NCBI RefSeq assembly: GCF_000337415.1 | Contig: NZ_AOJD01000032.1 | Coordinates: forward strand, 1-62,726 | Reading direction: 5' to 3' | Length of the DNA stretch: 62,726 bases | Source: Halorubrum tebenquichense DSM 14210 | Lineage (GTDB): Archaea; Halobacteriota; Halobacteria; Halobacteriales; Haloferacaceae | Part shown: one piece after another, positions 1-62,726 of the stretch | Position numbering within the stretch: position 1 is the first letter of the stretch | Layout: the number at the start of each line of letters is the position of its first letter | The notes under the pieces: model-generated | What the model was told of the DNA's origin: nothing | Database searches by the model: none | The model's input: the letters and a program-made list of their open reading frames with translations, nothing else | Translations under genes and position numbers: made by a program

Positions 1-1
1 G

Positions 2-391
2 GTCCGAGTCTGGGAGGGGAAGGGCGACAAGTTCCGCGAGACGCCGGCGCCGAGCGATCTCGCGATGCGGATCCAGACGATCGGCGATGTCCGCGACGCA
101 CCGAGCGACGAACCGGTCCTGTCGGTCTCTTCGACGCGGTCGCTCCGACGCTGGCTCCAGGGCGCTCGCGAGCAGCTGGCCGAGCAGGAGGACGACATCG
201 GCTGGGAGTTCCTCAGTACGCACGATCTCCGTCGAACGTGGGCGAGTGCGCTCGCGGACGCGGAGGTAGACCCACTCCTTGTTCTCGACTGGGGCGGCTG
301 GGAGGATCTAGAGACGTTCCTCGAACACTACAACGGGACGTACAGCCCAGCGGCGCAGCGGCGGGCTCGCGAGAAGGTGGCGTGGCTGTAG
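2..391 (+). CDS. Tyrosine recombinase/integrase, C-terminal part (5' cut by window edge)
   Basis: The reading frame is open from the first bases, so the gene begins outside the window. The visible 129 residues hold most of the catalytic domain: a GKGDKFRETP strand with the probable catalytic Lys, the HDLRRTW box (His-x-x-Arg), and a C-terminal EHYNGTY segment with the nucleophilic Tyr after the DWGGW helix. The first catalytic Arg must lie upstream. This fits haloarchaeal phage-type integrases that insert elements into tRNA genes, and the tRNA-Ala at 18763 is the likely target. The gene would excise and integrate the element. Nothing in it looks broken. Confidence 0.88.
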   Translation, partial: VRVWEGKGDKFRETPAPSDLAMRIQTIGDVRDAPSDEPVLSVSSTRSLRRWLQGAREQLAEQEDDIGWEFLSTHDLRRTWASALADAEVDPLLVLDWGGWEDLETFLEHYNGTYSPAAQRRAREKVAWL

Positions 392-435
392 GAACGAGCC
401 AAATTCTTTAATACGATACCGATGGTACTTTCAGT

Positions 436-459
436 TGCCTACGGGTGGAGACGCCGGCT
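436..459. repeat. 24-bp direct repeat, copy 1
   Basis: Starts TGCCTACGGGTGGAGAC and differs from copy 2 (650-673) at one base. It is followed by a short inverted repeat (AGTGG / CCACT, about 461-475). The two copies flank the 46-aa reading frame at 475-615. It may be a binding site for the integrase, an accessory protein or the element's regulator; that role is inference. Confidence 0.7.
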
Positions 460-474
460 AAGTGGCGTACTCCA

Positions 475-615
475 CTACTTCAACATCTCGACGAGCTTCG
501 CGGCTGTCCTGATCGTTTCTAGGGTCAGCTTCAGCTCCTGAATCCGGTCGAGACGAGTCGATTCCTCTTCATCGCTGTCGGATTCGGAATCCGACTGGAC
601 GTTGTCGTCACTCAT
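475..615 (-). CDS. 46-aa acidic microprotein
   Basis: A short frame (ATG at 615, stop at 475) between the integrase and the AbrB-like gene. The first 19 residues are almost all Ser/Asp/Glu; residues 20-46 form a predicted amphipathic helix (RLDRIQELKLTLETIRTAAK). No family is recognised. A TATA-like TTAA at about 643-646 on the minus strand, inside an inverted repeat, suits a leaderless start. The flanking 24-bp repeats and its place beside the integrase suggest a role in integration, excision or copy control, but that is only context. Its short length and lack of known homologues limit confidence. Confidence 0.55.
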   Translation of the reverse strand: MSDDNVQSDSESDSDEEESTRLDRIQELKLTLETIRTAAKLVEMLK

Positions 616-628
616 CGAGCGGGCTTCC

Positions 629-679
629 GTGGAAAAGCCGGCTTAACCCTGCCTACGGGTGGAGACACCGGCTTTCCAC
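629..679. promoter_or_regulatory. Inverted repeat around the promoter of the 46-aa gene
   Basis: GTGGAAAAGCCGG (629-641) faces CCGGCTTTCCAC (668-679), complementary apart from one extra A/T. Between them lies a TTAA motif at the right distance to be the TATA box of the 46-aa gene. A dimeric regulator or a recombination accessory protein could bind here. Copy 2 of the 24-bp repeat overlaps the right arm. Confidence 0.5.
650..673. repeat. 24-bp direct repeat, copy 2
   Basis: Same orientation as copy 1 at 436-459 and identical except for one A/G difference. It overlaps the right arm of the inverted repeat at 629-679. Confidence 0.7.
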
Positions 680-880
680 AATCAAGCCTTGGGCGGGATC
701 ACCTAAAAAGGCACCCGATCGGACAGGTTGTATTTAAAAAAAGTGTTCTGAACCGTCGATCCGGTCCTCTGACAACAGTATAACACGCTGAGGACGAAGT
801 CGCCGGGGGAGACAGAGTACTCTACTCCCACCTCATTTCTTCGCGTTTGTGTATGAGCGTGAACTCAGAACGAAGGAAAT
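680..880. other. Noncoding spacer with a strong AT tract
   Basis: No convincing reading frame on either strand. The tract TTGTATTTAAAAAAAGTG (729-746) is the most TATA-like sequence of this end of the element and could serve either strand, but no start codon lies at leaderless distance. A short palindrome, AGAGTACTCT, lies near 815-824. It might drive a small RNA or be the 3' untranslated region of the regulator gene. Confidence 0.35.
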
Positions 881-1147
881 TCAGTCCGCCTGCGACACGC
901 CCCGCCCGACACCGAGATCGAGCGCCCGCTTCGCTGCGAGCCGCTCGACGACCTCGCACTGTGCCAACTCCGGGAGGTCACCTCCCTCTTCAGGGATCCG
1001 GACTACGTAGGTCCGTCGCCCGAGCCGATCGACGTCGAGATGCTGTTCGTCCGGGAGCTCGCCCTCCTCTAAGAGGCCGTCCTTTTCGAGGTCGTCGCGC
1101 GGGAGCGTCACGACACCAGATCCGCCGTGGTCCTGTAGCTTCTGCAT
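881..1147 (-). CDS. AbrB/SpoVT-like small DNA-binding regulator
   Basis: 88 aa. The N-terminal half (QDHGGSGVVTLPRDDLEKDG) looks like the swapped-hairpin AbrB fold, with its typical glycine turn and V-T-L-P strand; the rest is acidic with a second strand-rich segment (TYVVRI). It is divergent from the large plus-strand operon, and the operator-like palindrome at 1255-1280 lies between them, so it is a good candidate repressor of that operon. The ATG at 1147 sits about 27 nt from a TATA-like CTTAAAG, fitting a leaderless mRNA. The fold call rests on a motif only. Confidence 0.6.
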   Translation of the reverse strand: MQKLQDHGGSGVVTLPRDDLEKDGLLEEGELPDEQHLDVDRLGRRTYVVRIPEEGGDLPELAQCEVVERLAAKRALDLGVGRGVSQAD

Positions 1148-1172
1148 AGCAGCGCCGTACTGTCTGGGTCTC

Positions 1173-1179
1173 TTAAAGG
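1173..1179 (-). promoter_or_regulatory. TATA box of the AbrB-like gene
   Basis: CTTAAAG on the plus strand reads CTTTAAG on the coding strand, about 26-32 nt before the ATG at 1147, the usual spacing for a haloarchaeal leaderless promoter. Confidence 0.5.
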
Positions 1180-1254
1180 TACCTCTGACATGGGCGAAAG
1201 GTTGCTTTGTTCCATTTGAGACGAGGGTTCAACGGAGGGGGACATTACAGCCGG

Positions 1255-1280
1255 TCTATCGTCCGATTCCGGACGATAGA
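1255..1280. promoter_or_regulatory. Perfect 11-bp inverted repeat (operator candidate)
   Basis: TCTATCGTCCG (1255-1265), spacer ATTC, then CGGACGATAGA (1270-1280): a perfect palindrome ending 5 nt before the first ATG of the 19-gene operon. It lies where core promoter and start site should be, so a bound repressor would shut off the operon. The AbrB-like protein encoded next door is the obvious candidate ligand. Confidence 0.6.
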
Positions 1281-1285
1281 TAGAG

Positions 1286-1405
1286 ATGAGCGTCCACGAC
1301 GGGGTGAAAGAGTCCCCCGATTCCTCCAGTAATTCGGAGGCCGACCGCAGCGAAGTACAGCACTTTCAGGACTGGAAGAACATCGAGAGCGAATCTGATG
1401 TCTGA
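1286..1405 (+). CDS. 39-aa hydrophilic leader protein of the structural operon
   Basis: ATG at 1286 directly follows the palindrome; the stop TGA at 1403-1405 overlaps the start of the next gene by 8 bp. The product is hydrophilic and acidic (start MSVHDGVKESPDSSSNSEAD), without a known motif. It may be a real small protein or a translated leader that couples ribosomes into the next gene. Evidence is the tight overlap and position only. Confidence 0.45.
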   Translation: MSVHDGVKESPDSSSNSEADRSEVQHFQDWKNIESESDV

Positions 1406-1802
1406 CGGCGAGGTCGCCGTCCGGCAGGGCGGCCACGAACACGCCGTCGACGCGCCGCGCCTGAACGACCAGCTCCACGTCGATCTCGACCACGTAGAGG
1501 TCCCGCGGGTGAAGCTCCCGTCGGAGGTCGTCGTCGAGTATCAGGACGAAGACGACGTCGAGGGGGAGAATCTCCAGACAGACGGCGGGGAGACAGTTAA
1601 CCGAACGTACGTCGAGATGGGCGGGTCACAGACCATCAGCGACGAGCTCGCCGTCTGGTCGATCATCGCGGCTGGTGTTCTGCTGATGTCGGCGGGTTAC
1701 CTGTTCGGCATCGAGGCTAGCGGCTCCGGACTGATCGCAATGGTCGCCGGTGGCCTTCTCGGCTACATCGCGGTCCCCTCCTTCTGGAGTGAGGCGTCGT
1801 GA
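1398..1802 (+). CDS. Small membrane protein, two C-terminal membrane segments
   Basis: 134 aa. Residues 1-80 are hydrophilic and acidic; residues about 86-106 and 110-130 are hydrophobic and form a likely hairpin in the membrane. No family is recognised. The stop overlaps the GTG start of the surface protein gene (GTGA), so the two are translationally coupled and may act together in an envelope or secretion assembly. Soluble N-terminus followed by a membrane hairpin is compatible with an internal envelope-lining protein, but that is inference. Confidence 0.75.
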   Translation: MSDGEVAVRQGGHEHAVDAPRLNDQLHVDLDHVEVPRVKLPSEVVVEYQDEDDVEGENLQTDGGETVNRTYVEMGGSQTISDELAVWSIIAAGVLLMSAGYLFGIEASGSGLIAMVAGGLLGYIAVPSFWSEAS

Positions 1803-3574
1803 CTGAGCGCGCCGACCCGTACGGCATCCACCTGAGCGAGGCTGCTCGGGACTACCTGACCGCGTTTCGGCGCCGCTTCCCGCGACAAGATCGACTCGAA
1901 AACCACGGACTCGCCGCCGGAAACGGCTCCTTTCAACCGATGACTGACACCAACGACACCGACAGCGACGCACAGAACTACACCAACGTCAACCTCGAGG
2001 CGGCCCACTACGCGGCGCCGGACTCGATCGCCTGGACGTTCCTCGTGAGGACCGACGGCAAGCTCTCCCGGGATGTCGGCCGCCGGGCGTTCATGGCGGC
2101 TGCGGGCGCAACGCTCGCCGCCGGCATGGCGGGCGGCGCGGCCGCACAGAGCGGCGGTAGCCAGCTGAACTTCGGCTACGACCTCCTGTCTGACCCGTGG
2201 ATCACCGGAGACGTGACCGTCGAGACCCACGAGCCCGACTTCGATGCGTTCGACTACATCGCCGACGACGAATCGGTCCAGTCCCTCGCCGGTGCGACCC
2301 TCGCCGACCGGGAGGACGAGGACACGCCGCACAACCCCATCCGCATCCGGGGTGACCTCATCGACATCGACGACTACCGTCGCTTCCCAGCGGACCTCAC
2401 GACCACGAACTCGGACGACGAGGAGGTCGACGCGTCCGCACTTGATGCGGAGTTCTGGACCACCGACGAGTCCGGGAGCACTGGGACGATCTCCGTCACC
2501 GAGGAAGACGACGCGCTCAACATCGCGGCGACCGGGCAGGCCGCAGGTGACACCGCGACCGCGACGTTCAGCGACTTCACCATCGGCGACGGAGAGCAGC
2601 GCCGCGTTCTCCAACTGGTCGCCAACGTCAACGAACTCGCGGCGGACGCGGTCGTTTCCGTCCGGGTCGTCGACGCGGCGGGCAACGAGGTCGTCGCGAC
2701 CATCGACTCGTCGGCCGACTCCAGCGCCGACGACGTGATCGCGACCGCTCAGGGCTCGGGTCACATCTTCCAGACGCAGCTCGGCGACATGCCGGGCGGC
2801 CCCGACCTGGACACGATCGAGGAGGTCGTCGTCGACGTCTCCGAGGCCGACGCGGACGTGACGTTCCACGGGTTCAACCTCGAAAGCTCGTCGCGCTGGC
2901 AGTTCGGTAACCGCGAGCGCGTGAACAGCGACGAGGAGCTCGTAACCGAGACCGTGTACGAACAGACCGGCTGGTTCGGGATCACCGAGCTCTCGACGCT
3001 GTACGACACGGACCGCTTCGCGAACGCTGTCCTCGAGGAAGTTCGGTACGACGCCGCGTTCCGCGTCTCCGAGCTCCCGAGCTCGTACGTCGAGTTCGAG
3101 TTCGAGGACTCCGGCCGCGACGACTACAGCCGCCGGATGCGGTACGTCTACAACTTCAAGTTCCCGAGCGCGTACTCGCTGTCGATCACGCTCAACACGT
3201 GGTACGACGAGGTGGTCTTCCAGTACCCGTCGGACCGCTACATGGCGATGGAGGTCGCCACGGGTCTCAGCGAGCAGGTCGCGCTTGACGGCACCGACGA
3301 CGTCGAGTGGACGTCGCGGACCTCGACGTACACCGGTGCCAGCGAGGGCGACGACATCGAGCTCTCGGGGACGCCGTCCTCGGACTCGGTACTCGCTCTC
3401 CACGGCGACGTGCTGTACCGCGGAAGCGAAGAGGACTCGGCGACGTCGTCCGCGGCGATGGGGCCGACCGGCCGAGAGGGCGGCGGGCTTCTCTCGACGT
3501 GGCTGGGGAAGATCGGCGCGGTGCTCTCAGCACTCGGCCTCGCCGGACTGGCAAACGCTTTCCGGGGGTCGTAG
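1799..3574 (+). CDS. Tat-type secreted surface protein (spike-like candidate)
   Basis: 591 aa from the GTG at 1799, preceded by a GGAGTGAG Shine-Dalgarno-like stretch and overlapping the upstream stop. A twin-arginine segment (GRRAFMAAAGATLAAG, residues 94-109) precedes a predicted cleavage after about residue 116, giving an unusually long n-region of about 94 residues; an internal ATG at 1940 would shorten it to about 47. The mature part is acidic and beta-rich, with Thr/Ser-rich stretches. The last 29 residues (from GLLSTWLGKIGAVLSALGLA) are hydrophobic and could anchor it in a membrane. It fits an envelope spike or a surface adhesin. No known family is recognised with confidence. Confidence 0.78.
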   Translation: MTERADPYGIHLSEAARDYLTAFRRRFPRQDRLENHGLAAGNGSFQPMTDTNDTDSDAQNYTNVNLEAAHYAAPDSIAWTFLVRTDGKLSRDVGRRAFMAAAGATLAAGMAGGAAAQSGGSQLNFGYDLLSDPWITGDVTVETHEPDFDAFDYIADDESVQSLAGATLADREDEDTPHNPIRIRGDLIDIDDYRRFPADLTTTNSDDEEVDASALDAEFWTTDESGSTGTISVTEEDDALNIAATGQAAGDTATATFSDFTIGDGEQRRVLQLVANVNELAADAVVSVRVVDAAGNEVVATIDSSADSSADDVIATAQGSGHIFQTQLGDMPGGPDLDTIEEVVVDVSEADADVTFHGFNLESSSRWQFGNRERVNSDEELVTETVYEQTGWFGITELSTLYDTDRFANAVLEEVRYDAAFRVSELPSSYVEFEFEDSGRDDYSRRMRYVYNFKFPSAYSLSITLNTWYDEVVFQYPSDRYMAMEVATGLSEQVALDGTDDVEWTSRTSTYTGASEGDDIELSGTPSSDSVLALHGDVLYRGSEEDSATSSAAMGPTGREGGGLLSTWLGKIGAVLSALGLAGLANAFRGS

Positions 3575-3964
3575 ATGGCAGCTTCTGGCAGTAGCGGCGG
3601 TGGCGACACCGACTACCTAAGCCGGGCAGATGGCGAGAGCATCAACAGCGGCATCATCAAGGCGATTCTCGCTCCGGTCCTCGCGACTGGCTCGGGGATC
3701 GCGATGCTGATCGACTCCGGACTGCGGTCGTTCTCGGACATCTTCGAGATCTTCGGAGACGTTCGGACGCTCGTTGGCGCGTTCTTCACCAGCCCGACCA
3801 CCGCGCTGGAGATGGCGGCCCAAGCGACTGGGGTGTCATCTCAGCAGTTCGGCATACTGGCGATACCCATCGTCATGGCGAGCATCGCACTCGGTCTTGT
3901 CCTGGTCGACGCCATCTGGGGCGGCGAGATTCCGATAGTGAGCGCGATCAACCCGCTCTCCTGA
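3575..3964 (+). CDS. Small membrane protein
   Basis: 129 aa, starting on the base after the surface protein stop. Hydrophobic segments lie at about residues 27-49 and 92-116; the N-terminal 20 residues are Gly/Ser-rich and soluble. Small proteins with this layout next to a spike-like gene are typical of membrane-enveloped haloarchaeal viruses, but no sequence family is recognised. Confidence 0.72.
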   Translation: MAASGSSGGGDTDYLSRADGESINSGIIKAILAPVLATGSGIAMLIDSGLRSFSDIFEIFGDVRTLVGAFFTSPTTALEMAAQATGVSSQQFGILAIPIVMASIALGLVLVDAIWGGEIPIVSAINPLS

Positions 3965-3966
3965 CC

Positions 3967-4047
3967 ATGATGGGAACGCCGCAGACCGTCGCGTCCGCGG
4001 CGGACGAGAGTGGAGACGCTCCTTCAAAGAGACGAGGTGACCGATGA
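3967..4047 (+). CDS. 26-aa bridging microprotein
   Basis: ATG at 3967, two bases after the previous stop, ending TGA at 4045-4047 inside the ATGA overlap with the next gene. It fills what would otherwise be the only sizeable gap in this part of the operon. The product is hydrophilic (MMGTPQTVASAADESGDAPS plus a basic tail). It may merely carry ribosomes to the next start, where a GAGGTGA Shine-Dalgarno lies inside it. Confidence 0.4.
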   Translation: MMGTPQTVASAADESGDAPSKRRGDR

Positions 4048-4418
4048 GCGGCGACAGACAAACGAGTCTCACGTCCGACGACTTCCGGTCTGACGGACGC
4101 ATCCAGTGGACCGAACTTGGGAAGACGCTTCTAACGAGCGTCTGGCTAGCATGGGGCTCGTTCCTCGCCGGTGTGAGTGAGCTTGTGTTCGGCCTGCTAG
4201 GTTCGCTCATCGAGTGGCTGTACAGCGGGTATGCGACGCTCCTCAGCCTCCCGTTCGAAGGCTGGACCGGCCTTCTCAGAGCCGCATGGAGAGGCGCCGC
4301 CCAGTCAATCGCCGGGTTCGGCCTCGGAGCGTGGTTTGTTGCGATCATCGTCATTGTCGCGTTCTTCCTGCTGGCAGAACGGGCGTTCAGGGTACTCACT
4401 GAGGGGGTCCAGCCATGA
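4044..4418 (+). CDS. Membrane protein of the structural operon
   Basis: 124 aa. A GAGGTGA Shine-Dalgarno precedes the ATG at 4044. Residues about 25-70 form a long hydrophobic stretch (two segments) and residues 88-115 a third, followed by a short charged tail. Stop and next start overlap as ATGA. No family is recognised. Together with the next two genes it forms a run of small multi-span proteins probably inserted in the same membrane complex. Confidence 0.72.
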   Translation: MSGDRQTSLTSDDFRSDGRIQWTELGKTLLTSVWLAWGSFLAGVSELVFGLLGSLIEWLYSGYATLLSLPFEGWTGLLRAAWRGAAQSIAGFGLGAWFVAIIVIVAFFLLAERAFRVLTEGVQP

Positions 4419-4903
4419 GCAGCAACGAGGAAGAGGGCAGTATCCTCCCGACTTGGGTGATTACAATCACCACCGCTGGGCTTGGAACGACTGTTGCTTC
4501 CTTCGCTCGCAACCCGGAGACCTTCATCTACGCCATCTTCGTCGATGGCGTCCTTGGCGCCTGGGGTTGGCTGCTCGATAACGTGTTCGGACGCCTGTAC
4601 TGGGTTATCGAACTCGCTCTGGTTGATGGAGTTGCGGTCCCGCTCAGTCGGGCGGCCAATATGGCCGGTTCATCCCTCTACGGCGCGCTGATATCGATTC
4701 AGACGTGGGCCGAAGGGGAGATGATGAGCCTCGGTATCGCGGCGCCGTTCGCGCTCGCGATTTCGTGGCTGATCATCGCCACGATCGTCGCGATAATCTC
4801 CCAGCTGCTCTGGGGATTCATCGAGACGTACCTGCCCGTCGACTCGGTCACCGGAGCACTGCGGTCTCTCTGGTCGGCGATCGCCGGAGGTGATAACGCA
4901 TGA
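4415..4903 (+). CDS. Membrane protein of the structural operon
   Basis: 162 aa. A short charged N-terminus is followed by hydrophobic segments around residues 11-30, 32-70 and 111-140, the last strongly hydrophobic (SWLIIATIVAIISQLLWGF). Starts in an ATGA overlap with the previous gene and ends in another with the next. No recognised family. Confidence 0.72.
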   Translation: MSSNEEEGSILPTWVITITTAGLGTTVASFARNPETFIYAIFVDGVLGAWGWLLDNVFGRLYWVIELALVDGVAVPLSRAANMAGSSLYGALISIQTWAEGEMMSLGIAAPFALAISWLIIATIVAIISQLLWGFIETYLPVDSVTGALRSLWSAIAGGDNA

Positions 4904-5166
4904 GCAACCTCAAAGATGCGATTCTCGGAGGTGGCGCTGGTCTCGTCGCGATCGACGGACTGTGGTCCGTCGTGGACCTCGGGTTCGCGTTCGCCGATGT
5001 TGCGTATGTCCCGCTATCTGTGGCGTTCGGGACGCTCGCACCGAATGTCGACTTCATCTCGCAGGAGACGCTCCAGCCAGTGATGGTGTTCGTCGCGCTG
5101 CTGTACGTGTCGAACCTCCTGATAAAGCGGATACAGCGCTACAGAAACGGAGATTCTGATGACTAA
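4900..5166 (+). CDS. Small membrane protein with a perfect Shine-Dalgarno
   Basis: 88 aa. GGAGGTGAT stands 6 nt before the ATG, a full match to the expected haloarchaeal anti-Shine-Dalgarno, which fixes the start. Hydrophobic stretches cover residues about 7-48 and 58-76, then a basic tail (RIQRYRNGDSDD). The strong ribosome site suggests a product needed in more copies than its neighbours. No known family. Confidence 0.72.
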   Translation: MSNLKDAILGGGAGLVAIDGLWSVVDLGFAFADVAYVPLSVAFGTLAPNVDFISQETLQPVMVFVALLYVSNLLIKRIQRYRNGDSDD

Positions 5167-5260
5167 CAACACAACGGAACGAACGGAGAACTGCTCGCGG
5201 CTCCTCCTCGAGGAGCTGAACAACAGTCTACGGTCCCCTGGAGGTGGAGGACCGTGCTAG
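5159..5260 (+). CDS. 33-aa bridging microprotein
   Basis: ATG at 5159 overlaps the previous stop by 8 bp and TAG at 5258-5260 overlaps the next GTG start by 7 bp, so it exactly spans the gap between two membrane protein genes. The product (start MTNNTTERTENCSRLLLEEL) is soluble with a short helix and a Gly-rich end. Its 3' part also contains the GGAGGTG that serves the next gene. It may be functional or only a coupling frame. Confidence 0.42.
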   Translation: MTNNTTERTENCSRLLLEELNNSLRSPGGGGPC

Positions 5261-5940
5261 CACAGATATCGCTGTTCGGCGTCGCGATGTCGCCACTGCT
5301 ATGGGGGCTACTCGGCGTCTCGGTCATCTCGCTAATCGGTCTGCGGGCTGCCCGCGAAGAGGGCTCCGACCCGAACCGGCTCGAATCGGTCGCGTGGGGG
5401 TTGACTCTCGCCATGCTTTCGTACGTCATGTACGTCTCGTACACCGCGTCCGACGTCGCCGGCGTCGCTCAGTGGATCGTCGCGGGACAGGGCCGCGTGT
5501 GGGTCGGTATCGGGTTCGTCACCTGGGCCGGCTACATCTGGCAGCAGACTGCCGGCGAGGTCGACAACCGTCGGGACATGGTCGACACCCTTCGAGAGCG
5601 CGTGACGCGTCCGATGCTGGCTATCGGGGGCATCATCTCGACGGTGCTTATCACGGCACTCGTCGGTCTCTCGACGTTCGCGGCCGTCGCCGGCGACATC
5701 CTCGGATTCGTGTTCGGTGCGTTCGCTTCCGAGCCCGGATTCGGTGCCGCGGTCGTGACGACGGTCGGCGGGTGGATATCCTTCGGAGGTTCCGTCCCGC
5801 TGATCGACCCGTTCATCCCCGCGTGGGCTCGCGGTGTCTCGCCCATCGGATGGCTCGGGTTCGCGGGTCTCGTCATCATCATCGGGCTGTCGTTCCGGTC
5901 GCAGAACTTCCGCCAGGCACTGCTGGGGAGGGCCAACTGA
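5254..5940 (+). CDS. Polytopic membrane protein (about six segments)
   Basis: 228 aa. GTG start at 5254 with GGAGGTG about 9 nt upstream. Hydrophobic segments lie near residues 3-30, 47-67, 70-97, 118-145, 150-180 and 195-215, separated by short charged loops. It is the most hydrophobic protein of the operon and could be its central membrane scaffold or channel. No transporter motif is visible and no family is recognised. Confidence 0.75.
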   Translation: MLAQISLFGVAMSPLLWGLLGVSVISLIGLRAAREEGSDPNRLESVAWGLTLAMLSYVMYVSYTASDVAGVAQWIVAGQGRVWVGIGFVTWAGYIWQQTAGEVDNRRDMVDTLRERVTRPMLAIGGIISTVLITALVGLSTFAAVAGDILGFVFGAFASEPGFGAAVVTTVGGWISFGGSVPLIDPFIPAWARGVSPIGWLGFAGLVIIIGLSFRSQNFRQALLGRAN

Positions 5941-6158
5941 TGACGGCACCGTACCGACTCCGGGACGGTATCGGCGACTGGCAGGCGATGAGTGCCTTCC
6001 TCGCTATGATCCTCTGCGCAGCCGCGCTGGGGCTGTTCCCATCAGTCGTGGACGACTACGGGGCTCTGACGCTGGCGTACGTCGCGTTCTTCACCGTCCT
6101 CCTGCTCGTGAACATGAACACGACTGACCGGCGCCTCCGTGAGGTGAGCGGTTCGTGA
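5940..6158 (+). CDS. 72-aa membrane protein
   Basis: Start ATG at 5940 overlaps the preceding stop (TGATG). Two hydrophobic segments, about residues 15-36 and 42-60, with a positively charged C-terminus (TDRRLREVSGS). It ends in a GTGA overlap with the next gene. No family recognised; likely an accessory subunit of the same membrane assembly. Confidence 0.65.
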   Translation: MTAPYRLRDGIGDWQAMSAFLAMILCAAALGLFPSVVDDYGALTLAYVAFFTVLLLVNMNTTDRRLREVSGS

Positions 6159-6592
6159 GCGCCCAGAAGTCAGTCCAGATTGATGCTCCGCCGGGCCAGT
6201 CGGTCGACTTCGACCATCTTGCTCGCGTCGTGGTCTCGGACTCGAGCGTCAACTGCCTCACCGTGAGGTACCTCAACGGTCTCACGCTCGAGCTCGCGTC
6301 AACGAAGCTGGGGACGGCGATCAACATCGCTGGCCTCGAACCAGCGTACCCGACTCGCCTTCACGCACTCGTTGAGAAGGTGTTCGGGACTCCGAAGAGT
6401 GAGAAGGCTCACGAAGACGTCGTCGCATCCGTCGAAGACGTCAGGGGCTGCTCGGTGACCGAGACCGGTCGCACGTGGGTCGAAATCGAGCCGGTGGTGC
6501 GGAACCCGGCCGACCTAGCGAAAAGCCTCAGCGATGTCGCGGAGGCACTCGACTGCCAGACAATCGTCTCGGTGTCACGGAGGTCCCTCTGA
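6155..6592 (+). CDS. Soluble cytoplasmic protein of the structural operon
   Basis: 145 aa, GTG start with GAGGTGA upstream. It has no membrane segment or signal, which stands out in this operon. The sequence alternates strands and helices as in a small alpha/beta domain, with two similar-looking halves (residues 20-60 and 90-140). It may be a cytoplasmic partner of the membrane complex. No motif recognised. Confidence 0.68.
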   Translation: MSAQKSVQIDAPPGQSVDFDHLARVVVSDSSVNCLTVRYLNGLTLELASTKLGTAINIAGLEPAYPTRLHALVEKVFGTPKSEKAHEDVVASVEDVRGCSVTETGRTWVEIEPVVRNPADLAKSLSDVAEALDCQTIVSVSRRSL

Positions 6593-6759
6593 TGTTCATC
6601 AACATCGACGGGACCGCGGTCGCGATCGGCGTCGTCCTCGTGCTCGCCGCACTCGTGTTGCTCTTCCCGAGCCGCGCTGGCGAGCTCGTCGAGAGTGCCC
6701 GCCTGACTCTGGGCCGCGCTCTGACTCCCGGAACCATCGTTACAGGGGTGAGCGGGTAG
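6592..6759 (+). CDS. 55-aa single-span membrane protein
   Basis: ATG at 6592 overlaps the previous stop by one base and follows a GGAGGT at good distance. Residues 8-25 (AVAIGVVLVLAALVLLFP) span the membrane; the remainder is an amphipathic helix. The next gene starts on the base after the stop. Size and layout resemble small virion or secretion-pore proteins, without specific homology. Confidence 0.6.
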   Translation: MFINIDGTAVAIGVVLVLAALVLLFPSRAGELVESARLTLGRALTPGTIVTGVSG

Positions 6760-8442
6760 ATGCGTCGGCGATGGGTACTCGTCGCGGTCGTCGCGATCGC
6801 CGTGATTGCCAGCGCTGGCCTCGTCGCGACCGCGCAGTCCGACGCCGAGAACGATACCGATTACACGCTCTCGGAACTCCAGCAAGACGGCACAAGCTAC
6901 TCGAACTCGCCCGATTCGGTGCGTCTCTCCGGGAGCGAGATGTACTGGTTGGTCCACTGGCCGGCCGGAATCTCGGGGAATCCGGGCGACCCCAGCGACG
7001 ACTACTGGCGGTACCTGTCGCCCGACACTGTCGTCGACCGGAACTCAGTGTGGCTCCGGTCGATCAACACCGACTCGGCGAAGGACCTGACCGTCACTGT
7101 GGCGACGTACGACGTCGGCGAGCGGGAGGTCGTCGACCGCGAGACGAACACGACGACCACGGAGCAGTATGCGAAGAACGTCACGACGAAGGAACACAAC
7201 GTGACGATCAACCGCGGCTGGGCAATGGAGGAGATCCCGCTTGGCCAGTCTGACGGTCGCGACCAGGTCGCTGTGTGGGTTGAGACCGACCAGGGGAACC
7301 CGAGCGACGAGCTCCGGTGGACATTTGAACACGAGTCGGTCGCGACGACGCAGGAGCTGCCGTTCAGTTCCTGGGGCGGCCTGCTCCGCTGGTCGATGGT
7401 TATCTTCATGCTGCCGCTCGGCGTCGGCGGCGTGGTCTCGCTTGCCGGCTCGAAGAAACTCATCGATCGGGCGGGGAAGGGAATCGGCTGGGGATACGGC
7501 GTGTGGACTGCGATCTTCGCGCTGGTCGGTGCGATGATCGTGGCCTCGTTCTGGGGGAACATCGCCAGCCTCGTCGTTGATTACCCGTGGGTGATGGTCC
7601 TGTACATCCTGCTGTTCCTGTTCGCGCTGATGGTCGAGACGTTCGAGCAGCACACAAAGACCGTCCGATTCGAACAGGATGAGCTCGCCAGGGCGACGAC
7701 CCCGGCCGACGAGGAGGGCGTCGACGTACTCGGTTCTCGCGAACGGACGCTCACAGTGATCGACCGACCGGACGAGCCGATGATGGTCGCCTCGGACGGA
7801 CTACTGGCGTTCCTTTCCCGGGTCGCAACCGGCAGCGCGGCGAAACTCCGCACGGTCGATCCCGGCCACGACGACGCGGATATACACGGGGAGACCGACT
7901 CCTGGAAGGACCCACTCCGGTGTCAGGCTGCGGTCAAGGAGGGTAACGTGGACATGCGGGCCTACGTCCATCCTCTCTCACAGAGTGTAGTCGACTACAA
8001 GCCGGAAGGGTGGGAGTTCTCGCTCCCCGAGCTCAAAGATCGAGAGGACTACGGCCAGCTGGCGACGCGTGTCGGAGCCACGCTCGTCGGCGCATACATC
8101 GCCTCGCAACTGTTCGCTGGCTTCGGCGCTGCGGCCGTGTTTGTCCTCGGCGTCGGCTGGATAGGGCTGCGGCCTCGGGAGGCGTACGCACGCGTCTGGG
8201 CGGCTCCCGCACACTACAGGAGTGCCCGGGCGACCGCGCTTCACCTCGCAGAGGAGACCGACAACGCCGAGACGATCGAACAGGAGCGCGAGCAGCGCAT
8301 CCGAAGCGAGATCACCACCGAGAAGGAGAAAATGGACGCGGTCGACAAGCGCGACGGCACGCTGGTAGACGAGATGTTCAGCATCGACGAGGACGAGGAC
8401 GACCTTCCGGGTAGCGGAGGTGTTCCGGGTGGCGACGACTGA
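6760..8442 (+). CDS. Secreted/membrane-anchored protein with signal peptide
   Basis: 560 aa. Residues 1-26 are a Sec signal peptide ending ATAQS. An ectodomain of about 175 residues follows, with many Asn-x-Ser/Thr sites. Membrane segments lie at about 205-230, 240-270, 275-292 and 430-465. The C-terminal 90 residues are a charged helical, probably coiled-coil, cytoplasmic domain ending in acidic and glycine-rich residues. This could be a virion membrane protein or a cell-surface assembly platform that links an external domain to the soluble proteins encoded next. No family is recognised. Confidence 0.75.
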   Translation: MRRRWVLVAVVAIAVIASAGLVATAQSDAENDTDYTLSELQQDGTSYSNSPDSVRLSGSEMYWLVHWPAGISGNPGDPSDDYWRYLSPDTVVDRNSVWLRSINTDSAKDLTVTVATYDVGEREVVDRETNTTTTEQYAKNVTTKEHNVTINRGWAMEEIPLGQSDGRDQVAVWVETDQGNPSDELRWTFEHESVATTQELPFSSWGGLLRWSMVIFMLPLGVGGVVSLAGSKKLIDRAGKGIGWGYGVWTAIFALVGAMIVASFWGNIASLVVDYPWVMVLYILLFLFALMVETFEQHTKTVRFEQDELARATTPADEEGVDVLGSRERTLTVIDRPDEPMMVASDGLLAFLSRVATGSAAKLRTVDPGHDDADIHGETDSWKDPLRCQAAVKEGNVDMRAYVHPLSQSVVDYKPEGWEFSLPELKDREDYGQLATRVGATLVGAYIASQLFAGFGAAAVFVLGVGWIGLRPREAYARVWAAPAHYRSARATALHLAEETDNAETIEQEREQRIRSEITTEKEKMDAVDKRDGTLVDEMFSIDEDEDDLPGSGGVPGGDD

Positions 8443-9241
8443 GTCACCGTCCGAGTTCGCCGGCGTCGACGCTGACGCCGACCTCGACGAGGGGTCGTAC
8501 CGCCCGGCGCTGGTGAAGCTCGTCGAGGACGTTCGCGACAGTGAGCGCCAGCTGCTCGCGGGGTTCGACTCCCGGCGGGCGATCCTCCTGTGGACGCAGG
8601 AGCTCGCCGTGCGGACGCTCGGAGAAATGCCCCAAGACTGGTTCTACCAGATCGCCCGGCAGTTCCGTGGCGTCCCTTCGAGCGCGCACGAGAGGACGCT
8701 CGTCTCCGCGCTCTTACGGCCGGAGAATCGGACACGCGAGCTCGACGAGGCGAAGGCGCGCGAGTTCCGCCGACAGCTGTCGGCGAAGACGATCCGGCCC
8801 GCGGCCCACCGGGCGTTCCGGGAGCTGCGGGCCGACGCGGGAGAGTACGTCGACGACGGGAGCGACGACCAGCACGCTCCCGGCAAACAGCAGTACGTGG
8901 CGATGCGGCCGTCGATCCACGAGCTCCACGAGAACCAGCGGACGACGCTGGAGGAACTCCTAGACGGGTTCGAGGATCGGGAGTCGATCCTAGGCTGGGG
9001 CCACGACCTCGAACTCGCGACGCACGGCGAGATGGACGAGGAATTCGTCACGCGGTGTTACGGGGAGCGGTCGACGCGAAAGCTGCTAACGAGCACCGAG
9101 AGCGCCGACAGACGCGGCCGCGAACTGTTCGCGGCCCACTACCTGATACCAGTGTTCAACCGCGGCGTGCGCGACCTCGCGGGGCGTGCGAAGGAACAGG
9201 CAGACGAGGAACAAGAGGAGCGGAAAACATCCAAACTATGA
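8429..9241 (+). CDS. Soluble helical protein with an internal duplication
   Basis: 270 aa. The GTG at 8429 is chosen because GGAGGTG (8416-8422) stands 6 nt upstream; the longer frame from 8420 would overlap that site. Residues 42-72 and 177-207 repeat a pattern, LL-x-GF-x-x-R-x-x-IL-x-W, ending TLGEM and THGEM. So the gene arose by duplication of a helical module. It overlaps the ATPase gene by ATGA, suggesting the two products work together, for example as an adaptor for the ATPase. No known family. Confidence 0.72.
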   Translation: MATTESPSEFAGVDADADLDEGSYRPALVKLVEDVRDSERQLLAGFDSRRAILLWTQELAVRTLGEMPQDWFYQIARQFRGVPSSAHERTLVSALLRPENRTRELDEAKAREFRRQLSAKTIRPAAHRAFRELRADAGEYVDDGSDDQHAPGKQQYVAMRPSIHELHENQRTTLEELLDGFEDRESILGWGHDLELATHGEMDEEFVTRCYGERSTRKLLTSTESADRRGRELFAAHYLIPVFNRGVRDLAGRAKEQADEEQEERKTSKL

Positions 9242-10359
9242 GTTCAGACACGACGGTGCGAGCGGCGGGCAATCGAACGAAGCGGAAGGTCCTCGACCAG
9301 TTCCGCGAGCCGATATCGCTGACAAGATGGTCAGACGCACGCTCGATGCGCGAGGAGTTCGGGATGAGCGCGTGGGACCGCGATACGTTCGAGTTCCCGA
9401 GCGTGATCCCGAACTGTATCGAGCACAGCTGGGACTCGCCTGTCGATGAGAACGACGGTGGGACCGACTGGCTTGCTCGTGGCAAACCGGGGACGGGGAA
9501 GTCAACGCTGGCGAACTACCTCGTGGTCCGCCTACTGGAAGTGAACGACGAAAAAGTCGTCTGGCGCGGGTCAAGCAGCCGATCGGAGTGGCTGCCGCTC
9601 GCGCCGTGGACGACGCTATACCTACCCGCGGGGATCGACATCTCGGCGCGGTTGGAACCGAAGGATCCGACGAACGACCCGGTCGACCTCGACGTCGACG
9701 AGCTAACAGAGATCGTCCGCGAGGTGCGGCGGTACAGCGACCCGCGAGATCTGAACGAGACGCTCGACGAGGGAAGTCTCCACGTCGTGTATCCAGACCC
9801 GCGGATGCGCGGCTGTCAGGAGGTGTACGCACAGTCGCCCGAGAAACGGTACGACACGCCGGCGAAGCGCGAGACGCTGTTCGGTCCGCAGGACCCGGCG
9901 AGTCATTGGTGGTTCGCCTGGCTGCTCGCTCGTGTCGAACACGGGCCGCACCACTGGACGTCGCTCATCTTTGACGAGATCGGCGACGTGTGTCCGCAGT
10001 CGGCGAAGAAGGACTCGTTTGGGACCTACCAGAAGGTCGAGCTGCTGAAAGACACGTGGGTCGACATGCGGAAGTTCGGTGTCTCTGTCTACGCGTTCGC
10101 GCACTCGGAGACCGACGTTCATCAGATGATTCGGCGAAAGCTGCGCTGGCGCGTACAGATGCCGGGCACGGCGAACCCGACGACCGCAAGCGACGTGGTC
10201 GGCTTCGAGAGCGTCCGGCAGAACCGCGACATGACCTCGCAGTACGACATCGGCCACGGCCTGATGTACACCGAGAGCAACTACGAGGACTTCAACTGGG
10301 ACGACATGCCGAGCCCCAGCTCGTACAAACTGAAGATCGCACCCGAGGACGAGCGATGA
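9238..10359 (+). CDS. P-loop ATPase of the structural operon
   Basis: 373 aa from the ATG in the ATGA overlap; a longer in-frame start upstream would run through the preceding gene and is rejected. Walker A is GKPGTGKST (residues 82-90); Walker B is SLIFDEIGD (about 242-250) with the catalytic Glu. A conserved SSSRSEWLPL stretch follows the first strand pair, and an Arg-rich region (MIRRKLRWRV) near residue 300 may be the arginine finger or DNA-binding part. No membrane segment. Such ATPases in haloarchaeal proviruses and pleomorphic viruses are thought to power assembly or DNA loading; a role in DNA transfer is equally possible. The exact clade cannot be set without alignment. Confidence 0.82.
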   Translation: MSSDTTVRAAGNRTKRKVLDQFREPISLTRWSDARSMREEFGMSAWDRDTFEFPSVIPNCIEHSWDSPVDENDGGTDWLARGKPGTGKSTLANYLVVRLLEVNDEKVVWRGSSSRSEWLPLAPWTTLYLPAGIDISARLEPKDPTNDPVDLDVDELTEIVREVRRYSDPRDLNETLDEGSLHVVYPDPRMRGCQEVYAQSPEKRYDTPAKRETLFGPQDPASHWWFAWLLARVEHGPHHWTSLIFDEIGDVCPQSAKKDSFGTYQKVELLKDTWVDMRKFGVSVYAFAHSETDVHQMIRRKLRWRVQMPGTANPTTASDVVGFESVRQNRDMTSQYDIGHGLMYTESNYEDFNWDDMPSPSSYKLKIAPEDER

Positions 10360-10547
10360 TTTTTGAAAAAAACGAAAGCGACGATCGAAGCGATCGCGAC
10401 GATCGAGACGGTGAGGTTCGAACAGTTTCGACGACGCTCCGCGCCGAACCGGTCGCGGCGACGAGTCGGCAGATACGCGCGCGCGTATCGCATGGGATCG
10501 CAGGGGTCCCCCCGGGTACGCGAGCGCAGACTGAGGTGCGCGCATGA
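10356..10547 (+). CDS. 63-aa charged protein
   Basis: Starts in an ATGA overlap with the ATPase and ends in one with the 985-aa gene. The first 22 residues are an Asp/Arg alternation (KNESDDRSDRDDRDGEV) encoded by a CGATCG-rich stretch; the rest is basic and Gly/Pro-containing. No motif recognised. It may bind nucleic acid or simply couple translation; the GAGGTG of the next gene lies in its end. Confidence 0.55.
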   Translation: MIFEKNESDDRSDRDDRDGEVRTVSTTLRAEPVAATSRQIRARVSHGIAGVPPGTRAQTEVRA

Positions 10548-13501
10548 AACGCTCGCTAGCGATCGCGGCCGCGACGATCGTGGTCGTCTCGATGCTCGCG
10601 ATGCCGCTCGGCGCTGCTGTCGCGACGGCTCAAAGCGGGCCGAGCGGGATGGTCGCACTCGGTCCTGATCAGGTTGATGAGGACCTGCCGAGCAACGCGG
10701 ATGTACCCATCCGCGCGAGCGACCTCGAAGGGAACGTGTACGCGTCCGACCACGCGGGTACGCTCCAAATCACGGTCACGACGCCCGAGCGGGCAAGCGA
10801 CTACATGGGCGAGAACGCGAACGTGGTCGCGGACGACGATATCGCGATTGTGCTGGCCGACGACGAGGTCCACGAGGGACGCGATGTCGCTGTTGACCTC
10901 GGCGTCCTCGAGGCCGGCGTCGGCTACGTTCCCGACGTCGCGTACGGCGTCCACGACTCCGGCGAGGAGTGGCAGTCGCCTATCGAGCAGGAGGACGGAG
11001 TGGGGCGATTCCACGTGCCGGAGTTCTCGTCGAATAGCGTCACCTTCTCTGGTGGGATTACTCTGTCAGGGAACGCCGCTGCGGACGGGACGAACTACCA
11101 GTACGAGCTGGACAACTTGAACGGTGTCTCCGATTACGCGATCAATTTGACGGGCGTCACTAACAGCGGCTGGAGTAACGTCTCGGCTGGCGGTGTGTCT
11201 GACGGTGACACAATCTCGATTGATGTGGGCGGCAACCTCGATCCGATAGGACCGAGTAGCGGAGAACCAACTGTGACCTTTACAGGAGATCTCAAATATT
11301 ATAATCAAATTGATGAATACGGGGATGGGAATGCCGATGGTGACGCGGGATTTGTTGGAGATAATGGCGCTTACAACAATCCATTAAAATCCAGCATGGA
11401 AGTCACACCTAAAAAAGACATTACATTAAACTCGTTTAAACTACACGTTGGTTCTGTTTCAGGCTCGGATTACGGTCCAACTGTCGAGGTCAGGATTGCC
11501 TCCGGGCAAGCCGATGAGACATGGGGAGACGGGACTCAAGTCGCCACATGGGAGCCTGATTGGACAACTGGTAACCAGACCGTTTCCCTCGATTCATCTG
11601 AGACACTACAAGCAGGTGAGACGTATGAATTTGAGTTCATCACCGACTCGGAAAATAATAATGGAGAGGATGACCAATTAGAGCTTTCGTATGATAGCGA
11701 TTCATCATCTGTCAAATTCTTACGGGACTACGGTCAAGTAGCCGACTATGAGACATATCCCAGCCTTTTGCTCCCTAACGCAGAAAGCGCAGATCCGGCT
11801 ATTGATATAGACGGGGACGGCACAGACGAAGCAAGCTATTCAGGGACTTTAACCGACGGAGAGTCTGTTACTCGGGATCTTAGCCAGCTATCGAAATCGA
11901 CAGATAACGCGGATATATCTCTCACCTCGGGAGCGGTCGATGTTGATTTTAAAATCAAAGAGCGGACTCAAACGTCAGATCCCGTCGTGGAAGTTAACGG
12001 CTACGAGACTGAACATAACGGTGTCCTGAGCGAGGGTGAGACGACCTCGCTCGCAACGAACGAGGCGTGGCTCCAGGAGGGCACCAACAACGTCACCATC
12101 CGGACGAACACGCCCTCGAACGGGCCCGAGTCACTTGTCGACCTAGAGTACAGCCACGACGCCAGCGGAGTGACGAAGTCCGTCGACATCGAGGCGACCT
12201 CGTGGACCGAGTCGTTCAACGTCTCGCACACGTTCCCATCCGCGGTCGCAGACGCGGATGCGACGCTGACGTTCGATGAACAGGTCGCGGAGATCAACGA
12301 CGTCGAGTACCGCATCGATGGCGGCGACTGGCAGGCACCGCCCGACTACGAGCTCAACGGAACCGACCTCCACGTCGGTCTCGGTGACGTCGAGGCGGAC
12401 ACGGAGATCGACGTCCGGGCGACCGGTCACAAGGTGCGCGCGTACGACGGGTCCGTGAGGGTGACCGAACCGACCGTCGAAGGCGATGACCTCTCGACCG
12501 AGGTGGAGATAACCGACATCAATCCGGACGGGATGTTCGGCTTGCGCGTCGACGAGACCGTACTCGGCGACCGACTCCACTACGCTAGCGAGGAGTCGTG
12601 GACCGGCGAGTCCGCCCACGCCGAGCTGACTTCGAGCGGCACGCAGATCCTCCGCGCCGAGGACGCAAACGAGGGGTCGACGATGCGGGTCTCGACCGCA
12701 CCAGTCTCTGTGTCACCGGAGAGCGGGGCTATCGAAGCTGAAGTTGAAGACGGGAGTGAGCCGACGTTCTCGCTCCGAAAGGGCAACACGACCGGCTCCG
12801 ACCGCATCAAGGTGACCTACTACGATACGGTGACGGGAGACCGGTACGCGCTCTGGTCTGAAACACGGGAGGTCGAAGTCGACGCCGACCGAGCCGAGTC
12901 GCCTGTCAGCTTCATCACTGACGGCTCCTCCGAGACGTACAGCATCCTCCAGCGGGATGCCGGACAGCAGCCCCCTGAAGACCCGCCTATCGGGCCGACC
13001 GATCAAGAAGGGACACTCTCGCTCGTACTGGCGTTCGTGGGCATCGGCGGCGTCCTCGTTGGGTCGACGTTCGTGAGCCGGAAGTTCAACATCGGTGGCT
13101 GGCTCCTCCCGGTGACCGCGACATCGCTGACCGCCGTCGCGATACAAGTCCTTTCGCCGGGTTCGCCGCTGCTCCGTGTGGCCCAGCTCGCCTCGGAGTC
13201 GAACGCGGTCACGATCGGGGCGGTCGCTGCGCTCCTGATTGGCATGTGGCAGCTCGACGAGAGAACGAGTGGGAAGGTCCCGTGGTACGTCCGCGGGGTC
13301 ATCGGTGTCTTGTCGGTCGTGTGGGCACTGGAGACCATCTCGCCGGGCGTCATCCTCGGAGGGCTTCGCCAGGGCGTCGAATCGATGGGGCCGCTCATCG
13401 TGATCGTGATCGTCGGCGGCGGCGCGTACCTAGTCCGCGAGTGGATTCAGGCGCGTCGGGCGCCGGACACGGTCGTCGAGTTCAGCGCGGGGGAGCAGTA
13501 G
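10544..13501 (+). CDS. Large surface protein with signal peptide and C-terminal membrane segments
   Basis: 985 aa, the largest product of the element. Residues 1-29 form a Sec signal peptide ending ATAQS. Residues 30-820 are an acidic, beta-rich ectodomain with many Asn-x-Ser/Thr sites. About five membrane segments follow: near 825-843, 851-870, 888-904, 917-937 and 949-967. The nucleotide stretch from about 11275 to 11990 (residues about 244-482) is clearly AT-richer and uses different codons (AAT, ATA, TTA, AAA) than the rest, as if a domain had been exchanged. A receptor-binding or fusion role in an envelope is likely but unproven. Confidence 0.78.
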   Translation: MKRSLAIAAATIVVVSMLAMPLGAAVATAQSGPSGMVALGPDQVDEDLPSNADVPIRASDLEGNVYASDHAGTLQITVTTPERASDYMGENANVVADDDIAIVLADDEVHEGRDVAVDLGVLEAGVGYVPDVAYGVHDSGEEWQSPIEQEDGVGRFHVPEFSSNSVTFSGGITLSGNAAADGTNYQYELDNLNGVSDYAINLTGVTNSGWSNVSAGGVSDGDTISIDVGGNLDPIGPSSGEPTVTFTGDLKYYNQIDEYGDGNADGDAGFVGDNGAYNNPLKSSMEVTPKKDITLNSFKLHVGSVSGSDYGPTVEVRIASGQADETWGDGTQVATWEPDWTTGNQTVSLDSSETLQAGETYEFEFITDSENNNGEDDQLELSYDSDSSSVKFLRDYGQVADYETYPSLLLPNAESADPAIDIDGDGTDEASYSGTLTDGESVTRDLSQLSKSTDNADISLTSGAVDVDFKIKERTQTSDPVVEVNGYETEHNGVLSEGETTSLATNEAWLQEGTNNVTIRTNTPSNGPESLVDLEYSHDASGVTKSVDIEATSWTESFNVSHTFPSAVADADATLTFDEQVAEINDVEYRIDGGDWQAPPDYELNGTDLHVGLGDVEADTEIDVRATGHKVRAYDGSVRVTEPTVEGDDLSTEVEITDINPDGMFGLRVDETVLGDRLHYASEESWTGESAHAELTSSGTQILRAEDANEGSTMRVSTAPVSVSPESGAIEAEVEDGSEPTFSLRKGNTTGSDRIKVTYYDTVTGDRYALWSETREVEVDADRAESPVSFITDGSSETYSILQRDAGQQPPEDPPIGPTDQEGTLSLVLAFVGIGGVLVGSTFVSRKFNIGGWLLPVTATSLTAVAIQVLSPGSPLLRVAQLASESNAVTIGAVAALLIGMWQLDERTSGKVPWYVRGVIGVLSVVWALETISPGVILGGLRQGVESMGPLIVIVIVGGGAYLVREWIQARRAPDTVVEFSAGEQ

Positions 13502-13508
13502 TAGACCG

Positions 13509-13823
13509 ATGTTCGCCGCCACGGAGTTCTTGGCGTCGCTGGGGCTCGGCTCTCAGCTCGTCATGGGCGCGTCCTTTGCGATAGCCGCGCTGTATATCTA
13601 CCGGGCGGTCGGCATCGCCCGTGTCGTCGCCGGGATCGGCGGCCTGATCGCAAGCCACGCGCTCGTGATCCTAGTCGTCGCCGCGGTCGCGATCTCGCTT
13701 GGGTGGGTGGCTCCGAATGCCGGGACCGCGCTCGAGCACGCACGAATCGTATGGGAGTTCGCGACCGGTCGCGGGCTCTCGCTCGCTCGCGGTCTGCTTG
13801 AGTACGTGAGCGTGCTTGCGTAA
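13509..13823 (+). CDS. Small three-segment membrane protein, last gene of operon
   Basis: 104 aa, ATG 7 nt after the previous stop with GGGGAGC upstream. Hydrophobic segments at about residues 5-30, 33-50 and 52-72, then a soluble helix. The operon ends here. Its position after the giant surface protein suggests a partner of that protein's membrane domain. No family recognised. Confidence 0.68.
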   Translation: MFAATEFLASLGLGSQLVMGASFAIAALYIYRAVGIARVVAGIGGLIASHALVILVVAAVAISLGWVAPNAGTALEHARIVWEFATGRGLSLARGLLEYVSVLA

Positions 13824-14136
13824 TTGCCGACGGTCGAATCTTACGCGTAGGCTCAATTTTCGCGCGCGGCGCAACCCCTGTTTCGAGTGCTTCAACTGGA
13901 GTTGTGCTGTGCGGGTGCTGAGTATTTTCCCCCGAAGGGGGTGCCCTTAGGCACACTCCCTAAGGGGTCCGTCCCAGCCTGTGGGATCGAAGCCAGCCCG
14001 GACGCGGGGCTGGCGGAGATCGCGGTCACGATCGAAGCGGCGACCAACGCCGAAAATACTTCCATCACTCACAGAATGCTACGCAAGAAAACACGAACCG
14101 GGGATCAAGGTAGTGTTGCCACTCATCTGTCGTGCG
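13824..14136. other. 313-bp hairpin-rich spacer between convergent operons
   Basis: No believable reading frame. Three stem-loops follow each other: CCCCC-GAA-GGGGG (13929-13941), CCCTTAGG / CCTAAGGG (13944-13951 with 13959-13966) and CCAGCCC / GGGCTGG (13993-13999 with 14007-14013). The spacer could be a two-way transcription terminator, a structured RNA or a replication origin. A terminator is the simplest reading because two long operons meet here, but T-runs are absent. Confidence 0.5.
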
Positions 14137-16029
14137 TCAGCGGGGGAGCTTCGAAGAGAAGAGCACGTCGCCGTTCCGGTTGATCGGCCGCTGACCCGTC
14201 CGACGTCCCTTCCCCTTCTCGGTGTAAGAGAACTTACCGCTGATGAACCGCCGGTAGGCCATCGACCCGGTCTCATCGGCGGCGTCGACGCCGGCGCGGA
14301 TGAGCTTCACGAGCTCGACGCGCGAGAGCGGACGGCCACCGAGATCGACGACCATGCCGTCGACGGACTCCGTGATCGAGACACCGTGACGTCGGGCCCA
14401 CCGCGCGAGCGACGAGTCCTGGTCGATCGTCTCCGTCTCGGCGGAGGCGAGCTGCCGCACGCCGCCGACAACCCAGTCGGTGACGTCCTCGAACGTGTTG
14501 AGCAGGTCCTGGAACTTCTTGCGGATCACCTCGTCCTCGAAGGACATCTTCGCGTTCGCGACCTCGACCAGGTCGTCGAACTTCTCCGCGGCGCGGTAAA
14601 CGGTCGACCGAGATGTGTCGGACATCTCCGCCAGATTCTCGATGTCGGCTCCGTCGCCGCCGTCGGCGAGGGCTGTGAGCACGGAGCGCTCGCCCTCGGA
14701 AGCGTCGCCGCGAGCAAAGTGGGCGACTGCCTGCTCCTCCTCGCCGTCCTGGACGCTCGGCATCTTGTTCTCGACGAGGTCCAGATCGCGCTCGGACTCG
14801 GTGACCTCGAAGTAGTGGTCGGCCGTGTAGATCCGCGGGTCGGCGCGGGTCGGTAGGCCGGCCCACAAGAGGACGTTCACGAGCGACTCGTCGAGCTCCG
14901 TGCGGAGCGCCTCGACGTCGAAGGCGTCCGGATCGTCCCACGGGACAGACGCGATGTCAGAGTACTCCTTCGACCACTGGAGTTCGAGCTTGGGATCGGA
15001 GAGCGGATCGTCCTCGGCCGACGTCTCCTCCGACCGGGCGAACTCGGGATGGTAGTACTTCGCCGTCTTCCCGACTGAGTGTCGCTTCTCCGTGAGCTTC
15101 TTCCAGGTGCCAGCGTCGAGAGAGACGGCGTTTCGATGGCCGATGACCTTCTCGTTGTCCCACTTGTACTCGCCCTTCCCGCGGTGGTTCGAGCCGAAGA
15201 GCGCGAGTTGATCGAGGACGGCACCCTTCCCGGCGATGTGCTGCTCGCCGGCGTTGCGGTCGAGACGGAGGTACATCTCCATCTGGTAAGCGTTCGAGAA
15301 CTCGTGGCGGCACTCGTCACGGAAGTAGTGCTCGTTGATGTTCAGCTCGTCTGCGAGCCGCCGCAGCAACGGGATCACCTCGTCGGGTTCGAGGTTGCTA
15401 GAGTTGGCCTGAACGCGGAGCCCGTACGGGAGATCCTCGGGCATCGAGTCGATCCGCTCGCCGTCAGCGGTCCGGGCGTCCGGGACCGATGGGCGGAACT
15501 GGAACGTGGCCTTCCGCTCCCCGAGACCGTCCTGCGCTCGGACGCCGATCTGGTACTCGTTGAACGTCTCGTAGGGGCGAGCCGGTGCCGCGATCCCTCC
15601 GGACCAGTACCGCGTCTTCTCCGGGTTGATCTCCCAGAGCTCGCCGTCGAAGACGAACGAGCCGATATCGACCGCGATCGTCGGCTCGTACTGCGAGACG
15701 ACTGCGTCGTACGGCGACAACGAACCGGGGTGACCGTTCTGAGAGACGTCCGGCTGCGAGAACAGCAAGTGCGCCCCGAACGCGTGAACACGAGGCTCGA
15801 CACACGGAATCGGCCCGTCGGTGTCGAACGTCTGGTACTCAGTCGACTCCGGGCTCTCCGGATGGACCTGACGTGACGCCTCACCGACCGCCTCGCGGAG
15901 CTCTTCGCTCTCTTCGGACTCTATCGTGCCCTCGACCGAGTCCTCGCTGTCAGAGGTCACCGGCTGGGCGTCGTCGAGCAGCTCGGCGAGGTCGCCCTGC
16001 GGGCCCGGTTCGAGGTAGTCGTCGCTCAC
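14137..16029 (-). CDS. Large winged-helix protein, possible replication protein
   Basis: 630 aa from the GTG at 16029, which overlaps the preceding stop (GTGA) and has AAGGAGGT upstream. The N-terminal 60 residues are acidic and probably disordered. A long alpha/beta region follows (with FEVTES- and MYLRLDRN-type strands), then a helix-turn-helix at about residues 440-490 (LAEMSDTSRSTVYRAAEKFD). The C-terminus is basic. I know of similar proteins in haloarchaeal plasmids and proviruses but without an established function. As the only large protein in the non-structural operon it is the best candidate for the element's replication initiator; this is inference. Confidence 0.7.
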   Translation of the reverse strand: MSDDYLEPGPQGDLAELLDDAQPVTSDSEDSVEGTIESEESEELREAVGEASRQVHPESPESTEYQTFDTDGPIPCVEPRVHAFGAHLLFSQPDVSQNGHPGSLSPYDAVVSQYEPTIAVDIGSFVFDGELWEINPEKTRYWSGGIAAPARPYETFNEYQIGVRAQDGLGERKATFQFRPSVPDARTADGERIDSMPEDLPYGLRVQANSSNLEPDEVIPLLRRLADELNINEHYFRDECRHEFSNAYQMEMYLRLDRNAGEQHIAGKGAVLDQLALFGSNHRGKGEYKWDNEKVIGHRNAVSLDAGTWKKLTEKRHSVGKTAKYYHPEFARSEETSAEDDPLSDPKLELQWSKEYSDIASVPWDDPDAFDVEALRTELDESLVNVLLWAGLPTRADPRIYTADHYFEVTESERDLDLVENKMPSVQDGEEEQAVAHFARGDASEGERSVLTALADGGDGADIENLAEMSDTSRSTVYRAAEKFDDLVEVANAKMSFEDEVIRKKFQDLLNTFEDVTDWVVGGVRQLASAETETIDQDSSLARWARRHGVSITESVDGMVVDLGGRPLSRVELVKLIRAGVDAADETGSMAYRRFISGKFSYTEKGKGRRTGQRPINRNGDVLFSSKLPR

Positions 16030-16388
16030 AGGTCGACCTCCTTCGTCGGGACGATCACAGCGGCCTCCCGGCCCTCCTCGAAGTGAGCGGCGACCGGAAC
16101 CCATGGCGCGTCGATGTCGTCACCGCGATCGTGGTTTGACCAGTCGTAGGTCGACACCTCGGCGTGCTCGGGAGCGATCGCGAGGACGTACGGGCCAGAG
16201 CGATACCCGCGGACAGGGACCGTCGAGTGACGGACAGCCCGAATGTGTTTCCCGGCGATCCGCCGGCGTGGGACCGGATGCGTGCCGAGCGTGTCGGCGA
16301 CGACATCCTTCGTGAACGGACAGGCAGCGACACGACCGCCGCCTCGATAGCGCGCGATGGGACGCCGGAGAAGCGGTTCCGCCGACAT
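16026..16388 (-). CDS. Unrecognised 120-aa protein
   Basis: ATG at 16388 lies in an ATGA overlap with the nuclease gene and has GGAGGT before it; it ends in a GTGA overlap with the large winged-helix gene. The protein is basic in its first half (RRPIARYRGGGRVAACPF) and strand-rich in the second (AAVIVPTKEVDL at the end). No motif recognised. It probably works with one of the two flanking DNA-acting proteins. Confidence 0.65.
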   Translation of the reverse strand: MSAEPLLRRPIARYRGGGRVAACPFTKDVVADTLGTHPVPRRRIAGKHIRAVRHSTVPVRGYRSGPYVLAIAPEHAEVSTYDWSNHDRGDDIDAPWVPVAAHFEEGREAAVIVPTKEVDL

Positions 16389-16870
16389 CACTCGACCTCC
16401 GTGGGGTCGAAGATGTTGCTCCACGCGAGCTGCGCCTTCCGACCGCGGCCATCCAGTTCGTCGCGCCAGCTGGCGTTCGCGTCGACGAGGCCGCCGACGC
16501 TCCGCGCCGGGACGATCTTCATCGCGATGGGTTCCCGGGCGGGGCGGGGCTCGCAGACGAGGAAGCAGTAGACACCGCGTCGCTCGACGAGCGCCTCGTG
16601 TTGGCTCTCGCGGAGCTTGTAGCGACCGCGGCGCTGAGCGGTGGTCTGGACGACCATCGCGCTCTTGATCTCGACCGGGAGCCCGGCCTCGACGACGCAG
16701 AGGCCAGCGAACGGCAGGTCGTCACGCGGGAAGATGGCGGTCTCGGCGACAGCGTCCCAGTGTTCCTCGCCGGACGTGGGTTCGAGCTCGCCGACGGCGT
16801 CGAGGACGTGATGCTCGGCGTTGTGGCCCGCGCGCTTCGCGGCGGCGAGGGGGTCCTGACTCCCGCTCAT
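16388..16870 (-). CDS. PD-(D/E)XK-type nuclease
   Basis: 160 aa, ATG at 16870. The pattern is that of a Holliday-junction-resolvase-like or related small nuclease: helix with Glu19 (AGHNAEHHVL), a strand with Asp50/51 (FPRDDLPFAG), then VEIKSA with Glu67 and Lys69, followed by RGRYKLRESQHEAL and a hydrophobic strand (GVYCFLVCE). Such enzymes cut branched or double-stranded DNA; here it could process replication intermediates of the element or attack competing DNA. It overlaps both neighbours by ATGA. Frames that start further upstream are out of register with the previous gene's end. Confidence 0.72.
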   Translation of the reverse strand: MSGSQDPLAAAKRAGHNAEHHVLDAVGELEPTSGEEHWDAVAETAIFPRDDLPFAGLCVVEAGLPVEIKSAMVVQTTAQRRGRYKLRESQHEALVERRGVYCFLVCEPRPAREPIAMKIVPARSVGGLVDANASWRDELDGRGRKAQLAWSNIFDPTEVE

Positions 16871-17022
16871 CGGTCCAACCTCGCGGGCATGCGGATGTCG
16901 CGAGCGCTGGTCCAGGGCCGGATGCGGGCGGCACCGCCGCCGTAGGCCCAGACGGTAGCACCGAGGAGGTGCTCGCGAGCGATCGACGCACGATCGACAC
17001 CGTCGGTGGATCGATCGCTCAC
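16867..17022 (-). CDS. 51-aa basic protein
   Basis: GTG at 17022 overlaps the preceding stop (GTGA) with AGGTGG upstream; it ends in an ATGA overlap with the nuclease gene. The longer frame to 17130 lies inside the previous gene and is rejected. The product is basic with a GGGAARIRPW segment. No family recognised. Confidence 0.55.
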   Translation of the reverse strand: MSDRSTDGVDRASIAREHLLGATVWAYGGGAARIRPWTSARDIRMPARLDR

Positions 17023-17510
17023 GCGGAACCACCTGCCCACTTCGCGAGCGTATGCTGTTCTTCGGTTTCCGCCACCGCGAAGTCCATCTTGTCGTCGGTA
17101 TCGATCTGGTGGACATCGGCGAGATGCCATCCGAACGCGTTCCCTGACGGGAACCTCTCGTTACAGAGGCTACATCGCTGATGTTCGGAGATCTCGATAA
17201 CGACCGGCTCGGGTTCTCCGAGCTCGTCGCGCCGGACGTAGTGCCAGCCGTCGAACTGCGGGTGATCGGCGATAGCGCGGCTTAGACGGTTCCGAAGTAC
17301 CTCATCGACCTGGTAGAGCCCACGTTTCCACTGTCCGAGGTCCTCGGAGTAGTGGAGGTGTTCCAACCGTCCATGCGGGCCGCGGAACAGGTAGTCGTCC
17401 GAGGTAGCCCACTCGTCGAGGACGCACACTCCGAGGTCGGCGGAGATTGTATCGAGGATCTCCGCGGTGAGCTGATCGGCTCCGTCTCCGGATCGCTCAC
17501 TCGGGGGCAT
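17019..17510 (-). CDS. C2H2 zinc-finger protein
   Basis: 163 aa from the ATG at 17510 with GAGGTGG upstream. Near the C-terminus is a classical finger, C113-x2-C116-x12-H129-x4-H134 (RCSLCNERFPSGNAFGWHL). The rest is acidic and contains Tyr/His-rich strands (RLEHLHYSEDLGQWKRGLY). Single C2H2 fingers are frequent in haloarchaeal viruses and plasmids and usually bind DNA or protein. It overlaps the preceding 59-aa gene by 14 bp and the next gene by 4 bp. Confidence 0.72.
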   Translation of the reverse strand: MPPSERSGDGADQLTAEILDTISADLGVCVLDEWATSDDYLFRGPHGRLEHLHYSEDLGQWKRGLYQVDEVLRNRLSRAIADHPQFDGWHYVRRDELGEPEPVVIEISEHQRCSLCNERFPSGNAFGWHLADVHQIDTDDKMDFAVAETEEQHTLAKWAGGSA

Positions 17511-17676
17511 AGACCACCTCAACCTCGTCAATGTCTTTCTCCTCGCCGTTGTCGAGTTTGACCCACCGGTTATCGACGACAGCCACAACGCGGCCGTCTG
17601 CGATCCCCCGACCGTCGTCGGGATCCCACGCAACGATAGCACCCTGTTCAATCTCTCCGTCGGACTGATCGCTCAC
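17497..17676 (-). CDS. 59-aa small beta-barrel-like protein
   Basis: GTG at 17676, with GGAGGTGA upstream and a GTGA overlap with the preceding gene; stop at 17497. The strand pattern (GAIVAWDP, RVVAVVDNRWVKLDNGEEKD) resembles small SH3-like barrels of the KOW/Tudor type. It would bind nucleic acid or a partner protein. No family can be assigned. Confidence 0.6.
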   Translation of the reverse strand: MSDQSDGEIEQGAIVAWDPDDGRGIADGRVVAVVDNRWVKLDNGEEKDIDEVEVVYAPE

Positions 17677-18221
17677 GGCCGGTCACCTCCGTAGAGCGCG
17701 GCCTGAGCGTCTGGATCCCAGCGGTAAACGCCCTCGTGGTCGCGGTACCACGCCACGAATTCACCGGCTCGCTTGCGCTCGACCTTGACGGATTCGACCG
17801 GGTCGAGGCGGCGGTCGACGGTCACGAACCGAACGGTCTCACCCTCTGGTTCGGCGCTGTCATACAGTGCGAGGCCGTCGACACCGAGCGCGACGCGGTT
17901 CATCCGCTCGCCGTCGACGCTGATCTGGTCGGGAACCTCGTCGATAGAGACGAAGCGCTGTCCTCGAACCGCGTACGTGTCCGGGTCGTCGACGTCGAGC
18001 GCTCGCATCTGCTCCCAGAGCTCCGGGTGCTGGTCGCAGAACCGAGCGAGGTGGAACGAGCAGAGCGCTTCGTCGCCGCCGAAGTGGGGCCACGCGACGC
18101 GGTAGACGGCGTCGTTGTCGCAGTGACCGGTCCCGCAGTCACCCTCGTCGATGGGACCGATGTCGGGTTCGAGCGGCGGCGCGCCCGAGGTCTCCCAGGC
18201 ACCGCGTCCGACGCGGCTCAT
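17673..18221 (-). CDS. Zinc-binding protein, 182 aa
   Basis: ATG at 18221, GGAGGG upstream. Putative zinc ligands are C29, C34, C54, H57, C62 and H65 (DCGTGHC ... ALCSFHLARFCDQH). The C-terminal half has a strand-rich region (GETVRFVTVDRRLDPVESVK) and a Trp/Tyr-rich end (FVAWYRDHEGVYRWDP). No family recognised. Both ends overlap neighbours (ATGA, GTGA), fixing the start. Confidence 0.68.
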   Translation of the reverse strand: MSRVGRGAWETSGAPPLEPDIGPIDEGDCGTGHCDNDAVYRVAWPHFGGDEALCSFHLARFCDQHPELWEQMRALDVDDPDTYAVRGQRFVSIDEVPDQISVDGERMNRVALGVDGLALYDSAEPEGETVRFVTVDRRLDPVESVKVERKRAGEFVAWYRDHEGVYRWDPDAQAALYGGDRP

Positions 18222-18475
18222 CGCTGCCCTCCGTCGGCTCGGGCGGCGTCGACGCGCTGCCCGCGGTTACGATTCGGTTGGTCGGCCGGGTCAGCGAGAT
18301 CGACGGTCTGTCCGGCGGCGCTCCCACGACTCACTCGGCGGAAGCAGTCGCACCCGAGACAGCGGTGGACGTCGCCGCGATCGTCGCCGAACACATCGGC
18401 GAATCGGTCGGAGACGTGACGGCCGCAGTTGCGGCACTCCTGCGCCTCGCGCTCGTCGACACGGAGGCGCATCAT
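18218..18475 (-). CDS. Zinc-ribbon protein, 85 aa
   Basis: The ATG at 18475 sits in an ATGA overlap with the 40-aa gene, 6 nt after GGAGGTG; a GTG further upstream is less likely. C14-x2-C17 and C39-x2-C42 (ECRNCGRH ... HRCLGCDCFR) make a zinc ribbon of the type seen in small nucleic-acid-binding proteins. The rest is a disordered polar tail. Confidence 0.65.
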   Translation of the reverse strand: MMRLRVDEREAQECRNCGRHVSDRFADVFGDDRGDVHRCLGCDCFRRVSRGSAAGQTVDLADPADQPNRNRGQRVDAARADGGQR

Positions 18476-18594
18476 GGCCGGCACCTCCCGTCATCGAGGG
18501 CGGGGCACTGTTCGTCCTCGTCACCTTCGTTGAGCGGAAGTCCGCAAAACTCGCAGCAGACCGGTTCGAGGACCGTATCCTCGGACGCGGTCAT
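18472..18594 (-). CDS. 40-aa zinc-finger microprotein, first gene of minus operon
   Basis: ATG at 18594 preceded by GAGGGGTGAG, a good Shine-Dalgarno. Cysteines 13, 14, 17, 30 and 38 (PVCCEFCGLP ... QCPALDDGRC) can bind one zinc. It leads the chain of nine coupled genes down to 14137. Small single-zinc proteins of this kind are common in haloarchaeal mobile elements. Confidence 0.6.
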   Translation of the reverse strand: MTASEDTVLEPVCCEFCGLPLNEGDEDEQCPALDDGRCRP

Positions 18595-18762
18595 GCCGTC
18601 TCACCCCTCTGAGGATCGCCCGACGGCAGCGATGCGCGTTCGGGACCGGAATGAAATCCGTTCTCCGAGGGGTTCGTTTCGAAAGTCGATTCTGCTGTTA
18701 CCGCCGTAGCGAAGGCTTTTGCTGTCGGTTTAGAAGCAACCGTTACGGCGGAGAAATCGGAA
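18595..18762. other. Junction spacer between element and tRNA
   Basis: 168 bp without a gene. ACCGCCGTAGC at about 18695 and GTTACGGCGG at about 18742 form an inverted repeat (CCGCCGTA / TACGGCGG) around AGCGAAGGCTTTTGCT, itself nearly palindromic. These may be arm sites for the integrase or an operator of the minus operon. No clear TATA box stands at leaderless distance from the ATG at 18594. Confidence 0.45.
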
Positions 18763-18787
18763 TGGACTCGCGGGGATTTGAACCCCG
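18763..18787 (-). other. Probable attachment site (tRNA 3' end)
   Basis: The last 25 nt of the tRNA (T arm, acceptor strand and discriminator) are the usual crossover segment for tyrosine integrases. The element lies on the 3' side of the tRNA gene, as expected. The matching copy should lie left of the window and cannot be seen, so the exact core is inferred. Confidence 0.5.
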
Positions 18788-18834
18788 GGCCTTCCCCGTG
18801 CCAGGGGGATGATCTACCACTGATCTACGAGCCC
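18763..18834 (-). tRNA. tRNA-Ala, anticodon GGC
   Basis: 72 nt that fold fully: acceptor GGGCTCG with CGAGTCC, D stem GATC/GATC, anticodon stem TCCCC/GGGGA with loop CTGGCAC (anticodon GGC), T arm CGGGG-TTCAAAT-CCCCG, discriminator A. CCA is not encoded. No intron. A TATA box (TTAATATATC on the coding strand) lies about 27-37 nt upstream. Confidence 0.95.
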
Positions 18835-18860
18835 TCGACGCACTCGTTCCTTCCCCGCTG

Positions 18861-18871
18861 GATATATTAAG
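18861..18871 (-). promoter_or_regulatory. TATA box of tRNA-Ala
   Basis: GATATATTAAG on the plus strand, about 27-37 nt before the tRNA 5' end. Because no obvious terminator follows the tRNA, this promoter could also feed the element's minus-strand operon. Confidence 0.6.
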
Positions 18872-18914
18872 GCCTTCGACTCGGCGACGCCATCGGCGTC
18901 GCGTTCGCGCCGTC

Positions 18915-19508
18915 TCAGATCCGGTCCGAGTCCACGTACACGTCGAGGTCGACGTCGCGGCTCGACCCCTCCAGATCGCGCACGGCGCGCTCGACCACGC
19001 GCTCCGCCTCGCTCCTGATGAGGGGAATCGCCTTCTTCAGCACCCAGTCGAACGAGACCAACCGCGGGAGGTCGAGCGCGTCGGAACTGGCCGATCCGGG
19101 GTCGAACTCGACTTCGAGCGCGACCTCGCAGGGCGCGTCGGCGTTCGCGTCGCTGTCGGCGTTCGCGTCGCTGTCGCCGCTCGGACCGTCGTCGCTCGCC
19201 TCCTCGTCAGCGTCGTCGGTCTCGGGGGGCGTCACCCGCCAGCAGCCGCCGGCGTCGATGTCCTTCGTGATCTCCCAGTCGATCCGCTCGGGTGGCTCGA
19301 CGCCGGTCACCTCCGAGCGCGCGGTGTAGGAGATCTTCCACCACGCGAAGGTGAGCGCGTAGCGGGTTCCGGGGCCGCCGTCGCCCGTCACGGTCCGGAC
19401 CTCGCTGAGGTACTCGGAGTAGTTCGCGTACCGCGGGAAATCGAGCAGGAAGTCGTACACCTCCTCGGGGTCGGCGTACACCTCCGTGCTCACGACGAGT
19501 TCGTCCAC
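18915..19508 (-). CDS. SRPBCC (START-like) family protein
   Basis: 197 aa. Residues 1-100 match a ligand-binding SRPBCC fold of the polyketide cyclase/coenzyme Q-binding type (VYADPEEVYDFLLDFPRYANY at the start, read as two parts of one motif). An acidic Asp/Asn/Ala repeat (residues about 110-128) interrupts the fold before its last strand and helix. These proteins bind hydrophobic ligands; the substrate is unknown. First chromosomal gene beyond the tRNA, so not part of the element. Confidence 0.8.
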   Translation of the reverse strand: MDELVVSTEVYADPEEVYDFLLDFPRYANYSEYLSEVRTVTGDGGPGTRYALTFAWWKISYTARSEVTGVEPPERIDWEITKDIDAGGCWRVTPPETDDADEEASDDGPSGDSDANADSDANADAPCEVALEVEFDPGSASSDALDLPRLVSFDWVLKKAIPLIRSEAERVVERAVRDLEGSSRDVDLDVYVDSDRI

Positions 19509-20009
19509 GTACGGGAGTTCGAGCCGCGCTTATTAAACCGTCCGGCGATACGTGGGCAGTTTCGTCGAGAGTGGCTCCGTGACCGGGACCGCCGAAGCCC
19601 CAGCCGTACGTGGCTAACTCCGACGCGAACGACTTCGTGACCGAGGCCCACGAAGCCCCAGTCGCGAGGGCTCGGTGCGCTCGCTGCGCTCCTCAGTCGC
19701 TCGTTTCACTCGCTCCTTTCGGTGCTTACGTCGCGCGCCTTCGCCCTCGCGACTGCCCCTTCGAGTCCCGCCCCGTACCGCTCCGCACGGCACCTCACAC
19801 CTCCCCAGCCTCGCCGCTCACGCCCTCCGGGCGTTCGCGGCGTCCCTCGCGCGTGCTGTTCGGCCGCGGAGCGGCCTCACAGGCACGCGCCACCGCTTCC
19901 GGTTCGCTCGTTCAGTGGTGAGGCAGGACCGGGGGTTCCCTCTCGTTCGAAACCCGGAACGAGACGCCGAAGCCGTCGGATACATGGGGTTCCCGGCGTT
20001 CGTACGCCC
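19509..20009. other. Intergenic region with dispersed repeat copy 1
   Basis: 501 bp between the SRPBCC gene and the ABC exporter. The repeat at 19651-19898 fills the middle. A shorter piece of the repeat start (ACCGCCGAAGCCCCAG) occurs at about 19588, before the full copy. Apparent reading frames here are products of the repeat's GC-rich composition. The segment from about 19900 to 20009 should hold the exporter promoter. Confidence 0.6.
19651..19898 (+). repeat. Dispersed structured repeat, copy 1
   Basis: About 250 bp similar to 56643-56900, same orientation. It opens with CAGTCGCGAGGGC, whose exact complement GCCCTCGCGACTG follows some 75 bp later, giving a long stem. Further on are ACGCCC-TCC-GGGCGT and a closing stem CGCGTGC (19850-19856) with GCACGCG (19883-19889) enclosing GGCCGC/GCGGCC. 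Either a structured RNA gene or a mobile palindromic DNA repeat. Confidence 0.7.
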
Positions 20010-22148
20010 ATGGCCGCAGACGATCGCAACGCCTTCGAAGTGTATCGCGACCGGGTCGACCGCCCGCTCGGGCGGCTGTTCCGCGAGTACGGCGCGCCCC
20101 AGGCGCACTGGCTCGTGATCGGGATGGTCGCCAACGTGATCGCCCGCGTCGCGGGGCTGATCCCCCCGGTCGTCCTCGGCGTCGCCATCGACGCCATCTT
20201 CACCGGCACGGGGCCCTACACGCTCCCGGTCGTCCCGGACGTCTGGCTGCCGACCGAGGAGGACGCGATGTTCCGGCTCTCGATGCTCCTCATCTTCGGG
20301 TCGTTCGTCGTGACCGGCGTGTTCACGTACGTCTACGGCATCGCCGCGAACAACTTCGCCCATCGCGTGATGCACGAGGTGCGAACCGACTCGTTCGACC
20401 AGATGCAGCGGCTCGACATGACGTTCTTCGACGAGAAGCAGACGGGAGAGGTCATGTCCGTGCTGAACAACGACGCGTCGAACCTGGAGGTCTTCCTCGA
20501 CAACGCCTTACAGAACTCCGCCCGGCTCGGCGTGATGGTGGTTGGCATCGCGGGCGTGTTGGTGTACTACAACTACGAACTCGCGGTCGTCACCCTCGCC
20601 GCCATCCCGCTGATGATCCTCCTCACGGTCTGGTTCATGCGGGCGGTCGAGCCGCGGTACGTCGCGCAGCGCTCGGTCGTCGGCGACCTCAACACCGCCC
20701 TCGAGAACGCGCTCTCGGGCGTCGAGCTGGTGAAGACCTCCAACACGGAGGACTACGAGAGCGAGCGCGTCGCGGACGCCTCCCACTCGTACTTCCGGCG
20801 GACGATGTCGATCCTCCGACTGAACTTCGTCTACCGGCCCGGGATGGAGCTGCTCGCCGGGCTGGCGTTCGCCGTCACGTTCGCGGTCGGCGGGTACTGG
20901 CTGGAAAACGGCGCTCCCGGGCCGTTCACGACGGAGCTGACAGTTGGGACGTTCGTCACGTTCATCCTCCTCACCCAGCAGTTCGTCGCCCCGCTCGCCG
21001 AGGTGTCGAACATCATCGACCAGTACGAGAACGCGAAGGCTTCCTGCGAGCGCGTGTTCGGCCTCCGCGACATCCCGGTCCGTATCGAGGACGCGGACGA
21101 CGCGATCGAACTCGGCGGCACGCGACGTGGCGACAGCTCGCGCAGCGACGGCGGTGGAGCGGGCGGCGACGGCAGCGCGCGACGCGACGGCGGCGCGACG
21201 CCCGCCGAGGGAGGCGACCACGGCGGCGTCGCCGGGGCGGTCGAGTACGACGACGTCTCCTTCGCGTATCCCGAGAACGCCCTGATGGACCCCGCCGACG
21301 CCGACGAACAGGTTCTCCGTGGCGTCTCCTTCTCGGCCGACCCCGGCGACACCGTCGCCTTGGTCGGCCCGACCGGCGCGGGGAAGTCGACGCTGCTCAA
21401 GCTCCTGCTCCGGCTCTACGACGTGACCGACGGCGCGATCTACGTCGACGGCCACGACGTCCGGGACGTGACCGTCGAGAGCCTCCGCTCGTCGGTCGGC
21501 TACGTCGCGCAAGACACCACGCTGTTCGACGGCACCATCGCCGAGAACATCCGCTACGGGCGGTTCACGCGGATCGGCGAGGACGGCGACCCCGGAGACG
21601 GCGACGGTAGAGGGAGCGACGAGGAGTCGATCCGCGAGCGCGTGATCGAGGCCGCGAAGGCCGCGGAGGCCCACGAGTTCATCTCCTCGCTGCCGAACGG
21701 CTACGAGACGCGGATCGGCGAGCGCGGCGTGAAGCTCTCCGGCGGCCAGCGCCAGCGGCTCGCGATCGCCCGGGTCGTGCTTCAGGACCCCGCAATCTTG
21801 ATCTTGGACGAGGCGACCTCGGCGGTCGACACGGAGACGGAGATGCTGATCCAGCGCTCGCTCGACCGGCTCGCGGCCGACCGGACCACCTTCGTCATCG
21901 CGCACCGCCTCTCGACGGTGACCGACGCCGACACCGCGCTCGTGTTGGAGGACGGCGCGGTCGTCGAGCGGGGGAGCCACGAGGACTTACTGGCCGAGGA
22001 CGGGCTGTACGCGAAGCTCTGGGGCGTCCAGGCCGGCGAGATAGACGAGCTCCCGGAGGAGTTCGTCGAGCGCGCCCGCGAGCGCCACGTTGAGCGCGCG
22101 GTCGAGCGGGCGACGGAGAGCGAGGTCGACTCCGAGACGCTGGAGTGA
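20010..22148 (+). CDS. ABC exporter, fused membrane and ATPase domains
   Basis: 712 aa; ATG at 20010 is chosen because the longer frame runs into the upstream repeat. An exporter-type six-helix membrane domain covers residues about 30-340 and the nucleotide-binding domain about 410-680, with Walker A GPTGAGKST, signature LSGGQRQR and Walker B ILILDEAT. A low-complexity Gly/Arg/Ser/Asp linker (about residues 370-410) separates them and is unlike most relatives. Half-transporter of the MsbA/multidrug type that would work as a dimer; substrate unknown. Confidence 0.92.
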   Translation: MAADDRNAFEVYRDRVDRPLGRLFREYGAPQAHWLVIGMVANVIARVAGLIPPVVLGVAIDAIFTGTGPYTLPVVPDVWLPTEEDAMFRLSMLLIFGSFVVTGVFTYVYGIAANNFAHRVMHEVRTDSFDQMQRLDMTFFDEKQTGEVMSVLNNDASNLEVFLDNALQNSARLGVMVVGIAGVLVYYNYELAVVTLAAIPLMILLTVWFMRAVEPRYVAQRSVVGDLNTALENALSGVELVKTSNTEDYESERVADASHSYFRRTMSILRLNFVYRPGMELLAGLAFAVTFAVGGYWLENGAPGPFTTELTVGTFVTFILLTQQFVAPLAEVSNIIDQYENAKASCERVFGLRDIPVRIEDADDAIELGGTRRGDSSRSDGGGAGGDGSARRDGGATPAEGGDHGGVAGAVEYDDVSFAYPENALMDPADADEQVLRGVSFSADPGDTVALVGPTGAGKSTLLKLLLRLYDVTDGAIYVDGHDVRDVTVESLRSSVGYVAQDTTLFDGTIAENIRYGRFTRIGEDGDPGDGDGRGSDEESIRERVIEAAKAAEAHEFISSLPNGYETRIGERGVKLSGGQRQRLAIARVVLQDPAILILDEATSAVDTETEMLIQRSLDRLAADRTTFVIAHRLSTVTDADTALVLEDGAVVERGSHEDLLAEDGLYAKLWGVQAGEIDELPEEFVERARERHVERAVERATESEVDSETLE

Positions 22149-22177
22149 CCGCCCGACCCGCCTGACTGCTTTTCGCG

Positions 22178-25100
22178 TCAGTCGTCGCTCGACGCCTGTC
22201 CGGTCGCGTCCGCGTCGCCGCCGGGGACGGCCGCGGCCGGGGCGGGCGGCTCGTCGCGCACGTCGTCGCCGATCCCCTCGGCGATGACGTCGGCGTACGC
22301 GTCCGGGAAGACCCGGACGAAGTCGTCGAGCGCGGCCTCCCAGTCGTCGAGCAGGTCGGCCGCGCGCTCGCTGTCGGTGTACGCGCGGTGGTTCTCGACG
22401 AGCCGGCGCAGCATGCGCTCGTCGGACTCGTCGAGCGTCTCGGAGACCGAGACCATGCCGCGGTTCACGCGGTCGTCGAACCGGTCGTCCGGGTCGTACA
22501 CGTATGCGATACCGCCCGACATCCCGGCCGCGAAGTTCCGGCCCGTATCGCCGAGGACGGCGACGACGCCGCCGGTCATGTACTCGCAGCCGTGGTCGCC
22601 GACGCCCTCGACGACCGCCCGGACGCCGGAGTTACGGACGCCGAACCGCTCGCCTGCGACGCCGTTGACGTACAGCTCGCCCGACGTGGCACCGTACAGC
22701 GCCACGTTCCCGACGACGACGTTCTCGGTCGGGTCGTACCCCGCCTCCGCCGGCGTCTCGACCGTGATGCGACCGCCGGAGAGCCCCTTGCCGACGTAGT
22801 CGTTGGCGGCACCCGCGAGCTCCATCGTGACGCCGGACGCGAGGAACGCGCCGAAGCTCTGGCCCGCCTCGCCGTCGAACCGACAGGAGATGGTGTCGTC
22901 CGGGAGTCCCTCGCCGCCGTGTTCGGAGACGACGCGGTTCGACAGCGTCGCGCCGACCGCGCGGTCGACGTTGCGGATGTCGCGGGTGAGCGCGACCGGC
23001 GCGCCGTCCTCAATGGCGGGGGCGGCCTCGTCGATGAGGTCCCAGTCCAGCAGGTCGTCGATGCCGGCGTGGGCCTGCTCGCGGACCTTCGTGCGGGCCT
23101 CGCCCGCGGGTTCGGCGATGACCGCCGAGAGGTCGAGGTGCTTCGCCTTCTCGTGGTCCGTCTCGCGCTGGGCGAGCAGCCCGGGGCGACCGATGAACTC
23201 CTCCAGTTCGGTGTACCCCTGCTCGGCCATGATCTCCCGGAGCTCCTGCGCGATGAACGTCATGTAGTTGACGACGTGGTCCGGCTGGCCGGGGAAGCGC
23301 TGCCGGAGGTCCTCGCGCTGCGTGGCGACGCCGACCGGACAGGTGTTCTCGTGGCACTGCCGGGCCATCACGCAGCCCGAGGTGACGAGCGACGCGGTGC
23401 CGAAGATGTACTCCTCGGCCCCGAGCGCGGCCGCGACCGCCACGTCGCGCCCGGTCCGCAGCCCGCCGTCGGCCGACACGCGAATGCGGTCGCGCAGGCC
23501 GGTCGCGCGGAGCATCTGGTTCGCCTCGGCGAGGCCGAGTTCCCACGGCAGGCCGGCGTTCTTGATCGACGTCTTCGGCGACGCGCCGGTCCCGCCGTCG
23601 TGGCCCGAGACGTGGACCACGTCGGCGTTCGCCTTCGCGACGCCGGCGGCGATGGTGCCGATGCCGGCCTCCGAGACCAGCTTCACGTTGACGTCGGCCT
23701 CGGGGCTGGCTGCCTTCAGGTCGAAGATGAGCTGTTTGAGATCCTCGATCGAGTAGATGTCGTGTTGGGGCGGCGGGGAGATGAGGCCGACGCCGGGGGT
23801 CGAACACCGGACGTGCGCGATCATCTCGTTGACCTTCTCGCCGGGGAGGTGGCCGCCCTCGCCCGGCTTCGACCCCTGCGCCATCTTGATCTGGAGCTCC
23901 TCGGCGTTCGCGAGGTACTCCGAGGTGACGCCGAACCGCCCGGAGGCGACCTGCTTGACCGTACACTCCTTCTCGGTGTCGAACCGCTCCGGCGGCTCGC
24001 CGCCCTCGCCGGTGTTCGACTTCGCCCCGAGTCGGTTCATCGCGATGGCGTTGTTCTCGTGGGCCTCCGGCGAGATGCTCCCGAGGCTCATCGCGGCCGT
24101 CGAGAAGCGCTCGACGATCGACTCCACCGGCTCGACCTGTTCGATCGGGACCGGGTCGCGGTCGGAGTCGAACTCCAGCAGGCCGCGCAGCGACTGTAGC
24201 TCCTCGGTCTGGTCGTTGACCAGGTCGGCGAACTCGCGGTACTGCTCGTAGTCGCCGCCGCGGACCGCCTGCTGGAGCGTGCCGACGGTCTGGGGGTTCC
24301 AGCCGTGTTTCACGCCCGACGAGCGGTGTTCGTACTCGCCGGTCGTCTCCAGTTCTGGGTCGGCTCCGAACGCCATCGCGTGGCGGGTGCGGAGGTCGTC
24401 TTCGATCTGCTCGATCCCGATCCCCTCGGTCCGGATCTCCGTCCCCTCGAAGTACTCGGCGACGAACGCGGAGTCGAGCCCGACCGCCTCGAATATCTGG
24501 GCTCCCTGGTACGACTCCATCGTCGAGATGCCCATCTTCGCCATCGTCTTCAGGAGGCCGTCCTCCAGCGCGTGCCGGTACGCGGCGAGCGCCTCGTCCT
24601 CGTCCGCGCCGTCCGGACCGGCGACCACGTCGGCGATGGAGGCGTACGCGAGGTACGGGTCGACCGCGTCCGCCCCGTAGCCGACGAGCGTCGCGAGGTG
24701 GTGGACCTCGTGCGGCTCGCCGGACTCGACGACGACCCCCGCGCGGTTGCGGAGCCCCTTGCGGACGAGGTGGTGGTGGACCGCGCCGGTCGCGAGCAGG
24801 CTCGGCACCGCGAGCCGGTCCGGGCCGACGGCCCGGTCCGAGAGCACGACGACGTCCGCCCCGTCCTCGATGGCGGCCGCCGCGTCCCCGCGGATCCGGC
24901 TCACGGCGTCGACGAGCGAGCCGTCGCGGTCGTAGGTGACGTCGACCGTGACAGAGGAGAACGCGGGGCCGTCGGCCGCGCCGTGGCGGTCGCCCGGTGT
25001 CCGCTCGCCCGGGCCGGGGAGGTCCCGAAGGGCGGCCGTCTCGGCGTCCGTCAGGACCGGCGAGTCGGCGACGATCTGCTCGGCGTGTTCCGGCGTCTCG

Positions 25101-26914
25101 GCGAGCAGGTTGCGCTGGTTCCCGATGCGGGTCTCCAGCGAGGTGACCAGTTCCTCGCGGATGTAGTCGATCGGCGGGTTCGACACCTGCGCGAACAGCT
25201 GTTTGAAGTAGGTGAAGAGCGGGCGGTCGATGTCGGCGAGGACCGACAGCGGGGTGTCGTCGCCCATTGATCCGACCGGGTCCTTCCCGTCTTCCGCCAT
25301 CGGCTCGACGAGGTGGTTCAGCGAGTCGGTCGTGTAGCCGAACGCGGCCTGATGCGCGCGGACGGTCGGTTCGGTCTCGTCCGGATCGGTCGCATCCGAA
25401 TCGGCCGCGTCCGAGTCGATGTCATCGCCATCGCTCGCGTCCGAATCGACCGCGTCGATTCCGGCCGCAACCCCGTCTTCGTCGGCGATCGCGTCCAAGT
25501 CGACCTGCCCGCGGTCGACCCACTCCCCGTACCGGTCGTCGGTGAGATCCTCGAACACCTCGTCGTCGGGGACGATGCGGCCCGTCTCCGGGTCAGCGAC
25601 GAAGATCTCGCCGGGCTGGAGGCGTCCGCGACGGCGCACGTCGGCGGGGTCGGTCGGGAGCGCGCCGACCTCGCTGCCGACGACGAGGCGGTCGTCGGTC
25701 GTCACCTCGTAGCGGCACGGCCGGAGCCCGTTGCGGTCCAGGACGCCCGCCACGCGCTCGCCGTCGAAGCCGATGACGAGGGCGGGGCCGTCCCACGGCT
25801 CGACCAGCGAGGCGTGGTAGTCGTAGAAGTCGGCGCGGTCACCGTCCATCAGGTCGTCGCCCCGGAACGCCTCCGGGATCAGCATCCGGAGGGCGTGCGG
25901 GAGGTCCCGGTCGGTCTGGAGGAGGAGTTCGAGCGCGTTGTCGACGCTCGCGGTGTCGGACTGGTTCGGGTCGTCGATCACCGGCTTGATCGTGTCGAGT
26001 TCGGCCCCGAACGCCGGGTGTTCGAGGTCGTTCTCGCGGGCCCGCATCCAGTTGACGTTGCCGCGGATCGTGTTGAACTCGCCGTTGTGGACGATGTTCC
26101 GGTACGGGTGCGCGAGGTGCCACGCGCCGAGCGTGTTCGTCGAGAAGCGCGCGTGGACCAAGGCGACGTGGCTCGCGAACCGCTCGTCGGTCAGGTCCGG
26201 GTAGTAGTCAGCGAGCTGTGACCCCTTCAGCAGGCCCTTGTAGACGACGCGCTGGCGGTCGAGCGAGCAGACGTAGAAGCGCCCGGCACCGTCGACGTCG
26301 GACACCTCGTTCTCGATCTCGCGGCGCGCGGCGTACAGCGCGCGGTCGAACCCGAGCAGGTCCGGGTCGGCGTCGTCGTCGCGCGTCTCCTCGGTCGTGA
26401 ACCGCTGGGCCAGTCCCGCGCCCTCGACGGGCGCGACGAACACCTGCGACACCTCCGGCTCCGACTCGAGGGCCGTCGCACCGAGGTCGGCGTTGTCGGT
26501 CGGGACCGAGCGCCACGCGAGCACCTCCAGTCCGTAGACGGCACACACCTCGGCGATGACGTCGTGGATCTCCGCCCGAACGCCCGGCTCCGGCGGCATG
26601 AACACGGAGCCGACGGCGTACTCCTCCGGGAGGTCGGCGTCGACGACCTCTCGGAAGAACTCGTCCGGCCGGGCGACCATGATCCCCGCGCCGTCGCCGG
26701 TGTTCTCCTCAGCGCCTGTCGTCCCGCGGTGTTCGAGGTTTTCGAGCAGCGTGATCGCGTCCGAGACGGCCTCGTGAGTCGGGTCGGCGTCGAGGTCGAC
26801 GACGCCGCCGATCCCGCAGTTCGACCGGTCGTCCGTCGGCGCTGCGAGCCCCCCCTCCTGACCCGAGGACTCCGAGTCGCGTACGCCCCGGGTGGTACTA
26901 CGTGACTTGGTCAT
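22178..26914 (-). CDS. gltB: Glutamate synthase large subunit
   Basis: 1578 aa from ATG at 26914 (leaderless with TATA about 25 nt upstream; an upstream in-frame ATG is ignored). Makes glutamate from glutamine and 2-oxoglutarate. Cys33 (SNCGIGGVV) becomes the N-terminal nucleophile of the glutaminase domain after propeptide removal. The central and FMN-binding synthase domains follow; the [3Fe-4S] cysteines are C-x5-C-x4-C (VMARQCHENTCPVG, about residue 1180). The GXGXG domain ends the protein. An Asp/Ser/Ala-rich insert near residue 490-515 is a haloarchaeal-style acidic spacer. Alone, not beside a small subunit gene, so likely ferredoxin- or otherwise electron-fed. Confidence 0.95.
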   Translation of the reverse strand: MTKSRSTTRGVRDSESSGQEGGLAAPTDDRSNCGIGGVVDLDADPTHEAVSDAITLLENLEHRGTTGAEENTGDGAGIMVARPDEFFREVVDADLPEEYAVGSVFMPPEPGVRAEIHDVIAEVCAVYGLEVLAWRSVPTDNADLGATALESEPEVSQVFVAPVEGAGLAQRFTTEETRDDDADPDLLGFDRALYAARREIENEVSDVDGAGRFYVCSLDRQRVVYKGLLKGSQLADYYPDLTDERFASHVALVHARFSTNTLGAWHLAHPYRNIVHNGEFNTIRGNVNWMRARENDLEHPAFGAELDTIKPVIDDPNQSDTASVDNALELLLQTDRDLPHALRMLIPEAFRGDDLMDGDRADFYDYHASLVEPWDGPALVIGFDGERVAGVLDRNGLRPCRYEVTTDDRLVVGSEVGALPTDPADVRRRGRLQPGEIFVADPETGRIVPDDEVFEDLTDDRYGEWVDRGQVDLDAIADEDGVAAGIDAVDSDASDGDDIDSDAADSDATDPDETEPTVRAHQAAFGYTTDSLNHLVEPMAEDGKDPVGSMGDDTPLSVLADIDRPLFTYFKQLFAQVSNPPIDYIREELVTSLETRIGNQRNLLAETPEHAEQIVADSPVLTDAETAALRDLPGPGERTPGDRHGAADGPAFSSVTVDVTYDRDGSLVDAVSRIRGDAAAAIEDGADVVVLSDRAVGPDRLAVPSLLATGAVHHHLVRKGLRNRAGVVVESGEPHEVHHLATLVGYGADAVDPYLAYASIADVVAGPDGADEDEALAAYRHALEDGLLKTMAKMGISTMESYQGAQIFEAVGLDSAFVAEYFEGTEIRTEGIGIEQIEDDLRTRHAMAFGADPELETTGEYEHRSSGVKHGWNPQTVGTLQQAVRGGDYEQYREFADLVNDQTEELQSLRGLLEFDSDRDPVPIEQVEPVESIVERFSTAAMSLGSISPEAHENNAIAMNRLGAKSNTGEGGEPPERFDTEKECTVKQVASGRFGVTSEYLANAEELQIKMAQGSKPGEGGHLPGEKVNEMIAHVRCSTPGVGLISPPPQHDIYSIEDLKQLIFDLKAASPEADVNVKLVSEAGIGTIAAGVAKANADVVHVSGHDGGTGASPKTSIKNAGLPWELGLAEANQMLRATGLRDRIRVSADGGLRTGRDVAVAAALGAEEYIFGTASLVTSGCVMARQCHENTCPVGVATQREDLRQRFPGQPDHVVNYMTFIAQELREIMAEQGYTELEEFIGRPGLLAQRETDHEKAKHLDLSAVIAEPAGEARTKVREQAHAGIDDLLDWDLIDEAAPAIEDGAPVALTRDIRNVDRAVGATLSNRVVSEHGGEGLPDDTISCRFDGEAGQSFGAFLASGVTMELAGAANDYVGKGLSGGRITVETPAEAGYDPTENVVVGNVALYGATSGELYVNGVAGERFGVRNSGVRAVVEGVGDHGCEYMTGGVVAVLGDTGRNFAAGMSGGIAYVYDPDDRFDDRVNRGMVSVSETLDESDERMLRRLVENHRAYTDSERAADLLDDWEAALDDFVRVFPDAYADVIAEGIGDDVRDEPPAPAAAVPGGDADATGQASSDD

Positions 26915-26935
26915 ACACTCACATACGAGTGAACA

Positions 26936-26942
26936 CTTAAAG
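26936..26942 (-). promoter_or_regulatory. TATA box of gltB with adjacent inverted repeat
   Basis: CTTAAAG on the plus strand, 22-28 nt before the ATG. A small inverted repeat, CACTC-ACATAC-GAGTG (26916-26931), covers the region of the transcription start and may be a nitrogen-responsive operator; that link is a guess. Confidence 0.5.
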
Positions 26943-27147
26943 GTATGACCCTGATAGGGGTAGGATCCATCGTACACACATTAGGGAATATAAGGTAATT
27001 ATCCATCACGGGTGGTGAACAAATCACACACCGTTGGTTTGATCAGCTGTCCCCGCCGTCAGATTTCACTACCGATAGCTATTCTACGGGAACGGCCCGA
27101 ACGTTTCACCTATTCGGAAATGACTGGCGAAACGTCCAGTCGGGGAT

Positions 27148-27315
27148 TCACTCCTCGAGGGGGACGAACGTGCCGTTGATGTCCCACTCGTGGATACAGT
27201 AGACGTTGCCGGCGTCGTCGTCGATCCGCCACCCGTCGGCTGCGTCGTCCCAGCGCTCCTCGCGCCCGCACAGCTCGCACGTGCGCTCCTTCGGCGGCGT
27301 GATAGTCGCGCTCAT
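27148..27315 (-). CDS. HEWD-family small zinc-ribbon protein
   Basis: 55 aa; the ATG at 27315 gives the compact family form, while the longer frame adds a non-conserved stretch. CELCGRE supplies one CxxC pair and the single later Cys lies in NVYCIHEWDINGTF, which carries the HEWD motif that names this haloarchaeal family. Function unknown; probably a small metal-binding protein. Confidence 0.75.
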   Translation of the reverse strand: MSATITPPKERTCELCGREERWDDAADGWRIDDDAGNVYCIHEWDINGTFVPLEE

Positions 27316-27434
27316 GCCCGAGCGAACGAGGCGGCCGAGCAAAAGGATACCGCCGGTCGGCGAGGCCGACGGCGGCGGAACGATCGCCCGACCCCGCCGT
27401 TCCGACGCGTCGGCGGTCCGACCGCCGTCGCGGC

Positions 27435-30400
27435 TCACAGCCGACGGCGAGCGAGCAGCGCCGCGGACGCCACCGCCGCGAGCGAACCCACCGGCCCGAA
27501 CCCGGGGAGATCGTACATGGTCGACCGGATCGGTGCCTCGTCGTACCCGAGGTCGCTCGCGGGGTCGTCGTCGGCATCACCCGGTTCGCCGGTGTCGACC
27601 GACTCGGTCTCTCCGGCCGCGGCCTCGGAGCCGCCGCCAGACTCGGCTCCGTCGCTTGCTCGACCGGTCTCCGAACCCGGCTCTCGCTCCGCGGGGCGCT
27701 CGCCATGGGTCGTCCCGTCGCCTCCGAAGAGCGCCGGCGGTCCCGCGGACGGCGGGATCTCCGACGTGCCGGGCGCGACCGTGATCCCGGTCCCGGGAGG
27801 GGCCGTCTCCCGGTCGCCGCCGGACCCGCGCGATCCGGTGGCTCCCCCCTGACCGCTCCCGTCCGAAACGCTACCCGTCGCGTCCGAACCGGACCCACCG
27901 CCGGCCGGGGCACTCGCGCCCCCGGAAGCGCCGGAAGCGCCGGAAGCGCCAGAGTTGCCGGAAGCGCCGGAGTTGCCGGAAGCACCGGAAGCGCCAGAGT
28001 TGCCGGAAGCGCCTGAAGGGCTCGAAGCGCCCGACCCGTCAGCGGAACCGGTGCCGCCGGAGTCGTCCGTCGTCCCCGCTCCGGCGGCGGTCCCGGTTCC
28101 GGCCGAACCGCCCGAACCGGTCGGAGGGGATTCGGTCGATCGCGCCGTGCCGGACCCGTTCGCGCTCCCGTTCGTCGCGGGCTCGTCGGCGGCGTCGGCG
28201 ACGTACGTCAGCCGCGTCGCCACCGGGTCATCGGTGCGATTCAGTCGCTCGTCGTCGACACTGAACCCCGCTTCGAACGTCTCGCCGTCGGCCGGCGGCG
28301 TTTCGGTGCCGAACGCGGTCTCGCCGTCGGTGACGAGGAAGAGACCCTCCCGGTCGAGGTGGACCGTCGACTCGCTCGGGACCGGCCCGAGCGCGTCCTC
28401 CTCGGTGGCGGTAGTGGCCTCGCTCGCGTTCGTCCGCGTCACTCCGAAAGAGAGCCCGTCGAGGCGAGCGAGGTCCGCGCCGCGGTCCAGCGACGCGTTC
28501 GCGGCGGCCGGGAGACCGGTCAGTCCGGTCGCGTTCATCCCGTAGACCACCGTGTCGTTCGGACCTGCGGTCGTCGCCTCCGAGAGCGTGCCGTCCTCGA
28601 CGGCGTCCCGGATCGCGGTCGCGTTCTCGAACTCCCCCAGAGCGGCTTCGCGCGTGGTGTACGCGGTGAGATCGCTTGTCGACCGCGGAGTCACCCTAAC
28701 CGTGGCGGTGTCGTTCGCGACGGCGGTGCCGTGTTCGGACCGCAGCGTGACGTCGTACGTCCCGGGCGAAATCGAGTTGAGGTCCCCGGTGATCGACTCG
28801 ACGCTGACATCGGGGCTGGTCGATACGAACTCCGACGGCGACTCCGGCGACGCGTACGTGTTGATCGTGATCGGCGTTGGGCCCGTCTCGGTCGTCGTGA
28901 GGTTGAGTGTAGTAAAATTGCCATTCTGAGCAGATAATGAGACAGAAGACTGATTGTAGGTCGAATTAATCGATAAATCAAGATAGTTGCCGTTGAATAG
29001 CTCTTGGCCGTAATTAGCAAGTATTTCTGGCTTTTTCGCCTCGGCAACATCTATATTCTGAGTATCTATCACACCTGTGTTTGGGCTGTATACTGACACG
29101 GTGTAATTCCCAGGGCGAGTAAAAGGGATATGTCTAGTAACATTAGAATTCTTATTAATTAAAATTTCATCGCGATATATTACAGAACTAGAGTTCGTTA
29201 CGTTAAAAATGACTCCGCTGCTTGCTCCTTCCTGTTTGATGTTTACTGCCACTTGAGAATTTTCAACAGAATCAGTTGCCTCAATGTTGATTGTGGGTTT
29301 TGTTAGTTCAATCGTGGTATTTTGATAACGAGACCTGGAAGCTAACGAATAGAATCCTGGATCAAGCATATCCGTACCAATTTGATATATTCTGGTCTCA
29401 TTTGTTGCATTGATCCTTCGGACTACACCGCCACCAGCTTTGGAAAGGACATATTGTGCCTTATTTTCTGACTGGAATCCAATATTCAAACCTTGGTTGA
29501 TCGTGTGTTTTCCGTTATCAGGGGTGATTGTAGCAACACGGGTAGGCGAGTTATAGCTGCTGTTGAATGGTGTACTGCTTGAGTTGGAAATGATGTTTTT
29601 AATCCGAATATGCTCAATTGGTGAGGATATCTCTGATTGGTTAGGGAGATAGATATACAGAAAATTATCATTCACGTTGTATTTTTCGACATGGTTGTTG
29701 AGACTGACGTTTGTTGTGTTGTTATCTGAAAATCCAACACCGATCTGGCCTTGTGACTCGGATATATTTGTATTAAACTCAAATATGAGGGTACCGTTAC
29801 AGTTACTCCCGCATTGAGATTTACTAGTGTAGAACGGGCCGCCCACAAGTTGAGCGGGTACTGAAATATTAATCGTTGCCGTATCCACGGCGTAGACCGT
29901 GTTGGAGCCATGCTTGTGATGCGGCGAATGTATCGCGATAAGAACGTCTGTCTCACCCTTAATGTCCGTGTCATTAACAAATATATTTTCACGAGATAGA
30001 TCTACTGTTCCAATTTTTTGTCCCATACTACCATTATGATCTTGTTCCCAGATGGTCACAGAGGGGCTGAATTCTAAACTGTTATTAACTGAGTAGTCGT
30101 ACAGAATAGATTCTGTTGTCTCGTCATATGCCCCATTTCCAATTTTGACAGATAATGAAGAGAATATCTTGAATTGAACTGGACTTCTTTTTCCTCCTTC
30201 CTCAGCGGTATAAGATATCTCTCGGTTTATTTTCGATCCATTCTCATCATAGAGAGTAACATTTGATGTGTCAATATTGTCGATATGGAGATCAAATAGT
30301 CCGGATTCTGGAATTACGGAGTTAGTGACGACAATCGTTGAATTTGAGCGATTCGGCCCCTCAATGTACACTCCAGAATTCTTTGTCCCTTCATCAGATG

Positions 30401-30677
30401 TAATGCGGTATGAGGTTGCATTGTGGTCCAGTTGCGCTCCGGAATCAACGAGCTCCCCAACATGAATTTTAACAGGACCACTTGGGTTACCTACTTCGAT
30501 ATTGGAAATTACTTGCTCTTCATCCGTCCCAATCTCAAGATCACTTGCGCCATCTACGTCAAATAGTACGCCAGATGTCACAATTGCCCCCAAATTTATT
30601 AGTAATACAACAGAAAGAACTAGGGAGCAAGCTACAATACCGACCGACACCCACCGAAGCGATCGCATCCGGATCAT
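27435..30677 (-). CDS. PGF-CTERM surface protein with chimeric composition
   Basis: 1080 aa. An N-terminal hydrophobic segment (residues 9-33) acts as signal or anchor. Residues 34-1050 are an exposed, beta-rich, Asn/Ser/Thr-rich region. A Gly/Ala/Ser/Asn repeat (GASGNSGASG units, 27925-28020) and a Glu/Gly/Ser spacer precede the C-terminal signal PGFGPVGSLAAVASAALL followed by Arg residues, the sorting signal cut by archaeosortase A. Bases 28915-30677 (residues 1-587) are AT-rich, while the C-terminal part is GC-rich like the chromosome, so the gene looks assembled from two sources. The start could also be the Met at residue 4. Confidence 0.82.
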   Translation of the reverse strand: MIRMRSLRWVSVGIVACSLVLSVVLLINLGAIVTSGVLFDVDGASDLEIGTDEEQVISNIEVGNPSGPVKIHVGELVDSGAQLDHNATSYRITSDEGTKNSGVYIEGPNRSNSTIVVTNSVIPESGLFDLHIDNIDTSNVTLYDENGSKINREISYTAEEGGKRSPVQFKIFSSLSVKIGNGAYDETTESILYDYSVNNSLEFSPSVTIWEQDHNGSMGQKIGTVDLSRENIFVNDTDIKGETDVLIAIHSPHHKHGSNTVYAVDTATINISVPAQLVGGPFYTSKSQCGSNCNGTLIFEFNTNISESQGQIGVGFSDNNTTNVSLNNHVEKYNVNDNFLYIYLPNQSEISSPIEHIRIKNIISNSSSTPFNSSYNSPTRVATITPDNGKHTINQGLNIGFQSENKAQYVLSKAGGGVVRRINATNETRIYQIGTDMLDPGFYSLASRSRYQNTTIELTKPTINIEATDSVENSQVAVNIKQEGASSGVIFNVTNSSSVIYRDEILINKNSNVTRHIPFTRPGNYTVSVYSPNTGVIDTQNIDVAEAKKPEILANYGQELFNGNYLDLSINSTYNQSSVSLSAQNGNFTTLNLTTTETGPTPITINTYASPESPSEFVSTSPDVSVESITGDLNSISPGTYDVTLRSEHGTAVANDTATVRVTPRSTSDLTAYTTREAALGEFENATAIRDAVEDGTLSEATTAGPNDTVVYGMNATGLTGLPAAANASLDRGADLARLDGLSFGVTRTNASEATTATEEDALGPVPSESTVHLDREGLFLVTDGETAFGTETPPADGETFEAGFSVDDERLNRTDDPVATRLTYVADAADEPATNGSANGSGTARSTESPPTGSGGSAGTGTAAGAGTTDDSGGTGSADGSGASSPSGASGNSGASGASGNSGASGNSGASGASGASGGASAPAGGGSGSDATGSVSDGSGQGGATGSRGSGGDRETAPPGTGITVAPGTSEIPPSAGPPALFGGDGTTHGERPAEREPGSETGRASDGAESGGGSEAAAGETESVDTGEPGDADDDPASDLGYDEAPIRSTMYDLPGFGPVGSLAAVASAALLARRRL

Positions 30678-30958
30678 GGCGAACGGACCGCGAATGCCAG
30701 AGCGGTCGCTGGCAGGGCGATGCGGGGCCGAGAGAGCCGACCCGCTGCCCGCGAAGCGCCGCTCGTCACACCGCGGGATTTCTCACTCGGTTCGATCGCT
30801 TATAAGTGCCTTACGGAGCCGAAAGCTTCCGATCGGGGAAATAACCGCACGACTGCGGGCCGTTCGGCGGGGACACACGCGAGCCCTGTTGAGGGTGTTC
30901 GACCGCGGAGTGGGACGGAACGACGAGAAGGGGCCGCCGGGACAGTCGTCGAACCCGG
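30678..30958. other. Intergenic region upstream of the PGF-CTERM gene
   Basis: 281 bp without a gene. A TATA-like CTTATAAG lies at about 30797-30804, roughly 120 nt before the PGF-CTERM gene start, so that gene would have a long leader. The rest shows nothing recognisable. Confidence 0.4.
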
Positions 30959-31621
30959 TCAGTGCTCGACCGATCCCATCATCGAGAGCAGCTGTTCGGA
31001 CTGGTCGATCGCCTGCGGGTGGACGCCGATCATCGCGATAACGTCGTCGTCGTGCTGAACGGTGCCGATGTAGACGAGAACGGGGATGTCGTCCACGGAA
31101 CCGCTCTGGCCGTTGGCGTCGCTGACGTCCGCGCTGACGGTCGTTTCGAGGACCGAGACAGTGGTCTCCTCGCCGAGGACCGTCTGCGTCTCCTCGCCGA
31201 CCTCCTCGATGTCGTCGGTCTGAATTTCCGTTCCGTTGCCGCCGATCCCCTGCTGGTCGACCTGATTGAGGAGCCGTCGGATGAGGTCCGCGCCCTCGGC
31301 GCTGACGAGCGGGTTGACCGACTGTCCGGCGACGGACTCGTTCGGAGTGCTCGCCACGAACAGCGCCGACCCGACCTCCTCGTTCGTGTACTGGGCGACC
31401 CACGTCGTCGCCGACACCTCGACGTTCACGCCGCTGGCGTTGAACTTCCGGTCGATGGAGAACGATTCCGGGTCCTGCCCGGAGAACCCCTCCGCGTACG
31501 CGCCCTCCGGGACTCGTGCCGGGTCCGCGTCGAGGTCGAGGCTCTGGTCCTGGCCGGCGCAGCCGGCGACGGCGACCGTGGTCGAGGCGGCGAGTGCCGC
31601 GAGCAGCCCGCGTCGTTTCAT
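30959..31621 (-). CDS. Haloarchaeal lipoprotein of the DUF6517 type
   Basis: 220 aa from the ATG at 31621 (a longer upstream frame adds a basic stretch without function). MKRRG begins a Tat/lipoprotein signal with lipobox VAGC; Cys22 would be lipidated. The mature protein is a single acidic alpha/beta domain with strands SFSIDRKF and VLVYIGTVQ, as in small haloarchaeal lipoproteins of unknown function. Family name from memory, not searched. Confidence 0.75.
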   Translation of the reverse strand: MKRRGLLAALAASTTVAVAGCAGQDQSLDLDADPARVPEGAYAEGFSGQDPESFSIDRKFNASGVNVEVSATTWVAQYTNEEVGSALFVASTPNESVAGQSVNPLVSAEGADLIRRLLNQVDQQGIGGNGTEIQTDDIEEVGEETQTVLGEETTVSVLETTVSADVSDANGQSGSVDDIPVLVYIGTVQHDDDVIAMIGVHPQAIDQSEQLLSMMGSVEH

Positions 31622-31733
31622 GGGCACAGATAGGTCAACACGCTTCTTTAACACTATCGGCGCGGATATCGGTCCCGAGAACGCGCGGCCGAAGGCACAA
31701 AGTTCACGTCGTGGGGCCCGCGACGTGAGGCAA

Positions 31734-32501
31734 ATGGAACGTCGAGGACAAACGGGACTGGTGGAAGCCCTCTTCTTGGACGTCGTTCGCCTCCACGAGA
31801 CGTGGATGGAGATCGTCTTCCCGCGACAGCTCGACCCGAGCGCGGTCCTGGGGAAGTGGAAGCCCGAGAACAGCCTCCAGTCGGTCGGGTACTACCTCTG
31901 GGCGGTGCTCGGCGCGCCGCTCGTGGCGGTCGCGTACCCCCTGCTGCTCGTCGGGTTCGCCACGCGCTACTACGCGGCGAAGCTCGACTCGGCGGTCACC
32001 CGCATCGGGGTCGCCGGTGCCGTGCTCGTCTCCGCGGTCGTCTGGGGGGCGCTGACGGTGATCACGCACCTCCAACTCCCCTTCGACGCGGTGATCGCGG
32101 TCGGCGCGGCGAGCGGGGTGGCGGTCGTCTCGGCCGCGCTCGCCGCCGGCTTCTCGAAGCTCGGCGGACGGTTCGTCAGCGTCCTCCTCGCGTACCCGTT
32201 CGCGATGTCGGCGCTGTTCCTCCCGCCCGTCGTGGCCGCGCTCGTCACGCCGACGTTGGAGGAGCTGATCCTCCCGCCGAGCTACGAGCTCGCGCGGTGG
32301 ATCCTCGACACGTTCCTCTCGGTCGGCGGGATCAACGAGACGCTCCGCGGCGCGTTCGACTTGGAGACGTTCGGCGAGCAGTGGGGGCTGCCGGGGCTGG
32401 GATACGTCCTGATGTGGGTCGGCATCTCGGTGCCGCTCGGGTGGTTCCTCGGGCTGCTCGTCGCGCTGGCGAACCTGATCCGTCCGACTTCCGACGCCTG
32501 A
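31734..32501 (+). CDS. Polytopic membrane protein of unknown function
   Basis: 255 aa; ATG at 31734 lies just downstream of the lipoprotein gene's divergent promoter. A soluble N-terminus of about 45 residues is followed by about six hydrophobic segments (near 50-75, 85-110, 112-135, 140-165, 210-232, 235-250). No transporter motif or catalytic residue is visible. Known relatives are haloarchaeal and uncharacterised. Confidence 0.75.
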   Translation: MERRGQTGLVEALFLDVVRLHETWMEIVFPRQLDPSAVLGKWKPENSLQSVGYYLWAVLGAPLVAVAYPLLLVGFATRYYAAKLDSAVTRIGVAGAVLVSAVVWGALTVITHLQLPFDAVIAVGAASGVAVVSAALAAGFSKLGGRFVSVLLAYPFAMSALFLPPVVAALVTPTLEELILPPSYELARWILDTFLSVGGINETLRGAFDLETFGEQWGLPGLGYVLMWVGISVPLGWFLGLLVALANLIRPTSDA

Positions 32502-32593
32502 ATCGGCCGGGATCGAACTCTACGCCCGGCGTCGGACCCCGCGGCTACGGGGGCCACCCGTCGGAGTCGTCGCTCACTCGTCTAGCTCGCCAC

Positions 32594-33103
32594 TCACTCG
32601 TCTGGGTCGTATTTCTCGCTCGCGGTCTCGAACGCCGACGCCGAGCGCTCCGTCTCGCGCCGGCGCTCCCGCTCCGCGATCGCTTCGGGGTCCGGGCTCG
32701 CGTCGTCGTCGATCCGCGCGATGGACCCGTGGACCTTCGCGTGACACCAGCGACAGAGGCCGACCGTGATCTCGTGCGCGTCGTCGCCGGCGTACGAGAG
32801 GTGGTGTTCCTCGACGAGCGGGCGGGCGTCCTCGTGCGCCAGTCGGACCTCCGCCAGTCCGCACCGGACGCACGCCTTCGCGTCGGTCGTCGACCGATAG
32901 TGGGGACACGCGCGCCACTCGCCGTCGGCACCGACGTGACAGTCGTAGCCCTCGGCACGGCGGTCGGCCGCGAACGCGGGGTCGTCGCCGGCCCGGGTCA
33001 GCGCGAACCGGCACCGGCCGTCGTCGGTGAGGTGGTCGCAGACGCCGGCGACCGCATACGGGTCGTCGACGCCGACGGGGGTTCCGTCGGGGGTGCGCTC
33101 CAT
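32594..33103 (-). CDS. HNH-like zinc protein (DUF7097-type)
   Basis: 169 aa; the ATG at 33103 (start MERTPDGTPV) matches the family's usual length. The core is an HNH nuclease-like motif, EEHHLSYAGD ... LCRWCHAKVH, with two paired cysteines and histidines for zinc. Further Cys pairs (GVCDHL, DGRCRF, KACVRCGL) make up a second zinc site. The C-terminal 40 residues are a charged helix. Whether it cuts DNA is unknown; the family is haloarchaeal and widely conserved. Confidence 0.72.
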   Translation of the reverse strand: MERTPDGTPVGVDDPYAVAGVCDHLTDDGRCRFALTRAGDDPAFAADRRAEGYDCHVGADGEWRACPHYRSTTDAKACVRCGLAEVRLAHEDARPLVEEHHLSYAGDDAHEITVGLCRWCHAKVHGSIARIDDDASPDPEAIAERERRRETERSASAFETASEKYDPDE

Positions 33104-33197
33104 GGAGACGGGTCGCGGCGGACGCACTTCAATTCGGTCCGCCGGTTCGTCGACGGAGACGCGGCTCGGGAGAGGCCGCTCGCGTCGCGAGCGCGAC

Positions 33198-34544
33198 TCA
33201 GACGAGGCTGGCCCCGTCGAAGTCCGTGCGCCCGTAGTCGACGTCGAGCAGCTTGAGGAGGGTGGGCGCGACGTCGAGGAGGTCCGCGTCCATGACGCTC
33301 GCGTCGGGGTGGTCGACGAACAGCGCGGCGTCGCCGAAGGCGTGCATCCCGGTCCGCGGCCCGTCGGCGTCGAACACGCCGTCGTGCGACCGGAACCCGG
33401 ACTTGAGGTCGAACCCGTCGTTGGGCACGACGACGAGGTCGGGCGCGATGGCGGCGTGGTCGCCGCGGAACACGGTCTCGCGGTCGACGACGCGGTCCGC
33501 GACCGGGTTCCCGTCGGGACCGGTCCACGACTCCAGCGCCGCGCGGAGCTCCGCGCGCGTCTCCTCGTACTCGTCTTCGGGGACGACGCCGTTCGGCTCG
33601 CGGCCCTCCACGTTGAGGTAGAAGCGGCCTGGGACGAGCGAGTACGCGCGGGCGTCGTCGTCGACGTCGGCGAGCGCGTCGTGGTCGTCCTCCTCGTAGG
33701 AGAGCCACCCCTCGCGTTCGAGCCACTCGTTACAGTAGACGTCGTACTCGAGTCGGGCGAACCCGTGCGTGGAGCCGACGACGAGCGTCACGTCGTTCGG
33801 GAGCGTCTCGCGGATCGAACCGATGTGCTCGTCGAGCGCGGCGTGGAAGGCGAGCAGTTCCTCGCGGTAGGTCCCCCCGTCCTCGTAGTCGCCCCACAGG
33901 AAGTGGTTGACGCGGTCGGGGGCGGTGAAGACGCCGACGAAGAGGTCCCAGTCGTCGCGCTCGACGTACCGCTCGAACGCCGCGGCCCGGGCGTCGAGGG
34001 TCTCGCGGGCGTGTTCGATGAACGCCGTTTTGTCCGCCTTGTGGCCGAGTTTCGCGTTGACCGACAGCCGGTAGTCGCTGCCGGTGAGGTACTCGCGGAG
34101 CTCCTCGGGGTGGGCGGCCGCGTCGAGGTCGGGCGAGAGGTAGCCCGAGACCATCCGCTGGACGGTCCGCTGCGGCGGGAACGTGACGGGGACGTTCAGC
34201 ACGGTCGCGTCGAGTCCCGCGTCGGTCGCGCGGTCCCACACCCGCGGCGACTGGACGTCTCGGCCCATCGGGACGTACGTGTCGTAGGAGCCGACCTCGC
34301 GGTCTTGGAAGCCGTACACGCCCGTCTCGCCCGGGTTCTTCCCGGTCGTGAGGCTCGGCCAGCACGCGCTGGACTCCGCCGGGAGGATGCTGTCGATTCC
34401 GCCGCCACCGCCGGCGTCCGCGACCGCCGACAGCGTCGGAAACGTCTCCGGGTTGTCGGCGACCAGCCGGTACGAGAGGCCGTCGATCCCGATGAACGCC
34501 ACCCGCGGGGTGTCACTCCCTCGCAGCCGGTCGAAGAGGCCCAT
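33198..34544 (-). CDS. Alkaline-phosphatase superfamily hydrolase
   Basis: 448 aa from MGLFDRLRG; two codons upstream is another ATG. The metal/nucleophile box is IGIDGLSYRLV near residue 18, followed by the PTLSAVADAG signature of type I phosphodiesterase/nucleotide pyrophosphatase relatives. DRVNHFLW (about residue 218) gives another metal-binding Asp/His pair. The last site, normally Ser-Asp-His-Gly, reads STHG, so one Asp is replaced by Thr. Substrate is unknown; relatives act on nucleotide sugars or phosphoglycerol groups. Confidence 0.85.
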   Translation of the reverse strand: MGLFDRLRGSDTPRVAFIGIDGLSYRLVADNPETFPTLSAVADAGGGGGIDSILPAESSACWPSLTTGKNPGETGVYGFQDREVGSYDTYVPMGRDVQSPRVWDRATDAGLDATVLNVPVTFPPQRTVQRMVSGYLSPDLDAAAHPEELREYLTGSDYRLSVNAKLGHKADKTAFIEHARETLDARAAAFERYVERDDWDLFVGVFTAPDRVNHFLWGDYEDGGTYREELLAFHAALDEHIGSIRETLPNDVTLVVGSTHGFARLEYDVYCNEWLEREGWLSYEEDDHDALADVDDDARAYSLVPGRFYLNVEGREPNGVVPEDEYEETRAELRAALESWTGPDGNPVADRVVDRETVFRGDHAAIAPDLVVVPNDGFDLKSGFRSHDGVFDADGPRTGMHAFGDAALFVDHPDASVMDADLLDVAPTLLKLLDVDYGRTDFDGASLV

Positions 34545-34693
34545 ACCCACCTATCCGCGGTCGGAGGCAAAAGGATTGACATCGGCGGGCGGCCCGGGGG
34601 ACGGGCGGCGTCGGTTCGGTCGCGCCCGACCGATCGTTCGGCAACCGCGCGGAGACCCACATACACAAGTGTGTCCGGCGGGAGGTTTAGACG

Positions 34694-36724
34694 ATGGCTT
34701 CGGGGCTCGTGCGGGTGCTGCTCGCGGACGGCGACGATACGTTCGCCGACGCGCTGAGCGATGCGCTCGATCGGGCTCCGGCAGCCGCGGCGGTGTCCCG
34801 CGTCCGCGACCACGCCGCCGCCGTGGCCGCCGTGGAGACCGAGCCGTACGACTGCGTCGTCACGGAGTACGACATCGACGGACCGGGGGGCGAAAGCGGG
34901 GGCGACGACCGGAACGAGTCCGAGGTCGACGACGCCGCGAGCGGACTCGACATCCTCCGTCGCGTCCGCGAGCGCGACCCGGCGCTTCCCGTCTTCCTCG
35001 TCACTGGAGCGGGCAGCGAGCGGGTCGCGGCCGCCGCCGTCGACGCCGATGCCACCGGGTACCTCCGGAAAGGGGAGTCGACCGGGGACGACGGGAGCGT
35101 CGCCGAGGCGCTCGCGGAGCGGATCGACGACGCGGTGGCGACCTACCGGTCTGGGTCGGGGACGCGCGAGGTCGGCGAGGACCGGGCCGAGATCCTCGAC
35201 CGGATGGCCGACGGCTTCGTCGCCGTCGACGCGGACGACGCGATCACGCACCTCAACGCGCAGGCGGCCGCGCTCGCCGGCGCGGTGGACGGCTCCGAGA
35301 GCGCAGCAGAGGGGGCGGAGGGGGCGGAGAGGCGGGACGACGCCGCGTCGGGCAGCGAGCCGGGCGACGCGGACGCGCTCGTCGGGACGAGCCTCTGGGA
35401 CGCGTTCCCGGACGCGGCCGAGACGGAGTTCGAGACCGCCTTCGAGCGCGCCCGAGCGACTGGCGAGCCGACCGAGGCGCGGACGTACTACGAACCGGCC
35501 GCCAGCTGGTTCGAGGCGCGGATCTACCCGTCCGCGAGCGGCGTCTCGGTGTACTTCCGCGACGTCACCGGGGCGGTCGAAGAGCGGGAAGAGATACAGC
35601 GCCGGGAGCGGGTGATGCGCCGGCTCTACGAGATCATCTCGGCGAAGGACGACCCGTTCGAAGGCAAAGTCGAGAAGCTGCTCGCGCTCGGACGCGACGT
35701 CCTCGGCGCGGAGTCCGGGCTGCTCTCGAACGTCCAGGGGAGCCGGTACGTCGTCGAGGTCGCGGACGACGTGACCGGGTCGTTCGGGGAGGGAGCGGTG
35801 GTCGACCTGTCGGAGACCAACTGCGAGCGCGTCGTGTCGACGGCGGCCTCGGTTCAGGTCCGCGACGTCGCGTCGGACCCGGACCTGTCGGCCCGCTCGG
35901 GGTTCGTCCAGCAAGGGATCTCCTGTTACGTCGGCGCGCCCGTGATCGTCGACGGCGACGTGTACGGGACGTTCTGCTTCTACGACCGGACGGACCGGTC
36001 TGAGCCGTTCTCCGACTGGGAGGCGACGCTGGTCGACCTGATGGCCCGCTGGGTCGGGTACGAGCTTGAGCGCCGAGAGACGCAGATCGAGATGCGACGC
36101 GAGCGCGACCGCCTCGAACAGTTCGCGAGCGTCGTGAGCCACGACCTCCGCAGCCCGCTCAACGTCGCCGCGGGCAACGTCGACCTCGTCCGGGAGTCGG
36201 TCGACGACGAGCGGCTGGCGCGGACGTCGAAGGCGCTCGACCGCATGGAGGAGCTGATCGGGGACGCGCTCTCGTTCGCCCGCCTCGGCGAGCGCGTCGT
36301 CGAGACCGAGGCCGTCGACCTCGTCCGCGTGGTCGAGGAGGCGTGGGCGACGACCGCGACGGGCGACGCGACGCTCGCGGCGGACGCGCTCGGCACCGTC
36401 GTCGGCGACGCCTCGCGGGTCCGGACGCTGTTCGAGAACCTGTTCCGGAACGCGGTGGAGCACGCGGGCGACGCCCCGACCGTCACCGTCGGCTGGGACG
36501 ACGGCGTCCTCTACGTCGCCGACGACGGGCCGGGAATTCCGGAGGAAAACCGCGATCAGGTGTTCGAGACGGGGTACACGACGAGCGGCGAGGGGACGGG
36601 GTTCGGACTCGGCATCGTCAAGGCGGTGGCCGAGGCCCACGGCTGGACCGTGCGGGCCGCCGCCGCGGACGGCGGCGGCGCGCGGTTCGAGTTCGGCGAC
36701 GTGGTCCGCCGCCGGGGCGACTGA
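34694..36724 (+). CDS. Receiver-PAS-GAF sensor histidine kinase
   Basis: 676 aa, no membrane segment. Domains in order: degenerate receiver (1-125), PAS (about 165-290), GAF (about 320-460), HisKA with phosphorylated His in VVSHDLRSP (about residue 482), and HATPase with N box ([11 protein letters not shown]) and G boxes ([16 protein letters not shown]). In the receiver the usual acceptor Asp position reads VVTEYDI, so a Glu stands where Asp is expected. A typical haloarchaeal cytoplasmic sensor, possibly for redox or light; no partner regulator is next to it. Confidence 0.9.
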
Positions 36725-36803
36725 CGCCATAGCGGCTCGGTCGGGCCCGGCGCCGCCGACTCGCTCGGGAGGGTTTTTGTCCGTGACTCGCGGAGGGGTC
36801 GGC

Positions 36804-37730
36804 ATGGAGACCCGACGCGCGCTGCTCGTCGACGCGTTCGCCGCGGAGCCGCTGGCCGGGAACGCCGCCGGCGTCCTCCCCGACGCCGAGGGACTGAGCG
36901 ACGACCAGATGGCCGCCGTCGCCGCCGAACTCGGGGCCTCGGAGACGGCGTTCCTGACCGACGGCGACGGGACGACCGACGCGGGTGAGGGGGTCGACGA
37001 CCGCCTCCGCTACTTCTCGCCGACCACGGAGGTCGACCTCTGCGGTCACGCCACGGTCGCGACGTACGGCGCGCTGTTCGCCGAGGGAGCGATCGACGGG
37101 GGCGAGCGCACGCTCCGCACGAACGTCGGCGACCTCACGGTCTCGGTCGACGACGACGGCACCGTCTGGATGCGACAGCAGGCACCGAGCGTCGAGACCG
37201 TCGAGGTCGACGCCGGTCGGCTCGGGCCGGCGCTCGGGATCGACCCCGCCGCGCTGCGCGACGTGGGCGCGGACCTCCCCGTCGCGGTCGCGTCGACCGG
37301 GCTGCCGTTCCTCGTCGTCCCCGTGAACTTCCTCGAACGGCTCGGCGAGGCCGACCCGGACGACGAGGCGATCGAACGCCTCTCCGAGGAGTTCGACGCC
37401 GCCGGCGTGTACGCGTTCACCTTCGACACGCTCGAAGGCGACTCGACGCTCCACGGCCGGGCGTTCGTGCCGTCGCTCGGGATCTCGGAGGACCCGGTCA
37501 CGGGCACCGCGAGCGGGGCCGTCGGCGGGTACCTCCGGCACGTCGACGCGTTCGACGGCGACGAACCGGACGAACTCCGCTTCGAGCAGGGCCACTTCCT
37601 CGGCCGGCCGGGGCACGTCCGAGTCCGGGTAGAGGCGGACGGGGTCCGCGTCGGCGGTCGAACGTCGGTCGCGCTCGACGGCGAAGTCCAGATCCCCGAC
37701 GACGACGAAGACGAGATCATCGAGGCGTGA
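36804..37730 (+). CDS. PhzF-family isomerase-like protein
   Basis: 308 aa, diaminopimelate-epimerase fold. The N-terminal METRRALLVDAFAAEPLAGN, the catalytic-Glu segment SETAFL and the EDPVTGTASGA loop typify the family. PhzF acts in phenazine synthesis, but archaeal relatives have unknown substrates and are thought to be isomerases. Acidic C-terminus is a halophile adaptation. Confidence 0.88.
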   Translation: METRRALLVDAFAAEPLAGNAAGVLPDAEGLSDDQMAAVAAELGASETAFLTDGDGTTDAGEGVDDRLRYFSPTTEVDLCGHATVATYGALFAEGAIDGGERTLRTNVGDLTVSVDDDGTVWMRQQAPSVETVEVDAGRLGPALGIDPAALRDVGADLPVAVASTGLPFLVVPVNFLERLGEADPDDEAIERLSEEFDAAGVYAFTFDTLEGDSTLHGRAFVPSLGISEDPVTGTASGAVGGYLRHVDAFDGDEPDELRFEQGHFLGRPGHVRVRVEADGVRVGGRTSVALDGEVQIPDDDEDEIIEA

Positions 37731-37839
37731 GCCGTCGGGTCGGTCGGACTCCGGCGACCTTCGGGGCCGGAGCCAGACCGGAACCGGATCGGGATCCGGC
37801 GGACCGAACGTTTAGGATCGCTCGCGGCCTACGGACCCC

Positions 37840-38034
37840 ATGGAGTTCGACCTTCCGCGCGCGGCAGCGATCCTCGTACTGATCGTCGCGATCGGCGCTG
37901 GCGGCCTCATCGGTGCCGGCATGATGCCCCTCCAGACGACGCTGATGATGGTCGTGCCGTCGATGCTCGTCTTCGGGGCGGTGGCGTTCGCGATCGGCGT
38001 GAAACACGGCGAGTTCCGGTCGGCGCACGCCTGA
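37840..38034 (+). CDS. 64-aa two-segment membrane protein
   Basis: Two hydrophobic segments (residues 9-27 and 33-53) joined by a short loop, N-terminus charged, C-terminus ending KHGEFRSAHA. Found as a small conserved haloarchaeal membrane protein; function unknown. The ATG is followed by an open frame with chromosomal codon use. Confidence 0.65.
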   Translation: MEFDLPRAAAILVLIVAIGAGGLIGAGMMPLQTTLMMVVPSMLVFGAVAFAIGVKHGEFRSAHA

Positions 38035-38113
38035 CGCCGGGCCTCGAAGCCGCTACCGCCCCGTCTCGCGGGGAATCACGACCCTTTTGAAACGGCGACG
38101 CGAACCCGGAGCC

Positions 38114-39064
38114 GTGCTGCCCGGGTCGCCACTCGTCGAACTGCTGTTGATCGCCGGCGGCGTCGCCCTCCTGTACGCCGGTGCCGAACTGCTCGTGTCC
38201 GGCGCGAGCGACCTCGCGCTCGCCGTCGGGCTGAAGGCGTCGACGGTCGGCGTCACCGTCGTGGCGTTCGCGACGACCGCCCCGGAGCTGTTCGTCTCCC
38301 TGCTCGGCGCGGTCACGGTGTCGACCGACATCGGGCTCGGCGCGATCGTCGGCTCGAACGTCGCGAACGTCGGGCTGGTGTTGGGCGTCTCCGCGCTCAT
38401 CCGCCCGCTCGACGTCTCGGACACCGTGTTCCGCCGCCACGTCCCGTTCATGGTGCTCGCCGCGCTGCTGCTCGTCGGCCTCGGCTGGGACGGCCGGATC
38501 GGGCTCGTCGACGGCGTCGTGCTGCTGGCCGCGCTCATCGGGTTCACCGCCGCGGTCCTCCGGAACGTCCAGCAGAACCAGTCTGCCATCTCCGAGGCTG
38601 AGCGCGACGAGATGCCCGACGCGAAGGCGCGCGACGTCGCGGCCGTGGTCGGCGGCATCGTCGCGCTCGTGCTCGGCTCCCGGTGGCTGATCGACGGGGG
38701 CGAGTCGCTGCTGTCGGCCGCGGGGTTCTCCGACATCTTCATCGGGCTCACGGTGCTGGCGCTCGGCACGTCGCTGCCGGAGCTGGCCGCGAGCGTCGTC
38801 GCCGCGGTCCGCGGCGAGGCTGAGTTCAGCGTGGGCAACGTCGTGGGGTCGAACATCTACAACGTCCTCGCGGTCATCGGCATCGTCGCCGTGGTGACGC
38901 CCATCGGCGTCTCCCCCGCCGTCCGCGGGTTCGAGTTCCCCGCGCTCCTCGCGTTCACGGCGGTCGCCGTCGGGATGATGGCGTACGGCGAGCGGATCAC
39001 CCGCGTCGACGGCGCGGTCCTCGTGGTCGGCTACGGCGTCTTCGTGTACCTACTGCTGCCGTGA
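38114..39064 (+). CDS. Sodium/calcium exchanger-type antiporter
   Basis: 316 aa from GTG at 38114; a TTG 9 codons upstream is the alternative. Ten or so membrane segments in two inverted repeats, each carrying the CaCA signature: TAPELFVSLLGA with GSNVANVG in the first half and TSLPELAASVVA with GSNIYNVLAV in the second. It exchanges Ca2+ or another cation against Na+ or H+. Confidence 0.9.
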   Translation: MLPGSPLVELLLIAGGVALLYAGAELLVSGASDLALAVGLKASTVGVTVVAFATTAPELFVSLLGAVTVSTDIGLGAIVGSNVANVGLVLGVSALIRPLDVSDTVFRRHVPFMVLAALLLVGLGWDGRIGLVDGVVLLAALIGFTAAVLRNVQQNQSAISEAERDEMPDAKARDVAAVVGGIVALVLGSRWLIDGGESLLSAAGFSDIFIGLTVLALGTSLPELAASVVAAVRGEAEFSVGNVVGSNIYNVLAVIGIVAVVTPIGVSPAVRGFEFPALLAFTAVAVGMMAYGERITRVDGAVLVVGYGVFVYLLLP

Positions 39065-39142
39065 CCGGGATCGATCGATAGGTCGAGGCGGAGCGGAGCG
39101 CGAACCGACGGGTATTCGGTCGCGGACGGCGGAGACGTGTGC

Positions 39143-40543
39143 GTGATAGCGATCGTCGTCAGCCGTGCCGACAGCGCCTCGGAACACATCGGCGAGCGGC
39201 TCTTGGAGGTCGGCGACTGGGAGGTCCGGGAGGACGACTCGCTGCCCGACGCCGAGGGCGGCGGGACCTACTACCGGACTGAGGGGTTCGAGCTCCGCGA
39301 GTTCGACGACCTCCACATCCGGCTGTCGGACCCGGTCGCCGCGTTCGACCGCGACCCCGAGTTCCTCGCGTTCGTCTCCAGACACTCGGGCGAGACCGGG
39401 GAGCTCCTGACCGCGCACGTCACCGGGAACTTCGGCGGTGCCGAGTACGGCGGCGAGCCGGAGTCGCTGGCGCGGGCCGCGCCCGGCGCGGAGAAGCGCG
39501 TCGTCGAGGCGCTCGCCCGGCGCGCGCCCGAGGGGTACGAGGTCGGCATCGAGTGTACGCACCACGGGCCGACCGACGTCTCCGTCCCGTCGCTGTTCGT
39601 CGAACTCGGGTCCGACGAGCCGCAGTGGGCGGACCCCGAGGCGGCCCGAGCGGTCGCGCGGGCGGTCCTCGACCTGCGCGGGGCGGGCGCGGATCGGATC
39701 GCCGCCGAGACCGCCGACGGCGACGCCGCGGCCCGCCCCCGTCACGTCGTCGGCTTCGGCGGCGGCCACTACGCGCCGCGGTTCACCCGGATCGTCCGCG
39801 AGACCGAGTGGGCGGTGGGCCACGTCGGGGCCGACTGGGCGCTCGGGGACCTCGGCGCGCCCGAGGCGAACCGCGACGTGATCGACGCCGCCTTCGCGCG
39901 GAGCCGGGCCGACCGCGCCGTGATCGACGGCGACCGCCCCGAGCTCGCCGCGGTCGTGGAGGATCTCGGCTACCGAGTGGTGAGCGAGACGTGGGTCCGA
40001 GAGGTCGGCGACGCGCCGCTCCCGCTCGTCGAGAGCTTGGAGGAGGCGATCGGTCCCGTCGACGACGGGCTGCGGTTCGGCGCGGTCGAGCCGGCCGGTC
40101 CGACGGCGTTCGCGGTCCGCGACCTCCCGGCCGACCTGCTCGCGCGGGCGCAGGGACTCGACGCCGACGCGGCTCGGGAGGCGGTGGAGTCGGTCGCCGT
40201 CGCGTTCGACACGGAGCAGGGCGGGACCCGCGCGGCGGGCCAGGTCGCGTTCGCGTCGGCCCCGGACGCGCCGGGGTACGGCGACCTCGTCGCGGCGCTC
40301 GCGGAGGTACTTGAGGCGGGCTACGACGCGGTTGAGGTACTGCCGGAACGGAGCGCCGTCGTCGCCCGGGAGACCGCGTTCGATCCGGGGCTGGCGGCCG
40401 AGCGAGGCGTTCCCGAGGGACCGGCGTTCGGCCGGCTCGCCGACGGCGAGGCAGTCGAGGTCGACGGCGAGGCGATCGAGCCGGACGACGTGTCGCGGGC
40501 CCGGAGCGACCGGTTCCCGATCGACGCGGCCGCGCTCGACTGA
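39143..40543 (+). CDS. dtdA: D-aminoacyl-tRNA deacylase
   Basis: 466 aa from GTG at 39143, which gives the family start (V-I-A-I-V-V-S-R-A-D-S-A-S-E-H-I). Removes D-amino acids wrongly attached to tRNA. HVTGNFGGAEYGG and GIECTHHGPTDV are the GEK1-type DtdA motifs, the latter with the His-His of the active site; FGGGHYAPRF is another conserved stretch. The C-terminal 180 residues are a halophile-type extension. Confidence 0.9.
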   Translation: MIAIVVSRADSASEHIGERLLEVGDWEVREDDSLPDAEGGGTYYRTEGFELREFDDLHIRLSDPVAAFDRDPEFLAFVSRHSGETGELLTAHVTGNFGGAEYGGEPESLARAAPGAEKRVVEALARRAPEGYEVGIECTHHGPTDVSVPSLFVELGSDEPQWADPEAARAVARAVLDLRGAGADRIAAETADGDAAARPRHVVGFGGGHYAPRFTRIVRETEWAVGHVGADWALGDLGAPEANRDVIDAAFARSRADRAVIDGDRPELAAVVEDLGYRVVSETWVREVGDAPLPLVESLEEAIGPVDDGLRFGAVEPAGPTAFAVRDLPADLLARAQGLDADAAREAVESVAVAFDTEQGGTRAAGQVAFASAPDAPGYGDLVAALAEVLEAGYDAVEVLPERSAVVARETAFDPGLAAERGVPEGPAFGRLADGEAVEVDGEAIEPDDVSRARSDRFPIDAAALD

Positions 40544-40652
40544 TTTTTAAGCGACTCCGACGCCGCGGGTATCGGGTGTGACATCCGTACTCTCGGGGGT
40601 GGGCGGCGAACGCCGTCGATTTCGCCGTCCGACCCGCGTCAGACGATCGGGC

Positions 40653-40663
40653 AAAAATAAATA
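40653..40663 (+). promoter_or_regulatory. TATA box of ftsZ1
   Basis: AAAAATAAATA, ending about 27 nt before the ATG, with few bases available for a leader: a leaderless promoter. Confidence 0.65.
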
Positions 40664-40689
40664 CGTCCGGGTCGCAACGACACCACATA

Positions 40690-41847
40690 ATGGACTCCAT
40701 CGTTGAGGACGCCATCGACGAAGCCGAAGAGGCCCCCGCAGACGACGCCGGGGGAGCCGGCGAGAGCGCCGCCGGAGGGAGCGCCGGCGCGCCGCCACAG
40801 ACCGGAACGATGACCGACGACGAGCTACAGGACGTCCTCCAGGACCTCCAGACGAACATCACGGTCGTCGGCTGCGGAGGTGCCGGCGGCAACACGGTCA
40901 ACCGGATGACCCAGGAGGGCATCCACGGCGCGAAGCTGGTCGCCGCGAACACCGACGTCCAGCACCTCGTCAACATCGAGGCCGACACGAAGATCCTCAT
41001 GGGTCAACAGAAGACGCAGGGCCGCGGGGCCGGGTCGCTGCCGCAGGTGGGCGAGGAGGCCGCCATCGAGTCCCAAGAGGAGATCCAAGACGCCATCGAC
41101 GGCTCCGACATGGTGTTCGTCACCGCGGGGCTGGGCGGCGGGACGGGGACCGGCTCGGCACCGGTCGTCGCGAAGGCCGCCCGGGAGTCCGGCGCGCTCA
41201 CCATCGCCATCGTCACGACACCATTCACCGCCGAGGGCGAGGTCCGCCGCACGAACGCCGAGGCCGGCCTCGAACGGCTCCGCGACGTGAGCGACACGGT
41301 CATCGTCGTCCCCAACGACCGCCTGCTCGACGCGGTCGGGAAGCTCCCGGTCCGGCAGGCGTTCAAGGTGTCCGACGAGGTGCTGATGCGCTCGGTGAAG
41401 GGAATCACGGAGCTGATCACCATGCCCGGGCTGGTCAACCTCGACTTCGCAGACGTCCGCACCGTCATGGAGAAGGGCGGCGTCGCGATGATCGGCCTCG
41501 GCGAGTCCGACTCCGACTCGAAGGCGCAGGACTCGGTGAAGTCCGCGCTGCGGTCGCCGCTTTTAGACGTCGACATCTCCGGCGCGAACTCCGCGCTGGT
41601 GAACGTCACCGGCGGGACGGACATGTCCATCGAGGAGGCGGAGGGCGTCGTCGAGGAGATCTACGACCGCATCGACCCCGACGCGCGGATCATCTGGGGG
41701 ACCTCCGTCGACGACGAACTGGAAGGCGAGATGCGCACGATGATCGTCGTGACCGGCGTCGAGTCGCCGCAGATCTACGGGAACAACGGCGAGCCGCCGG
41801 AGGGCGACGCGCCCAGCGACGTCGAGGACATCGACTACGTCGAGTAG
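40690..41847 (+). CDS. ftsZ1: Cell division protein FtsZ1
   Basis: 385 aa tubulin-like GTPase that forms the midcell ring. The glycine-rich nucleotide loop is [10 protein letters not shown] (about residue 147); the NTDVQHL and VPNDRLL motifs and the T7-loop ([11 protein letters not shown]) with catalytic Asp are present. A 50-residue acidic N-terminal extension is usual in haloarchaea. Its place right before secE and nusG is the known haloarchaeal setting of FtsZ1 rather than FtsZ2. Confidence 0.95.
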
Positions 41848-41889
41848 CGCCGCCGTCGCGAGTTCGACGGTCAGGGGCGCATCAAAAGG

Positions 41890-41896
41890 TAAAAAC
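41890..41896 (+). promoter_or_regulatory. TATA box of secE-nusG
   Basis: TAAAAAC-like box about 27 nt before the secE ATG, in AAAAGGTAAAAACC; leaderless promoter for the pair. Confidence 0.5.
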
Positions 41897-41922
41897 CGTC
41901 TCGTCTCGAATCCGCTGGTAAC

Positions 41923-42099
41923 ATGGACGTTCCGTACGATCTCAACAGTTACATTCGGGTGCTGAAGCTGGCGAGCACGCCGAGCACCGACGAGTTCCTC
42001 CAGGTGTCGAAGATCGCCGGTGCCGGAATCCTACTGATCGGGTTCATCGGGTTCCTCATGTTCGCTATCATGAGCCTCCTCCCGGGGGTCGGCGCGTAA
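41923..42099 (+). CDS. secE: Protein translocase subunit SecE
   Basis: 58 aa, a single-span subunit of the SecYE translocon. The N-terminal amphipathic helix (RVLKLASTPSTDEFLQVSKI) and the hydrophobic segment (residues 33-53) match archaeal SecE/Sec61-gamma. Its stop overlaps the nusG ATG (TAATG). Confidence 0.9.
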   Translation: MDVPYDLNSYIRVLKLASTPSTDEFLQVSKIAGAGILLIGFIGFLMFAIMSLLPGVGA

Positions 42100-42551
42100 T
42101 GCCGATCTACTCGGTCAAGACGACGGCGAGCCAGGAGCGCACCGTCGCCGACATGCTCGCCGAGAAGGAGATGCCCGAGATCCAGGCCGTCATCGCCCCC
42201 GACCAGCTCACGAGCTACGTGATGGTCGAGGCCACCGACGGCACGGTGTTCGAGCGGATCCTCGACGAGATCCCGCACGCGAACGGGGTCATTCAGGGCG
42301 GCGACGGGCCCGCCGAGAGCCCCTTCTCCGAGGTCGAGCACTTCCTCTCGCCGACCCCGGACGTGGAGGGGATCGCCGAGGGCGACATCGTCGAGCTGAT
42401 CGCCGGGCCGTTCAAGGGCGAGAAGGCGCGCGTCCAGCGGATCGACGAGGGGAAAGACCAGGTGACCGTCGAGCTGTACGAGGCGACCGTCCCGATTCCG
42501 GTGACGGTCCGCGGCGACCAGATCCGCGTCCTCGACAGCGAGGAACGGTAG
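42099..42551 (+). CDS. nusG: Transcription elongation factor Spt5/NusG
   Basis: 150 aa with the NGN domain (residues 1-85, YSVKTTASQERTVADML) and a KOW domain (about 88-145, GDIVELIAGPFKGEKARV). Binds the RNA polymerase clamp to raise processivity. Coupled to secE as in most archaea. Confidence 0.95.
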   Translation: MPIYSVKTTASQERTVADMLAEKEMPEIQAVIAPDQLTSYVMVEATDGTVFERILDEIPHANGVIQGGDGPAESPFSEVEHFLSPTPDVEGIAEGDIVELIAGPFKGEKARVQRIDEGKDQVTVELYEATVPIPVTVRGDQIRVLDSEER

Positions 42552-42654
42552 TCCCTCGTATTGAGCGAGCGGCGTGACCGCCGCGAGCCGACGGCGAGGA
42601 GCGGTGACGCGGCGGCCGGCGCTCTGACGCCGGGCTCGCACGTAACGACAAGGG

Positions 42655-42661
42655 CTTTATT
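42655..42661 (+). promoter_or_regulatory. TATA box of artA
   Basis: CTTTATT about 24-30 nt before the artA ATG; leaderless promoter. Confidence 0.55.
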
Positions 42662-42684
42662 CGACGACGACGGAGGGTACGGAC

Positions 42685-43647
42685 ATGTTCGGCCACGGCG
42701 TGCCGGCGGTGTTGAGCGTGATCCCCGACACGTTCACGTTCGCGTGGATCGTCGCGGTCCTCTTCGCGGCGTCGTGGGTCCTCGACAGCCGCGGGCTGGA
42801 CGCGGGCCGCACGCTCGCGGCCGCGACGTGGGCGCTGTTCGGGCTGTTCTGGCTGTCGACGGTGCCGTACTTCGCGCTCGAACACCAGAGCTACGTCGAG
42901 TCGATCCTCGCGCTCGTCGGCTTCCCCGCCAGCGTGTACGCGGGATACCTCCTGTACGACGGGCGGGCCTCGCTTTTCACCCTCACGCGGGCCATCGCGA
43001 TCATGCTCTTCATCTACCTCCCGTTCGAGACGATTCCGGCGTTCAGCGTCGCCGGGTTCGCGGTGCCGGAGCCCCGGAAGGTCCTCATCGAGGTCGTCGC
43101 GACGCAGACGGGGATGCTCATCGACCTCCTCGGCTACGCGCCGGAGGCGGTGACGAGCAGCGAGGGGTACGACGCGGCGTACTCGTGGACGCTCGACGAC
43201 GGCCACACCGTCGTCATCCACATCGTGCTGGCGTGTACCGGGCTCGGGAGCATGGCCATCTTCGGCGGCCTCGTCGCCGCCGTGAAAGCGCCGCTCTCGC
43301 GGAAGCTGCGCGCGCTCGCCGTGTCGCTCCCGCTCATCTACGTGTTGAATATCCTCCGGACGACGTTCATCTCGGTCGTGGCGGGCAACCAGTACATGCA
43401 CTGGTACCCCGACCTCGTATTGACGATGTTCGGCGCGACCGACCCGTACCGCGTCTCCTTCCTCATCTCCGACCGGATCATGAGCCAGCTGCTGGCGGTC
43501 GTGGCGCTCATCGCGATCACCTTCCTCGCGGTGCGCGAGCTGCCCGAACTCGCGGTCATCTTAGAGGACGTGCTGTACCTCATCACCGGCGAGGAACACG
43601 ACCTGACGGAGGCGCTCGACCTCCCGCGCGAGCCGACGAACCGGTAG
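42685..43647 (+). CDS. artA: Archaeosortase A
   Basis: 320 aa integral membrane transpeptidase-like enzyme. It removes the PGF-CTERM segment from surface proteins and links them to a lipid. About eight membrane segments; catalytic Cys in LACTGLGSM (about residue 184), first Arg in NILRTTF (about 225), and a further conserved basic residue near SDRIMSQ. A substrate candidate lies in this window at 27435-30677. Confidence 0.9.
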   Translation: MFGHGVPAVLSVIPDTFTFAWIVAVLFAASWVLDSRGLDAGRTLAAATWALFGLFWLSTVPYFALEHQSYVESILALVGFPASVYAGYLLYDGRASLFTLTRAIAIMLFIYLPFETIPAFSVAGFAVPEPRKVLIEVVATQTGMLIDLLGYAPEAVTSSEGYDAAYSWTLDDGHTVVIHIVLACTGLGSMAIFGGLVAAVKAPLSRKLRALAVSLPLIYVLNILRTTFISVVAGNQYMHWYPDLVLTMFGATDPYRVSFLISDRIMSQLLAVVALIAITFLAVRELPELAVILEDVLYLITGEEHDLTEALDLPREPTNR

Positions 43648-43677
43648 GCGGCCGCCCGGTCCCGGCCGCGCCAGGAA

Positions 43678-43693
43678 TATATAGCGCTATATA
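43678..43693. promoter_or_regulatory. 16-bp perfect palindrome TATATAGCGCTATATA
   Basis: A perfect palindrome just downstream of artA, followed by CTATATAGCAAGCTATAG (a second, partial one). Both contain TATA motifs. It may be the promoter/operator of the next gene, about 105 bp downstream, or an artA terminator region. Unusual AT richness for the area. Confidence 0.5.
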
Positions 43694-43800
43694 GCAAGCT
43701 ATAGACGTGACCGGCGGGAACGGGCGGCCATGATCGCAAGAGGGCGGGTCGGAGCGGCGCGGTTCGGTCCGAGGACGCGGCGGCGAGGTGGTCGGGGGTG

Positions 43801-45045
43801 ATGGAGGGGGTCGACCCGTTCGTCTACCTGGAGACGAACGTCGCCAAACTCGTGTTGGCGACCGCGCTCGGGATGTTCCTCGGGCTGGAGCGCGAGTGGT
43901 CGCAGAAGTCGGCGGGGATCCGGACGTTCGCGCTCATCAGCCTCGCGGCGGCGGTGTTCTCCGTGCTCGACGAGCCGGGGCTGCTCGTCGTCGGCGGCGT
44001 GTCGGTCGTCGCCAGCGCGGTGCTACTGGCGGTCCGGAGCTTCGTCGAGGAGACGGTCGACGGGCTCTCGCTGACGACGTCGGCGTCGATGCTCGTCGCC
44101 TACGGGGTCGGCGTCCTCGTCGCGCAGGGGCTGTTCATCGAGGCGGTGACGGTGGCGGTGCTGTCGTCGCTGCTGTTAGTGTTGAAGCGAGAGCTCCACG
44201 AGTTCGCGTGGGGGCTCTCCCGCGAGGAGGTCCGCAGCGCCGTGGAGTTCACCATCCTCGCGTTCGTCGTCTTCCCGCTGTTGCCGGCCGAGACGATCGA
44301 CCCGTGGAACGCGGTCCAGCCGCGGCTCGTCTGGTCGCTCGTGGTCGCGGTCAGCGCCATCGGCTTCGTCAACTACGTCCTGGTGAAGCGGTATCAGGGG
44401 CGCGGCTACGCGGTCACCGGCTTCTTCGGCGGCCTCGTGAACTCGACGGCGGTCGTCGCGGAGATGGCGAAGCGCGCGAAGGGCCGGGCCGACCTCGGCG
44501 AGATCGCGGTCGGGTCGATCCTCCTCGCGAACGCGGCGATGGCGTTCCGGAACGCCGCGGTGGTGGCCGCCTTCGTCCCGGAGGCGGCGCTCGTGGTCGG
44601 GGCCCCGCTGGGCGCGATCACCGTCGCGGGGATCGGGGTCGCGGTGTGGCGCAGCGACTGGCGAACGACGATGGAGGCGGAGCTGACCTCTCCGTTCAGC
44701 CTGCGCAACGCCCTGACCTTCGGCGGCCTCTTCCTGATCGTGCTGCTGGTCTCCGCGGTCGCCGAGGAGACGTTCGGCGCGGGCGGGTTCGTCGCCACGT
44801 CCTTCCTCGCCGGGCTGGTCTCCTCGGGGACCTCGACGACGACGGCGGTCTCGCTGCTCGGGACCGGACAGATCGGCGTCGACACCGCGGTCGCGGGCGT
44901 GGTCGCCGGCACCGCGGCCAGCATCCTGATCAAGACCGCGTTCGCGGCGAGCATCGCGCGGGAGCTGGTCCGCCCGGTGTTCCTCTGGAACCTCCTGTTG
45001 ATCGCCGTGGGCGTGGTCGCCGGGCTGCCGCTGCTGTTGCTGTGA
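43801..45045 (+). CDS. MgtC/DUF4010-type membrane protein
   Basis: 414 aa from ATG at 43801. The first 130 residues form the MgtC/SapB domain (LGMFLGLEREWSQKSAGIRTF is the family signature, here shown in part), with four segments; the following region holds about eight more segments of the DUF4010 type, including GGLVNSTAVVAEMAKR. Involved in magnesium or membrane-stress homeostasis in bacteria; archaeal role unclear. Confidence 0.88.
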   Translation: MEGVDPFVYLETNVAKLVLATALGMFLGLEREWSQKSAGIRTFALISLAAAVFSVLDEPGLLVVGGVSVVASAVLLAVRSFVEETVDGLSLTTSASMLVAYGVGVLVAQGLFIEAVTVAVLSSLLLVLKRELHEFAWGLSREEVRSAVEFTILAFVVFPLLPAETIDPWNAVQPRLVWSLVVAVSAIGFVNYVLVKRYQGRGYAVTGFFGGLVNSTAVVAEMAKRAKGRADLGEIAVGSILLANAAMAFRNAAVVAAFVPEAALVVGAPLGAITVAGIGVAVWRSDWRTTMEAELTSPFSLRNALTFGGLFLIVLLVSAVAEETFGAGGFVATSFLAGLVSSGTSTTTAVSLLGTGQIGVDTAVAGVVAGTAASILIKTAFAASIARELVRPVFLWNLLLIAVGVVAGLPLLLL

Positions 45046-45109
45046 GGCTCAGCGAGCCGGGAGCGGACCCGGTCCGGTTCGTCGGGTCCGCGCGCGGCTC
45101 CCGACCCCG

Positions 45110-45484
45110 TCAGGAGAGGTGTTCCGCGATGTCCGTCGAGGAGACCATCCCGACGTAGTCGTCGTCGACGACCGGGAGGTGTTTGACGCCGTACATCGTC
45201 ATCATCGCGGCGACCTCCTGCATCATGAGGTCCGGCGTCACCGTCTCCACGTCCTCGGTCATCACGTCGCGGACGGCCGTCGCCGCGAGGTCGCGCTCGT
45301 CGGCCACCGCCGCGACGACGTCGCTCTGCGTGACGATACAGCCGCCGCCGGTCGTCACGACGAGCGCGCTGATCTCCTGGTCGCGCATGCGTCGGGCGGC
45401 CTCTCGAAGGGGCGCGTCCGCTCCGATCGTCTCCAGCGGCGCGGACATGACGTCCGCGACGCGCGTTCTGTCGTCGAGATCCAT
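45110..45484 (-). CDS. CBS-domain protein 1
   Basis: 124 aa from MDLDDRTRVADV; upstream in-frame Mets (45511, 45529) are possible. Two CBS motifs in tandem (residues 1-60 and 65-124) form one Bateman module that binds adenosyl ligands. The pair with the next gene looks like a duplication. Confidence 0.82.
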   Translation of the reverse strand: MDLDDRTRVADVMSAPLETIGADAPLREAARRMRDQEISALVVTTGGGCIVTQSDVVAAVADERDLAATAVRDVMTEDVETVTPDLMMQEVAAMMTMYGVKHLPVVDDDYVGMVSSTDIAEHLS

Positions 45485-45575
45485 GCCGAGGTGTGCGTTA
45501 CCGTGTCGCATTACTCTTCCGGAACGCACAACTCGGACGGCGCATCCGGGCCCCGTCCGAGGCGCGCCGGGGCCG

Positions 45576-45962
45576 TCACCCGGCCCGCGAGAGGTACGCG
45601 GTGAGGTCCGTCGTCGACACCATGCCGACCGGTCTGCCGTCGTCGTCGGTCACCGGGAGATGCGTGTAGCCGTGGGCGGTCGGCTCCGCCAGCTCCGCGA
45701 CGGCGGCGTCGCGCCCGACGGTGACGACGTCCGTCGTCATGAACGCCTCCACCGGCGTCCGGTCCTTCGGGTCGTTGTCGCGGACGAGCGCGACGAAGTC
45801 CGTCGCGGTGATCAGCCCCGCCAGCGCGCCGTCCGGCTCGACGACGAGGATCGAACTCACGTCGGTCTCGCGCATCCGCTTTGCCGCCTCGGCCGCGGCC
45901 GCCCCGCGTTCGATGGTCGTGAGGTCGGTCGACATGAGCCGCTCGACGGGAACGTCGTTCAT
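45576..45962 (-). CDS. CBS-domain protein 2
   Basis: 128 aa, two CBS motifs (start MNDVPVERLMSTDLTTIERG). Same strand and family as the gene 91 bp downstream. No catalytic domain is attached. Such stand-alone Bateman proteins act as energy or nucleotide sensors of unknown partner. Confidence 0.85.
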   Translation of the reverse strand: MNDVPVERLMSTDLTTIERGAAAAEAAKRMRETDVSSILVVEPDGALAGLITATDFVALVRDNDPKDRTPVEAFMTTDVVTVGRDAAVAELAEPTAHGYTHLPVTDDDGRPVGMVSTTDLTAYLSRAG

Positions 45963-46048
45963 GGCTCGTGGTAACGCTGCCCACGATATTCAAGCGTCCG
46001 GTCGGATCGGAGCCTGCTCGGAAGCGCCGATGAGGGCTGAAAGGGAAC

Positions 46049-46846
46049 CTATTCCTCGACGAGCGACCCCGGCGCGCCGGCGAGCCCGACGAGGGCGTCC
46101 GCCTCGACGTGGTGGAGGTCGCCGGGGATCACGAGCAGGTGGAGCGGGTCGCCGAACTCGCGGTCGGCGAGCGCGCTCAGCCGGTCGGCCGCGACGACCG
46201 CGTCGGGCGACCCCGCGCGGGCGACGACGACCCCGAGCGCGTCCTCCCACGCGTCGGCGAGCATCCCGGCGGCGACGTCCGCGGTCATGTACTCCTCGTG
46301 GTCGGGGTCCGCGCCGGTCGGGCCGGTCCCGACCTTGATGTCGAGGTAGACGACGGTGTGGAGGCCGCGCTCGCGGTTCGCCTCGACCGTCTCGATCACG
46401 CTCGCGGGCACGTCGTCGCCGCCGTGGGCGTACGGGAACGGGAGCGTCGTCGCCTTGCCGAACCGGTAGTTCTGGAGCCCCGTCAGACTCGACGACGCCG
46501 ACTGCGCGGTCACGCCGTGGACCACGCGCGTGTCGATCCCGCGCTCCTCGGCGCGGAGCCGGAGGTCGGTGTGCGTCGTCGAGATCATCGTGTCGCCCGC
46601 GGTGAGGAACGCGACGTCCTCGGACTCGGCCGCGTCGAGGATCGGTTCCGGGTCCCGTTCGACGCCCGCCCGGTCGCGGACCTCGACGTCGACGCCGTGG
46701 TGCGCCTCCAGGTCGGCGACGTCGGCACCGACCAGTCGACTGGTGTAGAACTCCGCGAAGGCCCGGTCGCTCTCCCGGAGCGCCTCCCGGCCCTCCACGG
46801 TGATCGACCGCTCGTCGTAGAGGCCGAGTCCGATGAACGTGAGCAT
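46049..46846 (-). CDS. dphB: Diphthine synthase
   Basis: 265 aa. SAM-dependent methyltransferase that methylates the modified His of elongation factor 2. TIGxGLYDERSITVEG-type start (read here as FIGLGLYDERSITVEG), the SAM loop FLTAGDTMISTTH and HGVTAQSASSSLTGLQNYRF are family hallmarks. TATA-like TAAAAG (46871-46876) lies about 25 nt upstream of the ATG. Confidence 0.93.
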   Translation of the reverse strand: MLTFIGLGLYDERSITVEGREALRESDRAFAEFYTSRLVGADVADLEAHHGVDVEVRDRAGVERDPEPILDAAESEDVAFLTAGDTMISTTHTDLRLRAEERGIDTRVVHGVTAQSASSSLTGLQNYRFGKATTLPFPYAHGGDDVPASVIETVEANRERGLHTVVYLDIKVGTGPTGADPDHEEYMTADVAAGMLADAWEDALGVVVARAGSPDAVVAADRLSALADREFGDPLHLLVIPGDLHHVEADALVGLAGAPGSLVEE

Positions 46847-47020
46847 GCCCGCGTTCGGCGTGCGTCGAAGTAAAAGGGCGCGGAAGCCCCCGTCGATACC
46901 GTGTGAACGGTTGTCGCCCTAATAGACCTTCATCATTGTTCCTTGTGATTCCATAGCAAGCCCTAAGAGGGAACCAACGTAACGTCACCTCACGAGGCCC
47001 GTACGGGCTCACACACCACT

Positions 47021-48916
47021 ATGACTGACGACGAACTCATCTGGCGGATATCGGGGGGATCCGGTGACGGGATCGCTTCGACCAGCCAGAACTTCGCGAA
47101 GGCCTTGATGCGATCGGGGCTCAACGTCTTCACGCATCGGCACTACCCGTCGCGGATCCGCGGCGGTCACACGTACACCGAGGTCCGCGCGTCGGAGGGC
47201 CCGGTCAACTCCCGCGGCGACGGCTATAACTTCCTGCTCGCGCTGGGCGACTCGTTCGCCCGCAACCCGCAGGAGGAGGCAGTCTACGGGAACGAAGAGA
47301 TCAAACCGCTCTCGGAGAACTTAGACGAGCTCCGCGAAGGCGGCGTCATCGTGTACGACGAGGGGCTGCTGGACGCCTCCGAGATTCCGAACTTCGAGGA
47401 GCGCGCCGAGGAGAACGACTGGCACGTCTATCCCCTCGACCTCCGCGGGCTCGCCCGCGACCAGGGTCGCGAGGTCATGCGCAACACCGCCGGCGTCGGC
47501 GCGACCTGCGCGATCACGGGGATGGAACTCGATCACGTCCAGGACCTCATGCGCGACGCGATGCCGGAGAAGATCCTCGAACCGAACCTCGAGATCCTCC
47601 AGATCGCGTACGACCAGGTCCGCGAGGAGTACGACGTGGACGCGCCGGACGTGTCCGTCCCGACCGGCGAACACGACGAGGAACAGCTGCTCATGTCCGG
47701 GTCGGACGCCATCGCCTACGGTGCCATCGACGAGGGGTGCCGGTTCATCTCCGGCTACCCGATGACGCCGTGGACCGAGGTGTTCACCATCATGTCCAAG
47801 AACCTGCCGAAGCTCGGCGGGATCTCCGAGCAGGTCGAAGACGAGATCGCCGCGGCCGCGCTCGCGGTCGGGGCCTCCCACGCCGGCGTGAAGGCCATGT
47901 CCGGCTCCTCCGGCGGCGGGTTCGCGCTGATGTCCGAGCCGCTCGGGCTCGCGGAAATGACGGAGACGCCCGTCGTCTTAGTCGAGGCCATGCGCGCCGG
48001 CCCGTCGACCGGGATGCCGACGAAGCCGGAGCAGTCCGACCTCGAACACGTCCTCTACACCTCGCAGGGCGACTCCCAGCGCGTCGTCTTAGCGCCGGGG
48101 ACCGTCGAGGAGGCGTACGAGCAGTCGCGGATCGCCTTCCGGCTCGCCTACGAGTACCAGATCCCGTCGATCCTCCTGTACGACCAGAAGCTCGGCGGGG
48201 AGCTGACGAACGTCCCGAAGAGCCACTTCGACCGCGAGCCGAACCCGACGCTCGGGAAGACGCTCTCGGAGGACGCGCTCTCCGAGCAGCCCCACAGCGC
48301 GGACGGGAAGTTCCACCGCTTCCAGCACGACGTCGACGACGGCGTCTCGCCGCGCTCGATCCCCGGGCAGAAGGGCGGTCGCTTCCTCGCGACCGGCAAC
48401 GAGCACGACCCGACCGGGCACATCAGCGAGTCCCCGGACAACCGGGTCGCGCAGATAGACCGACGGGCCGAGAAGCTGGCGGCGATCCGCGACGACCTCG
48501 ATCAGGTCGACACGGGCTCGTACGCCGGCCCCGAGGAGGCCGAGTACGGCATCCTCACGTTCGGCAGCCAGCAGGGGACCGTCGAGGAGGCGGTCGGCCG
48601 CCTCAACGACGCAGGCCACTCGGTGAAGTCGTACGGCGTCTCCGACATGCTCCCGTTCCCGAGCGAGCAGGTCGCCGAGTTCATCGAGAGCGTCGACGAG
48701 GTCCTCGTCGTCGAGATGACGGCGTCCGGACAGTTCCGCGGGCTCGTCCAGAAGAACCTCGGCCGCTACGGCGAGAAGCTGTCGAGCCTGCTGAAGTACA
48801 ACGGGAACCCGTTCGAGCCGGCGGAGATCGTCGACGGGTTCGAGGCCGCGCTCGTCGAGGACGACGGCGACGCGTCCGGCCATCAGACCACCTTCGTCCC
48901 AGCCGCAGGTGACTAA
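47021..48916 (+). CDS. korA: 2-oxoacid:ferredoxin oxidoreductase, alpha subunit
   Basis: 631 aa, fused gamma (residues 1-200) and alpha (about 205-631) regions. GGSGDGIASTSQNFAKALM starts the gamma part; GSDAIAYGAIDEGCRFISGY begins the alpha (pyrimidine) domain. Works with the beta subunit next door to turn a 2-oxoacid into an acyl-CoA while reducing ferredoxin. The sequence resembles the 2-oxoglutarate enzyme of haloarchaea more than the pyruvate one, but substrate is inferred from memory. Confidence 0.88.
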   Translation: MTDDELIWRISGGSGDGIASTSQNFAKALMRSGLNVFTHRHYPSRIRGGHTYTEVRASEGPVNSRGDGYNFLLALGDSFARNPQEEAVYGNEEIKPLSENLDELREGGVIVYDEGLLDASEIPNFEERAEENDWHVYPLDLRGLARDQGREVMRNTAGVGATCAITGMELDHVQDLMRDAMPEKILEPNLEILQIAYDQVREEYDVDAPDVSVPTGEHDEEQLLMSGSDAIAYGAIDEGCRFISGYPMTPWTEVFTIMSKNLPKLGGISEQVEDEIAAAALAVGASHAGVKAMSGSSGGGFALMSEPLGLAEMTETPVVLVEAMRAGPSTGMPTKPEQSDLEHVLYTSQGDSQRVVLAPGTVEEAYEQSRIAFRLAYEYQIPSILLYDQKLGGELTNVPKSHFDREPNPTLGKTLSEDALSEQPHSADGKFHRFQHDVDDGVSPRSIPGQKGGRFLATGNEHDPTGHISESPDNRVAQIDRRAEKLAAIRDDLDQVDTGSYAGPEEAEYGILTFGSQQGTVEEAVGRLNDAGHSVKSYGVSDMLPFPSEQVAEFIESVDEVLVVEMTASGQFRGLVQKNLGRYGEKLSSLLKYNGNPFEPAEIVDGFEAALVEDDGDASGHQTTFVPAAGD

Positions 48917-48919
48917 CCA

Positions 48920-49858
48920 ATGAGCACGTTTTCAGCGATCGGAGAGGAGCGAGAGATCGACCGCGACGAGTACACCCCCGGCGTGGAGCCGCAGCCGACC
49001 TGGTGTCCGGGCTGCGGTGACTTCAGCGTCCTGAAGGCGCTCAAGCAGGCGCTCCCCGAGGTCGGGCGCACGCCCGAGGAGACGCTGCTTTGTACCGGGA
49101 TCGGCTGTTCGGGCAAGCTGAACAGCTACCTCGACACGTACGGCTTCCACACGATCCACGGGCGCTCGCTGCCCGTGGCCCGCGCCGCGAAGCTCGCGAA
49201 CCCCGACCTCGAAGTGATCGCCGCCGGCGGCGACGGCGACGGCTACGGGATCGGCGGGAACCACTTCATCCACACGGCCCGGGAGAACCACGACATGGCG
49301 TACATCGTCTTCAACAACGAGATCTTCGGGCTCACGAAGGGCCAGACCTCCCCGACCAGCCCGAAGGGCCACAAGTCGAAGACGCAGCCGTCGGGCAGCG
49401 CCAAGGAGCCGATCAAGCCGCTCTCGATGTCGCTGAACGCCGGTGCCTCGTACGTCGCCCGCACGGCCGCGGTCAACCCGAACCAGGCCAAGGAGATCAT
49501 CACCGAGGCGATCGAACACGACGGGTTCGCGCACGTCGACTTCCTCACCCAGTGCCCGACCTGGAACAAGGACGCGCGCCAGTACGTCCCGTACATCGAC
49601 GTCAACGAGTCCGACGACTACGACTTCGACAAGACGGACCGCGTCGAGGCCGCGGAGATGATGCGCGAGACCGAGGAGTCGCTCTACGAGGGCGAGGTCC
49701 TCACCGGCCGCTTCTACGTCGACGAGGACCGCCCCTCCTACGGCGAGGAGAAGCGCACGATCGGCGAGATGCCCGAGGAGCCGCTCGCCGAGCGCTACTG
49801 GGACGACGACTACGAGTGGGAGCGCTCCCACGACATGTTCCTCGACAAACACTCCTGA
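48920..49858 (+). CDS. korB: 2-oxoacid:ferredoxin oxidoreductase, beta subunit
   Basis: 312 aa, four bases after korA with AGGTGA upstream. CPGCGDF provides the cysteines of a [4Fe-4S] cluster and GDGDGYGIGGNHFIH the thiamine diphosphate motif; a further Cys in TQCPTWNKD completes the set. Forms the catalytic complex with the alpha subunit. Confidence 0.9.
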   Translation: MSTFSAIGEEREIDRDEYTPGVEPQPTWCPGCGDFSVLKALKQALPEVGRTPEETLLCTGIGCSGKLNSYLDTYGFHTIHGRSLPVARAAKLANPDLEVIAAGGDGDGYGIGGNHFIHTARENHDMAYIVFNNEIFGLTKGQTSPTSPKGHKSKTQPSGSAKEPIKPLSMSLNAGASYVARTAAVNPNQAKEIITEAIEHDGFAHVDFLTQCPTWNKDARQYVPYIDVNESDDYDFDKTDRVEAAEMMRETEESLYEGEVLTGRFYVDEDRPSYGEEKRTIGEMPEEPLAERYWDDDYEWERSHDMFLDKHS

Positions 49859-49911
49859 CCGGCCGGCGCGGCCGTTCACGGCGCGGTGCGTTCGTTTTCT
49901 GATTCGGAAGG

Positions 49912-49918
49912 TATTTTT
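49912..49918 (+). promoter_or_regulatory. TATA box of lrpA1
   Basis: TATTTTT about 24 nt before the ATG at 49942; leaderless. Confidence 0.5.
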
Positions 49919-49941
49919 TCATTGGTGACAAACGGAGTGGT

Positions 49942-50370
49942 ATGAGTACGGTATCGACGGAGGAACGGATCCTCTCTGTGTTGGAAGAGGACGCGCAGGC
50001 GTCCTGCGGAGAGATCGCCGAGCGAGCGGACGTCTCGAAGCCGACGGTGCGGAAGTACATCGACCGCCTCGAGGACCGGGGCGTGATCGTCGGCTACTCG
50101 GCGGAGGTCGACCCGAAGAAGCTCTCCTCGCAGTCCATCGCTATGGTGGGGATGGACGTGGACTCGGGCCAGTACGTCGAGGCCACCCGCGAGCTGAAGT
50201 CGCTCGACGAGGTCCAGGCGCTGTACACCTCCTCCGGCGACCACATGCTGATGGCCGAGGTGCGCGCCGGCGACGGCGACGAACTCGGCGACGTCATCTC
50301 CGAGAAGCTGCTCGGCGTCGAGGGCGTCACCGCCGCGCACCCGTCGTTCCTCCAGGAGCGGCTGAAGTAA
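49942..50370 (+). CDS. lrpA1: Lrp/AsnC-family regulator
   Basis: 142 aa. N-terminal wHTH (EIAERADVSKPTVRKYIDRL, residues 21-45) and a C-terminal RAM ligand domain. Very like the haloarchaeal LrpA1, which controls amino-acid metabolism genes. Next to korAB, so 2-oxoacid or amino-acid signals are plausible. Confidence 0.85.
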   Translation: MSTVSTEERILSVLEEDAQASCGEIAERADVSKPTVRKYIDRLEDRGVIVGYSAEVDPKKLSSQSIAMVGMDVDSGQYVEATRELKSLDEVQALYTSSGDHMLMAEVRAGDGDELGDVISEKLLGVEGVTAAHPSFLQERLK

Positions 50371-50401
50371 CTCGGCCCCTCCCGTCGCCGATCGCCGATC
50401 G

Positions 50402-50875
50402 CTACGCGAGCGTCCGCGGATCGGCGACGACGACCGATTCGTCGCCCGCCGGGCTCCGACGCGTCCCGCGGTGCGTGAACCCGTGTGCGCTGAAGAACTC
50501 CTCGGCGCTGGGGCGGTCCGAGGGGACCGTCGCGCGGAGCGTGTCGACCCCGCGGCCCGCGAGAGCGTCGCCGACGCGCGCGAGCAGTTCGTCGGCGACC
50601 CCCTCACCGGCGCGGTTCGGGTGGACCCACAGCGCCAGCAGCTCCGCCTCGGTGCCGTCCGGGTCCGGGTGGGCGATAGCCAGTCCGACCGGTCCCTCCT
50701 CGTCGTGTTCCATCAGGAAGGACCACTCGGCCTCCGCGGCGGCCTCGCGGACGCCGGCGGCGGACACGTCGAGTAAGGGAGCGCCGATGTCGTCGAACAC
50801 CGTCTCCTCGCGCGCTCGCGAGACCGCGGTCCGCAGCGCTTCCGCGTCGTCGGGCCGAGCCGCCCGGACATACAT
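50402..50875 (-). CDS. GNAT N-acetyltransferase
   Basis: 157 aa from MYVRAARPDD; a Met two codons earlier is possible. Acetyl-CoA motif A lies at LLALWVHPNRAGEGVADELL (V-x-P-x-x-x-G-x-G/A). Substrate unknown. Confidence 0.85.
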   Translation of the reverse strand: MYVRAARPDDAEALRTAVSRAREETVFDDIGAPLLDVSAAGVREAAAEAEWSFLMEHDEEGPVGLAIAHPDPDGTEAELLALWVHPNRAGEGVADELLARVGDALAGRGVDTLRATVPSDRPSAEEFFSAHGFTHRGTRRSPAGDESVVVADPRTLA

Positions 50876-50977
50876 GTTCAACCGTGAGTAAAGAACGCAC
50901 CTATAGGTTTCGGCGGCAGCGCGATTGACGGGAGAAGACGGGGCGAACCGGTCGGGGAGGGCGGCGAGTTCCGGCCG

Positions 50978-53900
50978 CTACGCGACCGGTTCGACGCCGA
51001 TGGTGACCGCGATGCCCTCGACCTCCCACTCCTCGACGAGGCCGCCCTCGGCGGCCGCGGCGTCGCTCGGGTCGTCGAGCCACGCGTCGGCGCGCACCTC
51101 CCCGGCGATCAGGTCGGCGTGGTCGTCGACGAAGCCCGCCACGCGGTCGTCGTCGACCGCGACGCCGACGCGGACCCGCGCCTCCACGTCCAGGTCCAGT
51201 TCCTTGCGCATCTCTTGGATCCGGCGGATCACGTCGCGGGCGTACCCCTCGGACTCGATGTCGTCGGTGAGCGAGGTGTCGACGTAGACGGCCCCGCCCT
51301 CGAAGTCGGCACCGGAGACGTGCTCCGGCGGCTCCGCGACGTACTCGACCATCTCGTCGTCGAGGTCGACCGGCTCGCCGTCGACGGTGACCTCGCCGCC
51401 CTCGACGGCGGCGCGGGTCGCGCCCCGGACCGCCTCCATCACCTTCTGCGCGTCGCCGCCGAACGCCGGGCCGATGGCGGCCATCTGCGGCTCGGCGGTC
51501 TCGACCAGCTCGTCGAACGCGTCGGTGACGACCACCTCGCGCGCGTTGACGCGGTCGGCGATGAGGTCGGAGAGGCGGTCGACCGCGGCCGCGACCGTCT
51601 CGTCGTCCGTCTCGACGACGACGCGCGGCACGGGCCAGCGGAGCTTTCGACCGGCCTGCTGGCGCGCGTTCGCGGCGGCCTCCTCGACGTCGCGGAAGGC
51701 GGCCACGTCGCGTTCGAGGTCGGGGTCGCGCAGGTCGGCGTCCGGCTCGGGGTACGACAGCGCGTGGACCGTCGTCGCCGCGCCGTCGAGCCGCTGGTAC
51801 ATCCGCTCGGTCAGGTACGGCGCGATCGGCGCGAGCAGCCGGATCACCTCGTCGAGGACGGTCGCGAGCGTGGCGTACGCGCCGCGCTTCGAGGCGGAAT
51901 CTGCCTCCTCCCACATCCGGTCGCGGACCGCCTTCACGTAGAACCGCGAGACGTCCTGCGTGACGAACTCGATCACGGCGTTGACCGCGTCGCTGACCTG
52001 ATAGTCGTCCCAGGCCTCGGCGACCTCGGCCTCGACCGACTGGAGCCGCGAGAGCACCCACTCGTCGACGAGTTCGAGCTCGCCGTCCGCGAGGTCGGCC
52101 GCGGCCGGGTCGTAGCCGTCGAGCGCCATGTACTCCAGCGGGAACCGGAACACGTTCCAGAGGATGTTGAGCTTGCCCTGGATCTCGCCGAGCCCGTCCC
52201 ACTCGAACGCGAGGTCGACGCCCTGCTGGTCGTGGCTGAGGAGGTAGGTGCGGAGCGGGTCGCGCCCGGCGCGGTCGATCGCCTCTTCGGGCGTGACGAT
52301 GTTCCCGACCGACTTCGACATCTTCCGACCGTCCTCGTCGTTGGCGAAGCCGTGCATCAGCACCTCCTCGTAGGGGATCTCGCCGACCGCGGCGGTCCCC
52401 ATCCCGAGCTGCGACCAGAACCAGCCGCGCGTCTGGTCGTGCGCCTCGACGATGAGGTCCGCGGGCCACAGCTCGTCGTGGGCCGCCTCCTCTGACGGGT
52501 AGCCGAGCGTCGCCCACGAGGCCACCGAGGAGTCGATCCACACGTCGAACACGTCGTCGATCCGCCGGTAGGTGGTGCCGTCCTCGACGATCGTCAGGTC
52601 GTCCACCGAGGGCCGGTGGAGGTCGATCGACTCGGGGTCGACGTCCTCCTCGACGCGGTCGGCCAACTCCTCGCGGGTGCCGATCACGATCATGTCCTCG
52701 TCGAGCCGCCCGGACGCCGCGTCCTCGGGCACCCAGATCGGGATCGGGATCCCCCAGTAGCGCTGGCGGGAGACGTTCCAGTCGGGGGCGTCCTCGATGA
52801 AGTCGCGGAACCGGTTGTCCCGCGCCCAGTCCGGATGCCACTCCGAGTCCTCCATGTTGTCGAGGAGGTCGTCTTTCACGTCCGTGATCGAGATGAACCA
52901 CTGGTCGGTGACCAGCTGGATGATCCCGGTGTCACAGCGCCAGCAGTGGCCGTAGCTGTGGTCGACGGTGCCGTGCGCGAGCATGTGCCCGTCGGCGACC
53001 AGATCCGCGATGATGTCGTCGTTGGCGTCGCGGACGAACTGGCCGGCGTACTCGCCGGCGGCTTCGGTGAACTCGCCGTTCGGCCCGACGGGGCAGTGGA
53101 TGTCGAGTCCGAGCTCGGTGCCGCGGTGGAAGTCCTCCTCGCCGTGGCCCGGCGCGGAGTGGACGAGCCCGGTGCGGTCGGCCTCGACGTAGTCGGCGGC
53201 GTACACTCGTCCGGCACCGTCGAAGTCGGGGTACTCGGCGACGCGGTCGGCGAGCGGGTGGTCGTACGCCCAGCCGACGAGGTCGTCGCCGGAGAGCTCC
53301 GCCTCGACCTCGTAGCTCTCGTAGCGGCCCTCCTGTAACACGTCCTCGACGCACTCGGCGGCGACGTAGATCAGCTCCGCCTCGCCGTCCCGCTCGGCGC
53401 GGACCGCGTTGTAGGTCAGGTCCTCGTCGACGGCGACGAAGGTGTTCGCCGGGATCGTCCACGGCGTCGTCGTCCAGATGACGAGGCTCCCCTCGCGGTC
53501 GGCGAGCGGGAACTTCACGTAGATCGAGGGGTCCTCGACGTCCTCGTACTCGACCTCGTTGTTGGCGAGGCCGGTCTCGCAGCGCGGACACTGCGAAATC
53601 GAGCGTTTCCCCTGCTCGACGAGGCCGTTGTCGGCGACCTCGGAGAACGCCCACCACGCAGCCTCCATGTACTCGGGGTCGATCGTCTCGTAGGGGTCGT
53701 CCCAGTCCATCCAGACGCCGATGGACTTGAAGTCCTCGTCCATCGCCGCCCGGTTCTCGACGGCGAACTGCTTGCACTTGTCGATGAACGACTCCATCCC
53801 GTACTCCTCGATGTCCCGCTTGTTCTCGAAGCCGAGCTCCTCCTCGACTTTCACCTCGATCGGGAGCCCGTGCATGTCGTAGCCGGGGCGGTCGGTGACG

Positions 53901-54130
53901 CGGTGGCCGGTCATCCGCTTGTGTCGGATGACGGCGTCTTTCAGCGTCTTGTTCCAGGCGGTTCCGAGGTGCATCTGCCCGGAGGTGTACGGCGGGCCGT
54001 CCACGAAGAAGAACGGCGGGTCGTCGGCGTGCGCCTCCTTCGCCGCCTCGTAGGCGTCGTGGTCGTCCCAGTACTCGTCGACCGCGGCCTCGACGTCCGC
54101 GGGCGCGTACTGGTCGTCGATCTGCTCCAT
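50978..54130 (-). CDS. ileS: Isoleucyl-tRNA synthetase
   Basis: 1050 aa class I enzyme. HLGT (residues 54-57) is the HIGH motif, KMSKS is near residue 605, and the CP1 editing domain with TTPWTIPANT lies at about 190-400. Zn-binding Cys pairs in SQCPRCETG and HCWRCDTG. The C-terminal tRNA-binding region is acidic. Intact. Confidence 0.96.
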   Translation of the reverse strand: MEQIDDQYAPADVEAAVDEYWDDHDAYEAAKEAHADDPPFFFVDGPPYTSGQMHLGTAWNKTLKDAVIRHKRMTGHRVTDRPGYDMHGLPIEVKVEEELGFENKRDIEEYGMESFIDKCKQFAVENRAAMDEDFKSIGVWMDWDDPYETIDPEYMEAAWWAFSEVADNGLVEQGKRSISQCPRCETGLANNEVEYEDVEDPSIYVKFPLADREGSLVIWTTTPWTIPANTFVAVDEDLTYNAVRAERDGEAELIYVAAECVEDVLQEGRYESYEVEAELSGDDLVGWAYDHPLADRVAEYPDFDGAGRVYAADYVEADRTGLVHSAPGHGEEDFHRGTELGLDIHCPVGPNGEFTEAAGEYAGQFVRDANDDIIADLVADGHMLAHGTVDHSYGHCWRCDTGIIQLVTDQWFISITDVKDDLLDNMEDSEWHPDWARDNRFRDFIEDAPDWNVSRQRYWGIPIPIWVPEDAASGRLDEDMIVIGTREELADRVEEDVDPESIDLHRPSVDDLTIVEDGTTYRRIDDVFDVWIDSSVASWATLGYPSEEAAHDELWPADLIVEAHDQTRGWFWSQLGMGTAAVGEIPYEEVLMHGFANDEDGRKMSKSVGNIVTPEEAIDRAGRDPLRTYLLSHDQQGVDLAFEWDGLGEIQGKLNILWNVFRFPLEYMALDGYDPAAADLADGELELVDEWVLSRLQSVEAEVAEAWDDYQVSDAVNAVIEFVTQDVSRFYVKAVRDRMWEEADSASKRGAYATLATVLDEVIRLLAPIAPYLTERMYQRLDGAATTVHALSYPEPDADLRDPDLERDVAAFRDVEEAAANARQQAGRKLRWPVPRVVVETDDETVAAAVDRLSDLIADRVNAREVVVTDAFDELVETAEPQMAAIGPAFGGDAQKVMEAVRGATRAAVEGGEVTVDGEPVDLDDEMVEYVAEPPEHVSGADFEGGAVYVDTSLTDDIESEGYARDVIRRIQEMRKELDLDVEARVRVGVAVDDDRVAGFVDDHADLIAGEVRADAWLDDPSDAAAAEGGLVEEWEVEGIAVTIGVEPVA

Positions 54131-54182
54131 ACCCGTTGGTCTGCGCGCGCGTATTTGAATACGGCGGAGTCGTGGGAACGCG

Positions 54183-55289
54183 TCAGTCGTCGGCGAAGTA
54201 GCCGGCGAGCCGCTCGGCGGCCTCGGTCGCGCGCGGCGTCACCAGCGCGAACCGGATCCACTCGTCGCGGGCGGTGCCGAACGCCTCGCCCGGCATCCCG
54301 GCGACGCCCGCCTCGTCGACGAGCCGCTTGACGTTCGCCATCGTGCCCGGGAAGCCCTCGAAGCGCGCGAGCACGTAGAAGGCCCCCTTCGGACGACTGT
54401 ACTCCGCGCCCGCCGCGTCGAGCGCGCTCGTGAACGCGTCGACGCGGGCCGCGAGCAGGTCGCGGGCCTCGGCGTAGTACTCCGGGGGCGTCTCGGCGAG
54501 CGCGTGGTGGACCGCGTACTGCGAGGGGCGCGCCCCGGCGACGTTCACGAGCATGTGCCGGGTTTTGGCGTCGTCGACGTGCGCCTCCGGGAAGATCCCG
54601 TAGCCGACGCGAAAGCCCGTGATCGCCATCGACTTCGAGAAGCCGCTCGTGACGATCACCCGGTCGGAGTCGATGGCCAGCGCCGATTCGAACGAACCGG
54701 AGAGGTCGAACCGGTCGTACACCTCGTCGACGACCACGAGGGCGTCGACCGCCTCGGCGATCGAGACGACCTCGCGGACCGCGTCGAGGTCGTACACCGC
54801 GCCGGTCGGGTTGTTCGGGGTGTTGAGGACGATCAGGGCGGTGTCCTCGCTCGCGGCCGCGCGCATCGCGTCGACGTCGAGGCTCCCGTCGCGGGCGGTC
54901 GGGACCAGCGTCGGCTCGCCGCCGAGCAGGTGCGTCTTCCCCGGGTAGTAGGGATAGACGGGGTCCGTGAGCAGCGCCTCGTCGCCGGCGTCGCGATCGA
55001 GCGCGCGGGCCATCGCGAGGTAGTTCGCCTCGCCGGTGCCGTTGGTGACGACCACGCGATCGGGGTCGACGCCGTTGCGCTCGGCGACCGCCTCTCGCAG
55101 CTCGCGGAGTCCCTCGCTCGGCGGGTACTGGAAGTCGGCGGGGGGCAGATCCGCGTACTCGCGGAGCGCCTCGCGGAGCGCGGCCGGCGGCTCCCAGTCC
55201 GGGTTGCCGCTCACCATGTCGATGACGTCGCCGTCGGCGGCCGCGGCGTACTGCATCACGTGGAAGAACTTCGGCTCCTCGTACTCCAT
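54183..55289 (-). CDS. Class I/II aminotransferase
   Basis: 368 aa from the ATG at 55289 (a longer frame is not supported). Fold type I PLP enzyme: VTNGTGEANY, NTPNNPTGAVY and the PLP-lysine in SGFSKSMAITGFRVGYG (Lys about 228), plus Arg near the end (WIRFALVTP) for the substrate carboxylate. Amino-acid specificity unknown. Confidence 0.9.
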   Translation of the reverse strand: MEYEEPKFFHVMQYAAAADGDVIDMVSGNPDWEPPAALREALREYADLPPADFQYPPSEGLRELREAVAERNGVDPDRVVVTNGTGEANYLAMARALDRDAGDEALLTDPVYPYYPGKTHLLGGEPTLVPTARDGSLDVDAMRAAASEDTALIVLNTPNNPTGAVYDLDAVREVVSIAEAVDALVVVDEVYDRFDLSGSFESALAIDSDRVIVTSGFSKSMAITGFRVGYGIFPEAHVDDAKTRHMLVNVAGARPSQYAVHHALAETPPEYYAEARDLLAARVDAFTSALDAAGAEYSRPKGAFYVLARFEGFPGTMANVKRLVDEAGVAGMPGEAFGTARDEWIRFALVTPRATEAAERLAGYFADD

Positions 55290-55440
55290 ACGGGCGGGTC
55301 GGACGCGGTCGCCGTGGCTCTTTCGACCCGGGAAGAGGGCGTCCGAGCGGGAGTGATCGGGCGAGCGGGTGAAGCGCGGTCGGGACGGGACCGTCGCCGC
55401 GATCCGGTGGTTTGACCTGCCGACGCGCAGAGCGAACGAT

Positions 55441-55953
55441 ATGAACAAACGCGGCCACGTGCTCAACGGCCTGCTGCTCGCCTTGGGGCTCGGGTTCGTC
55501 CTCGAACCGGGGGTCGACGCGGCGACCGCCCGGGCGATCGCGGAGATAACCGTCCCCGTCGTGTTGGGGGCGCTGTTCCCCGACGTCGACACCGCCTTCG
55601 GACGCCACCGGAAGACGCTCCACAGCCTCCCGGTACTGGCTGTGTTCTTAGCGTACCCGATCGTCTTCGGCAACCTCCAGTACGTGTGGATCGGCGTGTT
55701 GACGCATTACATCCTCGACGTGGTCGGGAGCCGACGCGGCATCGCGCTGTTCCACCCGCTCTCCGATAAGGAGTACTCGCTGCCGACCGGCGTGACGACG
55801 AGCAGCAAGTACGCCGACCTCGTCACCGTGATCATCACCGCCGTCGAGATCGCCGCGCTCTGGGCGATCCACACCTACGTGGTCAACCTCAACCTCGACC
55901 TCTCCGCGGCCGCACAGACCGCCTCGGAGGCGGCGGCCGGATTCGGCATATAA
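55441..55953 (+). CDS. YdjM-like membrane-bound metal-dependent hydrolase
   Basis: 170 aa from ATG at 55441. His/Asp motifs at the start (KRGHVLNG), LFPDVDTAFGRHRKTLHSL and LTHYILDVVGSRRG are the conserved metal ligands of the family, with about four membrane segments between. Reaction unknown. Confidence 0.82.
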   Translation: MNKRGHVLNGLLLALGLGFVLEPGVDAATARAIAEITVPVVLGALFPDVDTAFGRHRKTLHSLPVLAVFLAYPIVFGNLQYVWIGVLTHYILDVVGSRRGIALFHPLSDKEYSLPTGVTTSSKYADLVTVIITAVEIAALWAIHTYVVNLNLDLSAAAQTASEAAAGFGI

Positions 55954-56024
55954 GTCGTCAGGGTCCCCCTAATAGCTGGAGATGTCTTAATCTTCCAGCG
56001 CAGTTCCTGAGCCGTAGTAAGGAG

Positions 56025-56459
56025 TCACGAGAGTCCACGAAAGTCGACGAACGGATTCTCCGTCGTCTCGTCGCGGTAGATTCCGAAGTCGATCGCCTTC
56101 GTGTTCGATTCGGCGGGGTAATAGTGGGCGTGGAAGGTCTCGAACCGTCCGTTTTTCAGGAGAACCCGGACGAGATATCGTCGTTCCGGGACGACATCTG
56201 ACGTTCGAGTCGTTCCCGCGGAATCGTCGGAACCGTCCGACGCTGGGACCGTGTACTCTCTGTCGAGCACCAGCGCCTCGGAGCGCGTCGGTTCGTCTTC
56301 ACGGAGTAGTTCGAGTTTCAGCGGCTGTGGCTCGTCCGTGTAGTTCCGGATCTCCAGATCGATCCGCGGGCGTTGTCCCTGACCCAGACCTTGACACCCG
56401 GAGAGAGCGGTGATAGCGGAACAGCCAGCGATCAGGAGAGATCGACGGCGGGAGGGCAT
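56025..56459 (-). CDS. Predicted lipoprotein
   Basis: 144 aa. MPSRRRSLLIAGCSAITALS is a Tat-like signal with a lipobox (ALSGC; Cys22). The mature domain has an immunoglobulin-like strand pattern (IDLEIRNYTDEPQPLKLELL) as in many haloarchaeal lipoproteins. A TATA-like GAAATATC lies about 25-34 nt upstream. Confidence 0.72.
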   Translation of the reverse strand: MPSRRRSLLIAGCSAITALSGCQGLGQGQRPRIDLEIRNYTDEPQPLKLELLREDEPTRSEALVLDREYTVPASDGSDDSAGTTRTSDVVPERRYLVRVLLKNGRFETFHAHYYPAESNTKAIDFGIYRDETTENPFVDFRGLS

Positions 56460-56908
56460 GTATACGCGGACAGAGCGAGCGATGAAATATCTTGTTGAGC
56501 CTGAACGTCGTCGATCGACACGCTCGATCGATCGGGCGTTTGCGGTGAAGAGACGTTGGAGTCAGGGCGTATCAACACGACCTCCGAGGCCCTCAACCAT
56601 GACGGAGTCCGCCGTTGGGATCGATATGATTGAGAACACCGCCGAAGCCCCAGTCGCGAGGACTCGATGCGCTCGCTGTGGTCCTCAGTCGCTCGCTTCG
56701 CTCGCTCCCTGCGGTCCTTGCGTCGCGCGTCTTCGCCCTCGCGACTGCCCCTTCGAGTCCCACCCCGCACGGCAACCGCACCTCACACCTCCCCAACCTC
56801 GTCGCTCGCTCCGGGCTCCCTTCGGTCGCCCGTCCGCTCGCGACTCCCTCGCGCGTGCTGACTCGCGGCCTGTCGGCCGCTCGCAGGCACGCGCCGCCGC
56901 TTTTTCCT
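56460..56908. other. Intergenic region with dispersed repeat copy 2
   Basis: 449 bp between the lipoprotein promoter and the end of the PHP gene. The repeat occupies 56643-56900; 56460-56640 shows no gene. Long frames on both strands here are side effects of the repeat. Confidence 0.6.
56643..56900 (+). repeat. Dispersed structured repeat, copy 2
   Basis: About 258 bp matching 19651-19898, most closely over the first 130 bp. The first stem CAGTCGCGAGG / CCTCGCGACTG is kept. The closing stem CGCGTGC (56852-56858) with GCACGCG (56887-56893) encloses GCGGCC-TGTC-GGCCGC, whereas copy 1 has GGCCGC-GGA-GCGGCC: different bases, same hairpin. Confidence 0.7.
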
Positions 56909-57673
56909 TTACTCGTAGACGCTCACGTCGTCGAACCGGCCCTCGTAGGCCACGTTCGACGGGAGGGTCGGCTCGTTGCCGGAGAGGAACATCCGGTCGA
57001 GTTTCGCCCAGGTGTTCTCGTAGCCGAGGTGCGCGAACTCGACGAGCCCGCGGAGCTGGTGACCGGCTCCGCCGCGGTGGATCACCGTTCGGGGGCGGCG
57101 CTCGCGGAACGCGTCGACGACCGCCTCGGCGTCGTCGAGGTCGCCCTCGAACGTCGTCCACGCCTCGCCGACCGTGCCGGGGAGGTGCGCGTACGACGAG
57201 CCGAAGCCGGCGCAGTCGGTCACCTCGGCGGTGCGCTGTGCCCGGGCGTTCTGGTGGGGCAGCAGCTTCGTGTTGTACGTCTCTATCGCGTCGATCCGGT
57301 CGGCGTGGGCGTCGACCTCGGGGCGCGTCAGCGAGATGGTGGCGAAGCCGGGGTGGGGGACGAGGACCGCGGCGTCCTGCCGCTCGAACTCCGCCATCGC
57401 GCCCTCGAACGTGATGTAGTCGGGGACCGGATCGGAGAGCCCGACGACGAGGAGGTGCCGGCGGTTCCCCCAGTCGCCGGTGAACACCTCGCGGGCGGGG
57501 ACGACCGTCAGTTCGTCGTCGGAGTACCGCGCCGCGCGCTCGCGGACCGTGGGGAGGCGCGTGAAGTGCGGCGCGTACACGAGCGCGTCGATCCCGCGGG
57601 CCTTCGCGCGGGCGACGACCTCGTCGTCGAGCACCTTGACGTGGGCGTCGACGCGCGTTTGCGATCGGGTCAC
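56909..57673 (-). CDS. PHP-domain metal-dependent phosphoesterase-like protein
   Basis: 254 aa from GTG at 57673; an ATG at 57700 adds nine residues. DAHVKVLDDEVVARAK, APHFTRLP and VVPAREVFTG are typical of the PHP fold and VPHPGFAT carries a metal-binding His. It probably hydrolyses a phosphoester; substrate unknown. Confidence 0.82.
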   Translation of the reverse strand: MTRSQTRVDAHVKVLDDEVVARAKARGIDALVYAPHFTRLPTVRERAARYSDDELTVVPAREVFTGDWGNRRHLLVVGLSDPVPDYITFEGAMAEFERQDAAVLVPHPGFATISLTRPEVDAHADRIDAIETYNTKLLPHQNARAQRTAEVTDCAGFGSSYAHLPGTVGEAWTTFEGDLDDAEAVVDAFRERRPRTVIHRGGAGHQLRGLVEFAHLGYENTWAKLDRMFLSGNEPTLPSNVAYEGRFDDVSVYE

Positions 57674-57801
57674 GGTCGGACGGTCGTCGCGGTCGCGCAA
57701 AGGCGTATCGTTCGACGACGACGGTGCCGCGACCGCAGGCCGCGCGGCCCGTTCGCGGGGCCGGTCGACGCCGGACCGAGCGCCGGCGGACTTGGGAAAG
57801 C

Positions 57802-57808
57802 GTTAATC
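57802..57808 (+). promoter_or_regulatory. TATA box of the 99-aa zinc-finger gene
   Basis: GTTAATC about 23-29 nt before the ATG at 57831; leaderless. Confidence 0.45.
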
Positions 57809-57830
57809 TCCCGCGGGCGAGAGTCCGGGT

Positions 57831-58130
57831 ATGGCCCCTCGCTGGACGTGCGGGATCGGCGACTGCGACGCCGCCTTCGACGACGTGGAGGCGGCGATCG
57901 TCCACCAGACCAACGACCACCAGCGCCACGAGTGCAAGGTGTGTGGCACCATCGTCCCGGACGGCTACTTCGCGATCCGCCACGCGTTCGACGAGCACAC
58001 CCGCGCCGAGTTCGTCCGCGCGTACGACGCCGACTCGGCGGCGGTGCGCCGCCGCGAGGAGATCAAAGGCGAGATCGAGTCCGCGGCGGACCTCCAGCGG
58101 GTCGTCGAACAGCTCGACCGCGGCGTCTGA
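57831..58130 (+). CDS. Zinc-finger protein, 99 aa
   Basis: Two zinc sites: WTCGIGDCDAAF with HQTNDHQRH, and HECKVCGTIV with RHAFDEH, together C2H2-like. The C-terminal 35 residues form a charged helix (VRRREEIKGEIESAADLQRV). Haloarchaeal family of unknown function. Confidence 0.72.
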   Translation: MAPRWTCGIGDCDAAFDDVEAAIVHQTNDHQRHECKVCGTIVPDGYFAIRHAFDEHTRAEFVRAYDADSAAVRRREEIKGEIESAADLQRVVEQLDRGV

Positions 58131-58163
58131 CGCGGCCGCGTTCGACGGGATCCGACCTGCGAC

Positions 58164-59069
58164 TTACAACACCCGCTTCCCCAGCGCGCTCGCCGCGAGC
58201 TCCGTCGCCAGCTCCGCCGTCTCGTTGTGCTGGTCGAGCGTCGGGTTCACCTCCACCAGCTCCATCGACCGGAGCGCGTCCGTCTCGTCGACGATCTCCA
58301 TCGCGCTGTGCGCCTCCCGGTAGGTGACGCCGCCGCGGACGGGCGTCCCGACGCCGGGGGCGGCGTTCGGGTCGAGCCAGTCCAGATCGAGGCTGACGTG
58401 GATCCCGTCGACGCCCGCTGAGGCGACCGACAGCGCCTCCTCCGTGACCGCCGTGATCCCCCGCTCGTCGATGTCGGACATCGTGTACGCCGCGAAGCCG
58501 CGGTCTCTGATTAGCTCCGCCTCGGGCTCGTCGACCGACCGGAGCCCGACGAGGGCGACGTTCTCCGGGGAGAGCCCGGGCGCGTTCGCCCACTCGGTGT
58601 CCGCGAACTCGCCGATCCCGAGCGCGGCCGCCAGCGGCATCCCGTGGACGTTGCCCGAGGGCGTCGTCGCGGGGGTGTTGAGGTCGGCGTGGGCGTCGAA
58701 CCACACCGCGCCGATGTCCGCGTCGCGCGCGGACCCGGCGAGGCTCCCGATGGCGATGGAGTGGTCGCCGCCGAGCGCGAGCGGCACCTCGCCGTCGGCG
58801 AGGGTCGCCGCGACCTCGTCGCCGAGCCGCCGACAGACGTCGGCCGTCTCGCGGAGGAACTTCGCCTTCCCCTCGCTGGGCGCGTCCGCGTCCGGATCGC
58901 GCTCCTCGGCCCGCGGGACGTGGAGGTCGCCGGCGTCGGCCGTCTCGACGCCCGCCCCGGCGAGTTGGTCTGCGAGTCCGCCGTACCGGATCGCCGACGG
59001 TCCCATGTCGACCCCGCGTCGGTTCGCCCCGTAGTCTGTCGGCGCGCCGATGATCCTGACCGTGGTCAT
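58164..59069 (-). CDS. rocF: Arginase-family ureohydrolase
   Basis: 301 aa from MTTVRI. Binuclear Mn motifs GGDHSIA, DAHADLNTP and SLDLDWLDP are all present; the C-terminal VEVNPTLDQHNETAELA is the arginase version. Hydrolyses arginine to ornithine and urea; agmatinase is less likely but possible. Confidence 0.88.
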   Translation of the reverse strand: MTTVRIIGAPTDYGANRRGVDMGPSAIRYGGLADQLAGAGVETADAGDLHVPRAEERDPDADAPSEGKAKFLRETADVCRRLGDEVAATLADGEVPLALGGDHSIAIGSLAGSARDADIGAVWFDAHADLNTPATTPSGNVHGMPLAAALGIGEFADTEWANAPGLSPENVALVGLRSVDEPEAELIRDRGFAAYTMSDIDERGITAVTEEALSVASAGVDGIHVSLDLDWLDPNAAPGVGTPVRGGVTYREAHSAMEIVDETDALRSMELVEVNPTLDQHNETAELATELAASALGKRVL

Positions 59070-59207
59070 ACCGGCTACGCGGCGCGCCGGCGCTTCAATG
59101 GTGGGGATCGCCGAGCACGGCGGCGGCGACCGGAGCCGCGCGGTGCCAACTGCCCCCGCCGTGCCGGATCGGACACCGTTTTGCGCCCGGCCCGCCACGG
59201 GGCGATC

Positions 59208-59426
59208 ATGGACAGTTCGGACTCGTACTCCGTCGACCCCGGCGACATCGAGCCGATCGGCGCGATGATAGCGGTCGCGTTCACCGGCGCGGCGGTCGGG
59301 CTCGTCGGCGGCGCGGTGTCGTTCGTCTCCACCGACCTCGGGCTCGCGCTGGTCGGCGTCGGCGTCGTCGTCGCGCTCTCCAGTCCGATCGCGTACGTTC
59401 GGATGAAGCGGCTGCGCGGCGAGTGA
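59208..59426 (+). CDS. 72-aa two-segment membrane protein
   Basis: ATG at 59208. Two hydrophobic segments (residues 18-40 and 44-63) and a basic end (MKRLRGE). No family recognised. Similar size and layout to the small membrane protein at 37840. Confidence 0.6.
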   Translation: MDSSDSYSVDPGDIEPIGAMIAVAFTGAAVGLVGGAVSFVSTDLGLALVGVGVVVALSSPIAYVRMKRLRGE

Positions 59427-59502
59427 CCCGAACCGACCGGAGCCGGCCGTAGCCCGCCGCCGAGCGCATCCCACACGATCGTTTATAAGTGAGTTCCATC
59501 GC

Positions 59503-59509
59503 ATTTAAG
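59503..59509 (+). promoter_or_regulatory. TATA box of the wHTH regulator gene
   Basis: ATTTAAG about 25 nt before the ATG at 59534; a second box, GTTTATAAG (59481-59489), lies upstream, so two promoters are possible. Confidence 0.5.
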
Positions 59510-59533
59510 CGGGGGCGCTATCTATCTGTTCCC

Positions 59534-60067
59534 ATGTCATCGATCGAGCTCACATCGAGCCAGAAAAGCATCCTCACGGCCCTGATCAACCTGTACGGGG
59601 AACAGGAGGACGCCGTGAAAGGCGAGGCGATCGCCGAGGAGGTCGACCGCAATCCGGGGACGATCCGCAACCAGATGCAGAGCCTCAAGGCCCTCCAACT
59701 GGTCGAGGGCGTCCCGGGACCGAAGGGCGGCTACAAGCCCACCTCGAACGCCTACGAGGCGCTCGACATCCAGCGCATGGACGAGCCGGCCGACGTCCCG
59801 ATCTACCACGAGGGCGAGCAGATCGAGGGCGTCAACGTCGACGGGATCGACCTCTCCAGCGTCCACCACCCCGAGCTGTGCCGCGCCGAGATCCACGTTC
59901 AGGGCTCGGTCCGCGACTTCCACGAGGGCGACTCCGTCACCGTCGGTCCGACGCCGCTCTCCAAGCTCGTCATCGACGGGACCGTCGACGGCAAAGACGA
60001 CACCGCGAACGTCCTCATCCTGCGGATCGACGACATGCGAGCGCCCGACGAGCCGGCCGAGCACTGA
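59534..60067 (+). CDS. Winged-helix transcription regulator
   Basis: 177 aa. Residues 1-70 form a wHTH (QKSILTALINLYGEQEDAVK, then GTIRNQMQSLKALQL and a wing GPKGGYKPT). The C-terminal half is a beta-rich domain (AEIHVQGSVRDFHEGDSVTV) that may bind a ligand. Conserved in haloarchaea; target unknown. Two TATA boxes suggest graded control. Confidence 0.8.
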   Translation: MSSIELTSSQKSILTALINLYGEQEDAVKGEAIAEEVDRNPGTIRNQMQSLKALQLVEGVPGPKGGYKPTSNAYEALDIQRMDEPADVPIYHEGEQIEGVNVDGIDLSSVHHPELCRAEIHVQGSVRDFHEGDSVTVGPTPLSKLVIDGTVDGKDDTANVLILRIDDMRAPDEPAEH

Positions 60068-60214
60068 CGGTACTAACAGCGACGGTTGGATTCGTGCCAA
60101 ACGGATACGGGGCCTTCCGTCGAAACGACGCTTCTCGAAGTTCTCGGCGGTCGACCGTTCTCTGACCTTCGAGCGGTCAGTACAGACGAACCGTGTGGCG
60201 ATTCGCCGTAGTGG

Positions 60215-60607
60215 TTACCGCGTACGAAAGTAGACGGCGACGCGAAGCGGTACGAGTGTAAGAAGGGACGCTAGCATCGTAAGTACCGTCCAAGTGGGGG
60301 CAACATTGAGTCCGAGTTGGACGCCCATGATGAATACGAAGAGGCCAGCGAACCGAACCGGGGAAGTTTCCCAGAGTCGTTGGAACCGCTCGCTCACGAA
60401 CGAGCCGTACGTCACAGCAGTTCCGAGAGTCACCCCGAGGATTATCGCGCCGGTAAGTCGCTGTGGCGTGATCGAGACAGTGACTGAGAACAGCTCCCAG
60501 TACGCGACCGCACCGAAACCGACAATCGCCAGCCCTATCCAGAGGAGTTCGTAGTAGACGCCTAGCCGAGAATCCGGCTCACTCCACTCCGTTGGAACCA
60601 CAGTCAT
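60215..60607 (-). CDS. Four-segment membrane protein
   Basis: 130 aa, hydrophobic segments at about 21-40, 50-67, 83-101 and 105-122. Fewer acidic residues and somewhat lower GC than neighbours, so possibly an acquired gene. Function unknown. Confidence 0.65.
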   Translation of the reverse strand: MTVVPTEWSEPDSRLGVYYELLWIGLAIVGFGAVAYWELFSVTVSITPQRLTGAIILGVTLGTAVTYGSFVSERFQRLWETSPVRFAGLFVFIMGVQLGLNVAPTWTVLTMLASLLTLVPLRVAVYFRTR

Positions 60608-60844
60608 GTATCAAGACAACTTGTCCCACGATCATAAGCGTTCAACCAGATTCTCATTGCCATCGACGTTCGGGATCACGTGAGTTCGCCGGCTGGGAAT
60701 ATCCAAACATAGTGTCACTTCCTGTATAGTAGGCACCCTATCGATCGACCGCTTCGTCCCCAACCCACGAACTAATAGAATTCAGCGGGTGGTACGACCG
60801 AACCGAGATCACCGAAGAACGTCGCTACCGCGAGTTACCCCGAC
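60608..60844. other. Intergenic region, nothing recognised
   Basis: 237 bp, less GC-rich than the rest of the chromosome part. No reading frame, tRNA or repeat found. Confidence 0.4.
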
Positions 60845-62026
60845 TTACATGTCGCCGAACGCGCTGACGCCGCGGCTCGCGGAGGAGACCTTGGCGATCC
60901 AGCGCGTGGCGATGGCCTTCTTCAGCAGCTTGGCGGGCTTGCCGCCGAACGTCTTGATCGGCATCCCCATCACGTCGTGGGCGACCGCCTCCTCGCCGAC
61001 GGAGATGACCGTCCCCTTGTCCTCGTGGGTCCACGAGCGGAGCGGCGCGCCGCGGGCGGCGCGAGCGAGGTTGGCCCCGGCGACCTCGGCGGCCTGCCAG
61101 GCGGCCTGCGCGGTCGGCGGCGCGACGTCGTCGTCGCCCTGCTCGACGAGGGCGGTGTCGCCGATGGCGAACACGCGGTCGTCACTGGTGGCGAAGTCGG
61201 AGCCGGCGTGGACGCGGTTCGAGCGCTCGTCTTTGTCGACCTCGACGTTCTCTAACTCCGGCTGGCCCGTGATGCCGCCGGTCCAGATCAGCACGTCGTG
61301 TGCGAGCTCCTCCGGCTCCTCGTCCTCGCCGCCGCCGAGGTAGACGGCCTCCTCGTCGGCCTTCGAGATGAAGTCGCCGGTGAGGATCTCCACGTCGGCG
61401 TCCTCCAGCCGCTGGCGCAGCGCGCCCTGGATCTGTGGGTCGTTGCCGGGGAAGACCTCGTCGAGGCCCTCGACGAGCTTGATCTCGATCGGCGCGCGGT
61501 GCTTGTCGCGGTACTCGGCGATCTCGCCGGCCGTCTGGATGCCCGAGAGGCCGGCACCGCCGACGATGACCTCGACGGGGTCGGAGCGGGTGGCCTCGGC
61601 GGCCGCCTCGCGGACGTCCTCGTGGATCGCCTTCGCGTCCTCGAGCCCCTTCAGCTGGTGGGCGTTCTCCTTCAGGCCCTCGATGCCGAAGAAGGCCGTC
61701 GTGGAGCCGACGCCCAGGAGGAGGTAGTCGTAGTCGACGGTCGTCCCGTCGTCCGTCTCGACGACGCGCTCCTCGGTGTCGACGTCGACGACCCGGCCCT
61801 GAACGAAGTCGGACTGGGGCGACTTGATCTCGTCGACGGGGATCGTGATCTTGTCTTCGACCGCGGGGTTGCGGATCGCGCGGTGGACCTCGTGTAAGAC
61901 GAGGTGGTAGTCGTGTTCGGAGATCCACGTGAGCTCCGCCTCGCCCTCGCCGACCTCGTCTTCGAACGCCTTCACCGCCCCTGCGCCGGCGTACCCGGAG
62001 CCGACGACCACGACCTGTGTACTCAT
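60845..62026 (-). CDS. Type II NADH dehydrogenase-like FAD oxidoreductase
   Basis: 393 aa. Two Rossmann motifs: VVVGSGYAGAGAVKAF at the N-terminus (FAD) and VIVGGAGLSGIQTAGEIAEY (NAD, about residue 155). DRVFAIGDTALVEQ near residue 290 is the FAD ribityl motif. Transfers electrons from NADH to quinone at the membrane surface. Confidence 0.88.
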   Translation of the reverse strand: MSTQVVVVGSGYAGAGAVKAFEDEVGEGEAELTWISEHDYHLVLHEVHRAIRNPAVEDKITIPVDEIKSPQSDFVQGRVVDVDTEERVVETDDGTTVDYDYLLLGVGSTTAFFGIEGLKENAHQLKGLEDAKAIHEDVREAAAEATRSDPVEVIVGGAGLSGIQTAGEIAEYRDKHRAPIEIKLVEGLDEVFPGNDPQIQGALRQRLEDADVEILTGDFISKADEEAVYLGGGEDEEPEELAHDVLIWTGGITGQPELENVEVDKDERSNRVHAGSDFATSDDRVFAIGDTALVEQGDDDVAPPTAQAAWQAAEVAGANLARAARGAPLRSWTHEDKGTVISVGEEAVAHDVMGMPIKTFGGKPAKLLKKAIATRWIAKVSSASRGVSAFGDM

Positions 62027-62121
62027 GCGTGTCGCTCCGCGGCGCGCGGGTAAAGTCGCTTTGGAACGTCGTTGACGCCGCGGGGAGTGGATTCGAGGCC
62101 GCCGGACTGCGGGGGCGTCGG

Positions 62122-62726
62122 CTACAGCGAGAGGCCGGCGTGCCAGCGGTCGGCCCCCGCCTCGCGTTTCGCCTCGTCCATGCGCGCGAGCAGCTTCACC
62201 GCGAGGCTCGCGGTCTCCGCGGCGCGCGACTCGCCCTCCGTCCGGAACTCGCCGGTCACGCGGTTCGCGTACACCGAGCAGACCGCCCCGGCCCGGAGCC
62301 CGTACACGTTCGCGATGGTGAGGATCGCGGACGCCTCCATCTCGATGTTCTTCACGTTCGCGTCCCGCAGCTCCGCGACCAGCTCGTCGGAGCCGGCGGC
62401 CTCGAACCCCTCGAAGCCGGGGCGGCCCTGTCCCGCGTAGAAGGAGTCGGCGCTCATCGTCACGCCGGTGTGGTAGTCGTGGCCGAGCCGCTCCGCGGCG
62501 GCGACCAGCGCGGAGACGACCTCGCCGTCGGCGCTCGCGGGGTAGTCCTCGCGGACGTACTCGTCGCTCGTCCCCTCCTGCCGGACCGCGCCGGTCGTGA
62601 TCACCAGGTCGCCGACCGCCATCTCGGGCTGGATCGCACCGCAGGAGCCGACTCGAATGAACGTGTCGACGCCGACGCGCGCGAGTTCCTCGACGGCGAT
62701 GGCCGCCGAGGGCGACCCGATCCCGG
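62122..62726 (-). CDS. Nucleoside phosphorylase (uridine phosphorylase-like), 5' part cut by window edge
   Basis: The open frame runs to the right edge; 201 C-terminal codons are visible. FIRVGSCGAIQPEMAVGD and the phosphate/purine-site segment NIEMEASAILTIANVYGLR mark the family. Uridine phosphorylase is the likely type; purine specificity cannot be excluded without the N-terminus. Stop at 62122. Confidence 0.85.
   Translation of the reverse strand, partial: GIGSPSAAIAVEELARVGVDTFIRVGSCGAIQPEMAVGDLVITTGAVRQEGTSDEYVREDYPASADGEVVSALVAAAERLGHDYHTGVTMSADSFYAGQGRPGFEGFEAAGSDELVAELRDANVKNIEMEASAILTIANVYGLRAGAVCSVYANRVTGEFRTEGESRAAETASLAVKLLARMDEAKREAGADRWHAGLSL

Follow-up and report, generated by a model that had tools for sequence, protein, structure and literature searches.

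A candidate family of haloarchaeal integrative elements with a membrane-protein operon and a HerA-type ATPase

Described viruses and plasmids closest to the island

Betapleolipoviruses (HRPV-9, HRPV-10, HHPV-3 and SNJ2) carry a Rep-Arvir gene convergent with the structural operon, an origin motif, a tyrosine integrase, a HerA-type ATPase and, towards the att end, a zinc-finger (CxxC) gene. The same features are found in an island of Halorubrum tebenquichense DSM 14210 that occupies the start of the window, that is, the whole stretch of 62,726 nucleotides analysed here (contig NZ_AOJD01000032.1, or C32, from base 1), its ATPase being a probable distant relative of pleolipovirus VP8. The island is, however, larger than these viruses, and includes a 560-aa protein with five membrane segments (5-TM) and a 985-aa adhesin. 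Moreover, the block VP3-spike-ORF6-ORF7, by which Pleolipoviridae are conserved in sequence, is not found. Specifically, when protein families F0-F9 and F13 of the element were compared by hhalign with seven pleolipoviruses, no homologue of spike VP4 (spike probability 0.6), VP3 or ORF7 was obtained, and F5 aligned with ORF6 (62.8%) only over an N-terminal stretch of 94 residues. F5 was also considered as a pleolipovirus spike and gave no profile match. The proposal, made from the letters of the window, of a specifically pleolipovirus-like agent is thus unsupported, because homology to the spike, VP3 and ORF7 is absent.

The Haloferax lemon-shaped virus LSV-48N (PP151251) likewise shares Rep-Arvir, the downstream motif, an integrase, many membrane proteins and large surface proteins with the island, and its most abundant protein contains a cellulosome-type beta-sandwich (PMC12714723); the beta-sandwich of F5 is CBM-like. 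Unlike the island, it offers no match to the F1-type ATPase past the Walker A motif, and F0-F9 and F13 compared with its CDS 6, 12, 15, 16 and 17 gave nothing beyond that motif. The PAV1/pTN2 group has an ATPase of the F1 family (p12-10p / ORF375; phrog_22963) and, in PAV1, a DUF7845 Rep as well (PMC13107129), whereas the rest of the cassette is unrecognised in the pTN2-family proteins compared. Taken together with several two-TM proteins of fitting size, these likenesses would be compatible with a spindle-shaped virus, related to PAV1 or resembling LSV-48N, in which a two-TM protein of 88-130 aa is the major capsid protein. Such an identity is improbable: F0, F6, F7, F9 and F13 are without a profile match to the His1 proteins tested, and F5, F3 and F2 are without one to LSV-48N proteins.

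Three further systems can be likened to the island. The plasmid vesicles of pR1SE (apHPVs, PMC10818511) derive from a haloarchaeal integrative element with a conserved surface and membrane block and a HerA/VirB4-like ATPase; by their published description, gene set and order are different, and their core subtilisin-like S8 peptidase (ORF7) is missing here, no large operon protein having a Pfam match to peptidase S8. The absence of this peptidase indicates that the island is not a pR1SE-type element. Halfvol2, an induced provirus of Haloferax volcanii (PMC7911831), is integrated at tRNA-Ala, encodes ten membrane proteins, was suggested to represent a novel lipid-enveloped group and occurs in circular form in virus stock. 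At 12.3 kb against about 31 kb for the island, it has about the length of the cassette alone and, likened by description only, may be a known relative of the family. The pT26-2 plasmids of Thermococcales and Methanococcales, again likened by description, are integrative, with a conserved membrane-protein block and a HerA-like ATPase, and PMC6972569 proposes that they code for a transfer system. Among the structural genes of the element, no homologue of a characterised virion protein was recognised.

The island at tRNA-Ala and its replication module

The tRNA-Ala(GGC) gene at 18763-18834, on the minus strand, is the integration site. In comparison with 52 Halorubrum genomes, the match of the chromosomal flank ends mostly a few bases from the tRNA 3' end, at 18759-18763, which marks the insertion boundary. 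The sequence-only reading had placed the element in tRNA-Ala, at 1-18762; site and right boundary are confirmed, but the island extends beyond the window, its left part lying on contig C31 as far as a place where 18 bp of the tRNA end are repeated (C31:40243-40260), next to a second, 341-aa integrase. Judging from this continuation, the whole island would measure about 31.4 kb and hold two integrases, the window containing most of one copy. The tyrosine integrase noticed earlier is indeed present, although as a C-terminal part cut by the contig end. It is 89% identical to positions 997-1665 of relative locus L076 and has a full length of 222 aa in Halorubrum salinum. At the end of C31 (52602-52744) stands the N-terminal part of an integrase closely resembling it, and a Tn5/Nextera adapter comes next. 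On contig C47 of this genome the tRNA end is present a second time, there with an unrelated 16.6-kb island. For relatives located at tRNA genes (tRNA-Ala, tRNA-Pro and others), no flanking att-type direct repeats of at least 12 bp were detected within 21 kb.

The island is organised in two convergent operons (Table 1). The plus-strand operon (1398-13823) is rich in membrane proteins and has a single ATPase, as had been noticed, with 16 genes counted rather than 19; the minus-strand operon (18484-14137) has about seven genes instead of nine, among them one of nuclease-like type and two that encode zinc fingers. For 12 genes, dN/dS relative to Halorubrum salinum is 0.15-0.43, so that these 12 are real coding sequences under purifying selection. 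Capsid, terminase and tail genes are not recognisable in the element, in agreement with the first reading; a rolling-circle nickase is present. This is the 630-aa protein, taken earlier as winged-helix and assigned here to the Rep-Arvir replication initiators.

Table 1. Features of the island by position in the window (TM, membrane segment)
Feature	Position	Strand	Evidence or remark
Small tyrosine integrase, C-terminal part	2..391	+	Pfam Phage_integrase E 3e-8; cut by contig start
F10, small conserved protein of 88 aa whose start looks AbrB/SpoVT-like by eye	881..1147	-	recurs at same place; dN/dS 0.16
134-aa protein, two predicted membrane segments, opens operon	1398..1802	+	dN/dS 0.40
F5, 591-aa secreted surface protein, C-terminal membrane anchor, CBM-like beta-sandwich at residues 190-365	1799..3574	+	alignment, structure model
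F0-like 129-aa two-TM protein	3575..3964	+	dN/dS 0.28
124-aa two-TM protein	4044..4418	+	dN/dS 0.35
F7-like 162-aa two-TM protein	4415..4903	+	dN/dS 0.36
F9-like two-TM protein of 88 aa, may be a small structural membrane protein	4900..5166	+	dN/dS 0.43
228-aa four-TM protein	5254..5940	+	relatives in loci L077, L084, L092
72-aa two-TM protein	5940..6158	+	
145-aa soluble protein	6155..6592	+	
55-aa one-TM protein	6592..6759	+	77% identical in L076
F3, 560 aa: signal segment, extracellular domain, central membrane segments (5-TM), cytosolic tail	6760..8442	+	family hallmark; dN/dS 0.19
Protospacer	7171..7205	+	32/35 bases match spacer 15 of CRISPR array G321:C10, another Halorubrum genome
F4, 273-aa soluble protein adjoining ATPase gene	8420..9241	+	
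F1, 373-aa HerA/FtsK-fold ATPase, predicted DNA translocase	9238..10359	+	model pLDDT 88.7
63-aa small protein	10356..10547	+	62% identical in L076
F2, 985-aa surface protein, predicted adhesin: signal segment, several C-terminal membrane segments	10544..13501	+	dN/dS 0.27
F19, 104-aa two-TM protein, last in operon	13509..13823	+	dN/dS 0.32
Origin-like hairpin block directly downstream of Rep gene	13922..13990	-	
Rep-Arvir initiator, DUF7845 + winged helix, 630 aa	14137..16029	-	PF25227 E 3e-89; weak HTH matches
Small gene of replication operon, start uncertain	16026..16424	-	51-54% identical in L076 and L112
160-aa protein, ExK nuclease-like motif by eye	16388..16870	-	phrog_2095 E 2e-17; 78-82% identical in L076, L112
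163-aa protein with C2H2 zinc finger	17019..17510	-	PF13912 E 3e-5, just below curated cut-off
182-aa protein	17673..18221	-	66% identical in L112
88-aa DUF7563 zinc-finger protein at tRNA end	18218..18484	-	PF24444 E 2e-13; in relatives recurs tRNA-proximally
Candidate attR, 18-bp repeat GGAATGGACTCGCGGGGA	18759..18776		second copy at C31:40243-40260

Rep-Arvir belongs to phrog_3288, common to betapleolipoviruses (hhalign probability 100), is also of the type present in LSV-48N (profile probability 100), and its Tyr326 is conserved in 18 of the 18 aligned proteins. The origin motif TTAGN(3-4)TGTGSCTAARG, shared with betapleolipoviruses and LSV-48N, occurs once in the window, at 13945-13963, and in none of 100 shuffles. 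By these comparisons, the Rep/origin module is of the betapleolipovirus type, but common to other kinds of element too. This type of Rep is the rolling-circle initiator shown in SNJ2, and some DUF7845 genes are reported in integrative conjugative elements (PMC13107129). The element is accordingly predicted from its sequence to copy itself via rolling-circle replication.

The membrane-protein operon and its ATPase

The structure model of F5 has a pLDDT of 76, with a core above 90, and a structure search gave Z of about 12 to family-11 CBMs. Against PDB and BFVD, the matches listed comprise CBM and tail-fibre beta-sandwiches and no pleolipovirus spike. Comparison of F3 and F2 with solved structures gave nothing convincing.

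The model of F1 resembles HerA (Z 17.7), the STIV2 B204 packaging NTPase (15.7), VirB4 (15.3) and TrwB (14.3), and on this basis F1 is predicted to be a DNA translocase, in other words a DNA pump. In profile comparisons, F1 matches the pTN2 family with probability 99 (E 1e-18) and, less closely, pleolipovirus VP8 with probability 95 (175 columns, E 4e-8). By sequence, the closest relatives of F1 are found in pTN2-type plasmids and enveloped pleolipoviruses, not in conjugation systems. This bears on the possibility that the island is an integrative and conjugative element, in which the operon would form a simplified archaeal membrane DNA-transfer channel, Rep-Arvir would act as a relaxase-like nickase and the ATPase as a VirB4/TrwB-like motor. 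The proximity of the fold to VirB4 and TrwB, the many membrane proteins, the similar make-up of the pT26-2 plasmids and the structural relation of Rep-Arvir to Rep_trans enzymes, including the ICEBs1 relaxase NicK, are all in keeping with conjugation. Nevertheless it is unlikely, as neither a pilin nor a pre-pilin peptidase was recognised, no VirB4/VirD4/TraG-type Pfam domain is present among the proteins scanned, and the kinship of the ATPase points elsewhere.

Distribution and a possible mode of spread

The same gene order, which the sequence-only reading had proposed to look for in other genomes, does recur across haloarchaeal families: the 591-aa protein, small membrane proteins, the 560-aa protein, the 273-aa protein, the 373-aa ATPase and the 985-aa adhesin. 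In particular, the order of the cassette is kept in 20 loci (taken around the ATPase), and another 42 loci include 37 in which F3, F4 and F1 are kept together. Among 345 genomes of the phylum, F3 was found in haloarchaea only; 42 of the 170 Haloferacaceae genomes searched have it, roughly one in four. In the ATPase tree, host families are intermixed. The element is widespread in salt-loving archaea and apparently undescribed. No relative was found among IMG/VR viral contigs (queries: ATPase, 560-aa protein and ATPase alignment) or INPHARED phage records (tblastn with the ATPase); with the hallmark gene in so many Haloferacaceae genomes, viral detection is apparently blind to the family. Two plasmids, pNG400 and that of Haloarcula sp. 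GH36, were rejected as members, having an integrase and a related ATPase but no cassette. A 37-kb contig with the cassette, checked for circularity, had neither terminal overlap nor a gene across the joined ends.

The whole cassette is carried by a plasmid of Halosegnis marinus. Besides chromosomes, the places where the cassette sits include a plasmid of 163 kb that encodes MCM and PolB. This distribution, together with the large adhesin-like proteins, might suggest a domesticated or plasmid-maintenance membrane apparatus for adhesion, secretion or defence, which resides on mobile islands and is no transfer agent. We consider this very unlikely, given the linkage of integrase and Rep with the cassette in many copies, the tRNA sites, the patchy presence, the repeated acquisition by single hosts (several hold two different copies) and the CRISPR spacers against the element. 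The protospacer in F3 had no counterpart in five shuffles of all 196 spacers, and the array that targets the element also targets a second family member and pleolipovirus HRPV9.

On balance, the explanation we favour, with moderate confidence, is that the island belongs to a new family of integrative elements of haloarchaea whose spread takes place in membrane-enveloped particles. In this respect, the original proposal of an agent not yet described, enveloped-virus-like or plasmid-vesicle-like, gains support from the VP8/PAV1/pTN2-related ATPase, the betapleolipovirus-type Rep and origin, the CBM-type surface protein and CRISPR targeting. More tentatively, the family may constitute a haloarchaea-wide group of infectious agents with a virion or vesicle architecture of its own, in which a HerA-type motor actively drives the DNA into a membrane particle; the architecture would comprise several two-TM shell proteins, F3 with its five membrane segments, a spike of the CBM type and a giant adhesin. 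Counted against spread in particles are the lack of a known virion homologue, the absence from IMG/VR and INPHARED (ATPase query) and the service of HerA-fold ATPases in conjugation and secretion too (VirB4, TrwB, Z 14-15).

If the element does spread in enveloped particles, the integrase or integrases would recombine it out of the tRNA gene as a circle, and Rep-Arvir would nick the conserved hairpin origin and start rolling-circle replication. The operon products would enter the cell membrane: several small membrane proteins, the 5-TM protein and a pair of large, anchored surface proteins, of which one has a carbohydrate-binding-type domain. The HerA/FtsK-fold ATPase and its partner F4 would then pump DNA into a budding particle, which the surface proteins would attach to a new host.

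Through swappable common modules, the element joins pleomorphic viruses, lemon-shaped viruses, plasmids and HerA motors, and modules common to viruses and plasmids bear on the interconversion of the two in archaea. Halorubrum is culturable, so that particle production is directly testable.

A widespread structural cassette beside a known replication module

The element family is real and widespread, and joins a known replication module to a structural module that is uncharacterised. The ATPase of the latter (F1, 373 aa) is present in 43 of the 293 genomes of the order. In 20 loci fetched around this gene, the cassette consists of the surface protein F5, small transmembrane proteins, F3 (about 570 aa), F4 (about 275 aa), F1, the adhesin F2 and a two-TM protein, in this order; the exceptions are one short contig without the F5 end and two loci with F2 upstream of F3. 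Scanning named genomes yielded a further 42 loci, in genera that include Halorubrum, Halobellus, Haloarcula, Haladaptatus, Halovivax, Natronomonas, Haloferax, Halorhabdus and Halorussus; F3, F4 and F1 stand together in 37 of these. Of 345 genomes searched across the phylum, 18 have the membrane protein F3, and all 18 belong to the same taxonomic order; within the family the count is 42 of 170. In Halosegnis marinus the cassette is carried by a 163-kb circular plasmid with an MCM gene. In addition, one element, nearly as in Halobaculum litoreum, lies in a contig labelled Rhizobium sp. S152 (NZ_JAUDRZ010000015.1), probably through contamination or a wrong label.

The sequence-only reading described operons of 19 and nine genes; gene calls retain this layout with lower counts (see the table). 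Twelve of these genes have dN/dS values of 0.15-0.43 between the window and the H. salinum copy, and are thus working genes, not chance ORFs.

Coordinates of the element, its relatives and other features
Feature	Sequence	Position	Strand	Remark
Interrupted integrase	window	2-391
Structural operon	window	1398 to 13823	+	16 genes
Protospacer in F3 gene	window	7171-7205
G+C fall to 0.50	window	11001-12000		within 985-aa adhesin gene
Replication operon	window	18484 to 14137	-	about seven genes
tRNA-end repeat, 18 bp	window	18759-18776
tRNA-end repeat, other copy	C31 (same genome)	40243-40260		twelve kilobases further left of the C31 end
Sharp G+C drop (0.41-0.50)	window	29001-31000		outside the element; may be a further insertion
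Second, divergent cassette copy	G000:C3 (same genome, 37-kb contig)	10523-20000	-	F2, F1, F4, F3, then small membrane proteins F6, F9, F7, F0
Relative with mixed identities	G004:C1	1978007-1984877
CRISPR array	G321:C10 (another Halorubrum)	17990-30904 and beyond		at least 197 repeats
Unrelated low-GC island, 16.6 kb	G000:C47 (same genome)	77348-94063

The 630-aa protein of the replication operon belongs to DUF7845 (PF25227, E 3e-89), the Rep-Arvir family, for which a role as rolling-circle initiator has been shown in SNJ2 (PMC13107129). It matches betapleolipovirus and LSV-48N proteins with a profile probability of 100, and 18 of 18 aligned sequences keep its Tyr. Directly downstream of its gene lies a hairpin block with TTAGN(3-4)TGTGSCTAARG, found at the equivalent place in HRPV-9, HRPV-10, HHPV-3 and LSV-48N. 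This origin-like motif, built by eye from those four viruses plus the window itself, its spacer loosened because an initial version had not picked up the copy in the window, has a single match across the window and none in 100 shuffles.

Nature of the agent

The modelled ATPase (pLDDT 88.7) adopts a HerA/FtsK fold, with structural matches to HerA (Z 17.7), the genome-packaging NTPase B204 (15.7), VirB4 (15.3) and TrwB (14.3). Its profile kin are the pTN2-plasmid/PAV1 ORF375 ATPases (probability 99) and, more remotely, pleolipovirus VP8 (95). F5 starts with a signal segment, is anchored at its C-terminus and contains a sandwich that resembles carbohydrate-binding modules (Z about 12); F3, F2 and F4 gave no convincing match to curated families or solved structures. 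A predicted DNA pump beside membrane and anchored surface proteins is consistent with DNA loading into a membrane particle, and the same gene set would also fit a transfer channel. The element is most likely an enveloped-particle agent.

As for the known agents, profile comparison found neither pleolipovirus nor LSV-48N structural genes in the element, and a Pfam scan of the large operon proteins found no S8 peptidase, which defines the pR1SE group of plasmid vesicles. No family member was found in IMG/VR, nor any description of the cassette in the open-licence literature searched. Halfvol2 of Haloferax volcanii, an induced, circular, 12.3-kb provirus at a tRNA-Ala with ten membrane proteins, was suggested to represent a novel lipid-enveloped group (PMC7911831). 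If Halfvol2, compared here by its published description, proves related, the elements would greatly enlarge a known group rather than form a new family.

Mobility and CRISPR targeting

Some hosts hold two different element copies, and the ATPase tree is mixed. In Halorubrum sodomense most of the replication side is 82-94% identical to the window and the cassette only about 35%; a nearly identical Rep module with a different structural cassette is evidence of module swapping. Similarly, the G004 cassette shares F3 and part of F2 with the window at 74-88% DNA identity and its ATPase at 38%, which suggests exchange inside the cassette. Together, two-copy hosts, mixed tree and module exchange argue for mobility.

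A 35-bp spacer of the G321 array agrees with the F3 gene of the window in 32 of its 35 bases. Another aligns with the family member in G004 over 30 of its 35, and two match the pleolipovirus HRPV-9. Since the window protospacer was picked as the best short match of a genus search, the fair test is the set of four matches against none from five shuffles of all spacers of the array. These spacers are evidence, from sequence matching, that the element invades cells.

Boundaries and tRNA site

In 52 Halorubrum genomes the match to the tRNA-side flank mostly ends no more than a few bases from the 3' end of tRNA-Ala(GGC). In H. salinum GX71, which like the host is a Halorubrum, the element has the same coordinates and ends at the same tRNA. 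The right ends of relatives in Halobellus inordinatus, Halobaculum litoreum and Haloarcula pellucida lie near tRNA-Ala(CGC), tRNA-Pro(GGG) and tRNA-Pro(CGG); none of the relatives tested showed an equivalent repeat at least 12 bp long.

The left end lies outside the window, which starts at base 1 of contig C32 and thereby interrupts the integrase. Contig C31 ends with the N-terminus of a closely matching integrase followed by CTGTCTCTTATACACATC, its last 18 bases. This is the Tn5/Nextera mosaic end (adapter), an assembly artefact that accounts for the interrupted integrase. Judged against H. salinum, about 150 bp would be absent between the two contigs. As the C31 copy of the tRNA-end repeat adjoins a second integrase (341 aa) and a point where G+C falls from about 70%, the island measures about 31.4 kb. 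It may be one composite or two tandem elements, with either integrase a candidate for this tRNA. Elsewhere in the genome, the unrelated low-GC island on C47, with its own integrase, is bounded by tRNA-Ala(CGC) on one side and by a copy of the 3' end of that tRNA on the other.
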